From Micromonospora sp. CCTCC AA 2012012 (lineage in GTDB: Bacteria; Actinomycetota; Actinomycetes; Mycobacteriales; Micromonosporaceae): a stretch of 64,000 nucleotides of DNA. The position numbers and the translations under genes were made by a program. The first letter of the stretch is position 1, and each line of letters opens with the position of its first letter. Below are positions 1 through 64,000 of the stretch, piece by piece. The DNA lies in NCBI RefSeq assembly GCF_040499845.1, contig NZ_CP159342.1, positions 992,001 through 1,056,000 on the forward strand, in the 5' to 3' direction. The notes under the pieces are model-generated. The model was not told the DNA's origin, searched no databases, and saw only the letters and a program-made list of their open reading frames with translations.

Positions 1-164
1 CCTCCTCGTTGCTCAGCCCGATGCCGGAAATGGGAGTCCACCGGCCGAGCGGATCTTCGGACCGATCGGCCGATCCCCTGCCGTACATCGTGGACAATTT
101 AGCGCGACTGCATGAGCTTGTGTCGGAAACCGCTCCGCCCGAGAGGTCCGCAGTGCTCTCTTGA
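1..164 (+). CDS. 3' end of an unidentified gene (partial)
   Basis: An open frame runs from the window edge to a TGA at 162-164 and gives about 53 residues ending in ERSAVLS. The segment LPYIVDNLARLHELV reads as an amphipathic helix. No start is visible and I do not recognise the family. The next gene on this strand begins 123 bases later, so it could be the last gene of an upstream unit. Confidence 0.4.
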   Translation, partial: SSLLSPMPEMGVHRPSGSSDRSADPLPYIVDNLARLHELVSETAPPERSAVLS

Positions 165-286
165 TTAGCTATGTTGGAGGCACGGCTACTATTTTCTACA
201 GTCGGTAGGCGCGGGGATGGATTTCCAGAGCGGGCCGGGAAACAAACGCACTGCCGAGCTCGCCCGAACGGGCAAGGGACGAATGT

Positions 287-1825
287 ATGCCACGAGAGTC
301 TCCCGCACTGCCGGGAAGCGGATTCCTCATCGACCGTCTTTCGGCAGCGCCGCTCTACCAGCAGTTGTATGAGCAGCTTAGGTGGAGTATCGAGGCGGGA
401 CAGCTCGCCCCGGGCACCCGCCTGCCTGCTACCAGGACGCTGGCGAAGGAACTGGGGGTTTCCCGCAACACGGTGCTTGTCGCATATGACCGGCTCCTCG
501 CCGAGGGTTACCTCGACGGTCGGGTGGGATCCGGGACGCGGGTAGCGACGCGGGAGAGCGTTCAGGAGCTGGAGGCGCTGCCGGCTCGACCGGCCGCGCA
601 GACACCCGTGCGGATCACCCGGGCGGCGCGTCGCATGGCCGAGGCTGCCGCCTTCTTCACGCCGGCGCACGATCAGCTGCGCTATCCGGATCGACCGTTC
701 ACTCTCGGAATGCCCGCCCTGGACCTCTTTCCCTCCAAGGTCTGGGGCCAAATCATGTTCAGCAAGTCCCACCAGCTGACGAGCGCCCTGTACACGCACC
801 GCGACCCGGCCGGCTACTGGCCCCTACGGAAGGGCATCGCGGCCATGCTCGGGCTCATGCGGGGTGTGCGCTGCACTCCTGAGCAGGTGATTATCCAGCC
901 GAGTGCGCAGATCGCCGTGCACGTGACGGCGCTGACGTTGTTGGAGCCCGGGGAGAAGGCCCTGGTGGAGGATCCGGGACTGCAGGCGATCCGCGGTGCG
1001 CTGCACGCCGCGGGCGCCGACACATGCCCGGTGCCGGTCGACGGCGAGGGGATGCGCATCGCCGTCGGTCAGGAACGATATCCCGACGCGCGGATGGCGC
1101 TGGTGACGCCTAACAACCAGTTCCCACTGTCTATCCGCATGTCCACTGCGCGTCGTCGCGAGTTGCTGGCATGGGCCAGGGACAACGACGGTTGGATCAT
1201 CGAGGACGACTACGACGGCGAGTTCTGGGCGGACAACCCTGGGCCGCCGCTGCATCAGGCTGACGAGCACGGTCGGGTCATCTACGTCGGCACCTTCAGC
1301 AAGGTGCTGTTTCCAGGCCTGTGCCTGGCCTATCTGGTGGTGCCGCCCGACCTCGTGGACATCGTCACGGTGGTGCAACGGGCGACCGTCAACTCCCTCA
1401 ACATTCTTACCCAGGCCGCGCTCGCCGAGTTCATCGAGGCCAACCATCTCGCCCGGCATGTACGACGCATGAGGGACGTCTATCGGGAACGCGGCAGCAC
1501 TCTGGTCGATGCCCTGCGCACGAAGCTCGACGGTTTTGTCACGATCGACACCGCGCCCCGGGGTACGCACCTCGTTGCGAACCTTGCCAGCGCGGTCGAT
1601 GACCAGCGCTTGGCTCGAATGAGCAGAGAATTGCGGCTGCGGGTGTATCCGCTGTCGTCGTTCGGCGACGAGATCGAAGGCGCGGGGCGGGGTCTCGTCC
1701 TCGGCTACGCTGCCACGCCACCTGAGAAAATCCTTTCCGGTGTGGATCGGTTGGCGACGGTTGTAGAGCAGTTCAACGCCCGTGCGCGCACTAGCGGTCC
1801 AACTGTATTGCGGAAGAGCATATGA
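287..1825 (+). CDS. MocR/PdxR-family transcriptional regulator (GntR HTH + aminotransferase fold)
   Basis: 512 residues. Residues ~20-85 form a GntR winged helix-turn-helix (PLYQQLYEQLRW, GTRLPATRTLA, SRNTVLVAYDRL). Residues ~130-500 are a class I aminotransferase-like domain that keeps the PLP lysine, Lys339 in GTFSKVLFPG, and the EDDYDGEF motif typical of MocR proteins. These are PLP-dependent DNA-binding regulators rather than working transaminases. The gene is the first before the biosynthetic operon and is separated from it by a 182-base gap holding a tandem GGTCCA motif, so it is the likely cluster-specific regulator. The ATG at 287 is chosen because it places the HTH close to the N-terminus. 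The effector is unknown. Confidence 0.88.
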   Translation: MPRESPALPGSGFLIDRLSAAPLYQQLYEQLRWSIEAGQLAPGTRLPATRTLAKELGVSRNTVLVAYDRLLAEGYLDGRVGSGTRVATRESVQELEALPARPAAQTPVRITRAARRMAEAAAFFTPAHDQLRYPDRPFTLGMPALDLFPSKVWGQIMFSKSHQLTSALYTHRDPAGYWPLRKGIAAMLGLMRGVRCTPEQVIIQPSAQIAVHVTALTLLEPGEKALVEDPGLQAIRGALHAAGADTCPVPVDGEGMRIAVGQERYPDARMALVTPNNQFPLSIRMSTARRRELLAWARDNDGWIIEDDYDGEFWADNPGPPLHQADEHGRVIYVGTFSKVLFPGLCLAYLVVPPDLVDIVTVVQRATVNSLNILTQAALAEFIEANHLARHVRRMRDVYRERGSTLVDALRTKLDGFVTIDTAPRGTHLVANLASAVDDQRLARMSRELRLRVYPLSSFGDEIEGAGRGLVLGYAATPPEKILSGVDRLATVVEQFNARARTSGPTVLRKSI

Positions 1826-1838
1826 GGTAGCCCGTCTA

Positions 1839-1852
1839 GGTCCAAAGGTCCA
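1839..1852 (+). promoter_or_regulatory. tandem GGTCCA half-sites, candidate MocR operator
   Basis: GGTCCA occurs twice, at 1839-1844 and 1847-1852, 8 bases apart, between the MocR-type gene and the DAHP synthase gene. On the other strand it reads TGGACC twice, close to the AGTGG-W-CTA type site described for PdxR. MocR proteins usually bind direct repeats in promoters next to their own gene. Assignment is inference. Confidence 0.35.
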
Positions 1853-2007
1853 TGTTCGCCTATTGGCAGGAGCCATTCTTAGTGGCACTTGCCGGATACC
1901 GTACATGGCCCTGTGCCAACCGTGGTGACGCCTATACGTTCCGTACCGGATCGCGGCGCCAGAGAGGCAGCCGCACCGGCCCCGCACAATGTAGGGGGAG
2001 AGACTGT

Positions 2008-3225
2008 ATGACATCGCCACGGCTTCTCGCGCGGCGCTCCGACGCGCCCACCACCGACAGCTGGAGTCCGGCAAGCTGGCGCACGCTGCCCATCGAGCAG
2101 CAGCCACCCTGGCCGGACCGAGACGAACTCGAGGCTGTCGCCGACTATCTGCACGGCCTTCCCGCATTGACCCCCGCCGACGAGATCCTGCGACTACGCG
2201 AGGACCTGGCCAAGGCCAGTGCGGGGCAGGCGTTCCTGCTTCAGGCCGGTGACTGCGCCGAGCCGCTCGGGCTGGCGGCCACCGCGTCCGCGCGGATGAA
2301 GCACACGGTCATTGCGTCGCTCACCGCTCGCCTTGAGCGGGAGCTGCACCGGCCGGCGGTCGGCGTGGGACGCCTCGCCGGCCAGTTCGCCAAACCACGC
2401 TCTGAACCCTTCGAGTCCGTCAACGGGCAGCTGCTCCCCGCCTTCCGTGGCCTGATGGTCAACGAGCCGGACGCCAGCTCACAGGCCCGCCTACCGGACC
2501 CGTACCGACTGCTGTCCTGCTACTACACCGCACGGCAGGTCGTCGCCGAGCTGGCGGCGGCCGGCGGCGGAGTGCGGACCAGCCACGAGGTGCTGATCCT
2601 CGAGTACGAGCAGGCACTGACCCGCTACGACGAGGTCACCGACCAGTGGTTCCTGCGCTCGACTCACCTGCCCTGGGTCGGCGACCGCACCCGCCGCCTG
2701 GACGGCGCTCACCTGCACTTTCTGGCGGGCCTGGCCAATCCGGTGGCGGTCAAGGTCGGCCCCACCGCCACGCCCGAGCAGGTGGTGCAAATGTGCGACC
2801 TGCTTGACCCTCACCGTTTGCCGGGTCGGCTCACCCTGATCAGCCGGATGGGTCACCGCCACGTCACTGACCACCTGCCGCCTCTGGTGCGGGCGGTGGC
2901 CGACGCCGGACATGCGGCCGGGTGGGTGTGCGACGCGATGCACGGCAACACCGTGCGGGGGGCCGGCGGGGTGAAGACGCGCCACCTGGACGCCATCGTG
3001 ACCGAGTTGACCACCTTCGTCGAGGTGTTGCACAGCCACGGCAGGGAGCCGGCCGGCCTGCACCTCGAACTGGCCGCCGACGACGTCACCGAGTGCGTCG
3101 GTGGAGTGAGCGTGGCAGACGAGAGTCACCTCAGCCGCGCCTACCGGTCGCTGTGCGACCCCCGGCTGAACAACGAGCAGGTCGAGATGGTCGTCGACGC
3201 GTTCATCGCCGCGATGCACCGCTGA
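2008..3225 (+). CDS. class II 3-deoxy-7-phosphoheptulonate (DAHP) synthase
   Basis: 405 residues. It catalyses the first step of the shikimate pathway, joining phosphoenolpyruvate and erythrose 4-phosphate. Class II marks visible are the QAGDCAEPL segment (metal-site Cys), GRLAGQFAKPRSEP, RPDPYRLL-like RLPDPYRLL and CDAMHGNTV. The length is that of the secondary-metabolism subgroup (PhzC type) and shorter than the regulated plant and mycobacterial enzymes. The start at 2008 has GGGGGAG upstream; a longer reading from 1852 adds unrelated residues. Lying directly before a chorismate-using enzyme, it probably raises chorismate supply for the pathway and escapes the feedback control of the housekeeping enzyme (inference). 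Confidence 0.92.
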   Translation: MTSPRLLARRSDAPTTDSWSPASWRTLPIEQQPPWPDRDELEAVADYLHGLPALTPADEILRLREDLAKASAGQAFLLQAGDCAEPLGLAATASARMKHTVIASLTARLERELHRPAVGVGRLAGQFAKPRSEPFESVNGQLLPAFRGLMVNEPDASSQARLPDPYRLLSCYYTARQVVAELAAAGGGVRTSHEVLILEYEQALTRYDEVTDQWFLRSTHLPWVGDRTRRLDGAHLHFLAGLANPVAVKVGPTATPEQVVQMCDLLDPHRLPGRLTLISRMGHRHVTDHLPPLVRAVADAGHAAGWVCDAMHGNTVRGAGGVKTRHLDAIVTELTTFVEVLHSHGREPAGLHLELAADDVTECVGGVSVADESHLSRAYRSLCDPRLNNEQVEMVVDAFIAAMHR

Positions 3226-3270
3226 GCATCTTTCCCGCAACTCAGTGACCCGAGCGGAGGAGGCATCCCC

Positions 3271-5346
3271 GTGCGCACCCTGCTGGTCGACAACTACGAC
3301 TCCTACACCTACAACCTGTTCCAGCTCATCGCCGTCGTCAACGGCGCCGAACCGACCGTTGTGCGCCACGATGACCCGTCCGTGGAGACGCTGGACCTGC
3401 GCCAGTTCGACAACGTCGTCATCTCCCCCGGCCCGGGACGCCCCGACCGGGAAAAGGACTTCGGGTTCTCCGCGCGGGTCATCGCGGACTCGCCGGTGCC
3501 CGTGCTGGGCGTCTGTCTCGGACACCAGGGCATCGCCTCCGCGCACGGCGCGGCGGTCCTGTCCGCGCCGGCGCCGCGACACGGCCACCTGACAGCGGTC
3601 ACCCACGACGGGACCGGCATCTTCGCCGGCATCCCGCAGAAGTTCACCGCCGTCCGCTACCACTCGCTGTGTGTCGAGAACCTTCCCCCTGAGCTGATCG
3701 CGACGGCCTGGGCCGAGGACGGGGTGATCATGGGACTGCGGCACGTTAGCCGCCCCATGTGGGGCGTGCAGTTCCACCCCGAGTCAATCTGCACCGAATA
3801 CGGGCAGGGCCTGCTGGCGAACTTCCGCGACCTCACCCTGGCGAACCGAAGCCGGGAGACTGTCCACGCGTCCGCCCCATCCACGACCACTGGGCTCCGG
3901 CTGCACGTGCGCTCCCTGGACTGGGAGACCGACGCGGAGGAGGCCTTCGGTCGGCTTTTCCGCGACTCCTCCCACGCGTTCTGGCTCGACAGCGCCCGGG
4001 TGGAGGAGGGCCTGTCCCGGTTCTCCTATCTCGGTGACGCCTCAGGTCCGCTGTCCGAGATCGTCCGCTACGACGTCGGCGCCGGCGAGGTCGAGGTCAC
4101 CGCGGCGGGCGGGCAGTCGTCGCGGGTGCCGGGGACCGTCTTTTCCTATCTGCGGCAGCGGTTGTCCGAGATGCGCGTTGACTCGGACGCGCTGCCCACT
4201 GACTTCACGTGCGGCTACGTCGGCTACTTCGGATACGAGCTGAAGGGCGACCTCGGCTCGCCCGTCCCGCACCGCGCCGACACCCCCGACGCGTACTGGA
4301 TCTTCGCGGACCGTTTCCTCGCCGTCGACCACCGGGACAAGCAGACCCACCTGGTCGCGCTGTCCGACTGCAGTGAGGCCGCTGACCAGGCCGCGCAGGA
4401 GTGGCTGCGTGCCACCGCCGAGCAGCTGACGTCGATTCCCGAGGCGCGACCGACGGTGGCGCAGATCCCACCGTCGGTCGACGCAGCGGCGCTCACCCCG
4501 TCGCTGGTGCGGAATCAGCAGCAGTACCTGGCCGACATCGACTCCTGCAAGCGGGAGCTGGTGGCCGGTGAGAGCTACGAGATCTGCCTGACCAACTCTC
4601 TGCTGCTGCCCCGGCCCAAGGACGGTTTCGCCTTCTACCGGGCGATGCGCCGGTACAACTCGGCCCCCTATTCGGCCTACCTCCGTTTGGGCGACCTCGA
4701 GGTGGCCTGCTCCTCCCCGGAGCGTTTCCTGCGGCTGACTCCGGACGGGATGGTGGAGACGAAGCCGATCAAGGGGACGGCGCCCCGGCATCCCGATCCG
4801 GAGGTCGACGCGGCCCTCCGCGACGAGCTGACCACCAGCGACAAGACCCGCGCGGAGAACCTCATGATCGTCGACCTGCTCCGCAACGATCTCGGTCGTG
4901 TGTGCGAGGTCGGCACCGTCACGGTGCCCAAGTTGATGCAGACCGAGTCGTACGCGAGCGTTCATCAGCTCGTCTCGACCATCCAGGGCCGGCTGCGGGC
5001 GGGCTCCAGCGCCGTCGACTGCGTCGAGGCGTGTTTCCCCGGTGGTTCCATGACCGGAGCGCCGAAGCTGCGCACGCTGCAGATCATCGACGGGCTGGAG
5101 ACCACCGCCCGGGGCATCTACTCCGGCTCGTTGGGCTTCCTCAGCTGCAACGGCACGGCGGACCTGAACATCGTGATCCGCACCGCGGTGCTGGCTGGTC
5201 AGCAGATGCACGTCGGCGCTGGGGGCGCCATCATCCTCGACTCCGACCCTCAGGGCGAGTTCGACGAGATGCTGTTGAAGGCTGCCGCGCCGCTGCGCGC
5301 ACTGCTCAGCGGGGGCTACCAGGAGGACATCGATGTCTATCAGTGA
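3271..5346 (+). CDS. pabAB: fused aminodeoxychorismate synthase (PabA-PabB type)
   Basis: 691 residues. Residues 1-~190 are a glutamine amidotransferase with nucleophile Cys82 in GVCLGHQG and His169/Glu171 in FHPES. Residues ~215-685 are a chorismate-binding (TrpE/PabB) domain. The motif PIKGTAPR contains Lys501, the residue that marks ADC synthases; anthranilate synthases have PIAGT. The order amidotransferase then synthase is that of actinomycete PabAB proteins (chloramphenicol, candicidin) and opposite to PhzE. Predicted reaction: chorismate plus glutamine to 4-amino-4-deoxychorismate. No ADC lyase (PabC) or PapB/PapC enzymes were seen, so the next step is either housekeeping or unusual. 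The end overlaps the next gene by 14 bases. Confidence 0.93.
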   Translation: MRTLLVDNYDSYTYNLFQLIAVVNGAEPTVVRHDDPSVETLDLRQFDNVVISPGPGRPDREKDFGFSARVIADSPVPVLGVCLGHQGIASAHGAAVLSAPAPRHGHLTAVTHDGTGIFAGIPQKFTAVRYHSLCVENLPPELIATAWAEDGVIMGLRHVSRPMWGVQFHPESICTEYGQGLLANFRDLTLANRSRETVHASAPSTTTGLRLHVRSLDWETDAEEAFGRLFRDSSHAFWLDSARVEEGLSRFSYLGDASGPLSEIVRYDVGAGEVEVTAAGGQSSRVPGTVFSYLRQRLSEMRVDSDALPTDFTCGYVGYFGYELKGDLGSPVPHRADTPDAYWIFADRFLAVDHRDKQTHLVALSDCSEAADQAAQEWLRATAEQLTSIPEARPTVAQIPPSVDAAALTPSLVRNQQQYLADIDSCKRELVAGESYEICLTNSLLLPRPKDGFAFYRAMRRYNSAPYSAYLRLGDLEVACSSPERFLRLTPDGMVETKPIKGTAPRHPDPEVDAALRDELTTSDKTRAENLMIVDLLRNDLGRVCEVGTVTVPKLMQTESYASVHQLVSTIQGRLRAGSSAVDCVEACFPGGSMTGAPKLRTLQIIDGLETTARGIYSGSLGFLSCNGTADLNIVIRTAVLAGQQMHVGAGGAIILDSDPQGEFDEMLLKAAAPLRALLSGGYQEDIDVYQ

Positions 5347-7267
5347 CCCTCTGTCTGTGTGCATCATCGGCATGGGCCCGCGCGGACTGTGTGTCCTCGA
5401 GCGTCTGGTCACCAACGCCGCCGCCACCCCGGACCGTCCTGTGCGCATCGACGTCGTGGACCCGTACCCGCCGGGGGCCGGTCGGGTCTGGCGCGCCGAC
5501 CAGTCCGACCGGCTGCTGATGAACACCGTCGCATCCCAGGTGACCGTCTACACCGACGCCACGGTCGACATGGCCGGCCGGTTGGCGGAGGGCCCCAGCC
5601 TCTACGAGTGGGCCCGCTTCCAGGTGCTGATGGGCGACCTCAAGCAGTTCCCGTCCGATGTGGCCGATGAGTTGCGCGGTGTGGGGCCCGACACCTACTC
5701 CACCCGCCGGCTGTTCGGTCATTACCTCACCTGGGTCTACCGGCGGGTGGTCGCCACGGCGTCGGCGAACGTCACGGTGCGGGCGCACGACACGGTCGCG
5801 GTGGCCGTGTGGGACGAGCCCCACGGCGGGCAGTGCGTCCAGTTGCAGACCGGTGAACGCCTGCCCGGCCTGGACGCGGTGGTGTTGGCGCAGGGCCACT
5901 ACCCGGTCACTCCCACCGTAGAGGAGCAGACGCTGGCGGCCTTCGCCGTCGAACACGGGCTGACGTACATCCTGCCGGCCAACCCGGCGGATGTGGACCT
6001 GACGATGGTGCGCCCCGGCGAGCCGACTGTGCTGCGTGGGCTCGGGTTGTGTTTCTTCGACTACATGGCTCTGCTCACCGAGGGACGCGCCGGTCGCTAC
6101 GTCCGCGGCGATGACGGCGTCCTGACCTACCTGCCGTCCGGTCTGGAGCCGCGCCTGCTGGCCGGGTCCCGTCGGGGGATCCCCTACCGGGCGCGGGGCC
6201 GCAACGAGAAGGGCGCGCACGGGCGTCACGAACCCCGCATCCTCACCGTCGAGCTGGTCAATCAGCTCCGTGGGGCGTCGGGCGCGGCACCGATGGACTT
6301 CATGACCGACCTGTGGCCGCTGATCGCCAAGGAGGTGGAGACCGCCTTCTACGTCGCGACGCTGCGCCGCTCCGACTGCGCCTGCAACGGTCAGCGGTTC
6401 GAGGCGGAGTACCTGGAGGTGCCGTGGGCCGACGACCAGGAGGAGGAGATCCTGCGCCGGCACGGGATCACCGACCGGTGGGACTGGAACTCGGTCTTGA
6501 ACCCGGGGCACGGCGACACCTTCACCGAGACAGCGGCGTTGCAGGAGTGGATGCTGCGCTATCTGCAGACGGACCTGGCCACAGCCGAGGAAGGCAATGT
6601 CAGCGGACCGGTGAAGGCGGCCATGGATGTGCTGCGTGACCTCCGTAACGAGGTGCGCCTGGCGGTCGACCATGGGGGGCTGCGCGGTGACTCGCACCGT
6701 CGGCACCTCGACAGCTGGTACACGCCCATGAACGCTTTCCTCAGCATCGGTCCGCCGGCCCAGCGGGTGGAGCAGATGGCGGCGCTCATGCGCGCCGGTG
6801 TGCTGGAGGTCATCGGCGCGGGCATGCAAGTGTCGCCCCATCCGGAGCGGGCCGCGTTCCTCGTGGAGTCCACGCAGACCCCCGGCGTCCAGCATGTGGT
6901 GACCGCGATGATCGAGGCCAGGTTGCAGGAGGTCGACCTGCGACGCACCGCAGACCCGCTGCTCGGGTGGATGCTGGCACACCGGTCCTGCACCTACCAT
7001 GTGGTGTCGGATCCGGGGTCGCAGCCCCACGTGACCGGTGGAGTGGCGGTCACCGGCCGGCCGTTTCACCCGCTGTCCGCGACGGGAGATCGGCACAGCC
7101 GACGGTTCGTGTTCGGCGTGCCGACGGAGGGCGCCCACTGGGCGACGGCGGCGGGTGCGCGTCCCGGCGTCAACTCGGTGATGTTGGGTGACGCGGACGC
7201 GATCAGCTTGTCCGTGCTTGCCCTGTCCCGGGCGGCGGCGGAGACGACGGAGACGGTGACGACATGA
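5333..7267 (+). CDS. CreE-like FAD-dependent aspartate N-oxygenase (nitrosuccinate-forming)
   Basis: 644 residues. The N-terminus has a Rossmann FAD site (IIGMGPRG, residues 9-16), followed by VVDPYPPGAGRVWR and LLMNTVASQVTVY, features of the FAD/NAD(P)-binding family that contains CreE (cremeomycin) and FzmM (fosfazinomycin). Those enzymes oxidise the amino group of L-aspartate to give nitrosuccinate. The aspartate assignment rests on the family and on the adjoining CreD-like lyase; the general family is broader. The ATG at 5333 lies inside the preceding gene and the end overlaps the lyase start as ATGA, so the two are translationally coupled. A cytoplasmic flavoenzyme needing NAD(P)H and oxygen is expected. 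Confidence 0.82.
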   Translation: MSISDPLSVCIIGMGPRGLCVLERLVTNAAATPDRPVRIDVVDPYPPGAGRVWRADQSDRLLMNTVASQVTVYTDATVDMAGRLAEGPSLYEWARFQVLMGDLKQFPSDVADELRGVGPDTYSTRRLFGHYLTWVYRRVVATASANVTVRAHDTVAVAVWDEPHGGQCVQLQTGERLPGLDAVVLAQGHYPVTPTVEEQTLAAFAVEHGLTYILPANPADVDLTMVRPGEPTVLRGLGLCFFDYMALLTEGRAGRYVRGDDGVLTYLPSGLEPRLLAGSRRGIPYRARGRNEKGAHGRHEPRILTVELVNQLRGASGAAPMDFMTDLWPLIAKEVETAFYVATLRRSDCACNGQRFEAEYLEVPWADDQEEEILRRHGITDRWDWNSVLNPGHGDTFTETAALQEWMLRYLQTDLATAEEGNVSGPVKAAMDVLRDLRNEVRLAVDHGGLRGDSHRRHLDSWYTPMNAFLSIGPPAQRVEQMAALMRAGVLEVIGAGMQVSPHPERAAFLVESTQTPGVQHVVTAMIEARLQEVDLRRTADPLLGWMLAHRSCTYHVVSDPGSQPHVTGGVAVTGRPFHPLSATGDRHSRRFVFGVPTEGAHWATAAGARPGVNSVMLGDADAISLSVLALSRAAAETTETVTT

Positions 7268-8688
7268 TTGGCGGGCACGGTTTCGACCGGGGACTGCTCA
7301 GCCCGAGCAGCGCGGGTCGGGCGATCGAGCACGCCGTCGGCGACGACGCCTTCCTGCAGGCGATGCTCGATGCGGAGGCCGGTCTCGTGCGGGCTCAGGC
7401 CCGGCTGGGGGTGGTGCCGCAGCAGCACGCGGACACCATCACCGCCGTCGCGGACGCCCGCCGACTCGACCTCGACGCCATCGCCCGCCGCGCGACCGAG
7501 ACGGCGAATCCGGTGGTCGCTCTGGTGGCCGCGCTCACCGCGGCGGTCGCCGCGGTGGAGCCGGCCGCCGCCGAGTACGTCCACCGGGGCTCCACCAGCC
7601 AGGACATTCTCGACACGGCCCTGACGATGGTGGCCCAGCGGGCGCTGCACATCATCGACGCGGACCTGGCGGCCACCGCCGATGCGCTCGCCCGGCTCGC
7701 CGACCGGCACCGGGGCACGGCGATGGCGGGGCGAACGTTGACCCAGCATGCCGTGCCCACGACGTTCGGGCTCAAGGCCGCGACATGGCTGTCCGGGGTG
7801 TTGGACGCCCGGCAGAGCATCGCCGTGCTGCTGCGGGACGGGTTGCCGGTGCAGCTGGGTGGCGCCGCCGGCACCCTGGGCGCCTACCTGGAATTCGCGC
7901 GGCTGGCCGGCGACACCGGCGACACGTACGCGGCGAAGCTGATGCACGCCTTTGCCGATGAGCTGTCCCTGGCGGAGCCGCTAGTCCCGTGGCACACCGT
8001 CCGTACGCCGTTGCACGCGGTCGTGAGTGCGCTGAGCCTCACGACCGGTGTCCTGGGCGCTATGGCGGCCGACGTGCAGGTCATGACCAGAACCGAGATC
8101 GGGGAGCTGGCGGAGCCGACCGGGCCGGGGCGTGGGGCTTCCTCCGCGATGCCGCACAAGCGCAATCCGGTGCTGGCCACCCGGATCCGAGCGGCGGCCG
8201 CGCAGGTGCCGATGCTCGCCGCGACAGTCGGGTTGTGTCTCGTCGCGGAGGACGAACGCCCGGGCGGTGCGTGGCACGCCGAATGGCAGCCCTTTCGGGA
8301 GGCGTTACGGTTGACGGGGGGAGCGGCCGACGCGGCGTCGGAGCTGTCCGACGGCCTGACGGTGTTCCCTGACCGGATGCGGCGCAACCTGCACCTGGCC
8401 GGGGATTTCATGACCTCGGAGCGGCTCGCTGTCCGACTGACCCCGCTGCTGGGCAAGATCGAGGCGAAGGACCTGCTATCGACGTTGACCACCCGGGCGC
8501 ACGAGAGCGGGCAGCCGCTGCATGCGCTGGTGGCGGCCGATGACCGGGTCGCGGCGGTCCTCGACCCGTCGGAGGTGACCGCGGCGCTGGATCCGGCCGA
8601 CTATGTGGGTGCCGCCGGTCTGCTGGTGGATCGGGTGCTGCACCGCCACGAAATGTCCGCCGCGTCGCCGCCGGGCCCACGCCAGTGA
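7264..8688 (+). CDS. CreD-like nitrosuccinate lyase (fumarase/aspartase superfamily)
   Basis: 474 residues of the fumarase/aspartase superfamily, PcaB-like branch: conserved HRGSTSQDILDTA near residue 105, TLTQHAVPTTFG near 160, and the flexible catalytic loop GASSAMPHKRNPV with Ser293-Ser294. In cremeomycin, fosfazinomycin and alanosine clusters this branch (CreD, FzmL) eliminates nitrous acid from nitrosuccinate and leaves fumarate. Direct coupling to a CreE-like gene by an ATGA overlap supports that role over 3-carboxymuconate cycloisomerase or adenylosuccinate lyase activity. The downstream gene begins in a GTGA overlap. Confidence 0.85.
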   Translation: MIGGHGFDRGLLSPSSAGRAIEHAVGDDAFLQAMLDAEAGLVRAQARLGVVPQQHADTITAVADARRLDLDAIARRATETANPVVALVAALTAAVAAVEPAAAEYVHRGSTSQDILDTALTMVAQRALHIIDADLAATADALARLADRHRGTAMAGRTLTQHAVPTTFGLKAATWLSGVLDARQSIAVLLRDGLPVQLGGAAGTLGAYLEFARLAGDTGDTYAAKLMHAFADELSLAEPLVPWHTVRTPLHAVVSALSLTTGVLGAMAADVQVMTRTEIGELAEPTGPGRGASSAMPHKRNPVLATRIRAAAAQVPMLAATVGLCLVAEDERPGGAWHAEWQPFREALRLTGGAADAASELSDGLTVFPDRMRRNLHLAGDFMTSERLAVRLTPLLGKIEAKDLLSTLTTRAHESGQPLHALVAADDRVAAVLDPSEVTAALDPADYVGAAGLLVDRVLHRHEMSAASPPGPRQ

Positions 8689-9731
8689 GCGAGCCGGACC
8701 CGCTGACACGTCCCCTGGTGGGCGCGCCGATGGCGGGCGGTGTGAGCACTCCCGCGCTCGTCGCCGCGGTCAGCGACGCCGGGGGACTGGGGTTTCTGGC
8801 CGCCGGGTATCAGCACCCGGCCGACCTGGCCGCCGACATCACCCGGGTGCGTCGCGCTACCGACGCCCCATTCGGCGTCAACGTGTTCGTGCCGGAGTCC
8901 CGGCCAGTCGACCTGGACGCCGTGGGAGTGTTCCGGCGCGCGCTGACGGCGGAGGCCGCCCGTTGGCGGGTGACATTGCCCGAGCCGGTGGAACGGGACT
9001 CGGACTTCTTCGACGAGAAGGTCGACATCGTCGTCGCCGCTCGGGTGCCGGTGGTCAGCTTCACCTTCGGCTGCCCACCCCGCGCGGTCGTCGACCGGTT
9101 GCACTCCGTGGGGACGCGGGTTGTCGTGACCGTCACCGACGCGCAGGAGGCGATCGAGGCCGCCGCGGTTGGTGCCGACGCCCTGTGCGTGCAGAGCGCC
9201 CACGCCGGCGGGCACCGCGCCACCTTCACTTCCGCCGAACGGTGCGACACGCGGACGGGTACGCCGGAGCTGGTGGCGTCGGTCCGGCAGGCCGTCGCGG
9301 TGCCCTTGATCGCGGCCGGCGGCATCGTCCGGCCCGAGGAGGCCGCCGCGGTGGTCGAGGCCGGCGCGTCGGCGGCGCAGATCGGCACCGCCCTGCTGAC
9401 CACGCCGGAAGCCGGCACCCACGCCGCGCACCGGGCCGCCCTGACCGCGTCCGACCGTGGCACCACCGTCACCCGGGCGTTCTCTGGCCGTCTGGCCCGA
9501 GGACTGCGCAACCGCTTCATCGACTCGTTCGGCGCGCTCGCGCCGGCGGCGTATCCGCAGGTGCATCACCTGACGAAGCCGCTGCGCGCGGCGGCGGCGG
9601 CGCGCGGCGACGCGGAGGGCATGGCGCTGTGGGCGGGGACGGGTCACCACCTCGTCCGGGCGGAGCCCGCGGCGGCGGTCGTCGCCCGCCTGGCCGCCGT
9701 CGTGGCCAGCCGCCGGCCGGAATCACGTTGA
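8685..9731 (+). CDS. nitronate monooxygenase / 2-nitropropane dioxygenase family
   Basis: 348 residues, a TIM-barrel FMN enzyme of the nitronate monooxygenase family: PLVGAPMAGGVSTPALVAAVSDAGGLGFL at the N-terminus, SFTFGCPP, QSAHAGGHRATF and LIAAGGIV (FMN phosphate site). Start is GTG 8685 in a GTGA overlap with the lyase gene. The family oxidises alkyl nitronates to a carbonyl and nitrite. Beside a nitrosuccinate-forming enzyme it could clear escaped nitro/nitronate intermediates, release extra nitrite, or act on a nitro intermediate of the product. Which of these applies cannot be read from sequence. Confidence 0.85.
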   Translation: MSEPDPLTRPLVGAPMAGGVSTPALVAAVSDAGGLGFLAAGYQHPADLAADITRVRRATDAPFGVNVFVPESRPVDLDAVGVFRRALTAEAARWRVTLPEPVERDSDFFDEKVDIVVAARVPVVSFTFGCPPRAVVDRLHSVGTRVVVTVTDAQEAIEAAAVGADALCVQSAHAGGHRATFTSAERCDTRTGTPELVASVRQAVAVPLIAAGGIVRPEEAAAVVEAGASAAQIGTALLTTPEAGTHAAHRAALTASDRGTTVTRAFSGRLARGLRNRFIDSFGALAPAAYPQVHHLTKPLRAAAAARGDAEGMALWAGTGHHLVRAEPAAAVVARLAAVVASRRPESR

Positions 9732-9756
9732 TCAATCGAGACACGAGGAGGATCTG

Positions 9757-9981
9757 ATGCCCCACATCAACATCAAGTTCTTTCCGGTAACCCTGCAGCA
9801 GGACACCGAACAGCAGCTGATCACCGACCTGACCGAAGCGGTCACCACCGCGTTCGGGTGCAGCGCGGATGTCGTGTCCGTCGCCTTCGAGCCGATCGAG
9901 GAGCAGCGCTGGCAGGCGCAGGTCTACCAGCCGGAAATCATCGAGCGCCGGCACCTGCTGCGAAAGCTGCCGAACTACTGA
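9757..9981 (+). CDS. 4-oxalocrotonate tautomerase-family small enzyme
   Basis: 74 residues beginning MPHINIKFFP. After removal of Met the N-terminal Pro is the general base of this superfamily. The sequence most resembles the PptA/YdcE branch (MPHI start, ~75 residues). The ATG has AGGAGG upstream (9747-9752). It sits alone between the nitronate monooxygenase and the cysteine-synthase-like gene. It may tautomerise an enol/keto or amino-cyclohexadiene intermediate derived from ADC, or add to or remove a group from an unsaturated acid; substrate unknown. Confidence 0.85.
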   Translation: MPHINIKFFPVTLQQDTEQQLITDLTEAVTTAFGCSADVVSVAFEPIEEQRWQAQVYQPEIIERRHLLRKLPNY

Positions 9982-10036
9982 GTCGTCGCGTCGACCGACC
10001 GGCGGGCCCGGTCGCTTTCAAGGGGGGGACACCGTC

Positions 10037-10999
10037 ATGGCGCAGCCAACCTACGCGCTCGCACCGAAACCATTGCCGAGCATCGCCGACGGGATTGACG
10101 ACCTCGTCGGCAACACGCCGCTGTTGCGGTTGCCGGTCCCGCACCGCGCGCCCGGCGCCGATCTGCTGGCGAAGCTCGAGTACGCGAACCCGGCCGCCAG
10201 CGTGAAGGACCGTGCCGCGCTGTACATGCTGCGCGCTGCGGAGGCCGACGGCCGGTTGCGGCCCGGTGGTGTGGTCGTGGAGGCGACCTCCGGTAACACG
10301 GGTATCGCCTTGGCCGCGCTGTGCGCGCCGCGCGGGTACCGGTGCATTATCGTGCTGCCAGACAACGCCACGCCGGAACGGATCGGGCTGTTGCGTCGCT
10401 TCGGCGCGGACGTGGTGCTGACTCCACGGGAGGCCCGCTATCAGGGCGCCGTGGACAAGGCCGAGGAAATCTGCGCGGTGACGCCCGGCGCCTGGTTCGT
10501 CCGGCAGCACGACAACGAGGACAACCCGCGGGCGCATCTGGAGACGACCGGGCCGGAAATATGGACCGACACGGGTGGTCAGGTCGACATCCTGGTCTGC
10601 GGCGTCGGCACGGGCGGCACGTTGTGCGGCACCGCGACCTACCTGAAGCAGCTCAATCCGGGGCTGCGCGCAGTGGCGGTCGAACCGTCGGGGTCGCCTC
10701 TGCTGTCGGGGGGGCAGCCGGGCACTCACGCCATCCCGGGCTTCAACGGCGGGTTCGTCGCCCCCACCACCGACCTCAGCGTCATCGACGAGGTGATCAC
10801 CGTGGCTGACAGTGAGGCGGCGGCGACGAGCCAGTGGCTGGCGCGTCGGGTGGGGGTTCTCGCCGGGTTGTCCTCAGGCGCGGCGACGCACGCGGCGTTG
10901 CGGGTCGCCCGCCGCCGTAGCAGCGCCAACCGGCGGTTGGTTGTCATCCTCCCCGACACCGGGGAGCGCTACCTCAGTATGTGGACGGAGCGTCCGTGA
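10037..10999 (+). CDS. cysteine synthase-like PLP enzyme (beta-replacement)
   Basis: 320 residues, fold type II PLP enzyme close to CysK: NTPLLRL, the PLP lysine Lys57 in ASVKDRAA, the Ser/Asn loop EATSGNTGIA, and the phosphate-binding VCGVGTGGTLCG. Such homologues in natural-product clusters replace the beta-substituent of O-acetyl- or O-phosphoserine with a non-sulfide nucleophile (for example SbnA- and DdaA-type 2,3-diaminopropionate routes). Here the nucleophile could be an amine, hydrazine or nitrogen oxide species; that is speculation. A strong GGGGGGG-type ribosome site precedes the ATG. It is coupled to the next ATP-grasp gene by a GTGA overlap. Confidence 0.86.
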   Translation: MAQPTYALAPKPLPSIADGIDDLVGNTPLLRLPVPHRAPGADLLAKLEYANPAASVKDRAALYMLRAAEADGRLRPGGVVVEATSGNTGIALAALCAPRGYRCIIVLPDNATPERIGLLRRFGADVVLTPREARYQGAVDKAEEICAVTPGAWFVRQHDNEDNPRAHLETTGPEIWTDTGGQVDILVCGVGTGGTLCGTATYLKQLNPGLRAVAVEPSGSPLLSGGQPGTHAIPGFNGGFVAPTTDLSVIDEVITVADSEAAATSQWLARRVGVLAGLSSGAATHAALRVARRRSSANRRLVVILPDTGERYLSMWTERP

Positions 11000-12318
11000 G
11001 ACGGTCGCGAAGCGGGGAAGGTGAGCCGTTGAGGACACTGCTTCTGGTCGGCGGCGTCGACGACACGGTCGTCGCGGCGAAGGAGCTCGGCCTGCGAGTG
11101 GTGCTGCTGCAGCACCCCACCAAGATCACCGGCCGGCAGCGGGAGCTGGCCGACGTCACCGAGGTGCTGGACTACACCGACTGGGCGGCGACGGCGCCGG
11201 TGGTGACCAGCCTGCACGAGCGGTGGCGTATCGAGCGGGTCGTGTCGCTGACCGAGCCGGGCCTGGACATCGCCGCGCAGATCAGCGATCTACTCGGCTT
11301 GGGTGGTACGACGTTCCAGGTCTCCCGCCTTTTCCGGGACAAGCTGGCGATGCGCCGCCACCTGGTGCGCCGCGACGCAGAGGCGGTAGCGGCGACCCCG
11401 TTGCACGACTTCGACGACCTGCCCGCGTTCGGCGCGCGTCACGGCTACCCCTTCGTAGTGAAGCCCGCGGCGGCCACGGCCAGCATCGGGGTGTTCCGCG
11501 TCGCCGACCCGTCCGACCATGACTTCGTCTGGGAGCAGGTGCGCCGGCTGCGGGGCACCCGTACCGACCGCGTGTCGACACTGCTGATGATCGACGACTT
11601 CTTCATGGAGGAGTACGTCCACGGGCAGGAGTTCAGCGTCGAGTCGTTCAGCTTCGGTGGACGACACGTGATGGTGACGATCACCGAGAAGATGACCGTC
11701 CCGGGCCACTTCGCGGAGCTCGGTCACGCCGTGCCGGCGCGGCTGACAGAGGATGCGTGGGACCGGGTCGCCGAGTGCGTCACCACCTTCCTCGACCACA
11801 TGGGATTCACCGACGGTCCCTGCCACACCGAGGTCCGCCTGTCGGGTACGAGAGCGCGCATCATCGAAAGTCACCACCGCTACGGCGGTGACGCGATCCC
11901 GGAGCTCGTGCGGGCCGTGTACGGCATTGATCTGGACACCCTGGCCGTCGGCTGGCCCTTCGGACTGGTGGACCCGCTGCCGGACGATCCGTGTCCGCGG
12001 GGTGGCGCCTGCGTGCGAGCCATCGTCGCCGCGCCCGGTCGGGTGGTGTCCATCGAGGGTGTCGAGGAGGCGCGCCGCCAGCCGGACGTCCTGGCGGTGC
12101 GGATCAGCGTCCACGCGGGTGACGAGGTGCGTCCGCTGCGGGACAACTGGGACCGGCTCGGTCTGGTCGCCGCCACGGCGGCCAGTCCGACCGCCGCAGC
12201 CGTGCGGGCCGCTCAGGTCATCGACGACTTCATTCGGATCCGGGTGCAGGACGACAGCGGGCGTGTCCATCTCGCGCGGGTCGCGGAGGTTCACCGAGTG
12301 CCGTCGGGGGTGGGCTGA
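10996..12318 (+). CDS. ATP-grasp ligase 1
   Basis: 440 residues if started at GTG 10996, which overlaps the preceding stop as GTGA with GGAG upstream. TTG 11029, just before RTLLLVGG, also has a well placed GGGGAAGG and would give 429 residues. The fold is carboxylate-amine ligase ATP-grasp: pre-ATP domain with LTEPGLDIAAQISDLLG, then FRDKLAMRRHL, YPFVVKPAAATASIGV (ATP lysine) and the metal-site region HTEVRL...IIESHHRYGG. These enzymes activate a carboxylate as acyl phosphate and form an amide or ester. With the neighbouring second ligase it could build a short peptide-like backbone. Confidence 0.85.
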   Translation: MRRSRSGEGEPLRTLLLVGGVDDTVVAAKELGLRVVLLQHPTKITGRQRELADVTEVLDYTDWAATAPVVTSLHERWRIERVVSLTEPGLDIAAQISDLLGLGGTTFQVSRLFRDKLAMRRHLVRRDAEAVAATPLHDFDDLPAFGARHGYPFVVKPAAATASIGVFRVADPSDHDFVWEQVRRLRGTRTDRVSTLLMIDDFFMEEYVHGQEFSVESFSFGGRHVMVTITEKMTVPGHFAELGHAVPARLTEDAWDRVAECVTTFLDHMGFTDGPCHTEVRLSGTRARIIESHHRYGGDAIPELVRAVYGIDLDTLAVGWPFGLVDPLPDDPCPRGGACVRAIVAAPGRVVSIEGVEEARRQPDVLAVRISVHAGDEVRPLRDNWDRLGLVAATAASPTAAAVRAAQVIDDFIRIRVQDDSGRVHLARVAEVHRVPSGVG

Positions 12319-12319
12319 C

Positions 12320-13582
12320 ATGAGTGTTCTCATCCTGCACCGCAACCCCCTGGAGCCTTTCCCGTATCGAGCCTGGCTCGCCGACTATGACGGTCCGATC
12401 GTGATGCTCGCCGCCCGCGACAAGATCGAATCCTTCGGTGAGCAGGTCCCCGACGACGCCGCCGGGCTGTCGCATCTCGGGGTGCTCGACCACTACGACC
12501 GGGACGTGGCGGCCCGCGCCACGGAACTCGCCGAGCAGTACCACCCTCGCCACGTCGTCGCGCTTCACGAGGCGGACCTGGAGCTCGCCGCGGACCTTCG
12601 CGAGCGGTGGAGGCTACCGGGCCCCCGGGCCGCTGACATCCGCCCGTTCCGGGACAAGCTGCTCATGAAGGAACGGGCGCAGGCCGCGGGCATCGAGGTG
12701 GCCCCCCACAGCTTGGCGACCACGGCGCAGCAGGTGGAGGCTTTCGCTGCCGAGCACGGCTACCCCGTCGTGCTCAAACAGCGCGCCGGCTACAACTCCA
12801 TCGGCCTGCGTATCAGCCGCTCATCCGAGGCGCTGCGTGCTCATGTGGACGCCCTCTTCGCCGGCGGTGCCCGCGACGACATCATCGTGGAGCAGTTCGT
12901 CGCCGGCCGGATGTGCCACGTCGACGGGTTCGTCAGGGGCGGCCGGACCGTGCTGGCCTGGCCCTCCCAGTACCAGTACGACCTGGCGTCCTTCGGCAGC
13001 GACCCGGGCCCGCGCATCGATCTGACCCTCGACCCGCACGACCCGCTCACCACACGGCTGCTCGACCTGGTCGACGAAGTCCTCGCCGCCGTCACCCGCC
13101 GGCCCGGTCATCTCACCGACCACGCTTTCCACGCTGAGGTCTTCCACACCCCTGACGACCGGCTCGTGCTGTGCGAGATCGCTTGCCGCAGCGGCGGGGC
13201 GAAGATCCGTGAGGTCTTCGAGGTCATGTTCGGTGTCAACCTGGCCGAGCTTGAGATCCGCACCCAGCTCGGTCTGCCCGTCCCTGCACTCGACCACCTG
13301 CCGGCCGGAGTCCGCCCGCAGCCCGGCAGCATGTCCGGACAGATGCTCATGATGAAACGGCCCGGTCTCGTCCGCGCAGTGCCGGCACGGCCGACGGAGC
13401 CGTGGGTGCGCCGGTTCTGGTGCTGGGCCCGCCCCGGTCAGGTGATCCCGCCCGCCGCAGGATCCGCGGACTTCCTCACCGCCGCCATCGCCGCCGCACC
13501 GACCCGCGCCGAGTGCGAGGCGCGGCTGCGGTCGCTCGGTGCGCGTATCGCCGATCAGTTCCACATCGCGGAGGCATCGTGA
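12320..13582 (+). CDS. ATP-grasp ligase 2
   Basis: 420 residues starting at ATG 12320, one base after the previous stop. Visible ATP-grasp parts: LHEADLELAADLRERW, FRDKLLMKERAQAAGI, YPVVLKQRAGYNSIGL (ATP lysine), HVDGFVRGG, and HAEVF...LCEIACRSGG (metal ligands). It is similar in plan to, but clearly diverged from, the ligase before it, so the pair is more likely to make two different bonds than to be a recent duplication. Ends in a GTGA overlap with the transporter gene. Confidence 0.86.
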   Translation: MSVLILHRNPLEPFPYRAWLADYDGPIVMLAARDKIESFGEQVPDDAAGLSHLGVLDHYDRDVAARATELAEQYHPRHVVALHEADLELAADLRERWRLPGPRAADIRPFRDKLLMKERAQAAGIEVAPHSLATTAQQVEAFAAEHGYPVVLKQRAGYNSIGLRISRSSEALRAHVDALFAGGARDDIIVEQFVAGRMCHVDGFVRGGRTVLAWPSQYQYDLASFGSDPGPRIDLTLDPHDPLTTRLLDLVDEVLAAVTRRPGHLTDHAFHAEVFHTPDDRLVLCEIACRSGGAKIREVFEVMFGVNLAELEIRTQLGLPVPALDHLPAGVRPQPGSMSGQMLMMKRPGLVRAVPARPTEPWVRRFWCWARPGQVIPPAAGSADFLTAAIAAAPTRAECEARLRSLGARIADQFHIAEAS

Positions 13583-14898
13583 CGTCCAAGGGGATCCAGG
13601 CCCGGTACATGGCCGGGATGGTGATCGACGCCACCGGCAGCGGCATGTATCTGCCCCTGTCGCTGATCTACTTCCACCACACCACCGGCCTACCCGTGGG
13701 GAGGGTCGGTGCGATTGTCAGCGCCGCGGCGATCGTGGGGCTGCTGGCCAACCCCCTCACCGGGGTGCTCGTCGACCGGTTCGGCGCTCGCGCAGTGGTC
13801 GTCGCCGGTTACCTCCTCCGCGCCGCCGCGTTCGCCTGCTACCCCTTCGTCCACTCCGCGGTGCCGCTGTTCCTGGCCGTGATGGTGGTGGCCTTCGGGG
13901 ACGTGTCGTTCTCCCCATCCGTGCACTCGCTCGTTGCTGACATAGCCCGCGGCACCACCCGCGACAAGCTAATCGCCGCGCAGCGCAGCCTCCGCAACGC
14001 CGGACTCGGCGCGGGTGGTCTGCTCGCTGGTGCCGCCCTGGCCGTCTCCGACGCCCGCGCGTTCACGGTGATCATTGCGACCAGCGCGGTCGCCTTCACG
14101 GTGGCGGCGGCACTGATCCGCTCTATCCCCGTCCGCCGTCGGCAGCCGGACGCCGTCGCCGACACGGCGCCCGGCGACGGGGTGGGCTACCGGCTGGTCG
14201 TCCGGAACCGGCCGTTCCTCGCTCTGGCGCTGCTGAACATGTTCACCGCGTTCGGATACATGGTGCTGTCAGTCAGCCTGCCCATCTACGTCACCATGAG
14301 CCTGGGCCAGCCCCCCTCACTGGTGGGCGCCGTCTACGCGGTGAACACCATCGGCATCGCGGTGGCGCAGATCCCGGTCACCCGCGCGCTGGCCCACGTC
14401 CGCCGATCCAGAGCTGTCGCCACCGGCGCGAGCATCTTCGGCGTGTCGTTTCTGTCATTTGCGGTACTGGGCATGACCGCCGGCGGCGCTGTCCTCATGG
14501 CCGGCATCTTCGCGGCGACAGCCATTTTCACCGTTGGAGAACTTTTGCACGGCGCGACCATGTCCGCCCTGGTCGTCAACGCCGCCCCTGAACAGACCCG
14601 GGGCCGGCACCTCGCGATCTACCAGCTGTCCTGGGCGGTGCCGAGCGCCCTGGCGCCCGCGGTCCTCACCGCGTTGCTGGCTTTCTCACCCACCGGCATG
14701 TGGTTCGTGCTCGCCGCAGGGGTGGCCGTCACCGCCGTCGGGGTGCTGCGCCTGGAACCACACCTACCGGCGGAGGCGGTACATCCGCAACCGCCTGACG
14801 CGCCGCCCCCGCCGGCCGCTCTGGAGCCGGACACCGTCCGGCCCGAGCTGCGTGAGGCGACCGCGGCGCAGCTCGTGAGAACCAGGAAGGAACACTGA
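13579..14898 (+). CDS. MFS transporter, probable product exporter
   Basis: 439 residues with about twelve hydrophobic segments and the MFS loop 2-3 motif as GVLVDRFGARAVV. Start GTG 13579 overlaps the preceding stop. The Pro-rich C-terminal tail (~residues 395-439, PPDAPPPPAALEP) is cytoplasmic. In the middle of a biosynthetic operon it most likely exports the product or gives self-resistance. The next gene starts on the last base of its stop codon. Confidence 0.88.
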   Translation: MTSKGIQARYMAGMVIDATGSGMYLPLSLIYFHHTTGLPVGRVGAIVSAAAIVGLLANPLTGVLVDRFGARAVVVAGYLLRAAAFACYPFVHSAVPLFLAVMVVAFGDVSFSPSVHSLVADIARGTTRDKLIAAQRSLRNAGLGAGGLLAGAALAVSDARAFTVIIATSAVAFTVAAALIRSIPVRRRQPDAVADTAPGDGVGYRLVVRNRPFLALALLNMFTAFGYMVLSVSLPIYVTMSLGQPPSLVGAVYAVNTIGIAVAQIPVTRALAHVRRSRAVATGASIFGVSFLSFAVLGMTAGGAVLMAGIFAATAIFTVGELLHGATMSALVVNAAPEQTRGRHLAIYQLSWAVPSALAPAVLTALLAFSPTGMWFVLAAGVAVTAVGVLRLEPHLPAEAVHPQPPDAPPPPAALEPDTVRPELREATAAQLVRTRKEH

Positions 14899-15569
14899 TG
14901 GCAGTAGCAAGCTGGGTGGTACTCACCGGCGACGACCCGCAGCACGCGCTGCCGGCGGCCGCCGGTCAGTGCGGCTGGGTCAGCCAGGTCGCGCCGCTGA
15001 TCACCGAGTTCACCCGGCCCGGTGATCTCGTGTTCGATCCGTTCGCCGGGTGGGGCACCACGCTCGTCGCGGCGTCGGTCACCGGCCGGCGGGGGATCGG
15101 CCTGGAGATCTCCCCGGACCGGGTCACGCAGGCGGCACGCCGCCTGCGGGACTATCCCGGGCAGGTCATGATCTGCGGTGACGCCCGCCGCCCCCCGGTG
15201 CCTGACGGCAGTGTCGACTTCTGCATCACCGACCTGCCGTACTTCGGCACTGCCCTTGACATCGACTCCCCGGTCGACGGTCAGCTGTACGCGGTACGTG
15301 ACTACTCCGCCTACCTCACGGCCCTCGACCACACCTTCCGCGCGCTCGCCCGGGTCCTGAAACGACACGCCTACGCTGTCATCGCGGTACAAAACCGGCG
15401 TGTTGACGACAAGTTCGTCCCATTGGCATGGGATGTTGGCCGGGTGCTCAGCGGACACTTCACCCTCGGCGACGAACGCATCCACCTGTATCCGCGTCCG
15501 GTCAGCGAGGGCACACCGCTCGTCAACAACCGCGCCCACGAGTACCTTCTCGTCGCTCAGAAGCGGTAG
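14898..15569 (+). CDS. DNA-methylase-like (N4/N6 type) methyltransferase
   Basis: 223 residues. SAM site DPFAGWGTT begins at Asp47 and the amino-methyltransferase catalytic motif is DLPY at residues 112-115, the (D/N/S)-P-P-(Y/F) site used to methylate exocyclic amino groups. The order is motif I then IV with a short target region, so no clear DNA-recognition domain is visible. There is no restriction gene nearby, and the gene is fused into the biosynthetic operon by a 1-base overlap. It may methylate an amine of the small molecule, or protect DNA against a genotoxic product; both are inference. Confidence 0.75.
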   Translation: MAVASWVVLTGDDPQHALPAAAGQCGWVSQVAPLITEFTRPGDLVFDPFAGWGTTLVAASVTGRRGIGLEISPDRVTQAARRLRDYPGQVMICGDARRPPVPDGSVDFCITDLPYFGTALDIDSPVDGQLYAVRDYSAYLTALDHTFRALARVLKRHAYAVIAVQNRRVDDKFVPLAWDVGRVLSGHFTLGDERIHLYPRPVSEGTPLVNNRAHEYLLVAQKR

Positions 15570-15619
15570 CGGGCGCAGCGGACAGACCCTCGCGGCACCC
15601 CTGCTGGGAAAGGTGAAGA

Positions 15620-16672
15620 ATGGTCGTACCGGTCATCGCGGCGCTGGGACGCGCCCAACCCCCTTCGGCAGATCAGGGCGAGTTGTGGGAGGGCTTCTTC
15701 GCGGAGCGCTTCGCCGGACCGCAGCGGACGTTCGCACAGCGCATCTTCGCCAACTCGGGGGTGACTCGCCGCTGCGCCGCCGTCAGCCCCCTCATCGAGG
15801 ACGTCTCCGACTGGCCCACCTCCCGCCGCATGCAGCGGTACATGGTGGAGGCGGTGCCGCTGGGCAAGGACGCCGTGTCCCGGGCACTCGCCTCCGCCGG
15901 TCTGCGGGCCGACGAGATCGGCATGTTCATCGTGTGCTCCTGCACCGGCTACGCCACCCCCGGACTGGACCTCATCCTCGCCCGCGACCTCGGAATGGCC
16001 CCTGACACGCAGCGCCTGTTTATCGGCCACATGGGCTGCTACGCGGCCCTGCCCGGGCTGCGCGCGGCCGCGGACTACGTCCGCGTCCATCAACGCCCCG
16101 CGGTGCTGCTCTGCGCTGAGATCACAAGTCTGCACATCCAGCCGTTCGGCGCCCGGATGACCGCCGAGCAGATCGTGTCCCATGCCCTGTTCTCCGACGC
16201 CGCCGTGGCCGTCGTCTGCACACCCGGCGGCACGGGATACGCGGTGCAGTCGGTGGAGTCACTGACCGACGCCTCCACTGCGGACTACATGACGTGGGAC
16301 CTCACCGACACCGGATTCCGCATGTCTCTGTCGGTCAAGGTCCCTGATGTGCTCGCCGAGAACGTGCGACACCTAGTCATGCCGACGCTGGCCGGACACG
16401 GCATCACCGACGTGCGGCACGTCGACGGATGGGCCGTCCACCCCGGTGGGCCGCGGATCCTCACCGTGGTGGAGCAACAGCTCAGCCTGCCGCCAAACGC
16501 GCTCACACCGTCACGTCGCACGCTCGCCGATGACGGTAACTGCTCGTCGGCGACTGTCCTGCTGGTCCTGGATCGGCTCATGCGCTCCCCGCAGCCCATG
16601 CGGCAGGTGGCGATGCTGGCCTTCGGGCCCGGTCTCACGCTGTACTCGGCGAACCTGGCCTCGACCAGCTGA
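15620..16672 (+). CDS. type III polyketide synthase (chalcone/stilbene synthase family)
   Basis: 350 residues, the usual length for the family. The catalytic triad is complete: Cys140 in GHMGCYAALPG, His274 in WAVHPGGPRI and Asn307 in DDGNCSSATV. The C-terminal AFGPGLT motif is also present. The enzyme extends a starter acyl-CoA with malonyl-CoA and cyclises it to a pyrone, resorcinol or similar ring. In this operon it would give a polyketide or phenolic part; the starter is unknown and no CoA ligase is visible. It is the last closely spaced gene of the operon and is followed by a hairpin. Confidence 0.92.
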   Translation: MVVPVIAALGRAQPPSADQGELWEGFFAERFAGPQRTFAQRIFANSGVTRRCAAVSPLIEDVSDWPTSRRMQRYMVEAVPLGKDAVSRALASAGLRADEIGMFIVCSCTGYATPGLDLILARDLGMAPDTQRLFIGHMGCYAALPGLRAAADYVRVHQRPAVLLCAEITSLHIQPFGARMTAEQIVSHALFSDAAVAVVCTPGGTGYAVQSVESLTDASTADYMTWDLTDTGFRMSLSVKVPDVLAENVRHLVMPTLAGHGITDVRHVDGWAVHPGGPRILTVVEQQLSLPPNALTPSRRTLADDGNCSSATVLLVLDRLMRSPQPMRQVAMLAFGPGLTLYSANLASTS

Positions 16673-16674
16673 CA

Positions 16675-16699
16675 GTGCGGGCCGGTTTCCGGCCTGCAC
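16675..16699 (+). terminator. hairpin after the type III PKS gene
   Basis: Arms 16675-16685 and 16689-16699 pair at 10 of 11 positions around a TTT loop, beginning 3 bases after the stop. There is no U-run, as is usual in high-GC actinomycetes. It probably ends the main biosynthetic transcript. Confidence 0.6.
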
Positions 16700-17076
16700 C
16701 CTGCGCTACCGGCGTTGTAGCCGGGGGGTCGCATGCCGTACGAGGCGTAGCTCAACTGCTGTCTCGTCATAGTCCGCATCACCGCCGGATCACGATGACG
16801 CCTTGAAATCCTACAGTTTCGATAGGAAAGTCGATGGTATGCCGAGCGAGCCACTGCTCACCTCCTCCCGGGACGTCGACCTGAGGCGGGTCGCCTCGCA
16901 GCGCTGTTCCAGGTTGCGCCGACCATCCCCGCCGCGCATCACGCCGCCGGCTGTCTTCCGCATGCCTCCCCAGGACGGCGCGACCTCACCTTGAGAGATG
17001 CAATCCGGCCCTGCAGCTGGACCGCTCGTGCTTGACGACCTCGCCATCCTCGCCATCCGGACTCAGGAGGGCCCGG
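16700..17076. other. intergenic stretch with no recognisable gene
   Basis: 377 bases between the PKS terminator and the DUF1684 relic. Short frames exist, for example one from 16839 beginning MPSEPLLTSSRDVDLRR and a 31-codon frame from 16998 with LDDLAILAIRTQEGP, but none has a convincing ribosome site or known family. Confidence 0.4.
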
Positions 17077-17307
17077 ATGACCGCCGGTGTTGACTCCTTC
17101 GCCCAACAGTGGCGGGACTGGCACCGCCAACACGAGGAGACCTGGGCGGACCCGCACGGTTTCCTGGCCGTGACCGGGCTGCACCGGCTGGGCCCCCCGC
17201 GCTACAGCGTTCCCCGGCGCCTCTCCCGCCTGGCGCAGCGAGGCCGACGACGTGGTTGTCACGCTGGCATCGGAGGAAGAGATCCGGCTGCTGCCCTTTC
17301 GACCGTA
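17077..17307 (+). pseudogene. frameshifted, truncated DUF1684 gene
   Basis: ATG 17077 with CAGGAGG upstream opens FAQQWRDWHRQHEETW and PHGFLAVTGLHRL, the characteristic start of DUF1684 proteins. The expected continuation, FPGASPAWRSEADDVVVTL, is present but in another frame, entered near 17195-17210, and stops at 17305-17307. DUF1684 proteins are normally about 200-270 residues, so about two thirds is missing. It is a relic at the decaying end of the cluster. Confidence 0.7.
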
Positions 17308-17341
17308 GCTTTCTGCTCAGCTGCTCTTGGGGAGGAATGTC

Positions 17342-17872
17342 ATGACCGAGCACGCCCACAATCCCTCGCCGGTTGACGCCGACGCCCTGCGGGCGTTGCT
17401 GCGCCATCAGGCCAGTACTGTCACCGTGGTCACCGCGCCCGGCGCTCCGGCGATCGGTTTCACCGCCACATCGTTCACGTCGGTGTGTTTGGAGCCACCG
17501 ATCGTCTCGTTCTGCCTGAATATCGCCTCGTCGAGTTGGTCCACCGTCTCCGAGAGCCGCTACGTGGGAGTTCACCTGCTCGCCCATCACCAGCAGGATT
17601 TGGCCCGGACCTTCGCGACCAGCGGGATCGACCGGTTCGCGGCGCCGACCCGCTGGCGAGTCGGCCCGGAGGGGGTGCCACTGATCGAGGACACCCTGGC
17701 ATGGCTCCTGTGCCGGGTGATCGACCGGATAAGCGCAGGCGACCATGCCATCGTTCTCGCCGAGCCCGAACTGCTGCGGCACACCGATGTCGGCTCGCCG
17801 CTGCTCTATCACCGGGGTCGGTACGCAACCCTGGCCGAGCACGTCGAATCACCGACTCGGCGCGCCGCTTGA
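17342..17872 (+). CDS. flavin reductase-like, FMN-binding protein
   Basis: 176 residues of the flavin reductase (HpaC/ActVB-like) split-barrel family: residues ~15-165 with STVTVVTAPG, GFTATSFTSVCLEPPIVSFC, HLLAHHQQDLARTFA and a C-terminal PLLYHRGRYATL. It reduces FMN or FAD with NAD(P)H for a partner oxygenase. As it lies after the cluster terminator and a pseudogene, membership of the pathway is uncertain, though it could serve the nitrogen-oxidising flavoenzymes. Confidence 0.85.
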   Translation: MTEHAHNPSPVDADALRALLRHQASTVTVVTAPGAPAIGFTATSFTSVCLEPPIVSFCLNIASSSWSTVSESRYVGVHLLAHHQQDLARTFATSGIDRFAAPTRWRVGPEGVPLIEDTLAWLLCRVIDRISAGDHAIVLAEPELLRHTDVGSPLLYHRGRYATLAEHVESPTRRAA

Positions 17873-17877
17873 TCCTT

Positions 17878-17898
17878 GCCGCCGTGCTCCTCGGCGGC
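17878..17898 (+). terminator. hairpin after the flavin reductase gene
   Basis: GCCGCCG and CGGCGGC pair perfectly around a 7-base loop, 5 bases after the stop at 17872. No U-run. Confidence 0.45.
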
Positions 17899-17930
17899 CG
17901 ACCTGCAGCGAGGCACTCGGCCCGGTCAGG

Positions 17931-18194
17931 CTACGTCGTTGACGCGTGCGAGTCGGAAGGCACGGGCACCCGCGCCCACCAGTACTCCCGGGGGCCGTGC
18001 GCGCCGGCGCCGGCGGACAGCCGGCACCACGCCTGAGCAGGAAGGTTCCCGATGAGCTGGTCGGCGCGGGCCGTTCCCATCGTGGTGGTGATCATGTCGT
18101 CGTTGCGGCGGGTCGCGACCACATAACCCACATCCCGGTGTTCCAACCAGACCCGCAACGGCTTCGACTGCCCGTAGGCCTCGTCCATCGTCAC
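17931..18194 (-). mobile_element. IS701-type transposase fragment
   Basis: About 88 residues on the - strand, DEAYGQSKPLRVWLEHRDVG and YVVATRRNDDM followed by WCRLSAGAGAHGPREYWWARVPV, match the inside of IS701-family DDE transposases. Neither N-terminus nor C-terminus is present. It abuts an IS256 fragment on the other strand at about 18200, so this is a scar of nested or sequential insertions. Confidence 0.75.
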
Positions 18195-18300
18195 CCACCC
18201 ATCGGCCCGTCTACGTCGTGGTCGGTATGAGTCTCGACGGGGAACGCGAGGTCCTCGGTATGTGGGCCGGCAACGGCGGGGAAGGCGCCAAACAGCGGGC
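18195..18300 (+). mobile_element. IS256-type transposase fragment (central part)
   Basis: The frame RPVYVVVGMSLDGEREVLG then MWAGNGGEGAK is the catalytic-core region of IS256/mutator transposases. Only about 30 residues remain before similarity ends at about 18300. Confidence 0.65.
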
Positions 18301-18325
18301 CGGCTACTGCCTGTGCGGCGACCGG

Positions 18326-18634
18326 TCAGACCGTAGTCAGCACGTCGAGGACTCCGGTAACGCGCATGACCCGGCGGGTGACGCCTCGTGGATTGACCAC
18401 CTGAAAGGCGACCTGGCAGGCGATGGCCGCAGCCCGGGCGTCGACCAGCGCGCGGATGCCGGTGGAATCACAGAACGTCAGGGCCGCAAGATCGATGATC
18501 AGAAGCTCGGGTCTGTCGGAGGCGAGCGCTTGGTGGACCTGCTCGTGCAAGGCATCCGCGGAGGCCATGTCAAGTTCGCCGCTCAGTGCCAGCCGCGCGA
18601 CCCCTTGGTCGTCGGCGCATGGAGTGATCTTCAC
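18326..18634 (-). CDS. STAS-domain anti-sigma factor antagonist
   Basis: 102 residues spanning a single STAS domain: LALSGELDMASADAL, LLIIDLAALTFCDSTGIRAL with the phosphorylatable Ser57, and a C-terminal GVLDVL. Such proteins release a sigma factor from its HATPase-type anti-sigma kinase when dephosphorylated. It overlaps the upstream kinase gene by 4 bases, giving a partner-switch pair; no sigma factor lies beside it. Confidence 0.88.
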   Translation of the reverse strand: MKITPCADDQGVARLALSGELDMASADALHEQVHQALASDRPELLIIDLAALTFCDSTGIRALVDARAAAIACQVAFQVVNPRGVTRRVMRVTGVLDVLTTV

Positions 18635-19056
18635 TCAGGTATCTCCCTTGAGCTGCTCGTCTGCGCCGCGCAGACGACTGGGTGGGTGGTCAGTTCGACC
18701 CATACGCGCTTCCCACCCTCATGGTCATGGACGCCCCAGCTGGTAGAGATCGCTTCGATGACGGCCAGGCCGCAGCCCCCGATGCCATCGGGATCGCGGC
18801 GGCGGGGCACAACCGAGGAGCCATCGGCGACCGACACCACGACCCGACCGTCGTGGGACTCGACGCTGAAGTCGACGCAGCCTCCGCCGTGTCGCACCGC
18901 GTTGGTGATCAACTCGCTAGTGACCAGCGCCGCCGTCCCGAGCCAATCTTCGTCGCAGTAGCCCCAGCCTTGTAGGACGGCAACGAGAGCGCGGCGGGCC
19001 GTGCTGGGCGCGTTGACGCCTAATGGCACGTCGAGACGGGCGGTCAGTTCACTCAT
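18631..19056 (-). CDS. HATPase_c anti-sigma/serine-protein kinase (RsbW-like)
   Basis: 141 residues from ATG 19056. The GHKL ATPase features are ELITNAVRHGG (N box, ~48-58), VVVSVADGS (G1) and GIGGCGLAVIEAI (G2). A longer in-frame reading from 19155 adds residues that do not fit the family. It would phosphorylate the STAS protein encoded immediately downstream (ATGA overlap) and bind a sigma factor encoded elsewhere. Confidence 0.86.
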   Translation of the reverse strand: MSELTARLDVPLGVNAPSTARRALVAVLQGWGYCDEDWLGTAALVTSELITNAVRHGGGCVDFSVESHDGRVVVSVADGSSVVPRRRDPDGIGGCGLAVIEAISTSWGVHDHEGGKRVWVELTTHPVVCAAQTSSSREIPE

Positions 19057-19367
19057 GGCCGGTGGATCCTGTCCTGCGGGCACAGCCAGCGTGTGCAGCG
19101 GCTCACCATAGCCGCTGCGGAACAGCGACAGACAAATTTCGACGCACGCCAACACCGGCTGGCTCCAGCCCTCACTGCGTCGTTCTCGCTCGTCAGGAAG
19201 GCCACCAGCCGTGGAGGGCAGCCCCAGTGGCTCCGCAGGTCGGTTACGTCAAGGGGAGTGGTGTGCGACTTGCCGGTGATTGACCGGTGATTGGCGTGTT
19301 GCGAAAGTAGGAGGTGGCCATGGCGTGATCCTTCGAGGCGACCAAGTCCTGAAGGAGAGGAACGCGA

Positions 19368-19560
19368 TGGCCGCATCTGACGGCGTCAAACCTGCTGAGC
19401 TGCTGCGCGAGCAGATCGAGGTCGCGACGCTGGATGTGCTGCAGGCGATGGTCAAGGCTTTCGCGCAAGCGTTGATGTCCGCCGGGACCGATGGGATCTG
19501 CGGTGCCGCCTACGGGCAGCGCAAGCGACGAGCAAGTCAACTCCTGCAACCGATATCAAG
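19368..19560 (+). mobile_element. IS256-type transposase N-terminal fragment
   Basis: ATG 19368 begins MAASDGVKPAELLREQIEVA, then DVLQAMVKAFAQALMSAGTD, the standard N-terminus of actinobacterial IS256 transposases. After CGAAYGQ the frame shifts and similarity fades in about 20 codons. It points the same way as the central IS256 fragment at 18.2 kb but lies downstream of it, so the two are not one simple broken copy. Confidence 0.7.
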
Positions 19561-19858
19561 CGGACCGCCCGCGTGCACGACGCCCATGCCGCCACAGCCG
19601 CGGCGTTGATCGGGCCGAACGCCGTCAGCCGGCCCAGCGTCCTTGCACCATGTCACTCCTACCTGTGTCAGCGACATACCGACGGCCGTATCCAGGAGTT
19701 GCATTGGTTTCGTCGCGTCATCCGCCGGGGTTGCCTGGCTCGCTGCCGCTGATCGAGAAGCGTGATCACTACCTGGGTAAGGCGGACAAGCCGATTACGC
19801 CGCCCGCACCACGGCTGTCTTCACAGGAGGTGCCGGCGACGGTCTTCGAGGGTGTCGG
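19561..19858. other. degraded sequence after the IS256 fragment
   Basis: No frame here gives a recognisable protein. It lies between a transposase relic and the 3' end of the ArsR gene and probably holds unidentifiable insertion-sequence debris. Confidence 0.35.
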
Positions 19859-20230
19859 TCAGCGGGCCTTTGTCGTTGCTCGCTTGCGGGGTGGGGTAAG
19901 CAGGTCGGCGATCGTGGCGATGGCGGACGGCACAAGGCGGTAGTACGCCCAAACGCCGCGCTTGTCGCGTTCGAGCAGGCCGGCCTCGGTGAGGATCCGC
20001 AGGTGGTGGCTGACGGTCGGCTGGGAGAGTCCGAGCGGCGCGGTGAGGTCAGTGACGGACGCCTCGCCCTGCGGGGCGGACTGGATCAGGCTGAGCAGTC
20101 GCAGCCGGGCCGGATCGGCGAACGCCTTGAGCACTCCCGCGAGCCGTTCGGCGTCTGCGCGGTCGATCGGCTCGCCGGCGAGGGGCGAGATGGCGGACGT
20201 AGCACTCTTCACGGTTCCCACGTCATGCAT
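19859..20230 (-). CDS. ArsR-family winged-helix regulator
   Basis: 123 residues with one wHTH: LAGVLKAFADPARLRLLSLI, VTDLTAPLGLSQPTVSHHLRIL and GVWAYYRL. The usual metal-site ELCVCDL motif reads EASVTDL, with no cysteine, so it is not an ArsR/SmtB alpha3-type metal sensor. No target operon adjoins it; the 172 bases upstream hold no gene I can support. Confidence 0.86.
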   Translation of the reverse strand: MHDVGTVKSATSAISPLAGEPIDRADAERLAGVLKAFADPARLRLLSLIQSAPQGEASVTDLTAPLGLSQPTVSHHLRILTEAGLLERDKRGVWAYYRLVPSAIATIADLLTPPRKRATTKAR

Positions 20231-20402
20231 CGTTGCAGGTCACACCGTCGATCGGCTGATAAACAGGGCAGGACCACCGTGAGTTCGCGTGCGGCGCACT
20301 GCTCCCGCTATCCCCGCATGATGATCTGCGGACCGAGGGAGGTGTCGTACGGGTGGGTCTGCTCGCCCGTCTTGAGCCTGGTGCCGTCGGTGGGCTACGT
20401 GA

Positions 20403-20750
20403 TCAGGCGGCGCGACGGACCGGGCGGAGCAAGGTGAGCGCGCGAAGGGCGTCGGCGCGGGAGATGGGCTGATCGTCGTCGGACTGCATGGTCAGGACGA
20501 TCTCGATGGCTTGGCGGATCCAGGCGGTTTTGGTGACGCCGGCGTCCTTGGCGGCCGCAGTGACGGCGTCATCGAGGTCGGTCGGCATGCGCAGGGACCG
20601 CACGACCATGACCTCGGCGCCTTCTGGCGGGAGGGAGGAAAGCAGCTCCGCCTCCTGTTCCGCTGTCGTCGGCGCAGGGTCGAAGGTGAGGTCGTTTATC
20701 AGTGCGGCGGCCTCTTCCGGGGTGCGCGGCAGGTGCTGGTTGTCGCTCAT
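20403..20750 (-). CDS. antitoxin-like ribbon-helix-helix protein
   Basis: 115 residues from ATG 20750, which overlaps the upstream stop as ATGA and has GGGAG upstream. The segment VVRSLRMPTDLDDAVTAAAK then TKTAWIRQAIEIVL is a CopG/RHH-like DNA-binding and dimerisation unit. It lies directly downstream of a small toxin-like frame, the usual arrangement for a type II toxin-antitoxin pair. An in-frame ATG at 20765 is an alternative start. Confidence 0.7.
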   Translation of the reverse strand: MSDNQHLPRTPEEAAALINDLTFDPAPTTAEQEAELLSSLPPEGAEVMVVRSLRMPTDLDDAVTAAAKDAGVTKTAWIRQAIEIVLTMQSDDDQPISRADALRALTLLRPVRRAA

Positions 20751-21040
20751 CGCGTCTGCTCCCATCGAGTGAAGTCGGTACGTTCGGTGTCGCTCATGTC
20801 TCGCGCACCGATGATTGTCCAGACGAAACCGTCAACGTGGTGCACCGCCACGATCAGAGGCCGACCGTTGCGCGTGCGCGCCCACACGGTCAGCACCCGC
20901 AACCCGGTGGCGTCAGCGCCGGAACGCGGCCACCGCTGCTTGGCTTCCAAGACTTTGCGGACCTAATAGGGCTGGATGCCCGCCAAGGCCTGTAACGCCC
21001 ACTCTTCCCACTCGTACGGCACCAGGCAAGTGTAATACAC
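20747..21040 (-). pseudogene. toxin-like gene with an in-frame stop
   Basis: From GTG 21040 the frame reads YEWEEWALQALAGIQPY, a TAG at 20963-20965, then VRKVLEAKQRWPR and VLTVWARTRNGRPLIVAV to IIGARDMSDTERTDF. The two halves are in the same frame and together make a ~97-residue protein of the kind paired with RHH antitoxins. The nonsense codon either inactivates the toxin or leaves only a product from TTG 20950. The specific toxin family is not certain. Confidence 0.6.
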
Positions 21041-21239
21041 GCGTATTCTAGCAGCTAGGCCTACGGCTTGAGCAAAGATCACAAGGGTGACGCCGTGTGG
21101 AGAGCGTAAGTGAACGGTTCGAGCGGAGGTGCAGCAAGAAATTCGGACCCGTCGCCACCTCACCTCTGCGGTGTTCGCGGGCGGCGCCGCGATAGTCTGC
21201 AACGGATGAAGCTGTCGGCTCGAAGGTGAGGCCTGCCCG

Positions 21240-21626
21240 ATGGGTGCCAGCTACGAACCGATGAGTCTGGCCAGGTTGGCCACCCATCTGGTATCCGCGG
21301 ACACCGACCAGATTCGCTGGAAGCTCGTATGGGAGTTTCTGGAGGAGTACCGCTGGGAACCCGCCGAAACCAGGGTCGCCCTGTTGAGCGACGAGCCTGG
21401 GCTGACGGAGGATCCGCGGTGGGATGCGCTGCTCGCCGCTGTTGCGGAGCATCTGCTGGCTCAGGCGGATCTTGGTCCGCCCGCGTGGGTCGACGCCCGT
21501 GTGCTGCGCCGGGCGTGGTTCCCGGCCGAACTGGCCATCCACCGGGCCGACGCCCTGGCATGGGCCCCGGCTGCATTCCGGAAGCACGGTGTGTACCTGT
21601 CCGTTCACGACCTGGCTGCGGCGTGA
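21240..21626 (+). CDS. conserved hypothetical, partner of a nucleotidyltransferase
   Basis: 128 residues, mostly helical and rich in Trp (LVWEFLEEYRWEP, LRRAWFPAELAIHRADALAWAP). No known domain recognised. Its stop overlaps the GTG start of the nucleotidyltransferase gene (GTGA), so the two are a coupled pair, probably antitoxin plus toxin-like enzyme by analogy with AbiE-type pairs. Confidence 0.75.
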   Translation: MGASYEPMSLARLATHLVSADTDQIRWKLVWEFLEEYRWEPAETRVALLSDEPGLTEDPRWDALLAAVAEHLLAQADLGPPAWVDARVLRRAWFPAELAIHRADALAWAPAAFRKHGVYLSVHDLAAA

Positions 21627-22150
21627 GCGGGTCAGGCGGCGTCCTGATGGGGCGCGCGGAACTCGAACGCGCGTTCACTCACCTGGGCGAGCGGCTTGTC
21701 CGTCGCGGGGTCGTCGCCGACATCTTCGTCGTGGGTGGTGCCGCGATGGCGCTCGCCTACGATGCGAAACGGGTCACCAGGGACGTCAACGCGATGTTCG
21801 TCCCGCACAGTGTCGTCCTTGACGAGGCGCGTGCAGTCGCCGACGAATTGGGTCTGCCGCCGTGGTGGCTCAACGAGCAGGCCAGCGTGTATGTCTCCGG
21901 CAAGGACGACCCAGGCAGGCGGCGGGTTTTCGACCACCCAGGCCTGCGCGTGATGGCGGCCTCGCCGGAGCACATCTTCGCCATGAAGGCGCTCGCGGCG
22001 CGGACCCGCGACGTGGACGACCTTCGCACCCTGGCAGCGCTGGCCGAGGTGGCGACAGTCGATGACGCCCTACGTCTGTGCGGCGACTTCTACCTTGACG
22101 AAGTCGTTTCGCCGCGGGCCATGGGAGTCATCCGCGAACTGTTCGAGTAG
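21623..22150 (+). CDS. DUF6036/AbiEii-like nucleotidyltransferase
   Basis: 175 residues from GTG 21623, or 167 from ATG 21647. IFVVGGAAMALAYDAKRVTRDVNAMF is the GGxxx...D-x-(D/N) nucleotidyltransferase motif; the usual second aspartate of TxDxD appears as Asn (RDVNAM), seen in several DUF6036 members. HIFAMKALAARTRDVDDLRTLA follows, typical of AbiEii-like proteins. Possible role: nucleotidyltransferase toxin or phage-defence factor. Confidence 0.78.
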   Translation: MSGSGGVLMGRAELERAFTHLGERLVRRGVVADIFVVGGAAMALAYDAKRVTRDVNAMFVPHSVVLDEARAVADELGLPPWWLNEQASVYVSGKDDPGRRRVFDHPGLRVMAASPEHIFAMKALAARTRDVDDLRTLAALAEVATVDDALRLCGDFYLDEVVSPRAMGVIRELFE

Positions 22151-22159
22151 GTCCAGCGC

Positions 22160-22540
22160 TCCCGTCGAGTGCGCAAAAGACGCCGACAATGGCCGTCTGC
22201 AAGTGGTTGGCCTGCCTGGCTGATCCTCGCCGCCTACACCCAGCTCCGCCTGGCCCGCGCCCTCGCCGCCGACCTGCGCCGGCCCTGGGAGAAACCTGCC
22301 CCACCGCAGCGTCTGTCACCCGCCCGCGTCCGCCGAAGGTTTCGGCACCTCCGCGCGAGAGTCACCTGTCCGGTCGGTGCACCCAAACCCTCCCGGCCAG
22401 GACCCGGGCGGCCACCCGGCCGCCGCAACACCCACCCCACCCAGCGCTACGACGTCCACACCGCGACCACCACGAACGCCAAGACACCGGCTGCAAAGAA
22501 GACCAGGTCTGCCAATCCCCGTCCACGCCGTACGGGTTAA
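22160..22540 (+). mobile_element. C-terminal remnant of a DDE transposase
   Basis: The frame ending at 22540 reads LILAAYTQLRLARALAADLR, RPWEKPAPPQRLSPARVRR, GAPKPSRPGPGRPPGRRN and THPTQRYDV. This tail is characteristic of a common actinobacterial DDE transposase family (I believe the NF041680 type). The catalytic part is absent. Confidence 0.65.
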
Positions 22541-22750
22541 AGATCAAGCTGAATGAAGAGCCGGACCTGAGGATCGTCGCCGCCGGCGCTCGGACGAGGT
22601 GATGCTCGCCGCCGGCGACTGTCCTCTCACCCGCTGCGGTTGATCACCCCACCTAGTCGGTCGGGTTGCGCCGCGCCGTGGCAGCGGTGCCCGGCGTACC
22701 AGCGGCGGCATCGCCGAAGTGCAGGAGGGTGGGTTGCGGGCTAGGGTCGG

Positions 22751-23722
22751 ATGATGATCGAGGTAGGCGATCTGGCCAAGCACTTCCGGGTGCATCGGCG
22801 TGATCCGGGTCTGCGGGCTTCGATGCGCTCCCTCATCCGCCGCGACCACGTCACCGTACGCGCGGTGGAGCAGGTCAGCTTCACCATCGGTGAGGGCGAG
22901 GTGGTCGGCTTCCTGGGCCCCAACGGCGCCGGGAAGACCACCACGCTCAAGTGCCTCACCGGCCTGCTGCATCCGACCTCCGGCGAGGTACGCGTGCTCG
23001 GACACATCCCGCAGCGCCGGGAGCCCGCCTTCCTGCGCCGGATCTCGTTGGTGATGGGGCAGCGCAACTCGCTGTTCTGGGACCTGCCCGCAGCCGACGC
23101 CTTTGAGGTCAACCGGGCCATGTACGGCCTGGCTGAAGGCCCGTACCACTCGGCGCTCGACGAGCTGGTCCATCTACTCGACCTGGAGCCGTTGCTGGCC
23201 AAACAGGTCCGCGTGCTCAGCCTCGGCGAGCGGATGCGGTGCGAGCTGGCCGCCGCGTTGCTGCACAGGCCCGACGTGCTCCTGCTCGACGAGCCGACCC
23301 TGGGGTTGGACGTCAACGGGCAGGCCGCCATCCGGGCGTTCGTCCGCGAGTACACGGACCGCAACGGTGCGACGGTGCTGCTCACCAGCCACTACATGGG
23401 TGACGTGACAGCACTGGCGAGCCGGGTCCTGGTCATCGACGGTGGAACCCTGCGCTTCGACGGTGACCTCGCGGCACTGGTCGAGGCGCACTCGCCGCAC
23501 CGGTTGCTGCGGATCACCCTCCGCGAACCCGTGCCGGTGTCGACCTGGGTCGACTTCGGGACGGTGACCGAGATCGACGGCGCGATGGTGACCCTGCAGG
23601 TACCCAGGGCAGAGACGGCCGCCGTCGCCGCCCGGCTGCTCGCCGCCCTCACCGTCGACGACGTCGGCATCGAGGACCCGCCGGTCGAGGACATCATCCG
23701 AGCGGTCTTCACCCATGCGTGA
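22751..23722 (+). CDS. ABC-2 type transporter ATP-binding protein
   Basis: 323 residues. Walker A GPNGAGKTT at 56-64, Q-loop VMGQRNSLFWDL, signature LSLGERMRCELA, Walker B VLLLDEPTLGLD and H-loop LLTSHYMGD. With the two following membrane proteins it forms a three-gene exporter (COG4586/4587/3694 type) of unknown substrate. Two further bases upstream (ATGATG) give an alternative start one codon later. Confidence 0.93.
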   Translation: MMIEVGDLAKHFRVHRRDPGLRASMRSLIRRDHVTVRAVEQVSFTIGEGEVVGFLGPNGAGKTTTLKCLTGLLHPTSGEVRVLGHIPQRREPAFLRRISLVMGQRNSLFWDLPAADAFEVNRAMYGLAEGPYHSALDELVHLLDLEPLLAKQVRVLSLGERMRCELAAALLHRPDVLLLDEPTLGLDVNGQAAIRAFVREYTDRNGATVLLTSHYMGDVTALASRVLVIDGGTLRFDGDLAALVEAHSPHRLLRITLREPVPVSTWVDFGTVTEIDGAMVTLQVPRAETAAVAARLLAALTVDDVGIEDPPVEDIIRAVFTHA

Positions 23723-24515
23723 CGTGCTGGCCGCCTACCCACCGCTCGTGCGCAGCGCCGCCCTGGTGGCGCTGACCTACCGCACTCGACTGGCGCTCTG
23801 GGTGCTCGCCGGCTCGTTCCCGCTGCTCACCATGGCGGTCTGGCTCACCGTCGTCGCCGAGGGCGGCCCGCCGGCCGGCTGGAGCACCGGCGACTTCCTC
23901 TCCTACTACGCCGCCGCCCTGGTGCTGTGGAACCTCTCCGGCCAGCACGTCGTCTGGGAGTGGGACAGCGACCTGCGCAGCGGCGACCTGTCGGTGCGCC
24001 TGCTGCGGCCGATACACCCTTTCCACCAGTACGTCACCAGCGACCTCGGCCACCGGCTGCTGTTCCTGGTCACGCTCCTGCCCGCACTGGCACTAGCCGC
24101 GCTGCTGGTGCCCGGCCTCGACTACCCGACCAGCCCTGTCCGCCTTGTCGCGGTGGCCGCCGCCGGCGTCCTCGCCTACGCGCTCGGGATCATGATGGCC
24201 TCCACCTTCGCGCTCCTCGGCTTCTGGAGCACCCAGGTCCGCAACGTGTGGATGCTGTGGTGGGGTCTCGGCTCGTTCGCCTCCGGCTGGGTGGCGCCGC
24301 TGCCCCTGATGCCCCACTGGCTGCGCACGGCAGCCCTCATGTTGCCGTTCCGCTCGACCATGGGCTTTCCCGCCGAACTGGCCACCGGCCGCCTCGACGC
24401 GGCGCACGCCGGCTACGGCTTCGCCGTCGGCCTCACCTGGCTGCTCGCGTTCGCGCTGCTCTACCGGGTCGGCTGGCGGCGAGGCATCCGCCGCTACCAG
24501 GCGGTCGCCGGATGA
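23715..24515 (+). CDS. ABC-2 type permease subunit 1
   Basis: 266 residues with six hydrophobic segments and the family segment HVVWEWDSDLRSGDLSVRLL and RPIHPF before the second half. It overlaps the ATPase gene by 8 bases and the next permease by 4. Membership of the DUF990/ABC-2 family is by its length, order and these segments. Confidence 0.88.
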   Translation: MRDVLAAYPPLVRSAALVALTYRTRLALWVLAGSFPLLTMAVWLTVVAEGGPPAGWSTGDFLSYYAAALVLWNLSGQHVVWEWDSDLRSGDLSVRLLRPIHPFHQYVTSDLGHRLLFLVTLLPALALAALLVPGLDYPTSPVRLVAVAAAGVLAYALGIMMASTFALLGFWSTQVRNVWMLWWGLGSFASGWVAPLPLMPHWLRTAALMLPFRSTMGFPAELATGRLDAAHAGYGFAVGLTWLLAFALLYRVGWRRGIRRYQAVAG

Positions 24516-25306
24516 ACGGCCTGACGGCGCAGGCACGCATCATCGGCATCTGCTGGCGGGCCGCGATAGCCGCCGAGCTGGAATACCGGGTCAACTTCCT
24601 CGCCACCCTCGCGGTCAGCACCTTCTGGCTGCTCTGGGCAGCCGCTGGCGCGTCCGTGTACTTCCGGTTCACCGGCACGGTCGCCGGCTGGACCCACGCG
24701 GAGGTGCTCGTCGTCATCGGCCTGTTCTTCGCCCTCAACGGCCTGCGCCAGACCGTGCTGCAACCCAACCTCGACCAGATCACCGAGTACGTGCGCCGCG
24801 GCACCCTCGACTTCCTGCTCACCAAACCCTTCGACGCGCAGCTGCTGGTCAGCCTGCGACGACTGGCCGTCGGCAACCTGCTCGACCTGCTGCTCGGGCT
24901 CGGTCTGGCCGGCGTGGGCGTCGCACTCTCCGGGCACGGACCGTCGCTGGGCGCGCTGGCGGCGTTTTTGGTCCTGCTCCTCGCCGCCATGGGACTGCTC
25001 TACGCGATGACCGTCCTGCTGATGGCCCTCGCCATGGTCACCATGGCCGGCGAGGAGCTGGCCGGCATCTCGTTCGGCGTGGTGGAGCTGGCCCGCTTTC
25101 CGGTACAGCTCTACCGCAACCCGATGCAAACCGTGCTCACCGTGGTACCCGTGGCGTTCCTGACCACGTACCCCGCGCAGGCGCTTCTCGGCCGACTCGA
25201 CACCCGGTCGCTGCTCGTCGCGCCGGTTCTCGCCGGCGGGGCGCTGGTGCTGGCCCGACTGGCGTGGCTGCGGGCGTTACGGGGATACACCGGCGCCAGC
25301 GCCTAG
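24512..25306 (+). CDS. ABC-2 type permease subunit 2
   Basis: 264 residues from ATG 24512 in an ATGA overlap with subunit 1. Six hydrophobic segments; conserved VRRGTLDFLLTKPFDAQLL between the second and third, as in COG3694 proteins. It ends the exporter operon. Confidence 0.88.
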   Translation: MNGLTAQARIIGICWRAAIAAELEYRVNFLATLAVSTFWLLWAAAGASVYFRFTGTVAGWTHAEVLVVIGLFFALNGLRQTVLQPNLDQITEYVRRGTLDFLLTKPFDAQLLVSLRRLAVGNLLDLLLGLGLAGVGVALSGHGPSLGALAAFLVLLLAAMGLLYAMTVLLMALAMVTMAGEELAGISFGVVELARFPVQLYRNPMQTVLTVVPVAFLTTYPAQALLGRLDTRSLLVAPVLAGGALVLARLAWLRALRGYTGASA

Positions 25307-25458
25307 GAGCTGTTTTGATGGTCTTCGCGCGATGCTGGAGGCGGACAGATGGCAGATCCTGCGGCCTGGGTTCACTCGGTGGCAGGCGCCAGGTGTAGCG
25401 GTTCGCCGCCTGTCTTGAGGAACATGACTGCCAGTTAAATCGCCGTCTCGGGCTGAAG

Positions 25459-25782
25459 TTATAGGTGCTCGGCCGGGTAGTCGGTGGGCACTCCACCGAA
25501 ATCGAAGTGGAGCCCTTCGGTCGGGGCATTCGCTGTGGGTCGTGGAGGTAGCCGCCGTCGTCGGCGATGTGTACCGCGAAGGCGTGGGCGGGGTGACCGA
25601 GCCCGATATGGACGCCGGGCGGCAGGTCGTCCGGGTCGTTGGCGTCGCTGAAGAAGGCAAGACGACGGGCTCGCCGGCTGCTGGATCTCGCGGAGGAGGG
25701 CTCGTGGGTCGTTAGGGTCGGTCAACTCGACCTTGTAGTTGTCGCGCTGGTCGCCTCGGTCGTAGGTCCAGGTCACCTTCAT
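25459..25782 (-). pseudogene. Imm1-like immunity gene with two frameshifts
   Basis: From ATG 25782 the frame reads MKVTWTYDRGDQRDNYKVEL up to about LLREIQQP. The expected continuation, LAFFSDANDPDDLPPGVHIG then AFAVHIADDGGYLHDP, sits in another frame (about 25665-25530), and the last part APTEGLHFDFGGVPTDYPAE returns to the first frame and stops at 25459. Joined, the three pieces match small Imm1-family immunity proteins. Two compensating shifts replace the core by unrelated residues, so the protein should be inactive unless these are base-calling errors. Confidence 0.6.
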
Positions 25783-26018
25783 ACGGACGCCTTTCCCTTG
25801 CAGATGTAGGTGCGCCAATGGCGTACCCGCCCGTCATCGTCGCGACGTATACGGCCAGCTGCGAGCCGGCCGGCAGGAGCCGGGAGAGGATTGCCCAACT
25901 GGTCGGAGATGACGGCACCAGTAGGTGGCTGCGGGAGCGTTACCGGATGTCCCCTGCCAGCAGTTCGGATCGGCAGGGCCCGCAATTGGCGGCTAGGCTG
26001 CCACGGTGGTGAGGGCAC
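25779..26018 (-). CDS. small hypothetical frame coupled to the Imm1-like gene
   Basis: Up to 79 residues; the distinctive end is GAVISDQLGNPLPAPAGRLA then RIRRDDDGRVRHWRTYICKG. Its stop overlaps the ATG of the Imm1-like relic (ATGA), which favours a translated gene. The GTG at 26018 overlaps the helix-turn-helix gene by 79 bases, and no better start is visible, so the true start is unclear or lost. Family not recognised. Confidence 0.35.
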   Translation of the reverse strand: MPSPPWQPSRQLRALPIRTAGRGHPVTLPQPPTGAVISDQLGNPLPAPAGRLAAGRIRRDDDGRVRHWRTYICKGKASV

Positions 26019-26500
26019 TGGTCAGCCGTGCGACCGACCAAGGGCGCCGCTGGGCGTGTTGCTGCTCGGCTCACTGAGAAGGTCTGCTGCGGTAGACGCT
26101 TTCTCCAGGGAAGCCGTTGCCCGGCCGGCACCGTGCGGTTGCTGCGGAGCTTCTTGTGGTCTTCCTCTGCTTCGGGTGACAGCCCCTGGGTGTCACCCCT
26201 GGTGGCGTCGTTTGTCACCCCGCCGCGCTGGCTGTCACCCCCTGACGTACCCGGATGCCCGCTCAGGAGACGGTAGATCCGGGTGGCTAGGGTGGCGACC
26301 TGACGGACGGCCAGCCGGCCGAGGTGCACCAGTTTTGCCAGGGTGCGTTGCACGGTGCGAACCGAGACGCCGGCGTAGTCGGCGATCGTGGCGACGGACG
26401 GCCAGGCGTCTCCATCGCGGTTGGTGTGCGCGGCGATGGCGACCATGATGAGCCGTTCGGTGGGGCGCAGGTCCTTGGAAGCCAGGAGGGCTGCCTTCAC
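25940..26500 (-). CDS. helix-turn-helix protein of plasmid/phage type
   Basis: 186 residues from GTG 26500, preceded by GGAGG; longer in-frame starts reach 26617. Residues 1-~75 form an HTH_36-like domain: SKDLRPTERLIMVAIAAHTN, WPSVATIADYAGVSVRTVQR and TLAKLVHLGRLAV. Such proteins are found in phage, plasmid and integrative-element replication regions. After the HTH comes a low-complexity stretch with repeated GVT/GDT encoded by iteron-like DNA, then a basic tail. May regulate or initiate replication of a former element. Confidence 0.65.
   Translation of the reverse strand: MKAALLASKDLRPTERLIMVAIAAHTNRDGDAWPSVATIADYAGVSVRTVQRTLAKLVHLGRLAVRQVATLATRIYRLLSGHPGTSGGDSQRGGVTNDATRGDTQGLSPEAEEDHKKLRSNRTVPAGQRLPWRKRLPQQTFSVSRAATRPAAPLVGRTADQCPHHRGSLAANCGPCRSELLAGDIR
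26174..26241. repeat. iteron-like TGTCACCCC repeats
   Basis: TGTCACCCC occurs at 26191-26199, 26213-26221 and 26233-26241, about two helical turns apart (22 and 20 bases), with an inverted copy GGGTGACA at 26174-26181 facing the first. All lie inside the gene of the helix-turn-helix protein. They could be binding sites for that protein or just reflect a repeated GVT coding motif. Confidence 0.5.
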
Positions 26501-26716
26501 GGCGGCGCCGCCTCCGAGGTGTGGAGAACTTGAGGTCTTCACTGGTAGCGACTCCGATGATTGATGCTGTCGAGGCAGGCACATTGGAACGCGCCTGCAG
26601 ACGTGATCCACGCTCATCTCTGCGGCAAGGTCAAGTCAACGCGACAGGGCAGCCGGTGACTGGTTCTGACCTGCGCTGGTTCGACGCCGTTTCTCCTGCG
26701 ACGGTAAGGTCCGTCG

Positions 26717-28471
26717 GTGCTCGAAGAGATCGACTGGTCGGGGTTGACGCACGCCTACGGTCCCGCGGATGACGTTCCCAAGCTGCTACGCCATGCCACC
26801 GACCACCTCGACGAATTGTGGGACCGCCTCTTCGGTCAGGGCGTCGTTTATCCCGCGACCGTGGCGGCCGTGCCGTTCATTGCCGATCTCGCCCGGACGG
26901 CGCCAGCCCGGCGAGCCGAGTTCGCCTGGATGTTGGGGATGCTCGCTGATCCCCGGCACGCCTCCGGCGACTCCTTCGAAGCCGTCCGCGCGGCGGTGAC
27001 GGCTCAGCCGCCGCTGCCGCTCGACGACCCGGATCCGGAGGTCCGGGCGGCCGCAGCATACGTCCTGGCCCAGACCGGAGGCCCCGCCACAGCGCTGCAC
27101 GAACGCGCGGGCGTGGAGGAGGACCCGAAGGTCCGCGCATCGCTCATGCTCGCACTTGGCAAACTTGACCCCGACGGCACGGCCGGTCGCTTCGCGCACT
27201 GCAGGTCCGCCGAGGAACGGTTCGCCGCAGCGCTCGCGGCGACCCGCGCCGGCCGCCCGCTACCGGCCGGCGCGGCGGCTGCCGTGGCAACGGCGATCAG
27301 CGAGGGCATCGATGTCGACTACGCGTGGATGGACGGGGAACCAGCCGACGAGCTCATCGTTCCCGCCACCGACCCGATGGCCACCGACCTGGTCTCCGCA
27401 CTGACCATCAGCCCTGATCCGGAGATCCGACAGGCTGCGGTCTTCGCCGTGTCGGAGCGAGCCTTGCGGCGGCGGTCGACGCCCGCATTGCTGGTGCCGC
27501 TGGTGGCCCCATTGCTGGCCGACCCGGATCCCCGTGTGCGCCGCGAAGTGATCAGCACTCTGCGCGGCTGCGGTGCGGCCGCCGCCCCGTACCGCGAGGA
27601 GATCGCCGCCGTCGCCGCCCGCTACCCGGAAATATCCGGATCCCGAGCGATCACCGCGGAGCGCCAAGCGCTCGAGACGTTGATCTGGCTGGGCGACCCA
27701 CGCTGGGTCGACCTGGCCCCGACCGCTCGCGACACACGTCGAATGACCTTCACACCCGAAGCGCTCGACGCTGTCCGCCGTCGCCTCGTCGAGCACCCGC
27801 ACCTCGCCCACGTGCTCGGCTCCTGGGGTCACCACGCCGCGGACGCCGTGCCGGAACTCCTTGCCATACTTCCCCGCGCAGGCCGAGCGGCGTCGCTGGC
27901 ACTGGCGCGAATCGGCCACCACGTGGCCGAGGCGCTACCCCATCTGCGGGAACCCGCGGTCGAGGGCGACCTGGACGCGGCTGCGGCGATACGCCGACTC
28001 ACCGGCGATACGCAGCCGCTGCTCGACGCACTCGACGCGGCGTTTCGCCGGCCCTCCAGTACACGCTGGCCGGCCGGCTTGGATGACGCCGGTGACGAAC
28101 TCCGCCCGTTGGTTCCCGTCGCGTTCCCGCATCTCACTGGCGAAGCCGCGCAGACCCATGCTGAGCGCATGACCCAGATCCTGGCGGCCCGGCTGGCTGC
28201 GGCCACCGGAAACACCGGCGGAGCCCTACCGACCCTGCGGGCTCTCGTGACGGACGACGGGCACCATGCGATCGGCGACGCCGCCGAGCTGCTCGCCGAT
28301 CTGGGCGGTCCCGACGAACGGCTCGCTGAGCGGCTCGATGAGCTCGTCACCCGAGAGCAACGACTCATCGCCTCAGGTGTTGCCGCCGATATTGTGTGGC
28401 ATGACGAGGCCCTGTCAGAGCGGCTGCGCGCTGCGGCTCGGCGCGTACGGCAGGTCGGGAGCAGCTCATGA
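26717..28471 (+). CDS. HEAT-repeat protein
   Basis: 584 residues from GTG 26717. At least four HEAT-like helical pairs are visible, e.g. DPDPEVRAAAAYVLAQTG (~95), DPKVRASLMLALGKL (~138), DPEIRQAAVFAVSERAL (~235), DPDPRVRREVISTLRGCG (~272), with later degenerate repeats. No enzyme domain or signal peptide. HEAT proteins are scaffolds for protein binding; the partner is unknown. It stands alone. Confidence 0.85.
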   Translation: MLEEIDWSGLTHAYGPADDVPKLLRHATDHLDELWDRLFGQGVVYPATVAAVPFIADLARTAPARRAEFAWMLGMLADPRHASGDSFEAVRAAVTAQPPLPLDDPDPEVRAAAAYVLAQTGGPATALHERAGVEEDPKVRASLMLALGKLDPDGTAGRFAHCRSAEERFAAALAATRAGRPLPAGAAAAVATAISEGIDVDYAWMDGEPADELIVPATDPMATDLVSALTISPDPEIRQAAVFAVSERALRRRSTPALLVPLVAPLLADPDPRVRREVISTLRGCGAAAAPYREEIAAVAARYPEISGSRAITAERQALETLIWLGDPRWVDLAPTARDTRRMTFTPEALDAVRRRLVEHPHLAHVLGSWGHHAADAVPELLAILPRAGRAASLALARIGHHVAEALPHLREPAVEGDLDAAAAIRRLTGDTQPLLDALDAAFRRPSSTRWPAGLDDAGDELRPLVPVAFPHLTGEAAQTHAERMTQILAARLAAATGNTGGALPTLRALVTDDGHHAIGDAAELLADLGGPDERLAERLDELVTREQRLIASGVAADIVWHDEALSERLRAAARRVRQVGSSS

Positions 28472-28569
28472 CATTGGCCCGTGTTCACCCAACGATGGGG
28501 ACGGCATGTCGGCGCAGCAGGCTGGCCGTCGGATAGCTCTGCGGCCGACCCGAGGCCGGTGGCTTTGTC

Positions 28570-29262
28570 TCAGGCGCGTGGACGATGGTTGGCTCGGATC
28601 AGCAGTTCGGAGGCTTCCAGCCGCTTCGGAATGACTTCAAGTTGCACGATCATGTTGCCGGATTCCTGCTGTCGATCAGTGAGGGGAACGCGCCACGATT
28701 CCAGCCGGATCCGCTCCCAGTGTCGGGTGACGTGGATGTGGTGTGCCTGCAGCCGGGCAAGGTCGTCGATGCCGAGCCTCAAGCAGGCGCACGAGGTGGC
28801 GATGGCGACGGCAGTTTCCTCGCTCAACTGCGACAGTCGGTCACGCTCGCGCTGTTCGATGTCGGCCTTCGCTGTGGCCAGCGTCTGTTCCAGCAGGTCT
28901 CGCGCGGCGTTACCCGCTCCGTCGTTGTGTGTGCCTGCGGCGAGGAACGTGGCGATCTTGATCCAGTCGAGATACCGCGCATGGGTCGGATCCCGGTCCT
29001 GCCGTAGCCACAATTCGGTGGTCAGCGGTTCGACAGCGTCGAACGGTTCGTCCTGGCCGGCGTGGCTCCAGCCGCCGAATTGGTCCGCCCTGGCGGTGAG
29101 GTAGACAGGGAATGCGCCGTTGACGAGTTCTGGGTGGTGCTGAGCGAGGATCACCTCGACGGTCTCCCGGGCCGTCAGGCCGCGAGGGACGCCCACGCAC
29201 CGCAACAGCTCGCCCCGAGGGCCAAGAACCGTGAACTCCGGATACACCCCGCCATGGCTCAT
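28570..29262 (-). CDS. conserved hypothetical protein
   Basis: 230 residues from ATG 29262 (GAGG upstream); ATG 29271 is an alternative. N-terminal half includes PEFTVLGPRGELLRCVGVPR and AQHHPELVNGAFPVYLTARA; C-terminal half is a long helix with DIEQRERDRLSQLSEETAVA. No known domain recognised. It converges with the HEAT gene. Confidence 0.6.
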   Translation of the reverse strand: MSHGGVYPEFTVLGPRGELLRCVGVPRGLTARETVEVILAQHHPELVNGAFPVYLTARADQFGGWSHAGQDEPFDAVEPLTTELWLRQDRDPTHARYLDWIKIATFLAAGTHNDGAGNAARDLLEQTLATAKADIEQRERDRLSQLSEETAVAIATSCACLRLGIDDLARLQAHHIHVTRHWERIRLESWRVPLTDRQQESGNMIVQLEVIPKRLEASELLIRANHRPRA

Positions 29263-29736
29263 GCCAGACATCCTCGCAACACCTTGAACGCATAGTCGAC
29301 CGTGTTCGCCGCGGCGAGCGACCACGGCGACCTGCATTCAGTTGCTCCGCTGCGACGGTGAGATCCGAAGGCGGTGACCCTGCTGGGCTCCCGCTTGTCA
29401 GGCGGGCGATCTCCGGACATGTAGCCGAACGCCTCCACCGCACCCCGCCTGGCCCCGACGCTCAATGCTGCGGAAGCCGTGGTCGAGCCGGCCAAGCGCA
29501 CCAGGCTCCAGCGACGAAGCGGCGGGGACCCCGATCGAGGTAGGGCGCTGAGTTCAGTAGTGCGAGGCCCCGGACTCTTCTGGCAGCGAATAGCGTGCCA
29601 CCGCCGCGTTCCCACGGCTGAGTAGGACCTGATCTCCCACACGGGCTGCTACGTCCGTAGAGGAGCCGGAACGAAGCGCGGCGCTGATTCGCGACGTCGA
29701 CTGAGGTGTCCTGACGTCGACCGCGGACGCGCGGCA
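29263..29736. other. intergenic stretch with no supported gene
   Basis: 474 bases between the hypothetical gene and the end of the TelA operon. Frames on both strands exist but show no known family, good ribosome site or coding pattern like that of the neighbours. Confidence 0.4.
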
Positions 29737-31044
29737 TCACTGGGCCGGGGAGACGATCGCCGGCGCCTGCTCCAAGACCGCGGCCGGCAGTTGCGGTCCA
29801 CCGGGCAGTGCCACCGGCTTCTTGGCCTGGGTGACCAGCTCGATCACGGTTCGGCTGAGCCGCTCGGACGATTCCGACATGGACTGGTTCGCGGTGACGA
29901 TCGCGCCCACCACCTCGGCTCTCTTCTGCTGCCCGTAGCGGACGGCGTCCTCGATCCCTCGGGCCTGGGCGTCGATGGACTCGGCGACCTCGAGGATGGT
30001 ATCGGGGCGGATGGTGGGGGTCTGGATCACCTTGGCGATCTGCGGCACGGCGGTCTTGGACGCCGCCGCGTACGCGGACAGCACATCGTTGGCGCCGTCA
30101 GCAACGGCCTGCTGCATGTCGGCGGCCTGATTGGCCTGCAACAGCAGGGCCCACTGGGCGATGGTTAGCTTCATGGTAGGGATGGTGAGGTTCATTAGCA
30201 GGGCCAGCCGCTGCCCGAGGCCGTAGTTGAGGGTGCGGATGTTACGTACCTGTGGGGAGGTGGACCAGGCGACGAAGAGGCGCTGCTGGAACTCGTTGAT
30301 CCGCACTTCGAGGGCCTGGCTGAACTCGGTGATGAGGGAGAGCCGTTCTTGCTGGTCACGTTCGTCGGGGGCACCGGGGGTGACGGTGATCGTGCGGGCG
30401 TCGGCGAGGGCCACGTCGCGGATGAGTTCCATGACGGCGATGGCGCCGACGAGTTGGCCGATGGCGGCCTCGTTGGCCTTGTAGAGCTCGTCGCAGAGCA
30501 CCACGTTACGGCGCAGTTGCAGCTGCTTGTCGCTGAGTTGCCCGGCGACCCGGTCGAGTTGCTGTTCGACGCTGCGGGCCTCCTCGAAGAGCATTTCGAG
30601 CAGGTTCCGGCCCTTGCGGAACAGGCCGCGGATGGCGTCGGAGAACTTGTTGAACGTCTCCCGGACCTTGGGGTCGCTAGGATCGAACCGGCGGCGGAAG
30701 CTGCGCATCCGGTCGTTGATTTCGTGCATGATGCCGGTCAGTTCCGGAATGTCGACCCGGCCGACCTCCCGGAAGATCCGGCTCACCTGCGCGTTGACCT
30801 GGTCGAGCGCCTGGTCGCCGAACGAGGCCAGGGCGTCGGTGTTGGTCAGCATGGTCGGGTAGAGCTGGCGGGCGGCCTGCTCGGCCTGGGTGCGCTGAGC
30901 CGGGCTGAGCAGGGCGACGCAGGTGAAGGTTTTCGGTTCGGCGGTGGCCAGGGCGGCGCTGATAGCCGAGTCGGCGGCGCCGGCGGGCGGCTCGGCGGGG
31001 CCGCCGACGATGGTGCCGAAGTCGATCTGGAGTCCCTCGGACAT
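29737..31044 (-). CDS. TelA/KlaA-family toxic anion resistance protein
   Basis: 435 residues from ATG 31044; a longer open frame upstream to 31452 is the shadow of the next gene. TelA features include the long helical body (SFRRRFDPSDPKVRETFNKF, GQLSDKQLQLRRNVVLCDEL) and TLNYGLGQRLALLMNLTIPT then MKLTIAQWALLLQ. TelA proteins are linked with tellurite and other toxic-anion or envelope stress tolerance; the biochemistry is unsettled. Last gene of a four-gene - strand operon. Confidence 0.88.
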   Translation of the reverse strand: MSEGLQIDFGTIVGGPAEPPAGAADSAISAALATAEPKTFTCVALLSPAQRTQAEQAARQLYPTMLTNTDALASFGDQALDQVNAQVSRIFREVGRVDIPELTGIMHEINDRMRSFRRRFDPSDPKVRETFNKFSDAIRGLFRKGRNLLEMLFEEARSVEQQLDRVAGQLSDKQLQLRRNVVLCDELYKANEAAIGQLVGAIAVMELIRDVALADARTITVTPGAPDERDQQERLSLITEFSQALEVRINEFQQRLFVAWSTSPQVRNIRTLNYGLGQRLALLMNLTIPTMKLTIAQWALLLQANQAADMQQAVADGANDVLSAYAAASKTAVPQIAKVIQTPTIRPDTILEVAESIDAQARGIEDAVRYGQQKRAEVVGAIVTANQSMSESSERLSRTVIELVTQAKKPVALPGGPQLPAAVLEQAPAIVSPAQ

Positions 31045-31058
31045 GGGGCGGGTCCCTT

Positions 31059-32201
31059 TCACTTGCAGGCGGTGGTGTCCTTCATGCAGCTGAGCAGTGC
31101 GAGGGTCACGTCCGCAGCGGGCGCGGGCGCGGCTCGCAGCTGGTCGGCCAAGCCGATGCCGGGGAAGTCGGCGACGTTGTTCGCGCCGACCTGCACGGCC
31201 GAGCGGAAGCCGTACCGCTTCCAGGCGATGGTTTGGATCTTGGGGTCCTTGAGTGCGTCGATGAGCTGGCCGGCGGCGGGGTCGAGGGCAAGCACCGGAT
31301 GGTCGCTGTAGATGGTGGGGTCCGGGTAGAGCACACGGACGTTTTTCAGCAGGGTGGCGCTGGTGTCTCCGCTCTGTACGACCTGCTGGATGATCTGGTT
31401 CTCGTATCCCGCGTAGAGCGGGGCTTTGAATTCGCCGCCCTGGGTGAGCCACTCCCGGAACCCGGAGTCGGAGCTGCGGGACTGCAGGCCCTGGGCATCG
31501 TGCAGCGCACGCATGGTCGGCAGCGCTTTCCGGGCCTGGGCGAGGCTGGGGGCGGAGAAACCGTCGGAGGTGGCGACGATGTTGAGCTGCAGTTGGGTCA
31601 GCGTGAAGCCGCTGTTGGACTTGGCCGGGTCGGTGCTGGCCACGCTGATCGGCCCACGCAGGTCCGCGGCGCCCAGGGCCTCCCAGGTGTTGTGCTTGAC
31701 GACGTGGTCGAGGAGCAGGCCCTTCATATCGACGACGAAGTACCGGTCGCCGCGTCGCTGCACGATGCCCTTTCGCAGGAGCGCATCCGTGCCGCGTGGC
31801 CCCGCGTAGATGACCTCCGGCGACTGCAGCAGGTTCTCCGCCCGGTAGTCGGGGAATGCCCCGGTGTGCTGGGCTTCGAAGACGCTTTGCGCGCTCGCGC
31901 TGGACGGCCAGAGGCAGTCAAGCTTACGCGCCTTAATGTCGGCGGTGCTCAGCTGCACCTGTTCGTAGGAGCCCACCGGCTGGAAGCGCACCTCCAGCCC
32001 GTGGTCCTCACGCAGGATGCGTTTCACCTCCGGATCGGCCATCAGCTCGGACTTCTCCGAGCCGCCGAGGCACGTGACGGTCGTGGGCGGCGCGGCGGTC
32101 GCCGGAGTGTCCTGCGACCGCTGCCACAGCAGCGCCGCGACGACGCAGACAGCGATCACGGTGACCAGCCCGATCAGGAACCGCGTGCTGGGCAGTCTCA
32201 A
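31059..32201 (-). CDS. membrane-anchored type 2 solute-binding protein
   Basis: 380 residues. A single N-terminal hydrophobic segment (FLIGLVTVIAVCVVAALLW, ~8-26) anchors an extracellular periplasmic-binding-protein type 2 domain: ISVASTDPAKSNSGFTLTQL is the ligand-hinge motif of this fold. No ABC transporter genes accompany it, so a sensing or scaffolding role beside TelA is more likely than uptake. Confidence 0.8.
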   Translation of the reverse strand: MRLPSTRFLIGLVTVIAVCVVAALLWQRSQDTPATAAPPTTVTCLGGSEKSELMADPEVKRILREDHGLEVRFQPVGSYEQVQLSTADIKARKLDCLWPSSASAQSVFEAQHTGAFPDYRAENLLQSPEVIYAGPRGTDALLRKGIVQRRGDRYFVVDMKGLLLDHVVKHNTWEALGAADLRGPISVASTDPAKSNSGFTLTQLQLNIVATSDGFSAPSLAQARKALPTMRALHDAQGLQSRSSDSGFREWLTQGGEFKAPLYAGYENQIIQQVVQSGDTSATLLKNVRVLYPDPTIYSDHPVLALDPAAGQLIDALKDPKIQTIAWKRYGFRSAVQVGANNVADFPGIGLADQLRAAPAPAADVTLALLSCMKDTTACK

Positions 32202-32210
32202 CGTGACTCC

Positions 32211-32810
32211 TTATCGGCCCAGGTCGGGCAGGCGGGGTGGGGCGACGGTGTCGAGGTTCGCGGTGTACTGCGCGATCTCGCCCTGGTTGAGAAGCCGCAC
32301 GCTGTCCAGCGCGAAGTCGGCGAAGCGGCGGAACGCGTCCTCACCGGCGCGGCGCAGCCGCTGCGGGTCGTGGTAGAGCATCGGCTGCCGCTGGATGTCC
32401 AGGTACTGGCGTACCGCGCCGTCGAGGCTGCGCAGGTGCCCGCCCATCTGTGCGGCGGTGGAGTAGAGGCTGTTCGGGGAGCGGTCGCGGACCCGGTCGA
32501 ACAGCTCCGGCACGTAGCGGCAGGCGTCGGTCAGGGCGCGACGGGCGTCGGGTTGGTCGACATCGCGGGTGAGCCGCTCGATCCCGCGCAGCACCCGCAG
32601 CGCCTCCGCCACGCGGTCGCGGGCCTCGTCGGCGTACGCGTCCTGGTCGGCGTGGACTCGGGTGCGGTCGTCGAGCATCAGGTAGAGCCCGAGGCCGCTC
32701 CCGGCGGCGAGCAGCGGCGCCCAGAGCAGGCTGCTGGTCAGGGCGAAGACCAGCGTGAAGGCGGCGACCGTGGCGGCCAGGGCGACCGGCGCGGCCAAGT
32801 GGCGTCTCAC
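32211..32810 (-). CDS. XpaC-like membrane protein of the TelA operon
   Basis: 199 residues with two hydrophobic segments at the N-terminus (~5-45) and a helical cytoplasmic body (VAEALRVLRGIERLTRDVDQ, RYVPELFDRVRD). XpaC (5-bromo-4-chloroindolyl phosphate hydrolysis protein family) is the common neighbour of TelA; the family fit is by context and shape. Overlaps the upstream gene by 4 bases (ATGA). Confidence 0.6.
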   Translation of the reverse strand: MRRHLAAPVALAATVAAFTLVFALTSSLLWAPLLAAGSGLGLYLMLDDRTRVHADQDAYADEARDRVAEALRVLRGIERLTRDVDQPDARRALTDACRYVPELFDRVRDRSPNSLYSTAAQMGGHLRSLDGAVRQYLDIQRQPMLYHDPQRLRRAGEDAFRRFADFALDSVRLLNQGEIAQYTANLDTVAPPRLPDLGR

Positions 32811-34435
32811 TTGTACCCCGCCGCCTGCCGCAACGCCGCCACCAGGTCGTCCTGCCGGACGAAGCTGCCGCTGGTGGCATCCGCGACCTCCTTGAGTTGT
32901 CTGGGGTCGGCGTCGCTGCCGAAGGCGATGGCCACCACGGGTACCCCGGCGGCGCGCAGCGCGGCCAGGGCCCGACCACGTTCGGTGGTGTCGGACTGCC
33001 CGTCGGTCATCAGCACGACGAGGCGTTTGCGGTCACCGGGTTGGGGGCGGCCGAGTTCGTCGGCGGCGCGGAGAAGGCAGGCATACATGTTGGTTCCGCC
33101 GTCGGGCTGGTAGCCGGTGATCCGGCGCGCCAACTCGCGCAGCGCCGTCGGGTCGTTGCCGGCCACGTTCCAGGGGCTGCCGGCCGTGACGTCGTTGTTG
33201 AAGATGGTGACGGTGGTGCTGTCCTGCGGGTGGGTTTGCAGGAAGTTCAGGGCGGCCTGGTCGGGCTCGAAGATCTGCCCGGCAGCGGCCTCGATCCCGG
33301 TCCAGCCGTCGTTGTCTCGCATGGAGCCGCTGCCGTCGAGGCAGTAGTGCACGGCGACGGGCCGACGGTAACGGGTCTGGTAGCGGTCGAGCGCGGCCTG
33401 GATGACCGGCGCGGACGGGAACTGGATGGCCTGCTCGTTGATGGTGGCCTGGATGCCCCAGGCCGGGTTGAACACGGCCGCGTCCGGGTGGTCGAGGCTG
33501 AGGCCGACCCCCGTGGCGGGGCGGCGGCCCAGCTTGCGCAGGGCGGCCTGCGCACCGGGATCCTTCAGCAGGTGGTTTTGCAGTTCGGTGAAGACCCGGT
33601 GGGCACCATCGTTGCCCGGCTGGGGCAGAAAACCCAGCGGCGCGTCGCTGACCGCGAGGGAACCCTTCGGATACGCGACCAGCAGCGGCTCCCGCCCAGC
33701 CTTGACCAGCTCGGTGTTCTTCTCGATGACCAAGTCCTCATAGGTGAACATGGCCCGGCACTGGTCGGTGTGGGCCAGACAGTCGGCCATCAGGGTGCCG
33801 GTCGAGGGCGGCGTCTGCGCCATCGCCTTGACGAACCGGGTCACACCCTGCTCGACGGCCGGCGAGTCGAGCTGCTGCTGCGTGAGCGGCGTGCCCGGAC
33901 CGTTGCCCGCGAAGTAGTTGAGAAAACCGAAGAGCACGGTGGCACCGGAGTTGGACTGGGTGGGGTTCGTGATCCACACCTTGGTGCGGTCCGACTCGAC
34001 GGCACGCAGGATGTCCGCGATCGGCACATCGGAGCGGCCAGCGAAGCCGAGCCGGTCCATCTCGGAACGCCAGGCGGCGAAGACCACCGGGGTGAGGAAC
34101 ATCGGCTGTATGTCCCGCAGGGCACTGGCCCGGTCACCCAGTTGCAGGAAGACGCTGGAGGCGAACCAGTAGGCGTCGTAGTCGTGGTTGCCGGCGCCGA
34201 GGAGCCGGGCCTGGTCAACCGAACCCTTGAAGGTGACCTCGCACCGGTAGTGCCGGTCGGCGCACCACGGCTTGACGATCGTGTCGATGACGCTCTGCTG
34301 CTCGCTGCCGGCGACCAACCGCAATGTGCCGCTGGTCGGTGCGCCCGTGCGCCGCGCCTGCGGATCGCCTGCCGTGCAACCCGCGACCAGCATCAGCAGC
34401 GCCGCGGCGAATGCCACCGTTCTTTTGCTCCGCAC
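32807..34435 (-). CDS. lipoprotein with solute-binding and von Willebrand A domains
   Basis: 542 residues from GTG 34435. Lipobox LVAGC near residue 20 marks a lipoprotein. Residues ~35-325 resemble a type 2 solute-binding domain with WITNPTQSNSGATVLFGFL, the same SNSG hinge as the downstream gene. Residues ~330-540 are a VWA domain with the MIDAS motif CLDGSGSM, then GGTNMYACLLRA and LVVLMTDGQSD. It probably binds a ligand or protein at the outer face of the membrane through a metal-dependent site. First gene of the TelA operon; GTG 34441 is an alternative start. Confidence 0.85.
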   Translation of the reverse strand: MRSKRTVAFAAALLMLVAGCTAGDPQARRTGAPTSGTLRLVAGSEQQSVIDTIVKPWCADRHYRCEVTFKGSVDQARLLGAGNHDYDAYWFASSVFLQLGDRASALRDIQPMFLTPVVFAAWRSEMDRLGFAGRSDVPIADILRAVESDRTKVWITNPTQSNSGATVLFGFLNYFAGNGPGTPLTQQQLDSPAVEQGVTRFVKAMAQTPPSTGTLMADCLAHTDQCRAMFTYEDLVIEKNTELVKAGREPLLVAYPKGSLAVSDAPLGFLPQPGNDGAHRVFTELQNHLLKDPGAQAALRKLGRRPATGVGLSLDHPDAAVFNPAWGIQATINEQAIQFPSAPVIQAALDRYQTRYRRPVAVHYCLDGSGSMRDNDGWTGIEAAAGQIFEPDQAALNFLQTHPQDSTTVTIFNNDVTAGSPWNVAGNDPTALRELARRITGYQPDGGTNMYACLLRAADELGRPQPGDRKRLVVLMTDGQSDTTERGRALAALRAAGVPVVAIAFGSDADPRQLKEVADATSGSFVRQDDLVAALRQAAGYK

Positions 34436-34666
34436 CTGCACCCCGTTTCGGTTCACCGGACGATCAGCTTCGAAGCTGATCAAGGTCTTGGTAGCACCGG
34501 CAAACCAACGCGACGGCCAACAATGGATGAACACTGGGTGCCGTGACGCGCCGTTTCGATTGGCTGAGGAACCAGCGTCCGCGTGGAGCGACGCGATGCC
34601 TCTTCGCGTCGCGCGATGTGTTCAAAGCCGGACGGACAGCCGAGTCGGGCATCTATCGTGGCGCCC

Positions 34667-35426
34667 ATGGAACAGCACGCGGGGTCCGGCGGCGACCGTT
34701 ACCGGCGGTTGCGCCTGTTCAACGTGCTCGTCGGGCTGGTGCTGGCCGCCGAGGGATGTGGGTGGGCAGCAACGCCCTTTCCCTGCCGGTCACCGCCTCG
34801 TACCTGACGGCCGACCCGGTGACGCTGCGGGACGCCGCACTGCCGGAGGTGGCCTTCCGCGTTCCCATCGGACCGGCGGTGGCGGTATTCCTGCTTCTCG
34901 CCGCGCTCGACCGCTTCGTCACCGCTGCCCCAGGCGTGCACCGCTGGTACGAACGAAACCTCGACCGAGGCGCCAACTACGCTCGTTGGACCGAGTACTC
35001 GGTCAGCGCGTCGATCATGATCGTGCTGATCGGCCTGTTCGTCGGAATCCGCGATCTCGCGGCGGTCATCGGGATCTTCGCCGCGAACACCGCGATGATT
35101 CTGTTCGGCCTGTTGATGGAGCGGCAGCAGAGGCCCGGGAGGGCGGACTGGAGCGCCTTCTGGTTCGGCTGCCTGGTCGGGATCGGGCCCCGGATGGCGA
35201 TCGGCGTGTACGTCACGCAACCGCTGCAGATCCCGGCTTCGTGTGGGCGATCATCATCGTCCAGTTCCTACTCTTCGCCAGCTGCGCGGTGAACATGGCC
35301 CTGCAGTACGGCCGGCGCGGTCGCTGGCGTGACTACCGCTACGGTGAGGTCTCGTACATCCTGCTCAGTCTCGTGGCCAAGTCCGCCCTGGCCTGGTTGA
35401 TCTACGCCAACGTGCTCCGTAGTTGA
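34667..35426 (+). pseudogene. heliorhodopsin gene broken by two frameshifts
   Basis: Frame 1 from ATG 34667 gives YRRLRLFNVLVGLVLAAEG; near 34755-34770 the coding moves to a second frame, SNALSLPVTASYLT ... ARWTEYSVSASIMIVLIGLF ... IFAANTAMILFGLLME; near 35215-35240 it moves to a third, FVWAIIIVQFLLF ... DYRYGEVSYILLSLVAKSA with the retinal Schiff-base Lys in AKSALAW. Together the pieces cover seven helices and ~250 residues, the heliorhodopsin plan (cytoplasmic N-terminus, type unlike ion pumps). Either a pseudogene or two base errors. Confidence 0.75.
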
Positions 35427-35589
35427 GGGGCCCGATCGACATCAGAGCGCCCAGGCATTCTGATGCGGCGAGGCGCCTGCCCGGTGGTGCTGGCATCCGC
35501 GGTGGATGAGGCCGCGTTGGTGCAGTGCGCTGTACCTGGGGACGCGGGCGTGGTGGTCGTAGTCGACTCCGCGATGCCGACGCGTTGAT

Positions 35590-35757
35590 TTATCCCTCGG
35601 CTCCTTCGAGGTTGTCGAGCAGCGACTCGGCCAGGTGGCCGCGGACATCCGCGCCCTCCTGGCGGGCTGGGCGACCACGTGCGCGGCGAGGTAGGCAAGG
35701 TCGCGGACGCTGCCGTCGGCCAGGACTGCGTGTACAACGCCGCGGCGCGGGCCGGCG
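35590..35757 (-). pseudogene. short relic of an unidentified gene
   Basis: On the - strand VVHAVLADGSVRDLAYLAAH, VVAQPAR is followed, after a one-frame shift near 35665, by EGADVRGHLAESLLDNLEGA and a stop at 35590. The composition is clearly protein-like but no family is recognised and there is no start. Confidence 0.35.
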
Positions 35758-35787
35758 GAGGGTGTCCGCCAGCCCGCGTCGCTCCAG

Positions 35788-36291
35788 TCAGTAGCAGCCG
35801 AGGTAAAACCAGTCGACGTAGCTGCCGTCGCTTCGGTACAGCTGCACACCTCCGCATCCGGTCCGGTACCGCATGCTGCCGAGCTGGTAGGTGTACGAGA
35901 GGCCACCGCTCGTGTACGCGGCGTAGAGGTCGGTGCCGGACTGGTTCTGCAGCCAGATCGACGGGCTGGGCCGGTAGCCGCTGTTGTAGTGCACCGTGAC
36001 CCACTCGGTGTCGCAGCCGCCGTTCCAAGAGGAATAGACGATGTATGCCGTTCCCGCGACGGCCTTGTTCACCGGGTCGACCATGGTGAGGTTGTTGTGT
36101 TGACTGGTGGCCCGTGAATCGCAGCCGGTTGCTGACGGGTCACCCGCACCGGTCCCCGCGTACGCGGCGGTGGGGAAGACGAGGGCGAGGATCGCGGCGG
36201 TGGCGAGAAGCCCTCCTCGCAGCCATCGGAGACGCCGCTTCGGCGGCGCCCAGGGGATCGGCTGCTGGAGTGCTGTCCGTGAGTGGGTCAT
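35788..36291 (-). CDS. secreted small protein, possibly DUF2690-like
   Basis: 167 residues from ATG 36291. N-terminal twin-basic region, hydrophobic segment LLATAAILALVFPTAAYA and an AYA cleavage site (~48) give a signal peptide. The mature part has four to five Cys (TGCDSRA, GGCDTEW, TGCGGVQLY, LGCY) and many Tyr/Trp/Ser, suggesting a disulfide-bonded extracellular domain. The pattern GCD...A...T near the start of the mature part recalls DUF2690. Confidence 0.72.
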   Translation of the reverse strand: MTHSRTALQQPIPWAPPKRRLRWLRGGLLATAAILALVFPTAAYAGTGAGDPSATGCDSRATSQHNNLTMVDPVNKAVAGTAYIVYSSWNGGCDTEWVTVHYNSGYRPSPSIWLQNQSGTDLYAAYTSGGLSYTYQLGSMRYRTGCGGVQLYRSDGSYVDWFYLGCY

Positions 36292-36470
36292 GGCAGGTTC
36301 CCTTTCGACTGGCCGTGGGTGGCGGACGCCGCCCGGAACCAGCAGAACCAATGAATCCCTCGAGCGGATAGCCCCAGGCACGCAGGCCGGACAGGTCCGG
36401 ACGGGCCGGAGCGTACGGGCGTGTCCGGAGAACCGTGGTGAGCTGCGTCGATGGTCGTCGTGGGGTGGGT

Positions 36471-39400
36471 TCAGCAGGGCGGGCTGTACGGAACGCCGCC
36501 GGCGAACTGCGCCCATTCGTCGGTGGTGACCGGCGCGCCGACCGTGGCGCAGATGTCGTCGCGGAGCCGCTCCGTGTCGAGCTCCCAGAACTGGACGGTG
36601 TTCTCGGCGCCGCCGGCGGCGAGGGTGTGGCCGTCGGGGCTGAAGTTGACGACGTAGAAGGCCTCGTCGGCGTGGGCGAGAGCCGCCACGACTGCGGGTC
36701 GCCTGGGGTCGGTGACGTTCCACAGCCAGATGGTGCCGTCGGTGGAGGCAGCCGCGATCGACCGGCCGTCGGGGCTGAAGGCTATCCAGTACACGTAGCT
36801 GGTTGGGCCGAGGAGTGGCTGCGGGAGCGGTGTGGGGTGATCAGGTTCTGTCACTGTCCACAGCCGCACCGTCTTGTCCGCGCTGCCGGCGGCGAGAAGG
36901 GTGCCGTCCGGGCTGAATGCGACGCTGTAGGCGTACCCGGAGAAGGGGGTCAAGGGATTGCCCAGCTGGATCGGTCGGCTCGGTGTGGTCACGTCGAACA
37001 GCCGTACGCGTCCTTCGGTGTCGGCGACGGCGAGTAGCGGCTGGCGTCGGTTGAACGCCACGGACAGGACGAGGGCTTCACCGCTCGGGATGGTGGCGGT
37101 CAGCCGTGGATTGTCCCGGTCGGTGAGAGTCCAGAGATGGACCTGGCTGTCGTCGCCACCGGCGGCGAGAAGGGTGCTGTCTGCGCTGAATGCGAGGGTT
37201 TCGATCAGGGCGCCGGCCGCCAGCAGCGGCGGTCCCAGGCGCGTCGGTCTGCGGGGTTGGCTGACGTCCCACAGTTCCACGGCCCCGGTACGGCTCCCGA
37301 CCGCGATTGTGCGCCCGTCGGGGCTGATCACGGCGGTGCCCGCATACCCGTCGCTGCCCGCCGGTCGTCGTAGTGGCCCAGTCAACGGGGCCGGCCGTCG
37401 AGGGTCGCCGGTGTTCCACAGTTGCAGGGTTTCGTCGCGGCCGGCCGAGACGAGCATCGAGCCGTCCGGGCTGAAGCTGGCCGAGAAGACAGCCCCGGTA
37501 GCTCCGGTGAGTACGGGTCCCGGCAGTGCCCAGTACCTGATGTAGCCGTCGGTGCTGCTGCTGGCCAGGGCCGATCCGTCGGCGCCGAACGCGAGTGCCG
37601 TCACCGGCGCCGGGTGTGGAAGGTTCTGCAGGATACGTGCGGTGGCGACCTGCACCAGCGTGATGGTCTTGTCGGAGGAGCCGATGGCCAGTATGCGCCC
37701 GTCCGGGCTGAAGGTGATCGTGTTCACCCAGCTCGACGGCCCGGTGAGCGGACTCCCGCGCAACACCGGCCGGTGAGGGTCCGCGAGGTCCCAAAGGCGG
37801 ATGCTCTGGTCGCCGCTGCCGCTGGCCAGGAGCTTTCCGTCCGGGCTGAAGGCGACGGCGAGAACCTTGCCGCCGTGCCCGCTCAACGTGGTGAGGACAG
37901 TCGGTCGATGGTCCTCGGCGATCGTCCAGAGGTGCACCCGACGATCGGCGCTGCCCGCCGCGAGCAGGGCGCCGTCGGGGCTGAAGGCCACGGCTTGGAT
38001 GGCATCGTCCGCCCCGTCGAGCGGCGGCAACGGGCGTGCCACACCTGACTCGTTGATGTCCCACAGCCAGAGCCTGTGGTCCGCGCTCCCGGCGGCCAGG
38101 AAGCGACCGTCGGGGCTGAAAGCGAGAGCGTAGATGGTTGATGCCGGGCCACTGAGCGGTGCGAGCGGACGTGGGTGTGTGGCATCGTCGAGGCCCCAGA
38201 GATGGACGGTCCGGTCGGCTCCCGCGGCGGCGAGGATCCGGCCGCCGGGATGGAACGCCACCGCGTAGAGGGTGCCGGAGAAGCCGGTGAGCGGTGAGCC
38301 GACCGCCGTCGGGGCGGGCGCAGTGGACACGTCCCAGAGCTGCACCGCGCGGTCGGCTCCGCCGGCCGCCAGAAGTCGCCGGGCCGGGCTGTACGAGACG
38401 GCCTGCGCGGCGTTGGAGAAGCCGGCGAGTCGGGTTACGGTCGGCGTGGCAGCCGCGTCCAGCAGGCTCGACCGGGCCTCCGCGGTGGGCGCTGTCTGAT
38501 ATGCGGCGAGGGCGAACTGTCGAGCCAACGCGACGTCTCGGCTACGCATTCGGTCGGCGCGGCCGGCGAGCTGACGGGAGACCGCCTCGTTGCGTTGGAC
38601 GACGGCGAGGCGACGTTGGTTGTTCGCGGTGGCGCGTTCTTGAAAGGCATAGCCAGCCAGTACGCAGGTGGCCAGTGCCAGTACGGTCAGTGTCGCGGCG
38701 GCCTGGTAGAGCCGGCGGGTGCGGCGCCGTTCGTGGCGGGCGCCGGCGTCGAGGTACTCCCGCATGAGGGGGGAGACCTCGTCGGGATGCTGGCTCGCCC
38801 ATCCTTGTGCAGCCGCCAGGCGGGGGCCCGCGTACAGCAGAGCGGGTTCGCGGTGCTCGGCGTGCCAGGTCGTCGAGGCTGCCGCCAGTTGCTGGCGCAG
38901 CAGGAGTCCTGCGCGGTCTGCGGCGAGCCAGTTCCGGAGTGTCGGCCATGCGGTGAGCAGCGCCTCGTGGCTGATCTGCACCGTCATGGTGTCGGCGGTG
39001 ATCAGGCGATGTTCGATGAAGACATCGATTATCCGTTCCGCCTCGGGTGCCGTCGTCCCGAAATCGCCGAGCAGTTCGGTGGGGGAGACCACCCGGCGCG
39101 TGTCGGGGGTGTCAGCGCCGACGTGCACCAGGCTGAGGAACAGCCGACGGGCGAGCCGCTGCTGGGCAGGGTCGAGTTGGTCGTAGACGCGGGTGGCCGT
39201 AGCCGCCACGCCGCCGGCCACTCGGCCGACCTCCCTATATCCCAGACAGGTTAGCCGCCTGCCTCTGTCGTGACACCAGGTCGCGTACAGGGCGTGGGAC
39301 AGCAGTGGAAGGACGCCTGTTTCTGGCTGGTCGGTCTCTGCGGTCACGGCGAGGTCGCCGAGGAGCAACTCCACCAGGCCGTCCTCGATCTCCACCCCGG

Positions 39401-40313
39401 CGCGGTGAGCCGGGCCGATGATGACCGCCCGGAGTTCCTCGGCCGAGAGGGGGCCGACGGTAATCTGACGGTGCTGAGCCGCCTCAAGCAGGGGTGGGAA
39501 TCGCAACGCGTGCCCGTAGAAGTCAGCACGAATACCCACCACCACGACCGCACTGCTCAGTGCCGCGAGTTCGTCCACGAAAGGTCCCGGATCCGGGGCC
39601 GCGTCGGTGGTGAACAGTTCCTCCGCCTGGTCGACCACGAGCAGGGCCGGTCCTCCTCCGTTCCCGATGCGGGCCGCTCGGGGCGCCAGGTCGGCCAGGG
39701 GAGTTGGCCCCGGTGTCATCAACTCGATGGTCCACTCGTCCCGCCTGGCCGGATGGGAGGATATAGGGCCCGGGGTCGCGGTTTCGGGGTTCATCGAGCG
39801 CAGAGAAGCGATCAGGCCGGCGCGCAGGAGCGAGGACTTCCCCGATCCGGACGCGCCGACGACCAGCAGTAGGCCGCCGCCGGCCTCGTGCAGGGCAACG
39901 ACGGCCTCCACGAGTTGGGCAGTGGATCGGTCGCGTCCGAAGAACCAGCGCGCATCGTCGGGTTGGAAGGACGCCAGACCTCGGTACGGCTCCATCCCCT
40001 CGGCGCGTCGACCGGGACCGCGTCGTACTCGCCGCCATGCCACCAGCCAGGCGTCGATCTCGTCCGGCCGAACTCCGCAGATGCCGAGCACCTTCACGAA
40101 GAGGTCCTGTGACGCGACGGACGGCAGACCGCGGCCTGCGAACCAGTCACCGATCGTGCTGCTCGCGCTGTGCGCGCCAGCTCTGACCGCCACCTGGCGG
40201 ACCGTGAGGCCGGACCGTTCCCGTAGGCCGGTCAGTGCGGCGGCGAAATCCGCCCGTCCACCGAGCTGTGCCGGATCGACCGCGTCGCTTGACGACTGAT
40301 TCACGTGGGGCAT
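36471..40313 (-). CDS. HTH-nSTAND-WD40 protein
   Basis: 1280 residues from ATG 40313, preceded by GAGGTGCGG. Order: XRE-type helix-turn-helix (~22-75), STAND NTPase with P-loop GASGSGKS at 153-160 and LLVVDQAEELF (Walker B), a helical arm, one hydrophobic segment (LTVLALATCVLAGYAF), then about 14 WD40 repeats of the form AVAFSPDGxxLAAGSADxxVxLW to the C-terminus. STAND proteins are signal-activated switches; similar nSTAND1-WD40 proteins are common in actinomycetes and some STANDs are anti-phage sensors. The repeats are intact with no visible frameshift. Confidence 0.9.
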   Translation of the reverse strand: MPHVNQSSSDAVDPAQLGGRADFAAALTGLRERSGLTVRQVAVRAGAHSASSTIGDWFAGRGLPSVASQDLFVKVLGICGVRPDEIDAWLVAWRRVRRGPGRRAEGMEPYRGLASFQPDDARWFFGRDRSTAQLVEAVVALHEAGGGLLLVVGASGSGKSSLLRAGLIASLRSMNPETATPGPISSHPARRDEWTIELMTPGPTPLADLAPRAARIGNGGGPALLVVDQAEELFTTDAAPDPGPFVDELAALSSAVVVVGIRADFYGHALRFPPLLEAAQHRQITVGPLSAEELRAVIIGPAHRAGVEIEDGLVELLLGDLAVTAETDQPETGVLPLLSHALYATWCHDRGRRLTCLGYREVGRVAGGVAATATRVYDQLDPAQQRLARRLFLSLVHVGADTPDTRRVVSPTELLGDFGTTAPEAERIIDVFIEHRLITADTMTVQISHEALLTAWPTLRNWLAADRAGLLLRQQLAAASTTWHAEHREPALLYAGPRLAAAQGWASQHPDEVSPLMREYLDAGARHERRRTRRLYQAAATLTVLALATCVLAGYAFQERATANNQRRLAVVQRNEAVSRQLAGRADRMRSRDVALARQFALAAYQTAPTAEARSSLLDAAATPTVTRLAGFSNAAQAVSYSPARRLLAAGGADRAVQLWDVSTAPAPTAVGSPLTGFSGTLYAVAFHPGGRILAAAGADRTVHLWGLDDATHPRPLAPLSGPASTIYALAFSPDGRFLAAGSADHRLWLWDINESGVARPLPPLDGADDAIQAVAFSPDGALLAAGSADRRVHLWTIAEDHRPTVLTTLSGHGGKVLAVAFSPDGKLLASGSGDQSIRLWDLADPHRPVLRGSPLTGPSSWVNTITFSPDGRILAIGSSDKTITLVQVATARILQNLPHPAPVTALAFGADGSALASSSTDGYIRYWALPGPVLTGATGAVFSASFSPDGSMLVSAGRDETLQLWNTGDPRRPAPLTGPLRRPAGSDGYAGTAVISPDGRTIAVGSRTGAVELWDVSQPRRPTRLGPPLLAAGALIETLAFSADSTLLAAGGDDSQVHLWTLTDRDNPRLTATIPSGEALVLSVAFNRRQPLLAVADTEGRVRLFDVTTPSRPIQLGNPLTPFSGYAYSVAFSPDGTLLAAGSADKTVRLWTVTEPDHPTPLPQPLLGPTSYVYWIAFSPDGRSIAAASTDGTIWLWNVTDPRRPAVVAALAHADEAFYVVNFSPDGHTLAAGGAENTVQFWELDTERLRDDICATVGAPVTTDEWAQFAGGVPYSPPC

Positions 40314-40375
40314 CCGCACCTCACAAGCACGCAAAGTGAAGAGAAGATTACGCATTGATTGGCGTGAGGGCTAGA

Positions 40376-40390
40376 CCGGCAGTCTGCCGG
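40376..40390. promoter_or_regulatory. palindrome upstream of the nSTAND gene
   Basis: CCGGC-AGTCT-GCCGG (rotational symmetry), 63 bases upstream of the start codon. It could be an operator for the protein's own helix-turn-helix domain. Low certainty. Confidence 0.25.
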
Positions 40391-40592
40391 CCGAAGCTGG
40401 GTTAGCCGTCCACTGTCTCGAGGTCAACTGCCTCCGACCCGGGTGCGTGCTGTTGCGTACGGGATGGCACCTAGAGCGCCGACAGGGTTCGCGTGTCGAC
40501 GAGGACCGACAGCAGTCGCGAGCCCGGACATCGCGATCGTGGGCTACGCCGAGACGCCTCATTCGTGCCCTCAGCGATCAGCTAGCCCCGTG

Positions 40593-41543
40593 TCACGAAC
40601 CTGCGAAGCGAGCGACGACCGGGGCGTGGTCGGGCACGATGGCGGCCTCGCGGCTGCGGGTGGACGCGCCGATGGAGGTGATGTCATCGACGAGGGAGTC
40701 GATGCTGATCAGGCGTAGCTGGAGGTCCCGGGTGGCGAGGATGTGGTCGATGAGTTCCCCGTGGCCTTGGTAGATGCGGGAGTAGGCGCGGGCGGCGGGC
40801 AGGCGGCGCCCGAGGTTGTACAGCCGGACCGAATCGCCCTTGTCGGGATGGTGAACGTCTCCGTCTGCGGGCCCTTCTAGCAGGACGGTCGTCACGGCGT
40901 CGGGCCCATCATTGAGGTCCCCGCACAGGATCGTCGGCACGCCGGGCTGCCCGTCAAGAGCGGACGCGGCAAGAACATCGTTGAGGTGCACGCGCAGGGC
41001 GACGGCTTCGGCGCCGCGTCGCAAGAGCGCGTAGCCGGCGCCCCGGGCGCGTTCGTCTTCGTTGAGCGGGTAGCGCCTCCCGCCCGGGTAGGTGAGCAGC
41101 TTGCTTTTGAGGTGAGCGGTGACCAGCCGCAGGCCTCGGTCACCGCAGTCGACGTGCACCTGCACCGCTCCGCGACCCAGCTGCGTGAGCGTCTGGCCGT
41201 CCACGTCGGGAACCGCCGGTAGGCCCGCCGGCGGCAGCGCGGTAATCTGCGCCTCCTCAGTGAGGGGGTGCCGGGCGAGGACGGCGACGCGGATCCCACG
41301 GTGGTCCGGGCGGGCCGAGAGGACCGCTTGCCACGTCTCGCCCAGGGCCGCCCGGAGATCCTCCGCGGCCTCCGGCGAGCCGATCTCTTGCAGAGCGACA
41401 ACGTCAGCGCCGGTGCCGCGGATGAGCCCGGACAAGTAGGACAGCTTCGCCGAATAGGTTTCCGCCGCTGAGGTATCGGCGCTGTTAGGCCGGAACAGGT
41501 TCTCCACGTTCCAGGTCATCACGATCAGGCCGTTGGCCACCAT
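40593..41543 (-). CDS. endonuclease/exonuclease/phosphatase family protein
   Basis: 316 residues from ATG 41543, chosen for a GGAGG 8 bases upstream; in-frame starts at 41627 and 41639 exist. Family signatures in order: MTWNVENLF, DVVALQEIGSPEA (metal-site Glu), LVTAHLKSK, TILCGDLNDGPDA (DxN) and a final DHAPVVARF. These are Mg-dependent phosphodiesterases acting on nucleic acids or phospho-compounds. No signal peptide. Confidence 0.88.
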   Translation of the reverse strand: MVANGLIVMTWNVENLFRPNSADTSAAETYSAKLSYLSGLIRGTGADVVALQEIGSPEAAEDLRAALGETWQAVLSARPDHRGIRVAVLARHPLTEEAQITALPPAGLPAVPDVDGQTLTQLGRGAVQVHVDCGDRGLRLVTAHLKSKLLTYPGGRRYPLNEDERARGAGYALLRRGAEAVALRVHLNDVLAASALDGQPGVPTILCGDLNDGPDAVTTVLLEGPADGDVHHPDKGDSVRLYNLGRRLPAARAYSRIYQGHGELIDHILATRDLQLRLISIDSLVDDITSIGASTRSREAAIVPDHAPVVARFAGS

Positions 41544-41811
41544 CGATCCCGCCTCCAGGTCTGCGACCAGCCTCAACACCGCACTGTAGGCCGCAGGGGA
41601 GAACCTCCGCTCCCGCTGCGTCGCCATACCGACAACCACCGACGGACCAGCCGCCCGAGAGCGTGAGGCGCCGGCCGGCCGTGCACGGGGAGAGGTACGG
41701 AAATCAGTCTTCGTGGAAGCGCCGCCACCTCTTCACAAGGACGACCTTCGATGGACATGATCGTCCGAGATGGTCGCTGTCCACCCCCCCAGGCTGCCCA
41801 GGAGGCCCCGT

Positions 41812-42483
41812 ATGCGCGACACCCAGCTTCCCACCCCAACCTCGCTGCGACGCCGTGTCGCCGCCACAGCCGCCGCAGCAATCGCCAGCGCGAGCCTGGT
41901 GGCCGTGACCGCGCAACCGGCGATGGCCACGCCCCCGGGAATCCCTTCCAAGGCGACGGCCCAGTCGCAGCTCAACGCCCTGACCGTCGCGGCGCAGGGC
42001 TCGACCAGCGGCTACTCCCGCGACCTGTTCCCACACTGGATCACCATCAGCGGCACCTGCAACACCCGCGAGCAGGTCCTCAAGCGTGACGGCACCTCCG
42101 TCGTGGTCGACAGCTCCTGCGCCGCCATCTCGGGCCGCTGGTACAGCCCCTACGACGGCGCCACCTGGACGGCCGCCTCCGACCTCGACATCGACCACGT
42201 CGTACCCCTCGCCGAGGCGTGGCGCTCCGGCGCCAGCTCCTGGACCACCAGCCGCCGGCAAAGCTTCGCCAACGACCTGACCCACCCACAGCTGATCGCC
42301 GTCACCGACAACGTCAACCAGGCCAAGGGCGACCAGGACCCCTCCACCTGGCAACCGCCCCTGTCGTCGTACCGGTGCACCTACAGCAAAATGTGGATCA
42401 CCGTGAAATACACCTGGGGCCTGACCCTGCAGTCGACGGAGAAGTCCGCGCTGCAGACCATGCTCAACACCTGCAGCTCCTGA
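41812..42483 (+). CDS. secreted HNH (GmrSD/DUF1524-like) nuclease
   Basis: 223 residues; AGGAGG precedes ATG 41812. Signal peptide with RRR, hydrophobic core and AMA cleavage (~40). The catalytic HNH core is LDIDHVVPLAEAW (His-His region) with later NDLTHPQLIAVTDNVNQAKG (Asn) and a C-terminal Cys pair. Such secreted enzymes are widespread extracellular nucleases of actinomycetes. Confidence 0.9.
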   Translation: MRDTQLPTPTSLRRRVAATAAAAIASASLVAVTAQPAMATPPGIPSKATAQSQLNALTVAAQGSTSGYSRDLFPHWITISGTCNTREQVLKRDGTSVVVDSSCAAISGRWYSPYDGATWTAASDLDIDHVVPLAEAWRSGASSWTTSRRQSFANDLTHPQLIAVTDNVNQAKGDQDPSTWQPPLSSYRCTYSKMWITVKYTWGLTLQSTEKSALQTMLNTCSS

Positions 42484-42493
42484 CCGCGGTCCC

Positions 42494-42532
42494 GGCCGGC
42501 GGCGCCGCCCTGCGCGGGTGCGACCGCCGGCC
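42494..42532. terminator. hairpin between convergent genes
   Basis: GGCCGGCGG (42494-42502) pairs perfectly with CCGCCGGCC (42524-42532) around a 21-base loop, just after the nuclease stop and before the end of the opposing gene. Confidence 0.5.
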
Positions 42533-42545
42533 GCCGCCGAAGGGA

Positions 42546-42812
42546 TCACTGGGGCGGTGACGAGGCCCTGTCGCCGTCCTGCTTGCGCCAGATGCCGCCT
42601 GTGTCGGCCGCGAGGAGACGCTGGACCAAGGCGAGCGCTTCCGGTTCAGTATCAAACTCCCACCGCAGCACCCGGCCCGTATCGACGTCGCCAGCGCGGG
42701 CGATGACCTTCCAGCGGACCTGGCGGGTGAGCCACACGTCCCGTCGGCCGAGGCGCCCCCAGATGCCGTTCCACCAGCGTCCTACCACCTCCTGCACCAC
42801 GTCATCGTACAT
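42546..42812 (-). CDS. small conserved hypothetical protein
   Basis: 88 residues: VVQEVVGRWWNGIWGRLGRR and TGRVLRWEFDTEPEALALVQ, a short alpha/beta protein with no recognised domain. Converges with the secreted nuclease gene. Confidence 0.55.
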   Translation of the reverse strand: MYDDVVQEVVGRWWNGIWGRLGRRDVWLTRQVRWKVIARAGDVDTGRVLRWEFDTEPEALALVQRLLAADTGGIWRKQDGDRASSPPQ

Positions 42813-42926
42813 ATGTGCGACTTGCTTCGTCGGGGCTAGTCGTCACGCCGCATCTCGACCGCCGGCCAGTGTGGCCCGGACCGCATGCCCACGCCGTCCT
42901 TCCGCGGTGCCTGATAGCGGAGTGCG

Positions 42927-43215
42927 GTGTCGATGCTGTTTACCTCCACTCGGCGTGGTGCGATCAAACTGGCGCACCTTCGACGACGAGAGTTGGCGCC
43001 CGGCCGGCATCACGCCGACCCGGGCCACCGGTGTGCACGCGCTCCGCCACTTTTACGCCTCGTAGCTGCTCGACGCGGGGAGAGCATCGAGGCCCCGGTG
43101 TCGTCCTCGATCACGCCGATCCTGGGTTCACACTCCAGGTGTACACGCACTTGTTGCCGGCCAGCGAGGAACGCACCTGGCGCGCGAGCGATGATCTGCT
43201 CGCGGCGTCATGGAG
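42927..43215 (+). pseudogene. degraded tyrosine-recombinase C-terminus, copy A
   Basis: Pieces in different frames match the integrase end seen intact at 44.7-45.1 kb: RRGAIK, ELAPGRHHADP, then TGVHALRHFYAS (HxxR region) ending in a stop, LLDAGESIEAP, and in another frame DPGFTLQVYTHLLPASEERT (catalytic Tyr region). Several shifts and a stop make it non-functional. Confidence 0.7.
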
Positions 43216-43264
43216 CCCGAAGGCGCCGTGACCCGAGGTACGCCGACAGGCAGGATGCGAACAG

Positions 43265-43621
43265 GTGGACGGACAAGCCCTCCGAATCGGTGATCACGTC
43301 GAGCTTGCCTGTGAAGCGATCGAGTGGGTGGACCGGACCTCCTTCCCGGCCGTGGTGCGCGTCGTGTTCACCGATGCGAAGGGCCATGCATGGTCGCTCG
43401 TCGATAAGGCGCCGATCTTCGGTAGCGACCTCGATCCCGAGTTGGCGTTGCCGAGGCCGGCTGCGGTGCGGTGCGTCGTCAAGGAGTTCCGCGACGTGCC
43501 TGACGCCTCGGTGGTGCCGCTGGCCCTGGTCTCGACCGAGCCTGAAGGCGTAGCGGCCGAGGACGGAACGGCCCTCTTCCTCGTCTCCGTGGACCTTCTG
43601 CACCCGGCGGCACCCGGATAA
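43265..43621 (+). CDS. hypothetical cargo protein behind integrase relic A
   Basis: 118 residues from GTG 43265. Beta-rich: RIGDHVELACEAIEWVDRTS and FPAVVRVVFTDAKGHAWSLV, an OB- or SH3-like impression only. No domain recognised. It sits between the recombinase relic and the hairpin repeat, in the same place as the unrelated gene at 45059 in the second module. Confidence 0.6.
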   Translation: MDGQALRIGDHVELACEAIEWVDRTSFPAVVRVVFTDAKGHAWSLVDKAPIFGSDLDPELALPRPAAVRCVVKEFRDVPDASVVPLALVSTEPEGVAAEDGTALFLVSVDLLHPAAPG

Positions 43622-43757
43622 GTGGCGGCGCGATCCGGCTGGCTCGTGACCGGCGGAGCTGCCAATCGTCGAGGCTCCCCGCCTTTCACCAGACGCCCTG
43701 GCGACGCCTGAGGGGGGCAGAAAGGTAAACACCTGTTCAGAGTGCGTATATCTTTCA

Positions 43758-43910
43758 TAATTCGGCGTACAGGTCGACTCGTCCGTCGCCCACAAGCTCA
43801 GAGCCGTGGTCAAGGCTCTGAGCTGGTCGTTTATCCGGCGCCGTTGGTTGACCTTGGTCATCGTTGGGTGGAATTTGACGGCCTGGCCACGGCCTGAGAC
43901 GGCCTGGAGA
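43758..43910. repeat. hairpin-bearing repeat, copy A
   Basis: Closely matches 45798-45950. It contains a perfect 11-bp stem, AGCTCAGAGCC (43795-43805) and GGCTCTGAGCT (43814-43824), around an 8-base loop. It follows the + strand cargo gene and precedes the 3' end of the - strand gene, so it can act as a two-way terminator; duplication suggests it also travels with the module. It is followed by short GACGGCC-type repeats. Confidence 0.7.
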
Positions 43911-43989
43911 CGGCCTGAGTGTTGGCTCAGCAAGCCTCTCCCGGCTTGGCCGCTGCGGCACGCGCGGGAGCAATCCGCCATAGCCGTCA

Positions 43990-44379
43990 CTACAACTCGC
44001 GCCACTCTCCCGCCCGACGAGGATCACCCGTGCGGACGAACCCTTCGAGAACCCGCCAGGCGCGGTCGAGGTTGAGAACGAAGTCCGCGGTGAAGTCGAC
44101 CAGGTCGTCCAGCACCACCACTGCCGCATCTGCGTCCGCCGGTTCATCGGCGGCCAGGAGGGACATAGCGTCCTCGTCCGTCATCAGATGGACGACCGCC
44201 ACAGAACCCGCGAATCCGAGCGTCAGCACAGGAAACGCGGCGCTGCCCCGTACTTCGAGGTAGCCGCGCCCCTGGGCACGCAGTTCGTCGAACCGCTCGA
44301 CGAGGCCGGCGAAGTCCGACCGTTCCACCGGAGCGAACTTCCCTGACGTCGGAGACGTGGCGCTCCACGAAATGGTCAC
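43990..44379 (-). CDS. hypothetical protein, possible immunity protein
   Basis: 129 residues from GTG 44379 (GAGG upstream). SDFAGLVERFDELRAQGRGY, GFAGSVAVVHLMTDEDAMSL and DFTADFVLNLDRAWRVLEGF give a small alpha/beta protein similar in shape to Imm1-type immunity proteins; not a firm match. No toxin gene is adjacent. Confidence 0.55.
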   Translation of the reverse strand: MTISWSATSPTSGKFAPVERSDFAGLVERFDELRAQGRGYLEVRGSAAFPVLTLGFAGSVAVVHLMTDEDAMSLLAADEPADADAAVVVLDDLVDFTADFVLNLDRAWRVLEGFVRTGDPRRAGEWREL

Positions 44380-44584
44380 CCGGCAACCTCCTCGACGACC
44401 ACGAGGGTACGGCTGCGGAGCGCGATTGGGGCTGGGGCGCCTCCTGACGTGCTCCCGGTGATCCGGTGGCAAGCCAGTCCTGGGGTTGGACTGGCGCGGC
44501 AGGCGGAAGCCCCGACCATCCGCGCAGAGCGGCCACGCAGGCTTCCGTCACGGCCTGGCTTGGAGCTGGTTCCTACTCCGGGTT

Positions 44585-44624
44585 GGGGGCGGTCTCCCGG
44601 CGGCTGTCGGTGGCTCACCGCCCC
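44585..44624 (+). repeat. 40-bp repeat, first copy
   Basis: Identical to 46403-46442 at 39 of 40 positions (GGGGGCGGT at the start, CTCACCGCCCC at the end). Both copies precede a GGTGCCTTGATC sequence that belongs to an integrase-like frame. Confidence 0.7.
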
Positions 44625-44696
44625 GGCGCCGTAGGCGGCCGGGGTGGCTTGCCGCCGGCCGGGTTTGCCGCCCCGCACCGCGCGGAGCGCGGTGCC

Positions 44697-45062
44697 TTGA
44701 TCACTCTGCCGTGGGAAGACCCGTTCAGCGACGAGCGGGTGACGGTACCGCTGATCTTCACTACCGCCCGGCGAGGTGCGCTCAAGCGGGCCACCTTCGA
44801 CGGCAAGAGCTGGCGCCCGGCGGTCGAAGCGGCCGGCATCGTCCCGACCCGGGCGACCGGGATGCACGCCCTGCGCCACTTCTACGCCTCGGCGCTGCTC
44901 GACGCGGGGGAGAGCATCAAGGCCCTTGCCGCGTACCTCGGGCACTCCGACCCGGGCTTCACCCTCCGGGTCTACACCCACTTGATGCCGGCCAGCGAGG
45001 AACGCACCCGGAACGCGATCGACAGCCTGTTCGATTCGGCTGCTGGGGAAACGCGTCCGTGA
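44697..45062 (+). pseudogene. tyrosine-recombinase C-terminal part, copy B
   Basis: About 121 residues of clean frame: LPWEDPFSDERVTVPLIF, TFDGKSWRPAVEAAG, TGMHALRHFYASALL (catalytic HxxR), AAYLGHSDPGFTLRVYTHLM (His and Tyr nucleophile). The N-terminal half with the DNA-binding domain and first Arg is absent; the frame can be read back to 44466 but the residues there are not integrase-like. A C-terminal fragment that is unlikely to be active alone. Its stop overlaps the next gene as GTGA. Confidence 0.8.
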
Positions 45063-45709
45063 CAGCGGCCTACCCCGGGCTCAGACTCATCCGGGTGGAA
45101 CTTGTTGAATTGGGTGCTATCGCGGCCCCGTCCGGTGTGCTGGTTCTCGCGACAGTCAGTCACCTCGACTACATCTGGCCGAACATTGGAGAGCGGCTCT
45201 CCGATCGTGCGAGGGCCGTCGCTGCGGCCGGTGGTGGACACATCCACGAATGGCTGTTCGAAGCGGTCGCCGTACCTGTCGACCCCGGCCGTCGTCTCCC
45301 CGTGCTGGCGGCTACCCAGCCGTCTCCGTGGCTCGGCGTGCCGGCCATCACGATGCTTGAGGTTCGGCTCGGCGGGGACACGTCCACCCGGCTGCTCGGT
45401 GATCTTCCCGCCGATCGATGCGGCATGGTCCTGGGCGACGCCGTCGCCTTGGATTCGTGGGTCGGCCGCGACTTCGACAACTTCCATCGTTCCGCCGCCA
45501 ACCATCCGCTGCGTGTCGTCCCGGTCGAGGTTTCCGGCTGCACCGTCCTCGGGGTCGGCTGGGAGGAGGGCGACCATTCGATGCGGCACCGGGGTGAGCG
45601 GGCCTACGGTCACGTCTACCCGGTAACGGTCGTCGGCGATCACCAGTCCGGCAGCGCCTTCCGGTGGGATGTCGACCCCGCCAAGGTTCGGCCGCCAGCG
45701 GCTCGATGA
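45059..45709 (+). CDS. hypothetical cargo protein behind integrase fragment B
   Basis: 216 residues from GTG 45059 (GTGA overlap). LVELGAIAAPSGVLVLATVS, GHIHEWLFEAVAVPVDPGRR and GMVLGDAVALDSWVGRDFDN. No domain recognised. Unlike the 43265 gene, though both hold the slot between integrase end and hairpin repeat. Confidence 0.65.
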   Translation: MTAAYPGLRLIRVELVELGAIAAPSGVLVLATVSHLDYIWPNIGERLSDRARAVAAAGGGHIHEWLFEAVAVPVDPGRRLPVLAATQPSPWLGVPAITMLEVRLGGDTSTRLLGDLPADRCGMVLGDAVALDSWVGRDFDNFHRSAANHPLRVVPVEVSGCTVLGVGWEEGDHSMRHRGERAYGHVYPVTVVGDHQSGSAFRWDVDPAKVRPPAAR

Positions 45710-45797
45710 TGGCTTCGAGGTGGCTCTGACGGCCTGGCGACGGCCTACAGCGGTCTTCGCCAGGCTCCGCCCCTGGTCAACGGGGGCGCGATGATCT

Positions 45798-45965
45798 TAA
45801 TCCGGCGTACAGGTCGACTCGTCCGTCGCCCACCAGCTCAGAGCCGTGATCAAGGCTCTGAGCTGGTCATTCATCTGGTGACATTGGTTGGCTTTGGTCA
45901 TCGTTGAGTGGCGTTGACGGCCTAGCGACGGCCTGAGTGCTGAGTCAGCTGGCCTCGCCTCGGCC
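45798..45965. repeat. hairpin-bearing repeat, copy B
   Basis: Second copy of the 43758 repeat, 2040 bases on. The stem is conserved perfectly at 45835-45845 and 45854-45864. Differences from copy A lie mainly downstream of the stem. Confidence 0.7.
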
Positions 45966-46074
45966 TGGTGCGCACTGCCGCCGGAGGGCTCTTTCCGGCC
46001 GGCGCTTGGGGCCTGAGTCGATGGCCGGCGGCTGCAGGGGAGGCTCGCTACGTCCTGGCCGTGGAACTGGTGCC

Positions 46075-46551
46075 GTGACCGAGGAGGCGGTGGCAAGCCA
46101 GGCCCCACGACCAGGCCGACTCGCTGGCTTCCGTAGCGGCCTCAGTGGTCCCATCCGTGGATGGGATGAGTGCGTGCCGGAGCTGTTTGCGCACCTGGGT
46201 GAGATGGGCTTGGTCGGGCTCGTCAAGATTGACAGGGAACGGAAGCACAAGCCCTGGACGGTGGTGATCACGGGTCAGCGGCTCAATGCTGCGGCGATCA
46301 GGGTCGACGGCAACAGCCTTGACTACTGCTTGCGCTATGCGGTCGCCGCGCTTCGTGAGCGCTTTCCGGACGAGACCGCGCTCGGCTTTCCTCCGCTCGG
46401 CAGGGGGCGGTGTCCCGGCGGCTGTCGGTGGCTCACCGCCCCGCACCGCGCTCCGCGCGGTGCCTTGATCTACAAGAGAAGAAATCAGCAGTATGTTCTC
46501 TTGATCAGATGTCCTCCGTCGGCTGATGTGCGACACGCGTCCGCCAGCTGA
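46075..46551 (+). CDS. conserved hypothetical protein, probably disrupted
   Basis: From GTG 46075. Core GWDECVPELFAHLGEMGLVG, LVKIDRERKHKPWTVVITGQ and VDGNSLDYCLRYAVAALRER looks like a conserved actinobacterial small protein. From about 46400 the frame runs into the 40-bp repeat and integrase-like GALIY, so the natural C-terminus is probably lost; the intact protein likely ended near 46400. Confidence 0.45.
   Translation: MTEEAVASQAPRPGRLAGFRSGLSGPIRGWDECVPELFAHLGEMGLVGLVKIDRERKHKPWTVVITGQRLNAAAIRVDGNSLDYCLRYAVAALRERFPDETALGFPPLGRGRCPGGCRWLTAPHRAPRGALIYKRRNQQYVLLIRCPPSADVRHASAS
46403..46442 (+). repeat. 40-bp repeat, second copy
   Basis: Copy of 44585-44624 with one mismatch. It is followed by a shorter version of the same downstream sequence, then by the first 12-bp direct repeat. 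Confidence 0.7.
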
Positions 46552-47232
46552 TCTGCGACAGTGGTCCGTTTCGGCACTCTGAGCCCGACGTCTCCGCGGG
46601 GCGTCGGGACTCGGGGAGGCCGGGATTGGCGCTGGTTGTCTTGTCGGTTGTCGAGCAGCGGTTGGACGCGGTCCGTGCGGTGCTGGCCGGGTCGGATGTG
46701 ATGGAGGTGGCCGCGAGCTTCGGGGTGCATCGGTCAACGGTGCATCGGTGGATGGGCCGGTATTTGACGGAGCAGTTGGCCGGGTTGGCCGACCGGTCGC
46801 ACCGGCCGCACTCATCGCCGGGTCAGGTGGCGGAGGCGGTAGAGGTCGCGGTGGCGGAGATGCGTCGGGAGCATCCTCGGTGGGGATCGCGGCGGATCCG
46901 GTTGGAGATGCTGCGCAAGGCCGGCCCGTGGCTGGTGGAGGATGTGGCGGTGCCGTCGGAGCGGACGATCGATCGGATTCTGCAGCGGCAGGGTCTGCTG
47001 CGGGTCCGGCCCCGGAAACGGCCGAAGGACTCGTATCAGCGGTGGGAACGGTCTGCCCCGATGCAGTTGTGGCAGATGGACATCGTCGGTGGAGTGCAGC
47101 TGGTCAACCCTGTCACCGGTGTGCTGCGGGAGGCGAAACTCGTCACCGCATCGCGACTACGTCTACCGCGGCACCGTCGACATCGCCGCCATCGGCATCT
47201 GGCTCCGCGACCCCACCACCTGATCTACAAGA
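46466..47232. repeat. 12-bp direct repeats flanking an IS481-type remnant
   Basis: TGATCTACAAGA occurs at 46466-46477 and 47221-47232. An additional inverted pair, CAAGAGAA/TTCTCTTG, lies at 46473-46503. The segment between carries the transposase fragment. The repeats could mark an insertion or a recombination junction. Confidence 0.5.
46626..47222 (+). mobile_element. truncated IS481-type transposase
   Basis: TTG 46626 starts LVVLSVVEQRLDAVRAVLAG, HTH ASFGVHRSTVHRWMGRYL, GLADRSHRPHSSP, HPRWGSRRIRLEML and RSAPMQLWQMDIVGG with the first catalytic Asp. Similarity stops near residue 173 (about 47145), before the second Asp and Glu of the DDE triad. Inactive. Confidence 0.8.
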
Positions 47233-47473
47233 TACGCTCTAGGCGTCGGCGGGTGGCATCCCGTCGCGCCGCTTCGCAGCGGGACGGAGCGTCGGGTGGG
47301 GCTGCTGGAGTGCACTTCAGCACGCAAAGCGGACTCCGGCACGCACGGCGGCGGCGCCGGAAAAATCTTGAAGAAGATCCAGGCCTGGCTGTCGATCCGG
47401 CGGCAGGGTGTTCGTCGTCGCTGATGACGGAGCCGGACAGGTCGGCCCGCGACCCAGTGCAGGAGGCAGCTCC

Positions 47474-47836
47474 ATGGCCAAGTACGCGATCCTCATCTAC
47501 GAGGACCCGGCCTACTACGCGAACATCTCGCCCGAGGCATGGCCTGCGATGGTCGACGCGCACAACAAGTTCGTCGAGCAGATCTTCGCACTCGGTGGGT
47601 CCCTGGCGGGCGGGGAGGCGCTCGCGCCCCCGACGACGGCCACCACGGTCAAGGGTGGCGGCACGGTGACGGACGGCCCGTTCGTCGAGACCAAGGAGAC
47701 CCTCAACGGCTTCTACGTCGTCGAGGCGCGTGACCTCGACCACGCTGTCGAGATCGCCAAGCTGTGCCCAGCCCCGGCCCCCGGCGGCGGCGTCGAGGTC
47801 CGCCCGGTCGTGGACCCGACGACGAACCCGTTCTGA
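47474..47836 (+). CDS. YCII/DGPF-family protein, partner of ECF sigma factor
   Basis: 120 residues; AGGAGG precedes ATG 47474. A YCII-type ferredoxin-like fold with the DGPF motif in TVTDGPFVETKETLNGFYVV. DGPF proteins are the standard neighbours of ECF42 sigma factors; their role in signalling is not settled. The following sigma gene overlaps it. Confidence 0.9.
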   Translation: MAKYAILIYEDPAYYANISPEAWPAMVDAHNKFVEQIFALGGSLAGGEALAPPTTATTVKGGGTVTDGPFVETKETLNGFYVVEARDLDHAVEIAKLCPAPAPGGGVEVRPVVDPTTNPF

Positions 47837-49149
47837 TCGCTCCCAACGACGAGCCGACCGCGTCCGCCAGGCAGGCGGACGCGGTCGCTGCCGCGCTGGC
47901 GCAGGCCCACCGCACCGAGTGGGCCTTCGTGCTGTCCGCCACGGTGCGCGTCGCGGGCGACCTGGACGTCGCGGAGGAGTGCGCGCAGGAGGCGTACGTC
48001 AGCGCGCTGCAGGCCTGGACCCGGGACGGCGTCCCGGATCGGCCCGGCGCGTGGCTGACCACGGCGGCGCGGAACCAGGCGCTGGACCGGTTGCGTCGCG
48101 AGGCCACCCTCCGGCGCAAGCTCCCGCTGCTCGTGGAGCCGGCGACCGTCGATCCGCACGACCCGGCCGACCTGGACACGCCCGACGCCGCGGTGCCGGA
48201 CGACCGGCTCCGGCTGGTGTTCACCTGCTGCCACCCCACTCTCGCCCCTGAGGCCCGCGTCGCCCTCACCCTGCGCCTGGTCTGCGGCGTTCCCACGCCC
48301 GACGTCGCCCGGGCGTTCCTGGTGTCCGAGCCGACGATGGCGGCACGGATCACCCGGGCCAAGAAGAAGATCTCCGAAGCGCGGATCCCCTACCGGGTCC
48401 CGGGCCGGGCGGAGCTGCCCGAACGCCTGGACAGCGTGCTCACCGCCGTCCACCTGCTCTTCAGCACCGGCCACACGGCCGGCGAGGGGGACGCGCTCGT
48501 CCGTGAGGACCTCTGCGACCGGGCCCTGCACCTCGCGCGCACCCTCGCCGCGCTGCTCCCCGAGCAGGCCGAGACCCGCGGCCTGCTGGGCCTGCTGCTC
48601 CTCACCGACGCACGTCGGGCCGCCCGGACCGCCGAGCAGGGCCGGCTGCTCCCGCTCGCCGACCAGGACCGGACGCGGTGGAACCAGCGCGCGATCCTGG
48701 AGGGGCTCACGGCGACGGCCGGGGCGCTGGCGTCCGGCCCACCGGGGCGGTTCACCCTGCAGGCGGCGATCGCCGGCGTGCACGCGATCGCGCCGTCCCT
48801 GGAGCAGACGGACTGGCCGCGCGTCGTGCATCTCTACGACCGGCTGCTGGCGGTGTGGAACACCCCGGTGGTCGCGCTCAACCGGGCCGCCGCCGTGGCG
48901 TTCGCCGACGGTCCGGCCGCCGCCCTGCCGCTCCTCGACGAGCTGGCGACCGATCCCCGGCTCGCCGACTACCCCTACCTTCCCGCCACCCGCGCCGACC
49001 TGCTGCGCCGCCTCGGCGACGCCGCCGGCGCGGCCGAGTCGTACCGGCGCGCGATGGAGCTCACGGCGAACGCCGCGGAGCGCGCCTTCCTGGAGCAGCG
49101 CCTGGCCGAGGTCAGCCGCGCCGCCGGCGCCGAGCCCGCGCCCGGCTGA
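47764..49149 (+). CDS. ECF42-type RNA polymerase sigma factor
   Basis: Sigma region 2 (WAFVLSATVRVAGDLDVAEE, ALQAWTRDGVPDRPGAWLTT) and region 4 (RVALTLRLVCGVPTPDVARA, SEPTMAARITRAKKKI) are followed by a long C-terminal extension with TPR-like repeats (LPLLDELATDPRL, GAAESYRRAMELTANAAERA). This plan and the DGPF partner define ECF42. No ATG is visible: GTG 47764 gives 461 residues and overlaps the partner gene by 73 bases; the homologous part starts near 47835. No anti-sigma factor is seen; control is thought to act through the extension. Confidence 0.88.
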   Translation: MPSPGPRRRRRGPPGRGPDDEPVLIAPNDEPTASARQADAVAAALAQAHRTEWAFVLSATVRVAGDLDVAEECAQEAYVSALQAWTRDGVPDRPGAWLTTAARNQALDRLRREATLRRKLPLLVEPATVDPHDPADLDTPDAAVPDDRLRLVFTCCHPTLAPEARVALTLRLVCGVPTPDVARAFLVSEPTMAARITRAKKKISEARIPYRVPGRAELPERLDSVLTAVHLLFSTGHTAGEGDALVREDLCDRALHLARTLAALLPEQAETRGLLGLLLLTDARRAARTAEQGRLLPLADQDRTRWNQRAILEGLTATAGALASGPPGRFTLQAAIAGVHAIAPSLEQTDWPRVVHLYDRLLAVWNTPVVALNRAAAVAFADGPAAALPLLDELATDPRLADYPYLPATRADLLRRLGDAAGAAESYRRAMELTANAAERAFLEQRLAEVSRAAGAEPAPG

Positions 49150-49387
49150 GGACGGCGGGCTCGGCGGTCACCCCGCCGAGGCCTCGCCCAGGGCTCCCGC
49201 GTCGCGCCCCTGGGCTCGGGTTCTCCCCCGCGTGCCGGTCGTCGCCCGAGGGCTCGAAGGTGCCGTGCTGGTCCGTCTCGCGGTGGCGCAGGCCCAAGCC
49301 CTCGTTGTCCTCGCCCCGGTCGGAGGCCTCCTTGGCCTCGTCGATGCGATCCTCGACGGCGTCCAGCCGCTCGTCGTCCGTGCTCAT
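49112..49387 (-). CDS. small charged hypothetical protein
   Basis: 91 residues from ATG 49387, preceded by AGGAGG. The N-terminal part STDDERLDAVEDRIDEAKEA is a charged helix seen in many actinobacterial small proteins; the C-terminal third is Arg-rich and may be a readthrough of sequence overlapping the sigma-factor gene by 38 bases. Function unknown. Confidence 0.55.
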   Translation of the reverse strand: MSTDDERLDAVEDRIDEAKEASDRGEDNEGLGLRHRETDQHGTFEPSGDDRHAGENPSPGARRGSPGRGLGGVTAEPAVLSRARARRRRRG

Positions 49388-49540
49388 CTGCGCCTCCTGG
49401 GGTGCGTGCCCCACGTCGGCCATCTCAGATATAGGAGACTTTGCGGGGCCACTGTGACCTGGGGCGATGCCAGGGGCCGACGGCCTGCCATCCGTCCTTC
49501 CCGCCGCTTCGGCGGACCCACGCCTCGAGGTCTTCCGCGG

Positions 49541-49840
49541 CATGCCCTCAATGACTGCATGCGAGACGTCGTCAGCCAGGACTACGGCTGGGCGCCGAAC
49601 ACCACCGGCCTGGCGCTGGTGTTCACCGGGTACTACGCTTTCGCCGCCTCCTGCCCTCGTGCGGCTCAGATCGTGCTCGACATCATGGCTGACCATTCAC
49701 CCAGCGCCGCCCTCGTCGGCCGCCGCCTAATCTGCCTGGTGCAAAGCAGCGACCCGCGCATCCGATTCGAGCCTGCCGGCGCGACGCCGTTGATGTGGAA
49801 CGACGCTGAATGGCTCGACTCCAAGCGCCGCACTGACTGA
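49541..49840 (+). pseudogene. barstar-like gene lacking its N-terminus
   Basis: HALNDCMRDVVSQDYGW, LALVFTGYYAFAASCPRAAQ, IVLDIMADHSPSAA and RRLICLVQSSDPRIRF match the last ~95 residues of barstar-family ribonuclease inhibitors. The first strand and the typical FGWNWDALNDC lead-in are missing before 49541. ATG 49559 could still start a truncated product of 93 residues. Confidence 0.65.
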
Positions 49841-49894
49841 GTCGCTCGAGTGACCGCTTCTGAAATCACGGCCTAGGCTCCGAGGTGCTGTCCT

Positions 49895-50593
49895 GTGTCT
49901 CTCTTGAGCGGTGCCACATGTGAGTTCACGCCGATCCGGTCGATGTTCGTCCTGCAAGATGCCGACCTGTTTGGTCCCGACCCAGACGACGGTGAGGCCA
50001 GGCGGGCGGCAAGACACGTCGTCGCGACGGCCAACGCACGTCAGGTCTTCGTCCACACTGCGCAGAGTGCTGCACGAATCGCCGTTCACATCGAGGCCTG
50101 GGGCACGCGGCCCGAGTTTCGGACAGGTTGGGACGACGCCATCGACGTGACCTTCTCCTGCCCGTCGCAGCGCCTGGTCCTCGATTCGCCAACCGCGGGA
50201 ATCATGCCTCTGCGTGCGACGCTCTCAGCGTCGACTCGCTCAGGCGAGAGTGAAGGGGAGCTGCGCAGCTTGGCGTTGCCCTTCGGCTCGGACCAGCTCG
50301 CTGCGAGGGTGTACGCCAAGGGCCAGGACGACACCGCGGATGATGTGCTGAACGCTATCCAGCGGGGGAACCGAGAGGGCTCGACCAATCCTGACGAACT
50401 GATTCGGCACCTTGACCTTCAGGAACGGTACCTTGTCCAGGTATGGCCCCGCGGACGGCCATCAGCAGGCTCAATAGCTCGACCTCGTCTTGCGATGGCA
50501 GGGCTGGGGCAATCCAAGCCTCAATGCCTGTCCTTGCGTTGCAGTTCTCGAAGATTCACGGGTGACGTGAACGTGATCCTCATGTTTGACTGA
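49895..50593 (+). CDS. hypothetical protein
   Basis: 232 residues from GTG 49895. FVLQDADLFGPDPDDGEARR, VFVHTAQSAARIAVHIEAWG and DDAIDVTFSCPSQRLVLDSP suggest a beta-sandwich-like protein; unrecognised. The last ~45 residues change composition (Ser/Arg/Pro), so a frameshift near 50450 is possible. Ends 5 bases before the Hsp70-like gene. Confidence 0.5.
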   Translation: MSLLSGATCEFTPIRSMFVLQDADLFGPDPDDGEARRAARHVVATANARQVFVHTAQSAARIAVHIEAWGTRPEFRTGWDDAIDVTFSCPSQRLVLDSPTAGIMPLRATLSASTRSGESEGELRSLALPFGSDQLAARVYAKGQDDTADDVLNAIQRGNREGSTNPDELIRHLDLQERYLVQVWPRGRPSAGSIARPRLAMAGLGQSKPQCLSLRCSSRRFTGDVNVILMFD

Positions 50594-50598
50594 GATCT

Positions 50599-52461
50599 AT
50601 GCAAGCGGGGCAGGCGCGGCTGGCGATCGACTGGGGTAGCGCCAATACCACCGCCGTGTTGGCGTGGCCGGACGGCAGGTGGGTGCCGCTGCTGTTCGAC
50701 GGTGAGCCGGAACTGCCCAGCGCAGTGCTGATTAACCCTGGCGGGGACGTGTCGACCGGCCATCAGGCATGGCAGGCGGCCGCGACCGCCCCGGACCGTT
50801 TTATTCCAGCCCCGCGCCACTCGCCAGAGCAACGCTTGAACGTTGCGGGCGCTGAGATGGACGTCCTTGACCTTGTTGCCTCGACGCTGCGGCGGGTCGC
50901 CGAGCAGGCGCAGCACACCGCGGGTCTCCGGGTGGAAGACGTGCGAATCGTGGTGCCGGCCGGGTGGGGCCCTCGCCGACGTACCTGGCTGCGCCAGGCA
51001 GCGCACCGTGCAGGTCTCGCCCAGCCGCAGCTGGTCGAGGCGCCGATCGCGGTGGCCGGGCACCTGCTCACCAGCGGGGTGAGGCTTCCGGTGGGCTCGT
51101 TCATCGTGGTCTGCGATGTCGGGGCCGGCGCGGAGGTCAGCGTTCTCCGCCGCGGTCCCGGCGGGTTCGAGGTTCTCGCTACCCTGTCCGACCCGGCCGC
51201 CGGCGGTGCGGCGATCGACGACGCCGTCGCCGCCACCGTCGCCGCCCACACCCCGCCAGCTGATGGTGGTGACCGGTGGGCGCTGATGGCCACCGTACGG
51301 GCCGCGAAGCACGCGCTGGCCGACCGCGCCGCGGTGATGGTGCCGCTGCCCGACACGTCGGCGACGGTGCTGACCGTTGGGCTGCTGGAACAGGCGGCCT
51401 ATCCGGTCCTGCAGCGGGTTGCCCAGCTGACGGTGGAGGCAGTCGCCGCGGCGGAGGTCAATCCCCAGGACCTTGCCGGGGTGTACTGCGTTGGTGGCGT
51501 TGCCCGGTTGCCGCTGCTGCAGAAGGTGCTCACCGACGCTCTTCCTGTCGCCCCGACCGTGGTCGCGGACCGTGTGCTTGCGACGGTACGCGGCGCCGCG
51601 GACGCGGGCGCCGCCACCGCGGGGGAGGTGACGCCGCTGCAGGAGGTGCCGGTGCCGCCGGTGCGGCGAGCGGCCGCGATCGCGGTGCCCGGTTTCGCGT
51701 CGCTGGGCCTGGTGTCGCAGTTCCTGCTCACCGCGGAGTGGAACGGCGCTCTGATGTACCGGATGGCGCTGCTCAACTGGGGTGAACTCGCGGTCGCCGC
51801 AGTGTTCGCTCTGGTGGCCAGTCTGAGCGCCGGCACCGTGTTGGCGTCCGCGATCGCCGCCCGTACCAGCCTCACCGGCGGCACCTCGGTGACCCCTGGC
51901 GTGCAGACGGGCACCGGGATCTTGGCGTCGGCGTCACTCGGTGTCGCGGTCGCCGGCATGTACGCGGTGGTGGGCAGCCTGTACATCGGCGACCCGGTCG
52001 CCGGGTTCCTGCGGTGGACGCTGCTGCCGGTCGCCCCGATCGTCGCTGCTGCCGCGGTGATGGCCCTGGTCGCCGCCCGGCAGTGGCGTGTCCCGCCGGG
52101 CGGTTGGTCGCAGCTGCTCGCGTTTCCGACCGGTTCGGTGGTCACCGCCGGCTTGGGCATGGCGTTGATCCAGTACTCGCTGACCGCCGACCGGTGGCCG
52201 TCCCTGGCCCTGTGGATCGACATCGGCGGGCGGGTAGGTGGGTTGCTCCTCGGCGTCGGGACGGTCATGGCGGTGGTGTCCGCACCGATCCTGCGGCTGA
52301 TCCTTGGGGTGCCTGTGGCGGTCATTGCTGCCGCGTTGGTGAGCTGGCCGGCGTCGGGGATCCTCGGGGTGATCTACGCGCTCGCCGTGGCGGTGTGGTG
52401 GCTGCGTCAGCTGTGGACCCGCCTGCTGCGCCCCGGCGTCGCCGGCCGGCAGGTCCGATGA
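50599..52461 (+). CDS. Hsp70-like ATPase with C-terminal membrane domain
   Basis: 620 residues. Residues ~5-345 follow the Hsp70 nucleotide-binding fold: LAIDWGSANTTAVLAW (phosphate 1), VRIVVPAGWGPRRRTWLRQA, FIVVCDVGAGAEVSVLRR (phosphate 2) and VYCVGGVARLPLLQKVL (adenosine motif). The usual substrate-binding domain is replaced by about six hydrophobic segments (~375-610). Predicted membrane protein with a cytoplasmic ATPase. It precedes a membrane-bound BTAD regulator, so it may signal to it; that is inference. Confidence 0.82.
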   Translation: MQAGQARLAIDWGSANTTAVLAWPDGRWVPLLFDGEPELPSAVLINPGGDVSTGHQAWQAAATAPDRFIPAPRHSPEQRLNVAGAEMDVLDLVASTLRRVAEQAQHTAGLRVEDVRIVVPAGWGPRRRTWLRQAAHRAGLAQPQLVEAPIAVAGHLLTSGVRLPVGSFIVVCDVGAGAEVSVLRRGPGGFEVLATLSDPAAGGAAIDDAVAATVAAHTPPADGGDRWALMATVRAAKHALADRAAVMVPLPDTSATVLTVGLLEQAAYPVLQRVAQLTVEAVAAAEVNPQDLAGVYCVGGVARLPLLQKVLTDALPVAPTVVADRVLATVRGAADAGAATAGEVTPLQEVPVPPVRRAAAIAVPGFASLGLVSQFLLTAEWNGALMYRMALLNWGELAVAAVFALVASLSAGTVLASAIAARTSLTGGTSVTPGVQTGTGILASASLGVAVAGMYAVVGSLYIGDPVAGFLRWTLLPVAPIVAAAAVMALVAARQWRVPPGGWSQLLAFPTGSVVTAGLGMALIQYSLTADRWPSLALWIDIGGRVGGLLLGVGTVMAVVSAPILRLILGVPVAVIAAALVSWPASGILGVIYALAVAVWWLRQLWTRLLRPGVAGRQVR

Positions 52462-52511
52462 GCGGATCCGCTGCCCGCGCCGACCGTTCTGCCGTGGGGG
52501 AGGGGTAGGGG

Positions 52512-54491
52512 GTGAGCTGGCCCAGGCGAGTGATGGGCGCCGCGCTGCTGACGGCGGTGCTGGTGCTGCCGCCCTGGCTGCTGGCCAGATACGCCGGTCC
52601 GCTGCTCCCCAGCTGGCCGACCGCCGCGCAGCTGCGCGCCTGGGTCGCGGACCCGCTGACCGCCCGCACGGTCACCGTGGGGCTCGCCGCCGGGGCGTGG
52701 CTGCTGTGGCTGGGCGTGGTCTACACGGTGGCGGTGACCGCCGCCCGGCGGCTGCGGGCGGGAGCTCGCTGGGTGCGCCGCCTGCCGCTGCCCACCCCGT
52801 GGCAGGCTGCCGCGACGAGCATGGCCGGCGCCGCCGCCCTCACCACCGCCCACACACCCGCCCCTGCCGTCGCTGCCTTGCCAGTAGCGGCGTCCACCGA
52901 CGGCCTCCACCACCACCAGCCGGACACCGTGCGGGCACACACCGACACGGGGGTGACGATCGCCGGGGGCTGGCTCCCCGACGAGACGGCCCGGCAGGTC
53001 ACCGCAGCGGCAGCCCTGGTGTGGCTGCGCCGCCGCCGCGCCTACCAACCCGGCCAGAAATCCCACAATGCGTCAGCGCTGACACCGCTGCCGGACACGG
53101 TCACCGCCGTGCAGGCAGCGGTCGCCGATCAACCGCCACCGCCGGCCACCCCCACCAGAGCCGCGATGCCGGACCTGCCCGCTACCGGGGTGGCTTTCAC
53201 CGGCGACGGCACGACCGACGCCATCCGAGGTGTCCTCGTCACTCGACTGCTCGCCGCACTGCGTGACCCTGCAGACGGTGTGCGGGTGCTCGTCACTCGC
53301 CGCGCCTTGGCCGCCCTGCTACCCGACCTGCCCGCAGCGTCTGAAACGATCCCCGGCTTGCACGTCGTCGACACCGCCGACAAGGCCGTCGGACTGCTGG
53401 CCTCCGCAGCCCACACCCCCGCACCGTCCGATGACAGCCTCCCGCCGGCACCGGTCCTGATCACCGAAGGGAGCTCCGCCGCCGCGACTGAGCAGCTGAC
53501 CGCCCTGATCGCACACCGGGTACAGGTCGTCACGCTCGACACGAGGGCCGTCGGACACACCTGGCACGTGGACCGCCACGGTCACACCCGCGACGAGCGC
53601 ACGGGCCGACCCGGACCACGGCTGTGTGTCCTCAACCCCACGGCCGCGACAGACCTGCTCACCGTCCTCGTCGGCCCCACGACTACCGCGTCCACCAGCG
53701 CCGCCGCGAAACGACAGCAGTCCGCCGTCGGCACGCAGGCTCGGATTCCCCGCCAACCTGGCAGGGACACCCTGCGCACGACCACGTCACGCCCGGCGGT
53801 GTTCGAGCTGCGGGTGCTCGGTCGCCCTACCCTGCACGTCGAGGGGCAGCCGGTGACGATCCGCCGCAGCGCGGCCCTGCAGGTGCTGGTCTTCCTCGCC
53901 GTGCGGCCCGACGGCGCCACCACCACGCAACTGGTCCAGGCCATCTGGCCCGGCCTACCCGTCCACACCCTCACCAGCCGCCTCTACACCACCCTCAGCG
54001 ACCTCCGCGCCAACCTTCGCGCCGTGACAGACCTGGAAGTCCTCGGAACTGTCGACGACCGCTACTGCCTAAACCCCCAGCAGGTCGACGTCGACCTGTG
54101 GCGGCTGCACACCGCCGCCCACCACGCCGCCGCCACCCTCACCGATCCGACACTCGCCTGGCAGACGGTGATCGACGCCTACACCGGTGACCTTGCCGCA
54201 GGCCACACCTGGCCGTGGATCGACCAGCCCCGCGAAGTCACCCGCCGGGTCGTCCTCGACGCCTACGCCAGCCTCGCGGCGGCGCACACCGACCCGCACG
54301 ACCGGCTTCGACTCCTGCAGGCGGCGATCCGCATCGACCCCTACAACCAGGACCTGCACCAGCGCGCCGCTGACGAACTCACCGCGCTCGGCGACCCCGC
54401 CGCCGCCCACCGGCTCCTGCACACCCAGCGGAAACTCTTCCCCGACGTCGCCCCTGCCGGCAGCGACCTACCAGTCGACGTTCGCCGCTGA
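52512..54491 (+). CDS. membrane-anchored BTAD-domain regulator
   Basis: 659 residues from GTG 52512 after GGAGGGG. Two N-terminal hydrophobic segments (~8-28 and ~55-80), a variable middle (~180-370), then an AfsR/SARP-type end: FELRVLGRPTLHVEGQPVTI (OmpR-like wHTH, ~430-520) and a bacterial transcriptional activator domain (~540-640) ending LQAAIRIDPYNQDLHQRAAD. The DNA-binding part being tethered to the membrane is unusual for the AfsR family and suggests envelope-linked control. Confidence 0.84.
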   Translation: MSWPRRVMGAALLTAVLVLPPWLLARYAGPLLPSWPTAAQLRAWVADPLTARTVTVGLAAGAWLLWLGVVYTVAVTAARRLRAGARWVRRLPLPTPWQAAATSMAGAAALTTAHTPAPAVAALPVAASTDGLHHHQPDTVRAHTDTGVTIAGGWLPDETARQVTAAAALVWLRRRRAYQPGQKSHNASALTPLPDTVTAVQAAVADQPPPPATPTRAAMPDLPATGVAFTGDGTTDAIRGVLVTRLLAALRDPADGVRVLVTRRALAALLPDLPAASETIPGLHVVDTADKAVGLLASAAHTPAPSDDSLPPAPVLITEGSSAAATEQLTALIAHRVQVVTLDTRAVGHTWHVDRHGHTRDERTGRPGPRLCVLNPTAATDLLTVLVGPTTTASTSAAAKRQQSAVGTQARIPRQPGRDTLRTTTSRPAVFELRVLGRPTLHVEGQPVTIRRSAALQVLVFLAVRPDGATTTQLVQAIWPGLPVHTLTSRLYTTLSDLRANLRAVTDLEVLGTVDDRYCLNPQQVDVDLWRLHTAAHHAAATLTDPTLAWQTVIDAYTGDLAAGHTWPWIDQPREVTRRVVLDAYASLAAAHTDPHDRLRLLQAAIRIDPYNQDLHQRAADELTALGDPAAAHRLLHTQRKLFPDVAPAGSDLPVDVRR

Positions 54492-54603
54492 CCGACTGAC
54501 GAGAGCTCACCGTGTGACCAGCTCACCGCGCCCCTCGCGGCCCCGTAATACCGGCACCCCGCGTCACTGCAACTACTAGGAAGCCTGTGCGCGCGAAGCA
54601 GGA

Positions 54604-54705
54604 TCAATGCCCGTCGCGGCCCTTGCGATAAGAAGCCACGAGCCATCCGAGGAGCCCGACCAGCAAGAGGACCATGACGATGACACTGACCTGCCACGGC
54701 TTCAT
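54604..54705 (-). CDS. 33-residue membrane protein
   Basis: One transmembrane segment (VSVIVMVLLLVGLLGWLVA) followed by SYRKGRDGH, positive inside. No strong ribosome site is visible, so translation is uncertain. Could be a small regulatory membrane peptide. Confidence 0.35.
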   Translation of the reverse strand: MKPWQVSVIVMVLLLVGLLGWLVASYRKGRDGH

Positions 54706-54815
54706 GCGTGAGAGCGTAGGGGACTCCGGGCAGGAAGTGGTATGGATACGGTCCGGCGGGGGAGAGGCTGCTCGACGACCCCGCGGCGACTGGGAAGGCG
54801 AAGCGGAGGCACCTC

Positions 54816-54974
54816 TTGAACAGCAGGGGGCGCTGGGGCGTCGCACTCGTCGGCGTAGCGATGCTGATCGCGGTACTGACTGTCGATCGGGTTGGTCGCG
54901 ACCAGGTCGCGATGCTTCTGTCCCTTGAACTGGCGGTCCTCGGCGCGGCGTTCGTGGCATCGTCACGGCCATAG
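54816..54974 (+). CDS. 52-residue two-helix membrane protein
   Basis: TTG 54816 preceded by GGAGG. WGVALVGVAMLIAVLTV and VAMLLSLELAVLGAAFVA are two hydrophobic helices joined by DRVGRDQ. Small, unrecognised; probably a genuine short gene because of the ribosome site and clean membrane pattern. Confidence 0.45.
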   Translation: MNSRGRWGVALVGVAMLIAVLTVDRVGRDQVAMLLSLELAVLGAAFVASSRP

Positions 54975-55193
54975 CTACCACCCCGGCCCCAGTGCTGACG
55001 GTCCGCTCAGCACCTCACGAAGCCCGCATCACTGCGCATACCGATGCCAGCGCGGCTCCGCCAACCTCACCTCAATCACCTGACGTGTCGTTGCTCTTCC
55101 CGTAGACACTATGGACGGTCCCACCGGCCAGCTCCGCTATGAGGAAGGCGGCGCCCCGCCGAGCGCTCCAGTGGCTAGAATTACTGTGCTCGT

Positions 55194-56027
55194 ATGGCTG
55201 CAGCGATGGACGACGCCCGCGACATCGCGACCGCACTGCGAGGATCTGTTCTGCAGGGCCACCCCGTGGAGGAGGGGCCCGGCCACACCTTCCTGGTGAG
55301 GAAGGTCGAACCTGCTCGACTACTCGATGCGTGGCATGCCGCTCACGCGGTCATGCCGGTTACAGGCCGGTGGCCCGTCTTCACGTTGCCGGACGGCCTC
55401 TACGACGAACCGGATGCTGTGTACCTCGCTGATCTGGACAGGGCGGCTCGGACGCTGGATCCGTGGTCGGTGTATCAGCGCAGCAGTGAGGTCCAGGACC
55501 ACCAGAGCGTAGAGCGCTATGTGCAGACGTTTCTGGGCCCCGAGATGGTCGCCTCCGCCTTCGAGCAGCTGACCCTACCGACCACCTCGACGGCTCTGCA
55601 GCGGTGGACCTATGACACCCTCCTCGCCGACTCGAAGCTCGCCGCCCGCGCCTTCAGCGGGTCCAAATACCTCGTCGGCACCAGCAGATGGCACACCTGG
55701 CCCGAAGTGCATTTGGTGCTACTGCCCACAACGTCACAATGTCTGGCCCCTGCCTGGGTGCCCTACTTCGGCGCCACCCGCGACAACTGCATCCCGGCGT
55801 TGGCAGCGGCCCTCCGGCAGTGGGACCAGCGGTGGGGCGCCGCTCTCATCGCCGCTTGGGGAACCATGCTGCAGCTCACCGCGCAACACCGACCTCAACC
55901 GGGCTCGCAGGCGTGGGAGCTCGCCGGGCAACTCATGGCCGTCGGTGGCAGCCTGCAGTGCGAACAGTGGCAGCTCGCCATCGCGCTTACCCGGGGCGAC
56001 GCCTGGTTCCTGCACGACCGTCCCTGA
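55194..56027 (+). CDS. DUF4253-type protein
   Basis: 277 residues. The C-terminal ~110 residues (LVLLPTTSQCLAPAWVPYFG, ALRQWDQRWGAALIAAWGTM, ELAGQLMAVGGSLQ) fit the DUF4253 plan in which a Trp-rich W(x)RWGA segment is conserved; the N-terminal part is DDARDIATALRGSVLQGHPV with FTLPDGLYDEPDAVYLADLD. Function of the family unknown. ATG 55206 is an alternative start. Confidence 0.6.
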   Translation: MAAAMDDARDIATALRGSVLQGHPVEEGPGHTFLVRKVEPARLLDAWHAAHAVMPVTGRWPVFTLPDGLYDEPDAVYLADLDRAARTLDPWSVYQRSSEVQDHQSVERYVQTFLGPEMVASAFEQLTLPTTSTALQRWTYDTLLADSKLAARAFSGSKYLVGTSRWHTWPEVHLVLLPTTSQCLAPAWVPYFGATRDNCIPALAAALRQWDQRWGAALIAAWGTMLQLTAQHRPQPGSQAWELAGQLMAVGGSLQCEQWQLAIALTRGDAWFLHDRP

Positions 56028-56195
56028 TCGTTCCTTGCTTATCCCGCCGCCGGGCTGGCTGCAGCGCTCCCACCAGCAACTCCTCAACAACGTCGGGACG
56101 CCGACCTGCCTGTCGCTAACCGGCTGATCACCGAGGCGCGCCGCCGCGATCCTCTCGGCTGGACCCGCGCCTACCGCCACCGCTCTGACCTGCTG

Positions 56196-56235
56196 GTGTG
56201 AGGTCGTGTCAGGTCGTGTGAGGCGCTGTCAGGTC
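56196..56235 (+). repeat. four tandem 10-bp repeats upstream of LysM-BTAD gene
   Basis: GTGTGAGGTC, GTGTCAGGTC, GTGTGAGGCG and CTGTCAGGTC follow each other without gaps, one per DNA helical turn, ending 105 bases before the GTG start at 56341. SARP/BTAD regulators bind heptamer direct repeats at 11-base steps, so a regulator-binding array is plausible. Confidence 0.5.
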
Positions 56236-56340
56236 GCACCCCACCCCACTGGCACCTCGGCGGCCATACCGTCACGGCACTGTCCACCCCGCCCCGGCCG
56301 GCCACACCCGCCGCCGGCCGGGGCAACGAACGGAGGCCAG

Positions 56341-59307
56341 GTGACAATCCACGCCCGCACCCTCGCGATCGGCACGAGCGTCCTGTCCACGACCGCCGTG
56401 CCCGCCGTCCTCGCCCTCACCGGCACGTGGACACTGTCGCTGCCCGCACCGGACGCCGTCCGGCAGTGGATCGCCCAACCAGTGGGCACCGGCTTCGTCA
56501 CGGCCCTCACCGCCACCGGAGCAGTGGCCATGTGGCTGCTGCTGGCCACCGCCGTGCTCACCCACGCCTACCGCGCCCTCGGCCGGAGGCTGCGCTGGAT
56601 AGCCACGCTTCACCTACCGGGCCCGTTCCAAAGCCTCACGGCTGCGCTGCTCGGCGCGACCGCCGTCACCACCGCCACCGGTGCCACCGCCCACGCCGCC
56701 CCCGTCACCCACAGCAGCACCGACCTGGCCGTCTCCGAACCGGCCACCGCGGCACTCTACCCGCCGGCCACCGGCCGTACCCGCACGGATCCGCCACCGG
56801 CCAACGGGCCGGCGGCCACCTATACCGTCCGCCGCGGGGACAGCCTCTGCAGGATCGCCGAACAGGAACTCGGCGACGCTGACCGGTGGCCGGAAATCTA
56901 TGCCCTCAACCGCGGTGCCCGCTTCCCGCGCACCGGCGGCACCCTGCAGGACCCGAACCTCATCTACCCCGGCTGGACCCTCGCCCTGCCCGCCGACGCC
57001 ACCCCACCCACCAGGCAGAAGCCCCGCACACCCGTCACCCCGCCGCCCAGCCCAGACAAACCCGACGGGCAGGCGTCGCCGTCACCTCCCGGCACACCCC
57101 CTACCAGTCCGTCACCTCGCCCGCCGTCGCCCGCGACACCGGCCACCCCAACACGGGACAGCAGCAGCATCCCAGCGCCCGCACCGACCTCCTCCGACGA
57201 GAACCCCGCCAGCCCCGCGGCGGAGGACACCAGCGGTGCCGTTGAGCGGGCGACCCGCGGCGTGTGGTTGCCCAGCGGCAGCTGGGTCGACATCGGCCTA
57301 GCCCTCGCGATCACCGCCGCGGTCGCGCTGGTCTGGGCCCACCGCCGCCATCGCTACGTCCCCCGCAACCCCACCAGCGCAGCCGCACGGGTGGACGACC
57401 CTGACCTGGCACCCATGCCCCGAGTGGTCGGGCAGATCCGCCGCGGCCTGCGCCGCGCCGCCGCCGGCGAGCCCGACCCGTACGCACCCGCCCCCCGACG
57501 TGACACCCACGACGACGAGAACGACATCGACGACGAGCCCGCACACACCGGTGATGACGACCGGGACGCCGATGCTTCCGCAGCCCACGCACCCGCGATG
57601 TCCGACGATGCGCGCGGCGTCGATGCGGCAGTGCTGCCAGTGGTGCCGGCCCTGGACCACCCATTCGCCGCTCGGTGGCCCGCCGCCGGGCTGGGACTGA
57701 CCGGTCCCGGCGCACAAGCTGCCGCCCGCGGGTTCCTCACCGCCGCCCTGGCCACCGGCGGCGTGAACCACCCGCAGGCCCGCACCGAGGTAATCATCCC
57801 GTCGCCGACCGCGGCGACACTCCTGGACGCCGCCGCAGCCGACCTGCCACGCACGCCCCGACTGACCATCACCACCACCCTCGACGACGCCCTGAACCTC
57901 CTGGAAGCCCAGACGATGCGGCGCACCCGCCTGGTGTGCCGGCACGACGTCGACAGCGTCGCCGAGCTACGCCGCACCGCGCCCCACGAAGCACCTCTAC
58001 CTCCGATCATGCTGCTGGCCGAGGCCACCGACCGCCACGAGCGAGCCCGCATCGCCGCCCTCCTCGCCCAGGGACAGCACCTCGACATCCACGGGATCCT
58101 CCTCGGCGCATGGCCCGAAGGCGACACCATCACCGTCGCCGCCGACGGCACCACTGCCACCAGCGACGAGAGCCCTTTCTGCGGCGGCCACCCCGCGGAT
58201 CCAGGTCGTCTCGCCGTGCTCGGCCCGACCGAAGCCGTCGACCTGCTCACCACCCTCGCCGAGTCCCACACCGGGCAACCGCCCGCTCCCACCGACCAGC
58301 AGCACCTCTCTCACGCACACCCGTCTACCCCCCACAACCCGCCGCCTCCCGCACCCCGCTCAGCGCTGACAGCCGCCGCGCAACTCGCACCCCAGGCCGA
58401 TAGCGCACAGACTCCGGCTCACCGCCAAGAGGTGAAGCTGGCCGCCTCCGATGAGGCGGCTGCGGTCGACGGCCGAAATGACCGCGTCAGGCACCTCCCG
58501 GACGACGCCACGGCAGGCGCCAGCGCCGACACCCCATCCGGGCAGGTGCGCGTGCGGGTACTGGGAACCCCGGCAGTAATCGACGGCGACCCGCAGCGCA
58601 CACCACGCGCCAAGTCCCTGGAACTGCTGGTGTACCTCGCGGTCCACGACGGAGCAGCCTCCACCGACGCCATCCTCGACGACCTCCTACCCGACGCCCC
58701 ATCCAGCAAAGCCCACGGCCGGCTCTACACCTACGTCTCCGGCCTACGCGCGGTCCTACGACACACCGGCGGACCCCGCACCTATCTCAGCCACCCCAAT
58801 CACCGCTACCTCCTGCACCCAGACACCCTCGACATCGACCTATGGCGCATGCGCGAAGCCATCCGAGAAGCCAGCCACACCACCAACCCCCACACCCGCA
58901 CCGCCGCACTGCGCCGCGCGGTCGACGCCTACACCGGTCCCCTCGCGCAGGACTGCGACTACGAATGGATCGAGCCCTACCGCGAAGCGGTCCGCCAGGA
59001 AGCTATCGACGCACACCTCGCCCTCGCTGACACCCTGACCGACGACCCGGCGCAGCAGCTCGCCGTCCTCGACGCCGCCATCGCCCACCACCCCCACCAC
59101 GAACCCCTGTACCAGCAGGCGATGCGCGCCCGCGCCGAACTGGGGCACCTCGACGCGATCCGCACCCTGCGCCGTCAGCTGACCCGAGCCCTCGCCGAGA
59201 TCGACGCCGAACCCCGCGACGACACCCTCGCCCTCGCTGACCGGCTCATCGCCGCGGTCACACGCTCCGGCAAGCCCAGCCAGAAGCCTGAAAGCCGGAC
59301 CGCATGA
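56341..59307 (+). CDS. membrane LysM-BTAD regulator
   Basis: 988 residues from GTG 56341 (GGAGG upstream). Hydrophobic segments at ~10-30 and ~55-78, a signal-like segment ending AHAA (~120), LysM domain at 161-215 (YTVRRGDSLCRIAEQELGDA, LIYPGWTLALPA), a Pro/Thr-rich spacer (~220-300), a transmembrane helix (~313-333, VDIGLALAITAAVALVWA), then a long cytoplasmic part ending in a BTAD region from ~737 (VRVLGTPAVIDGD; LVYLAVHDGAASTDAILDDL). LysM binds peptidoglycan GlcNAc, so the protein could sense the wall outside and bind DNA inside. Ends in an ATGA overlap with the next gene. Confidence 0.85.
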   Translation: MTIHARTLAIGTSVLSTTAVPAVLALTGTWTLSLPAPDAVRQWIAQPVGTGFVTALTATGAVAMWLLLATAVLTHAYRALGRRLRWIATLHLPGPFQSLTAALLGATAVTTATGATAHAAPVTHSSTDLAVSEPATAALYPPATGRTRTDPPPANGPAATYTVRRGDSLCRIAEQELGDADRWPEIYALNRGARFPRTGGTLQDPNLIYPGWTLALPADATPPTRQKPRTPVTPPPSPDKPDGQASPSPPGTPPTSPSPRPPSPATPATPTRDSSSIPAPAPTSSDENPASPAAEDTSGAVERATRGVWLPSGSWVDIGLALAITAAVALVWAHRRHRYVPRNPTSAAARVDDPDLAPMPRVVGQIRRGLRRAAAGEPDPYAPAPRRDTHDDENDIDDEPAHTGDDDRDADASAAHAPAMSDDARGVDAAVLPVVPALDHPFAARWPAAGLGLTGPGAQAAARGFLTAALATGGVNHPQARTEVIIPSPTAATLLDAAAADLPRTPRLTITTTLDDALNLLEAQTMRRTRLVCRHDVDSVAELRRTAPHEAPLPPIMLLAEATDRHERARIAALLAQGQHLDIHGILLGAWPEGDTITVAADGTTATSDESPFCGGHPADPGRLAVLGPTEAVDLLTTLAESHTGQPPAPTDQQHLSHAHPSTPHNPPPPAPRSALTAAAQLAPQADSAQTPAHRQEVKLAASDEAAAVDGRNDRVRHLPDDATAGASADTPSGQVRVRVLGTPAVIDGDPQRTPRAKSLELLVYLAVHDGAASTDAILDDLLPDAPSSKAHGRLYTYVSGLRAVLRHTGGPRTYLSHPNHRYLLHPDTLDIDLWRMREAIREASHTTNPHTRTAALRRAVDAYTGPLAQDCDYEWIEPYREAVRQEAIDAHLALADTLTDDPAQQLAVLDAAIAHHPHHEPLYQQAMRARAELGHLDAIRTLRRQLTRALAEIDAEPRDDTLALADRLIAAVTRSGKPSQKPESRTA

Positions 59308-59353
59308 GCACCACGACAGCGCACGCCACCCAAGCCGGGGAGCGAGAGCGGGA

Positions 59354-60418
59354 GTGGCGCCATCTACGGCGGCTGCGGTGGGGGTCCGCGCCGTGCTCGC
59401 CCTCGGCATTACCGCGTCCATCGCCGCGAACGTGCTTCACGCCCGCCCCAGCCCGGTCAGCCAAGTCATCTCCGCGTGGCCGCCCCTGGCGCTGATGCTC
59501 ACCGTCGAGCTGATCTCCCGCGTGCCCACCCACCAACGGCTACTGGCAGCGGTCCGGATGATCGCCGCCGCCCCGATCGCCGCCATCGCGGCCTGGGTGA
59601 GCTATTCGCACATGGCCGGCGTAGCCGCCCGCTACGGCGAGACCCAAGCCGCCGCTGCATACCTGCTGCCCCTGTCTGTCGACGGACTGGTCGTGGTCGC
59701 CAGCGTCAGTCTCGTCGAGATCACCGGCCGCCTCCGCACCGCCACCACACCCTCCCCAGATGGACTGTGGAAGCAAGATTCGGCCCTGTATCGGCAACCC
59801 GACGATCCGAGCTACATCACGGCCTTGACCGTCGCGTCCCAGGCACCGCATCCCAGCGGCCCCTGCACCGCCCGGAGATCTGAGCCGATGGAGGATACCC
59901 GGCCGGCAAGGTCGTCTGTGGCTTCAGCGCCATCCACTCCCGCCGTGCCGCCACCGTCCACGGGTTCGGAGGGCACGCCGGCCGGTGACAAGACCCGAAC
60001 GCCTACCGAGCGCCGGCCAGAACCGGGATCTGGCTACCAGGGGGCCATCGCAGAAGAAGGCGATCGGACCCAGAACGGGGAGCCCGGCGTAGAGGGCCGC
60101 GCTGAAGCCACGCCGAGGGCCCGGTGCCGCATCGCAGCATCCACCGCCAGGTCCACCGAACACCCGCCATCGCCACCTCACGGCGACCCTGCCGACGGAG
60201 GACACTCGCACCGTCGTGCTGGCGGCCACGAGGAAGCCGTGCCCTCGGACACAGCCTCTGCGGTGGCGTACTGGCACCGCCGCGACCCAGGCCTGCATCC
60301 GGCGCAGATCGCCGCGCGGATCGGCAGATCCGAGCGCACCGTCCGGCGACACTGGCCGCTGCCCACCAGCGACACACCCCACGCCAACCGCAACGTGGCC
60401 AACTCCGTCCATCGCTGA
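59354..60418 (+). CDS. DUF2637 membrane protein, N-terminus frameshifted
   Basis: 354 residues in the main frame: four hydrophobic segments (~8-140) with PVSQVISAWPPLALMLTVEL and AAWVSYSHMAGVAARYGETQ, the DUF2637 signature, then a disordered linker and a C-terminal homeodomain-like helix-turn-helix (PAQIAARIGRSERTVRRHWP). The natural start is probably ATG 59304, which overlaps the previous stop and opens GEREREWRHLRRLRWG; it joins the main frame if one G is added to the G-run near 59390. SpdB2/DUF2637 proteins belong to actinomycete conjugative elements. Confidence 0.78.
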   Translation: MAPSTAAAVGVRAVLALGITASIAANVLHARPSPVSQVISAWPPLALMLTVELISRVPTHQRLLAAVRMIAAAPIAAIAAWVSYSHMAGVAARYGETQAAAAYLLPLSVDGLVVVASVSLVEITGRLRTATTPSPDGLWKQDSALYRQPDDPSYITALTVASQAPHPSGPCTARRSEPMEDTRPARSSVASAPSTPAVPPPSTGSEGTPAGDKTRTPTERRPEPGSGYQGAIAEEGDRTQNGEPGVEGRAEATPRARCRIAASTARSTEHPPSPPHGDPADGGHSHRRAGGHEEAVPSDTASAVAYWHRRDPGLHPAQIAARIGRSERTVRRHWPLPTSDTPHANRNVANSVHR

Positions 60419-60588
60419 GGATGCCGGCCCGAAACGTGAGAACCACCCGACATGATCCGGCAGGGGCAAGGCATTCCATCGCTGACTCGCCCGCGGGGCC
60501 AGAAGGTGGCAAGCTGCCGCATCCGCCGCGCGATCATGCGGGAACAAGAATTAGCGGGAACGCTGAGAGGGTCTGGCATGCTCGTCGT

Positions 60589-60966
60589 ATGGAGCCAGAA
60601 CAGCGAAGAAGCATAGTGGAAGCTCTGTGGAACGCGCTCTTCAACAGGCCCAATCCGTTCGCGGCGCCTCGCCACACGCCGCGTCGTACCTTTCGAGGCC
60701 ATCCCGTCAGGTGGGCCCTCGTTCGTCCTCTGATCGGCTGCTGGTACGTAGTCGAGACATATCTCTTCGTCTTCGAGGAGGCGAAGGCGCCATCAGCAGG
60801 ACGCCTTCCGCGTCCGGGCGGATCCATCACTGCTCAGAGCGACAAGTCCCGGTTGATAGCACCCCCGGGCCGCCTTGTCACATCCTCTGGCCGCCAGCTG
60901 CGCGGTCCCAACCTCGCAGGCCGAATTCCTGCATGTCCTTCGGCCTCCGGGGCTGCCGTCGTCTGA
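60589..60966 (+). CDS. hypothetical protein
   Basis: 125 residues from ATG 60589. RRTFRGHPVRWALVRPLIGC then WYVVETYLFVFEE may be one membrane-associated segment; the C-terminal half is Arg/Ser/Pro-rich and of doubtful coding quality. Unrecognised, weak ribosome site. Confidence 0.35.
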   Translation: MEPEQRRSIVEALWNALFNRPNPFAAPRHTPRRTFRGHPVRWALVRPLIGCWYVVETYLFVFEEAKAPSAGRLPRPGGSITAQSDKSRLIAPPGRLVTSSGRQLRGPNLAGRIPACPSASGAAVV

Positions 60967-61005
60967 TCGCACGACGCGCTCCCCGCCCTTCCTCGGGAGC
61001 GTCCC

Positions 61006-61206
61006 TTGCTCGACCTGCTCAAGCCTCTCGCCGACACCACCGGCCCAGCCGTGTGGATCATCGTCGGTGTCGTCTTCGCCTTCCTGTTCTTCGTGGGAGT
61101 CACGCTCTTCGTGGCCCTGTTCTCGCCGGACAAGGTGCGTGCGGAACGCGCACACCGCATCCTGCGCGAGTTGTTGGTGGTACTCACCCTCCGGCGGCGA
61201 CAGTGA
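61006..61206 (+). CDS. 66-residue single-pass membrane protein
   Basis: TTG 61006 with GGGAG upstream. VWIIVGVVFAFLFFVGVTLF is a clear transmembrane helix; the tail HRILRELLVVLTLRRRQ is basic. Its stop overlaps the GTG start of the next gene (GTGA), supporting real translation. Confidence 0.6.
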   Translation: MLDLLKPLADTTGPAVWIIVGVVFAFLFFVGVTLFVALFSPDKVRAERAHRILRELLVVLTLRRRQ

Positions 61207-61427
61207 GCGCCCGCCCTTACCGAGGGCGGCCCTCCTCATGCCCTCCACAAGTGCTCCAGAAGGTGGTCACCATGCGGCGGGCCGGCAGTCGGCTGGTCGA
61301 CATCTGCGCGGCGATGAACGAGGCAGAGATCCCCACCCCGGGCGGGGGACGCAAGTGGTGGCCCTCTCACGTCTCCCGGTTGCTGTACACCCGAGCAGCC
61401 CAGCGGCTCGACGGCGGCGAACCGTAG
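61203..61427 (+). CDS. small recombinase-like HTH protein
   Basis: 74 residues: LQKVVTMRRAGSRLVDICAA, MNEAEIPTPGGGRKWWPSHV and SRLLYTRAAQRL resemble the 'recombinase' domain of large serine recombinases (the ...GIPTP.GG.W....V..IL.. pattern). The catalytic resolvase domain is absent and the gene looks complete, so it is a stand-alone DNA-binding protein rather than a working recombinase. Confidence 0.6.
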   Translation: MSARPYRGRPSSCPPQVLQKVVTMRRAGSRLVDICAAMNEAEIPTPGGGRKWWPSHVSRLLYTRAAQRLDGGEP

Positions 61428-61432
61428 CAGTC

Positions 61433-61470
61433 GTGCTGGTCCGGACACCCGAAAGTGTCCGGACCGGCAC
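61433..61470. terminator. strong two-way terminator hairpin
   Basis: Arms 61433-61448 and 61455-61470 pair at 15 of 16 positions around a CCGAAA loop, right between a + strand gene ending at 61427 and a - strand gene ending at 61500. Confidence 0.8.
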
Positions 61471-61499
61471 GATCGCAGAGCCTCGTGCCGTTGGAATGG

Positions 61500-61961
61500 C
61501 TATGGGCGACCGATCACCGGTTGGACCTTCGCCCCGTAGGCGTAGTCAGCGTCCCAGGGAAAGCATCCCCGGGGATCGGGCCACACGATCTGCTGCACGC
61601 GCACCCGTTGGTGGCCGTAGCGGCCGTAGGCGGCACCCGGGTACAGCGGATCATCGGCGTCGCCGTCGACGATAACCGCGTCGTAGCCGGCGATAAGGTC
61701 GTTGATCCGCTGGCCGTGACCGAACCGTTCGACCTTGTCGTAGACGCGGCCGGCGAGGTCGTTGAGCAGTGCCTGCGAGGTTGCAGGATCGAGGCCGGCG
61801 ATGAGCAGTTCCGGGTGATCGTGGGCGGTGAGGCCGACGGTGTAGGCGAACGGAACCGCGTGGCCGGGCTCGTCGTCGGCGGCGTGGACGAAGGTGACCG
61901 ACCAGCCGACTCTGTCGATGATTTCGCTCTGGCGGCGCATGAAGTTCTCCATGCTGGTCAT
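61500..61961 (-). CDS. DUF4262 protein
   Basis: 153 residues from ATG 61961 (a second ATG three codons on). VGWSVTFVHAADDEPGHAVP, FAYTVGLTAHDHPELLIAGL and DAVIVDGDADDPLYPGAAYG are the DUF4262 pattern, ending VQQIVWPDPRGCFPWDADYA. Role unknown; common on actinomycete accessory elements. Confidence 0.85.
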   Translation of the reverse strand: MTSMENFMRRQSEIIDRVGWSVTFVHAADDEPGHAVPFAYTVGLTAHDHPELLIAGLDPATSQALLNDLAGRVYDKVERFGHGQRINDLIAGYDAVIVDGDADDPLYPGAAYGRYGHQRVRVQQIVWPDPRGCFPWDADYAYGAKVQPVIGRP

Positions 61962-61965
61962 CGGT

Positions 61966-62337
61966 CTACTCCTTCGGGGATGCGGTGGGGGTGTGAGGTG
62001 GCTGGGGCGGGTCGATCTCGACGAAGCCGAAGAGTCGTTCGATGAGCTGTAGAGCCTGGGTGTGGTAGCGGTCGGCGAAGCCGCGGCAGATCGCCGGCTT
62101 GGCCGCGGGATGCCGGTAGTGGGGGAGTGTGTCGTGGCAGACGATGAAGGACTCCCGGCGGCGCGCTTCGGTGACGAGGTCACGCAGCCGGCCGGCCGCG
62201 AGGTGCATTCTGTTGCCGGGAGCGAAGATGCAGGTGTCGCACTGTCGTGACAGCAGCCGGGACTTGCCGAGGGCCGGGTCACCGACGCTCAGGTCGGCGC
62301 TGCCGTCCGAGCTGTCGGGGGCGGGCACGGGTTCCAT
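61966..62337 (-). CDS. conserved hypothetical with Cys motif
   Basis: 123 residues. RQCDTCIFAPGNRMHLAAGR, SFIVCHDTLPHYRHPAAKPA and ICRGFADRYHTQALQLIERL hold four Cys (CxxC plus two), a possible metal or iron-sulfur site. Four bases before the DUF4262 start; probably one operon. Confidence 0.65.
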   Translation of the reverse strand: MEPVPAPDSSDGSADLSVGDPALGKSRLLSRQCDTCIFAPGNRMHLAAGRLRDLVTEARRRESFIVCHDTLPHYRHPAAKPAICRGFADRYHTQALQLIERLFGFVEIDPPQPPHTPTASPKE

Positions 62338-62511
62338 GAGGGTTCCTCCTGCTGGTCGGTAGGGCTGCGCGTCGTCTCAGCGGCGGCCCTTGCTGTACGT
62401 GCCGTGAACGTGGTCCGCGGCGGGCAACGAGTCGGTGCGGGTCGCGCGGGGACACGACAACGCCGACCCCGGGGACGGGGCCGGCGCCGAGAAGAGGCAT
62501 GAAGGGGCCGG

Positions 62512-63105
62512 TCAGGCGGACTCGGCGGCGGGTGGTTGCAGGGCGACGGTGAGGCGGTCGATGGTGGGCCATCCGTCGGTGTCGGATTGCCACGCCTGCG
62601 CGTCGCCGGAGGTGGGGAAGGGGCCGACGACGGCCAGTTGGGCGCGGTCCCGGTCGAGCAGCACCAGGCCGACGCTGGTCGTGTCCCCCGGTGGGGTGTG
62701 GGCGGCTGATGCGATGTCGGGCGGCACGGTCAGCCACTCGTCGGGGCGGATGGTGGGGGTGTCGGGGTGGTGCAGGGCGGCGGGGGTGGTGGCGGCGACG
62801 CGGGCGTCGCGCATAGCCAGGTGGGGGGCGTAGTCGGCGGCTGCGGCGCGGCCTCGGATGGGGCCGTGGAGGGACAGGGCGGCGTCGGTGGTGACGGCGA
62901 GCAGTGCGTGCGGCTGGGGGTCTTCGTCGGTGTCGAGCAGGGCGACGCTGAACGCGTCGCGGCTGCTGATGTCGATCAGGGTGAGCAGGGCCGGTCGGCC
63001 GGTGGTGGTGTCCCAGCGGACGACCTCGAAGTGTTCACCGGTGAGGGTGAGGAACCGCTGGTAGGCGTGGTTGTTCGCGTCGAACGGGTATGGGGTGTTC
63101 AGCAT
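62512..63105 (-). CDS. conserved hypothetical protein
   Basis: 197 residues from ATG 63105. NNHAYQRFLTLTGEHFEVVR, TLIDISSRDAFSVALLDTDE and LVLLDRDRAQLAVVGPFPTS. No domain recognised. The next upstream gene ends 32 bases away, so it is in the same unit. Confidence 0.6.
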   Translation of the reverse strand: MLNTPYPFDANNHAYQRFLTLTGEHFEVVRWDTTTGRPALLTLIDISSRDAFSVALLDTDEDPQPHALLAVTTDAALSLHGPIRGRAAAADYAPHLAMRDARVAATTPAALHHPDTPTIRPDEWLTVPPDIASAAHTPPGDTTSVGLVLLDRDRAQLAVVGPFPTSGDAQAWQSDTDGWPTIDRLTVALQPPAAESA

Positions 63106-63137
63106 GATGTCGCTCTTCCGGTGGGTTGGGGATGGGC

Positions 63138-64000
63138 TTAGCGGGCGAGGACGGAGACGGTGTCGCCCAGGAGCAGGGGCGCTCCGTCAGGGCCCTTGAT
63201 GTGGGAGTGGATCCAGATGCGGTAGGGCCGGCCGTCGGCGTCGACCAGGCGCCGCCAGTGGCCGCGCACGATGAACCGGACGCGGTAGTGCCACTTCGCC
63301 TCACCGGTGGGTTCGGCAGCGGGTTTGGTGCGGCGGAGCATGACCACGCGGGTGTCGTGGCGGATGCTGGCGCGTAGCGCCCGACGGCGCGCGGGCCGGT
63401 CCAGGGGTGGGCGAGCGACGGTGGCGATGGGTTGTTCCTGTATGCGCCAGAACGCGTACAGCACTGCCGCGACGGCCCTGACGCACAGCGTCGACTCGTC
63501 GATACATAACCGGCCGTCGGGCGCGCTCTCCCAGTCGACGTCCACGGCCTCGGTCAGGTCGTGGTGGCCGCGGATCGGGGTGCCGATGGGGAGCTCGGCG
63601 AAGGTGTTGAGCACGTAGGGGCCGAACTGCGCGGCGAGTTCCGGTGCCTCGGCGAGCTGGTCGCGGCGGCGGGCGGCGGCGGGGTCGAGGGGGTCGTCGC
63701 GGTCGGCCCACCCGGTGATCCACCAGCTGGTACGGCCGCTGTCACGGTTGTGGACCTTCGCCCAGGTGATCGCGCCGATGGACGTGACCTGGCCGCTGAC
63801 GGCGCGTTCGTAGATCGGTTCGGGGAGGAAAAGCACCCCGGTGTCGCTGGGCGCGATGTCGCTGCCGATGGTGTCGCCGGTCAGGTCGAGGGCTTGGGCG
63901 GCGGCGGCGATGATCGCGGTCATGGCGGGGGCGAGGACGTAGGGTTCGCCGTCGTGCCACGGCTGGTGCGCGATGCGGCTGAACGCGTCGATGACCGTCT
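63138..64000 (-). CDS. conserved hypothetical protein (partial, runs off window)
   Basis: At least 286 residues; the frame is open to the window end through VIDAFSRIAHQPWHDGEPYV, so the true start lies beyond. TGVLFLPEPIYERAVSGQVT, AKVHNRDSGRTSWWITGWAD and AVLYAFWRIQEQPIATVARP; C-terminus WHYRVRFIVRGHWRRLVDAD. Unrecognised family often near the two genes downstream (inference from spacing). Confidence 0.65.
   Translation of the reverse strand, partial: TVIDAFSRIAHQPWHDGEPYVLAPAMTAIIAAAAQALDLTGDTIGSDIAPSDTGVLFLPEPIYERAVSGQVTSIGAITWAKVHNRDSGRTSWWITGWADRDDPLDPAAARRRDQLAEAPELAAQFGPYVLNTFAELPIGTPIRGHHDLTEAVDVDWESAPDGRLCIDESTLCVRAVAAVLYAFWRIQEQPIATVARPPLDRPARRRALRASIRHDTRVVMLRRTKPAAEPTGEAKWHYRVRFIVRGHWRRLVDADGRPYRIWIHSHIKGPDGAPLLLGDTVSVLAR

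Follow-up and report, generated by a model that had tools for sequence, protein, structure and literature searches.

The diazotisation-dependent ava and cma clusters, which lead to avenalumic acid and p-coumaric acid, encode CreE and CreD together with an AvaA6-subfamily ligase that uses ATP and acts on an aromatic amine. In the portion of the ava/cma account drawn on here, this amine derives from 3-amino-4-hydroxybenzoate made by AvaH/AvaI, and a KS-CLF is present (PMC10777205). The crx (crexazone) cluster also joins nitrous-acid genes to an aminobenzoate pathway and uses 3-amino-4-hydroxybenzoate, according to an excerpt that covers part of its gene content (PMC11429834). Minimycin/indigoidine-type systems share an A-Ox-T-TE synthetase, an Indigoidine_A-family protein, a uracil phosphoribosyltransferase (UPRTase), a transporter and a stand-alone tautomerase with the locus described below, and the gene functions given in the available part of the minimycin report include MinC, a HAD phosphatase with a DUF4243 domain (PMC8724604).

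The present locus was found in a window of 64,000 nucleotides from Micromonospora sp. CCTCC AA 2012012 (NZ_CP159342.1, positions 992,001-1,056,000), in which a window coordinate equals the genome coordinate (G000:C1) minus 992000; named homologues of the source-genome proteins point to Micromonospora. In contrast to ava/cma and crx, the route through 3-amino-4-hydroxybenzoate is replaced here by an aminodeoxychorismate (ADC) synthase, predicted to lead to 4-aminobenzoate (PABA), and an acid reductase. No AHBA-synthase-like or ketosynthase gene was found in the 80.9 kb source-genome region. The GriH/GriI-like proteins of one locus (L158) gave no tblastn match at E 1e-3 in six carrier regions, with positive controls in L157 and L159, and the single KS-like query, from L192, gave none in six regions at the same threshold. 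Grixazone-type clusters reportedly contain a GriC/GriD acid reductase, and the acid reductase pair of the present locus shares 54-61% identity with those of G840, G746 and G531, three genomes whose loci encode a DHQS-II-type protein, a DeoC-type aldolase, a tyrosinase and MelC1. However, CreE and ADC synthase are absent among the genes called around those three pairs, and the acid there comes from another pathway. The minimycin-like module differs from its model in being joined to PABA/nitrous-acid genes, and a HAD-like protein of the carrier G1012, assigned by eye and used as a query for the phosphatase, gave no tblastn match at E 1e-3 in the source-genome region. The literature searched contained no cluster matching this gene set, which, judged by its sequence, appears to be a new and so far uncharacterised variant of nitrous-acid/diazotisation clusters, set apart by ADC synthase and acid reductase.

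Extent and carriers of the gene set

Eleven genes on the plus strand, from a DAHP synthase to a methyltransferase (2008-15569), are separated by intergenic gaps of -19 to 55 bp. The original prediction described these genes and a following type III polyketide synthase (PKS) as one operon forming the whole unit. All genes named there have intact reading frames and belong to the families given, but the borders were wrong and PKS membership is doubtful. The set kept among relatives extends from G000:C1:954494, ~37.5 kb to the left of window base 1, as far as the methyltransferase gene (window 15569), and its bulk lies upstream of the window. The chances are about even that 2008-15569 forms the right-hand portion of a biosynthetic gene cluster of ~53 kb (G000:C1:954494-1007569). 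The upstream content includes a GriC/GriD-type aryl acid reductase pair, an AvaA6-like AMP-forming ligase, a class IV aminotransferase, an arylamine N-acetyltransferase, an azoreductase-like flavoprotein, an SDR and an A-Ox-T-TE synthetase with minimycin/indigoidine-type partners.

Two further genes precede the operon in the window. The first encodes the C-terminal end (1-164, plus strand) of a cluster-specific, AMP-binding-like protein of 274 aa, whose whole gene (G000:C1:991340-992164) starts upstream and which has 13 relatives at E 1e-6 or better; its structure model is poor (pLDDT 51.6) and gave no identification. The second encodes a MocR/PdxR-type regulator (287-1825, plus strand) with GntR and aminotransferase folds, recognized by Pfam and scoring above the NCBIfam cut-off for PdxR (386.9 bits), that is kept in all six carriers.

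These carriers are the source genome (G000), G378, G399, G228, G916 and G1012, of which G378 is probably M. matsumotoense and G916 probably Actinoplanes teichomyceticus. The genes of the relatives were called by a simple GC3-based script, by which genes may be missed or misstarted. Most of the gene set is present in G916 and part of it, rearranged, in G1012; block order differs in both. Of the 160 genus genomes, the 4 with a close CreE are also exactly those with the acid reductase (at least 79% identity) and the ligase (at least 92%). The expected union of nitrous-acid genes and ADC synthesis in one conserved set is supported.

Predicted genes for arylamine and nitrous acid formation

The predicted shikimate booster was confirmed as an intact class II DAHP synthase (2008-3225; Pfam 446 bits), whose start was set by inspection and whose NCBIfam score of 434 bits is below the cut-off of 614.7. 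The next gene (3271-5346) encodes a fused PabAB-type ADC synthase by family and PDB matches. As predicted, it features Lys501, within the motif KPIKGT; the closest PDB chain is 8hx6 (E 6e-206), from a 4-amino-4-deoxychorismate synthase whose own copy of the motif lines up with it. We take a lysine at this motif position to mark ADC synthases. The upstream class IV aminotransferase is a candidate ADC lyase, but it scores slightly higher as a D-amino-acid transaminase, with both scores far below the cut-offs, which counts against this role. The acid reductase consists of an EhpF-type adenylase (E 9e-64) and an adjacent aldehyde-dehydrogenase-like, EhpG-like partner, which together form the GriC/GriD-type pair. 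The closest homologues of both proteins outside their own family are in grixazone-like clusters; the names used for the Streptomyces-type homologues are putative and draw on gene neighbourhood.

The CreE/CreD-like pair of the original prediction holds up by homology. CreE (5333-7267, plus strand) is a predicted nitrosuccinate-forming L-aspartate N-hydroxylase that matches 8cp2 with E 5e-186. The available portion of the report on the 8cp2 enzyme identifies it as an L-aspartate N-hydroxylase with an aspartate site of Arg13, Trp51, Asn62, Arg409, Arg412, Asn413 and Arg416, and counterparts of all seven residues, mapped by spacing and offset, are present in the window protein (PMC10404684). The residue alignment, which covered 7 of the 12 intended CreE proteins after filters had removed five loci, shows that Arg409 and Asn413 are both Asp in G916; G1012 has Arg in place of Asn413 and Asp in place of Asn62. 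These altered sites in the two more distant carriers count against the diazotisation reading. CreD (7264-8688, plus strand) is a predicted nitrosuccinate lyase with CreD 5xny as its best PDB match (E 2e-134; 452 bits vs 263 for the best cycloisomerase). Its loop SSAMPHKRNP fits the SSxMPxKRNP pattern given in the part of PMC13411527 drawn on here, a pattern that is also present in the cycloisomerase 1re5 when aligned with it. The NCBIfam score for nitrosuccinate lyase, 627.6 bits, is 22 bits below the curated cut-off of 650, which also counts against the preferred reading. No CreD was found in 8001-60000 of the G1012 contig. The following gene (8685-9731, plus strand) encodes a nitronate monooxygenase of the 2-nitropropane dioxygenase family (3bw2, E 2e-87) and is missing in G916 and G1012.

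The original prediction named no diazotising enzyme; the candidate is the upstream AvaA6-like AMP-forming ligase (590 aa, G000:C1:968007-969779), 22-24 kb left of window base 1. The AvaA6 diazotase is its best named family (E 9e-113), but the score of 377.6 bits is far below the cut-off of 975, and the assignment, made from sequence, is to the AvaA6 subfamily only. AvaA6 is also the top family for two paralogues of 37% identity (364 and 445 bits), and paralogues of at most 39% identity occur in 92 further genus genomes; the low score and both of these findings count against the preferred reading. Relatives of 35% identity lie at most 5 kb from CreE-like genes in G400, G406 and G417 and count in favour of the preferred reading.

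The remaining operon genes, all on the plus strand, are likewise intact members of the families first named, as is the nitronate monooxygenase. They encode a stand-alone tautomerase (9757-9981; family match), a CysK-like PLP enzyme (10037-10999; 2q3b, E 2.5e-92) with its nearest source-genome paralogues at 44%, two ATP-grasp ligases of the L-amino-acid-ligase type (10981-12318, 3vot E 6e-20 and family matches; 12320-13582, family matches), a predicted MFS exporter (13579-14898; Pfam) and a methyltransferase of the N4/N6 DNA-methylase family (14898-15569), 72-89% identical in four relatives.

The set also features the minimycin-type combination of an A-Ox-T-TE synthetase, a separate tautomerase gene, a candidate C-glycosynthase and a UPRTase (237 bits). 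The C-glycosynthase candidate is an Indigoidine_A-family protein (361 bits), a family that is presumably akin to YeiN, a C-glycosynthase. Pfam identifies the A-Ox-T-TE domains in the G916 synthetase homologue, and a model of the G378 synthetase insert (pLDDT 69.7) matches the oxidases ThcOx, BmdC and McbC with E 7.5e-8 to 1e-3 and low TM-scores. In G1012, G192 and G358 the tautomerase and synthetase genes are neighbours, and the tautomerase is possibly the partner of the synthetase.

Proposed pathway and competing readings

The preferred reading, with a probability of roughly 0.5, is that aspartate-derived nitrous acid diazotises a PABA-derived arylamine within one ~53 kb cluster. The gene families are jointly conserved; the scheme built on them is predicted in all its substrates, its diazotising enzyme, its step order, its coupling or reduction step and its product. 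DAHP synthase, ADC synthase and the class IV aminotransferase, as candidate ADC lyase, would supply 4-aminobenzoate, which the GriC/GriD-type pair would reduce to 4-aminobenzaldehyde and the SDR may take on to the alcohol. CreE would convert L-aspartate to nitrosuccinate, from which CreD would free nitrous acid, and the AvaA6-like ligase could diazotise the arylamine with ATP and nitrite. The diazonium would then be coupled, or reduced to an arylhydrazine, perhaps by the azoreductase-like flavoprotein. The CysK/ATP-grasp module may join the diazonium-derived unit to amino-acid units, and a dihydroxypyridine unit could come from the minimycin/indigoidine-type module.

An ADC-derived arylamine had been proposed as the diazotisation target, and this is plausible from the gene content. 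New support comes from the shared distribution of close CreE, acid reductase and ligase over those 4 genus genomes and from an acid reductase/DAHP synthase/ADC synthase group without CreE in G675. The presence of an arylamine N-acetyltransferase in the set, and the recurrence of the set in G916 and partly in G1012, count for the preferred reading as a whole. The characterised ava/cma ligases act on amines from 3-amino-4-hydroxybenzoate; if the preferred reading is true, diazotisation extends to a simple aniline and PABA-derived amines are served by a dedicated nitrous-acid system, beside and perhaps within a C-nucleoside-type pathway. In that case the cluster would also provide a candidate diazotase and an acid reductase that can be assayed, and would point to a probably reactive metabolite family common to Micromonospora and Actinoplanes.

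A somewhat less probable reading is that two or three neighbouring clusters have separate products, with a minimycin/indigoidine-type C-nucleoside locus on the left, followed by a PABA/nitrous-acid locus and, farthest right, by a CysK/ATP-grasp cassette. This is compatible with the pathway up to diazotisation, since it concerns the unity of the set. Two loci (G192, G358) feature CysK (66-72%), both ATP-grasps (54-57%), MFS (58-60%), tautomerase (43-49%) and a homologous A-Ox-T-TE-type synthetase without CreE, ADC synthase or DAHP synthase; they differ further in having a serine acetyltransferase beside them and a protein with weak similarity to SbnB (31 bits). Conversely, 8001-60000 of the G1012 contig holds the PABA/CreE part and the synthetase without CysK, ATP-grasp, MFS or methyltransferase genes. 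Against separate clusters, the synthetase is near the PABA/CreE part in all four genomes with long enough contigs (G000, G378, G916, G1012) despite the changes in block order, and the tautomerase gene, encoding a likely synthetase partner, is inside the nitrous-acid operon in 5 of 6 carriers.

Loss of the amino group by way of diazotisation, as in the AvaA6/AvaA7 system, is an unlikely alternative, as is some other use of the nitrite; either would give a final product without an N-N bond. Precedents exist in the portions of the reports available, as AvaA7 swaps the diazo group for hydride (PMC10777205) and the creD/creE homologues of the crx cluster are essential for products that have no diazo group (PMC11429834). 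However, no AvaA7-type enzyme was identified here, the SDR matching ordinary SDR families in a comparison made without an AvaA7 reference sequence.

Within the preferred reading, a specific product can be proposed with little confidence. A PABA-derived arenediazonium carrying the aspartate nitrogen, either coupled to a dihydroxypyridine/C-riboside or reduced and ligated, would give an aryl-azo or arylhydrazine C-nucleoside conjugate; in such a conjugate the dihydroxypyridine would be the electron-rich coupling partner from the indigoidine/minimycin-type module. PABA-diazo and C-nucleoside chemistries were not found together in the literature searched. Agaritine consists of 4-hydroxymethylphenylhydrazine joined to glutamate, and a product of this type is a speculative option that the gene list would allow; nothing on genes for agaritine biosynthesis was found in the literature searched.

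The type III polyketide synthase and other right-hand neighbours

The type III PKS (15620-16672, plus strand; family match) had been counted as an operon member, which would allow it to extend or condense a PABA-derived or diazotised unit. The gene starts 50 bp behind the methyltransferase on the same strand, no terminator-like site was found in 13000-18500 (1.3 expected in shuffles), and co-transcription with the operon is possible in the source genome. The source genome also has the copy typical of the genus, from which this one has diverged (69%). In G416 the distance between a PKS-like gene of 35% identity and a CreE-like gene of 52% identity is 2.9 kb, an arrangement that leans towards membership. 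However, none of the other five carriers (G378, G399, G228, G916, G1012) has the PKS in the cluster, and 73 loci of PKS relatives, with flanks of up to 10 kb and some shorter, gave no CreE, ADC synthase, CysK or ATP-grasp match at E 1e-8; one of them (L058) has a 29% CreD-like match. Membership is therefore judged very unlikely, and the PKS is probably a neighbour.

G378, G399 and G228 carry, in convergent orientation to the methyltransferase, a gene for a 528-aa ligase (LIG) that was first suspected to be the diazotase. It was set aside because its nearest PDB relatives are 6sq8/6h1b, it is absent from the window and L004, and the source genome has no match to it above 34% identity. Matches to the FMO and the aromatic ammonia-lyase of G378/G399 are likewise absent from the window and L004. 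Beyond LIG, G378 and G399 feature genes for an FMO, an aromatic ammonia-lyase, a second FMO, an FMN dehydrogenase and a P450.

The operon and its right-hand boundary

The operon in the window forms the right-hand end of a ~53 kb gene set (C1:954494-1007569 of its own genome, G000). This cluster is rated as belonging with the nitrous-acid/diazotisation clusters and as differing in its gene combination; none of the clusters in the open-licence PMC papers searched combines ADC synthase (ADCS) and nitrous-acid genes with either a diazotase or an indigoidine-type module.

Eleven intact same-strand genes, spaced -19 to 55 bp apart, occupy window 2008-15569, and a MocR/PdxR-type regulator gene (287-1825) ends 182 bp before the run. 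Family assignment by Pfam, NCBIfam and PDB sequence searches gives the order class II DAHP synthase, PabAB-type ADC synthase, CreE-like, CreD-like, nitronate monooxygenase, tautomerase, CysK-like, two ATP-grasp ligases, MFS protein, and an N4/N6 DNA-methylase-family methyltransferase. The original prediction extended the operon to a type III PKS; the genes from DAHP synthase to methyltransferase are intact and on one strand, but the PKS is not counted as a pathway member. The expected Lys501 of ADC synthase is present within KPIKGT, a motif that 8hx6 carries at the aligned position.

CreE matches a single distinct PDB sequence (8cp2/8cp5, E 5e-186), the protein of which is an L-aspartate N-hydroxylase according to PMC10404684. 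R17, W53 and N64 of CreE are the counterparts of Arg13, Trp51 and Asn62 described there, and the octet RDLRNEVR (435-442) is the counterpart of Arg409/Arg412/Asn413/Arg416. Of the 312 proteins called across the regions of the six genomes carrying the gene set, 4 show the octet pattern, and the CreE of G000 and of three other genomes of the genus (G378, G399 and G228) has it. Nitrite formation is less certain in the two carriers from the wider family, because the aspartate-site residues of CreE are altered there: in G916 two octet residues are Asp, and in G1012 Asn413 is replaced by Arg and Asn62 by Asp. CreD has CreD as its best PDB match (452 bits, followed by cycloisomerases at 263 bits), yet it scores 22 bits below the curated NCBIfam cut-off; its loop SSAMPHKRNP is present and is not exclusive to CreD-type lyases.

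The type III PKS is full length and may be co-transcribed with the operon in G000. Its proposed role in the pathway is judged unlikely, since no type III PKS lies in the cluster region of the five other carriers, and CreE, ADCS, CysK and the ATP-grasps were not found (E 1e-8) at 73 loci of its relatives, taken from named contigs with flanks of up to 10 kb, some shorter. One of these loci (L058) has a CreD-like match (29%). The own genome holds a second copy (69%). In each of the 11 other genus genomes checked, a genus-type copy (68-71%) sits on a different contig or elsewhere, and G228 and G416 hold an additional distant PKS (30% and 35%). The composition of the PKS gives no sign of foreign origin because its GC3 (0.872) falls inside the range of the eleven operon genes (0.839-0.903, ten measured). 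At G416:C539:27568-33309 a distance of 2.9 kb separates the 35% PKS-like gene from a CreE-like one (52%), and this may be a separate nitrous-acid/type III PKS cluster. Window 17078-17872 holds, by eye, a broken DUF1684-type gene and then an intact flavin-reductase gene (17327-17872).

The left part of the cluster

The left part begins on C1 with Indigoidine_A (954494-955498) and an A-Ox-T-TE synthetase (955495-959460), both on the minus strand, and continues with an EamA transporter (959485), uracil phosphoribosyltransferase (960399), a PRAI-like protein (961074), a Liv-type ABC set (962020-966743; counterpart in G1012, none close in the other carriers) and a haloalkane-dehalogenase-like hydrolase (967075). 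An AvaA6-like ligase (968007-969779) and a class IV aminotransferase (969821-970651; counterparts in G378 and G916), both on the minus strand, precede a sulfotransferase (970975), a substrate-binding protein (972180), CysD (973464), a CysN-like GTPase (974441), an Rv2466c-like protein (975633), and an arylamine N-acetyltransferase (976359) and a methyladenine glycosylase (977282; counterparts in G378 and G399 only), the last two assigned via G378 homologues. A second Liv-type set (977804-982347), a CPA2-type antiporter (985459), an azoreductase-like protein (987337), an SDR (988019), EhpF-like (988913) and EhpG-like (989986) proteins and an AMP-binding-like protein (991340-992164) complete it.

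A model built from five homologues (pLDDT 69.7) covers the ~430 residues inserted between the synthetase's adenylation domain and its carrier domain. At E 0.001 or better the model has twelve PDB matches, namely to ThcOx, BmdC, nitroreductases and McbC (TM by query 0.26-0.37), which agrees with an oxidase domain like that of the indigoidine/minimycin synthetases. According to PMC8724604, minimycin is made with an A-Ox-T-TE-Tau synthetase, a YeiN-like C-glycosynthase, a HAD/DUF4243 protein, a uracil phosphoribosyltransferase and a transporter. The operon's stand-alone tautomerase is a candidate for the Tau role, and a tautomerase gene adjoins the synthetase gene in G1012, G192 and G358. In contrast to the minimycin set, a search of the G000 region found no protein like the HAD protein of G1012. 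Four ergothioneine-biosynthesis-like genes (by eye) directly precede the G1012 synthetase (L182, C17, ~48.1-52.3 kb).

The 590-aa ligase is likely a member of the AvaA6 subfamily and a candidate diazotase, judged by its best-family score (AvaA6 first of 87 NCBIfam families, 377.6 bits against a cut-off of 975) and by 35% relatives lying within 5 kb of CreE-like genes in G400, G406 and G417. The score assigns it to a subfamily only: two control paralogues (37% identity) also score highest with AvaA6 (364 and 445 bits). One of the paralogues adjoins, by eye, a ketosynthase-like and two carrier-like genes.

EhpF is the sole PDB relative of the 357-aa EhpF-like protein at E 0.01. The EhpG-like protein has matches in 45 of 394 class genomes (E 1e-50), the closest outside the family (54-55%) being in G840, G746 and G531, where an EhpF-like gene (58-61%) adjoins. 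Nearby lie a DHQS-II-type protein, a DeoC-type aldolase, a tyrosinase and MelC1 (Pfam on the G746 proteins), a set that matches the make-up of grixazone clusters. Grixazone GriC and GriD are a carboxylic acid reductase, according to a title cited in PMC11429834. In G675 the pair adjoins DAHP synthase (44%) and ADC synthase (62%), and a search for CreE at this locus gave no match. From these grixazone-like and G675 neighbourhoods of related pairs, the acid reductase of G000 is predicted to convert 4-aminobenzoate to 4-aminobenzaldehyde. The G675 locus (L160, C11:324001-344000), which also has two AMP-ligases and two FAD proteins beside the pair, resembles a nitrous-acid-free cluster of the 4-aminobenzaldehyde type. 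Another locus (L177, G910:C122:20001-40000) is a different combination of the parts, with EhpF-like (46%), EhpG-like (41%), weakly ADCS-like (29%), ATP-grasp 1-related (50%) and MFS-like (39%) genes.

Distribution and conservation of the gene set

Among the 160 genomes of the genus, four, the own included, have close matches to three of the proteins: the EhpG-like protein (at least 79%), CreE (at least 82%) and the AvaA6-like ligase (at least 92%). Beyond these four, the EhpG-like protein matches one genome at 36% (five in all, E 1e-30), CreE matches fourteen at 36-52% (18 in all, E 1e-80) and the ligase matches 92 at no more than 39% (96 in all, E 1e-60). A search of 354 genomes of the family with the EhpG-like protein gave 10 that match (E 1e-60), the best outside the genus being G916 (69%) and G1012 (55%). 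ATP-grasp 2 matches 38 of 397 genomes of the order, own genome counted (E 1e-20); two genus genomes (82-84%) are followed by G192 and G358 (58-59%) and by G330 (45%).

The block from the azoreductase-like gene to the methyltransferase gene has an identical order in G000, G378, G399 and G228. G916 keeps this order minus the nitronate monooxygenase, and there the block is placed differently with respect to the left part. In G1012 the block is kept only up to CreE; a search of contig 8001-60000 gave no match for CreD, nitronate monooxygenase, CysK, either ATP-grasp, MFS or methyltransferase. Co-location with the synthetase is assessable in four genomes (G000, G378, G916 and G1012) because the G399 and G228 contigs stop before it.

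Past the methyltransferase, G378:C51 and G399:C18 (L090 and L126) carry a ligase, an FMO, an aromatic amino acid lyase, a second FMO, an FMN dehydrogenase, a P450 and a second antiporter, for which no counterpart lies beside the G000 operon as far as tested. Two loci in G192:C13 and G358:C18 (L092 and L093) hold CysK, two ATP-grasps, MFS, tautomerase, an A-Ox-T-TE-type synthetase and serine acetyltransferase, and are an uncharacterised cluster with one module in common with that of G000.
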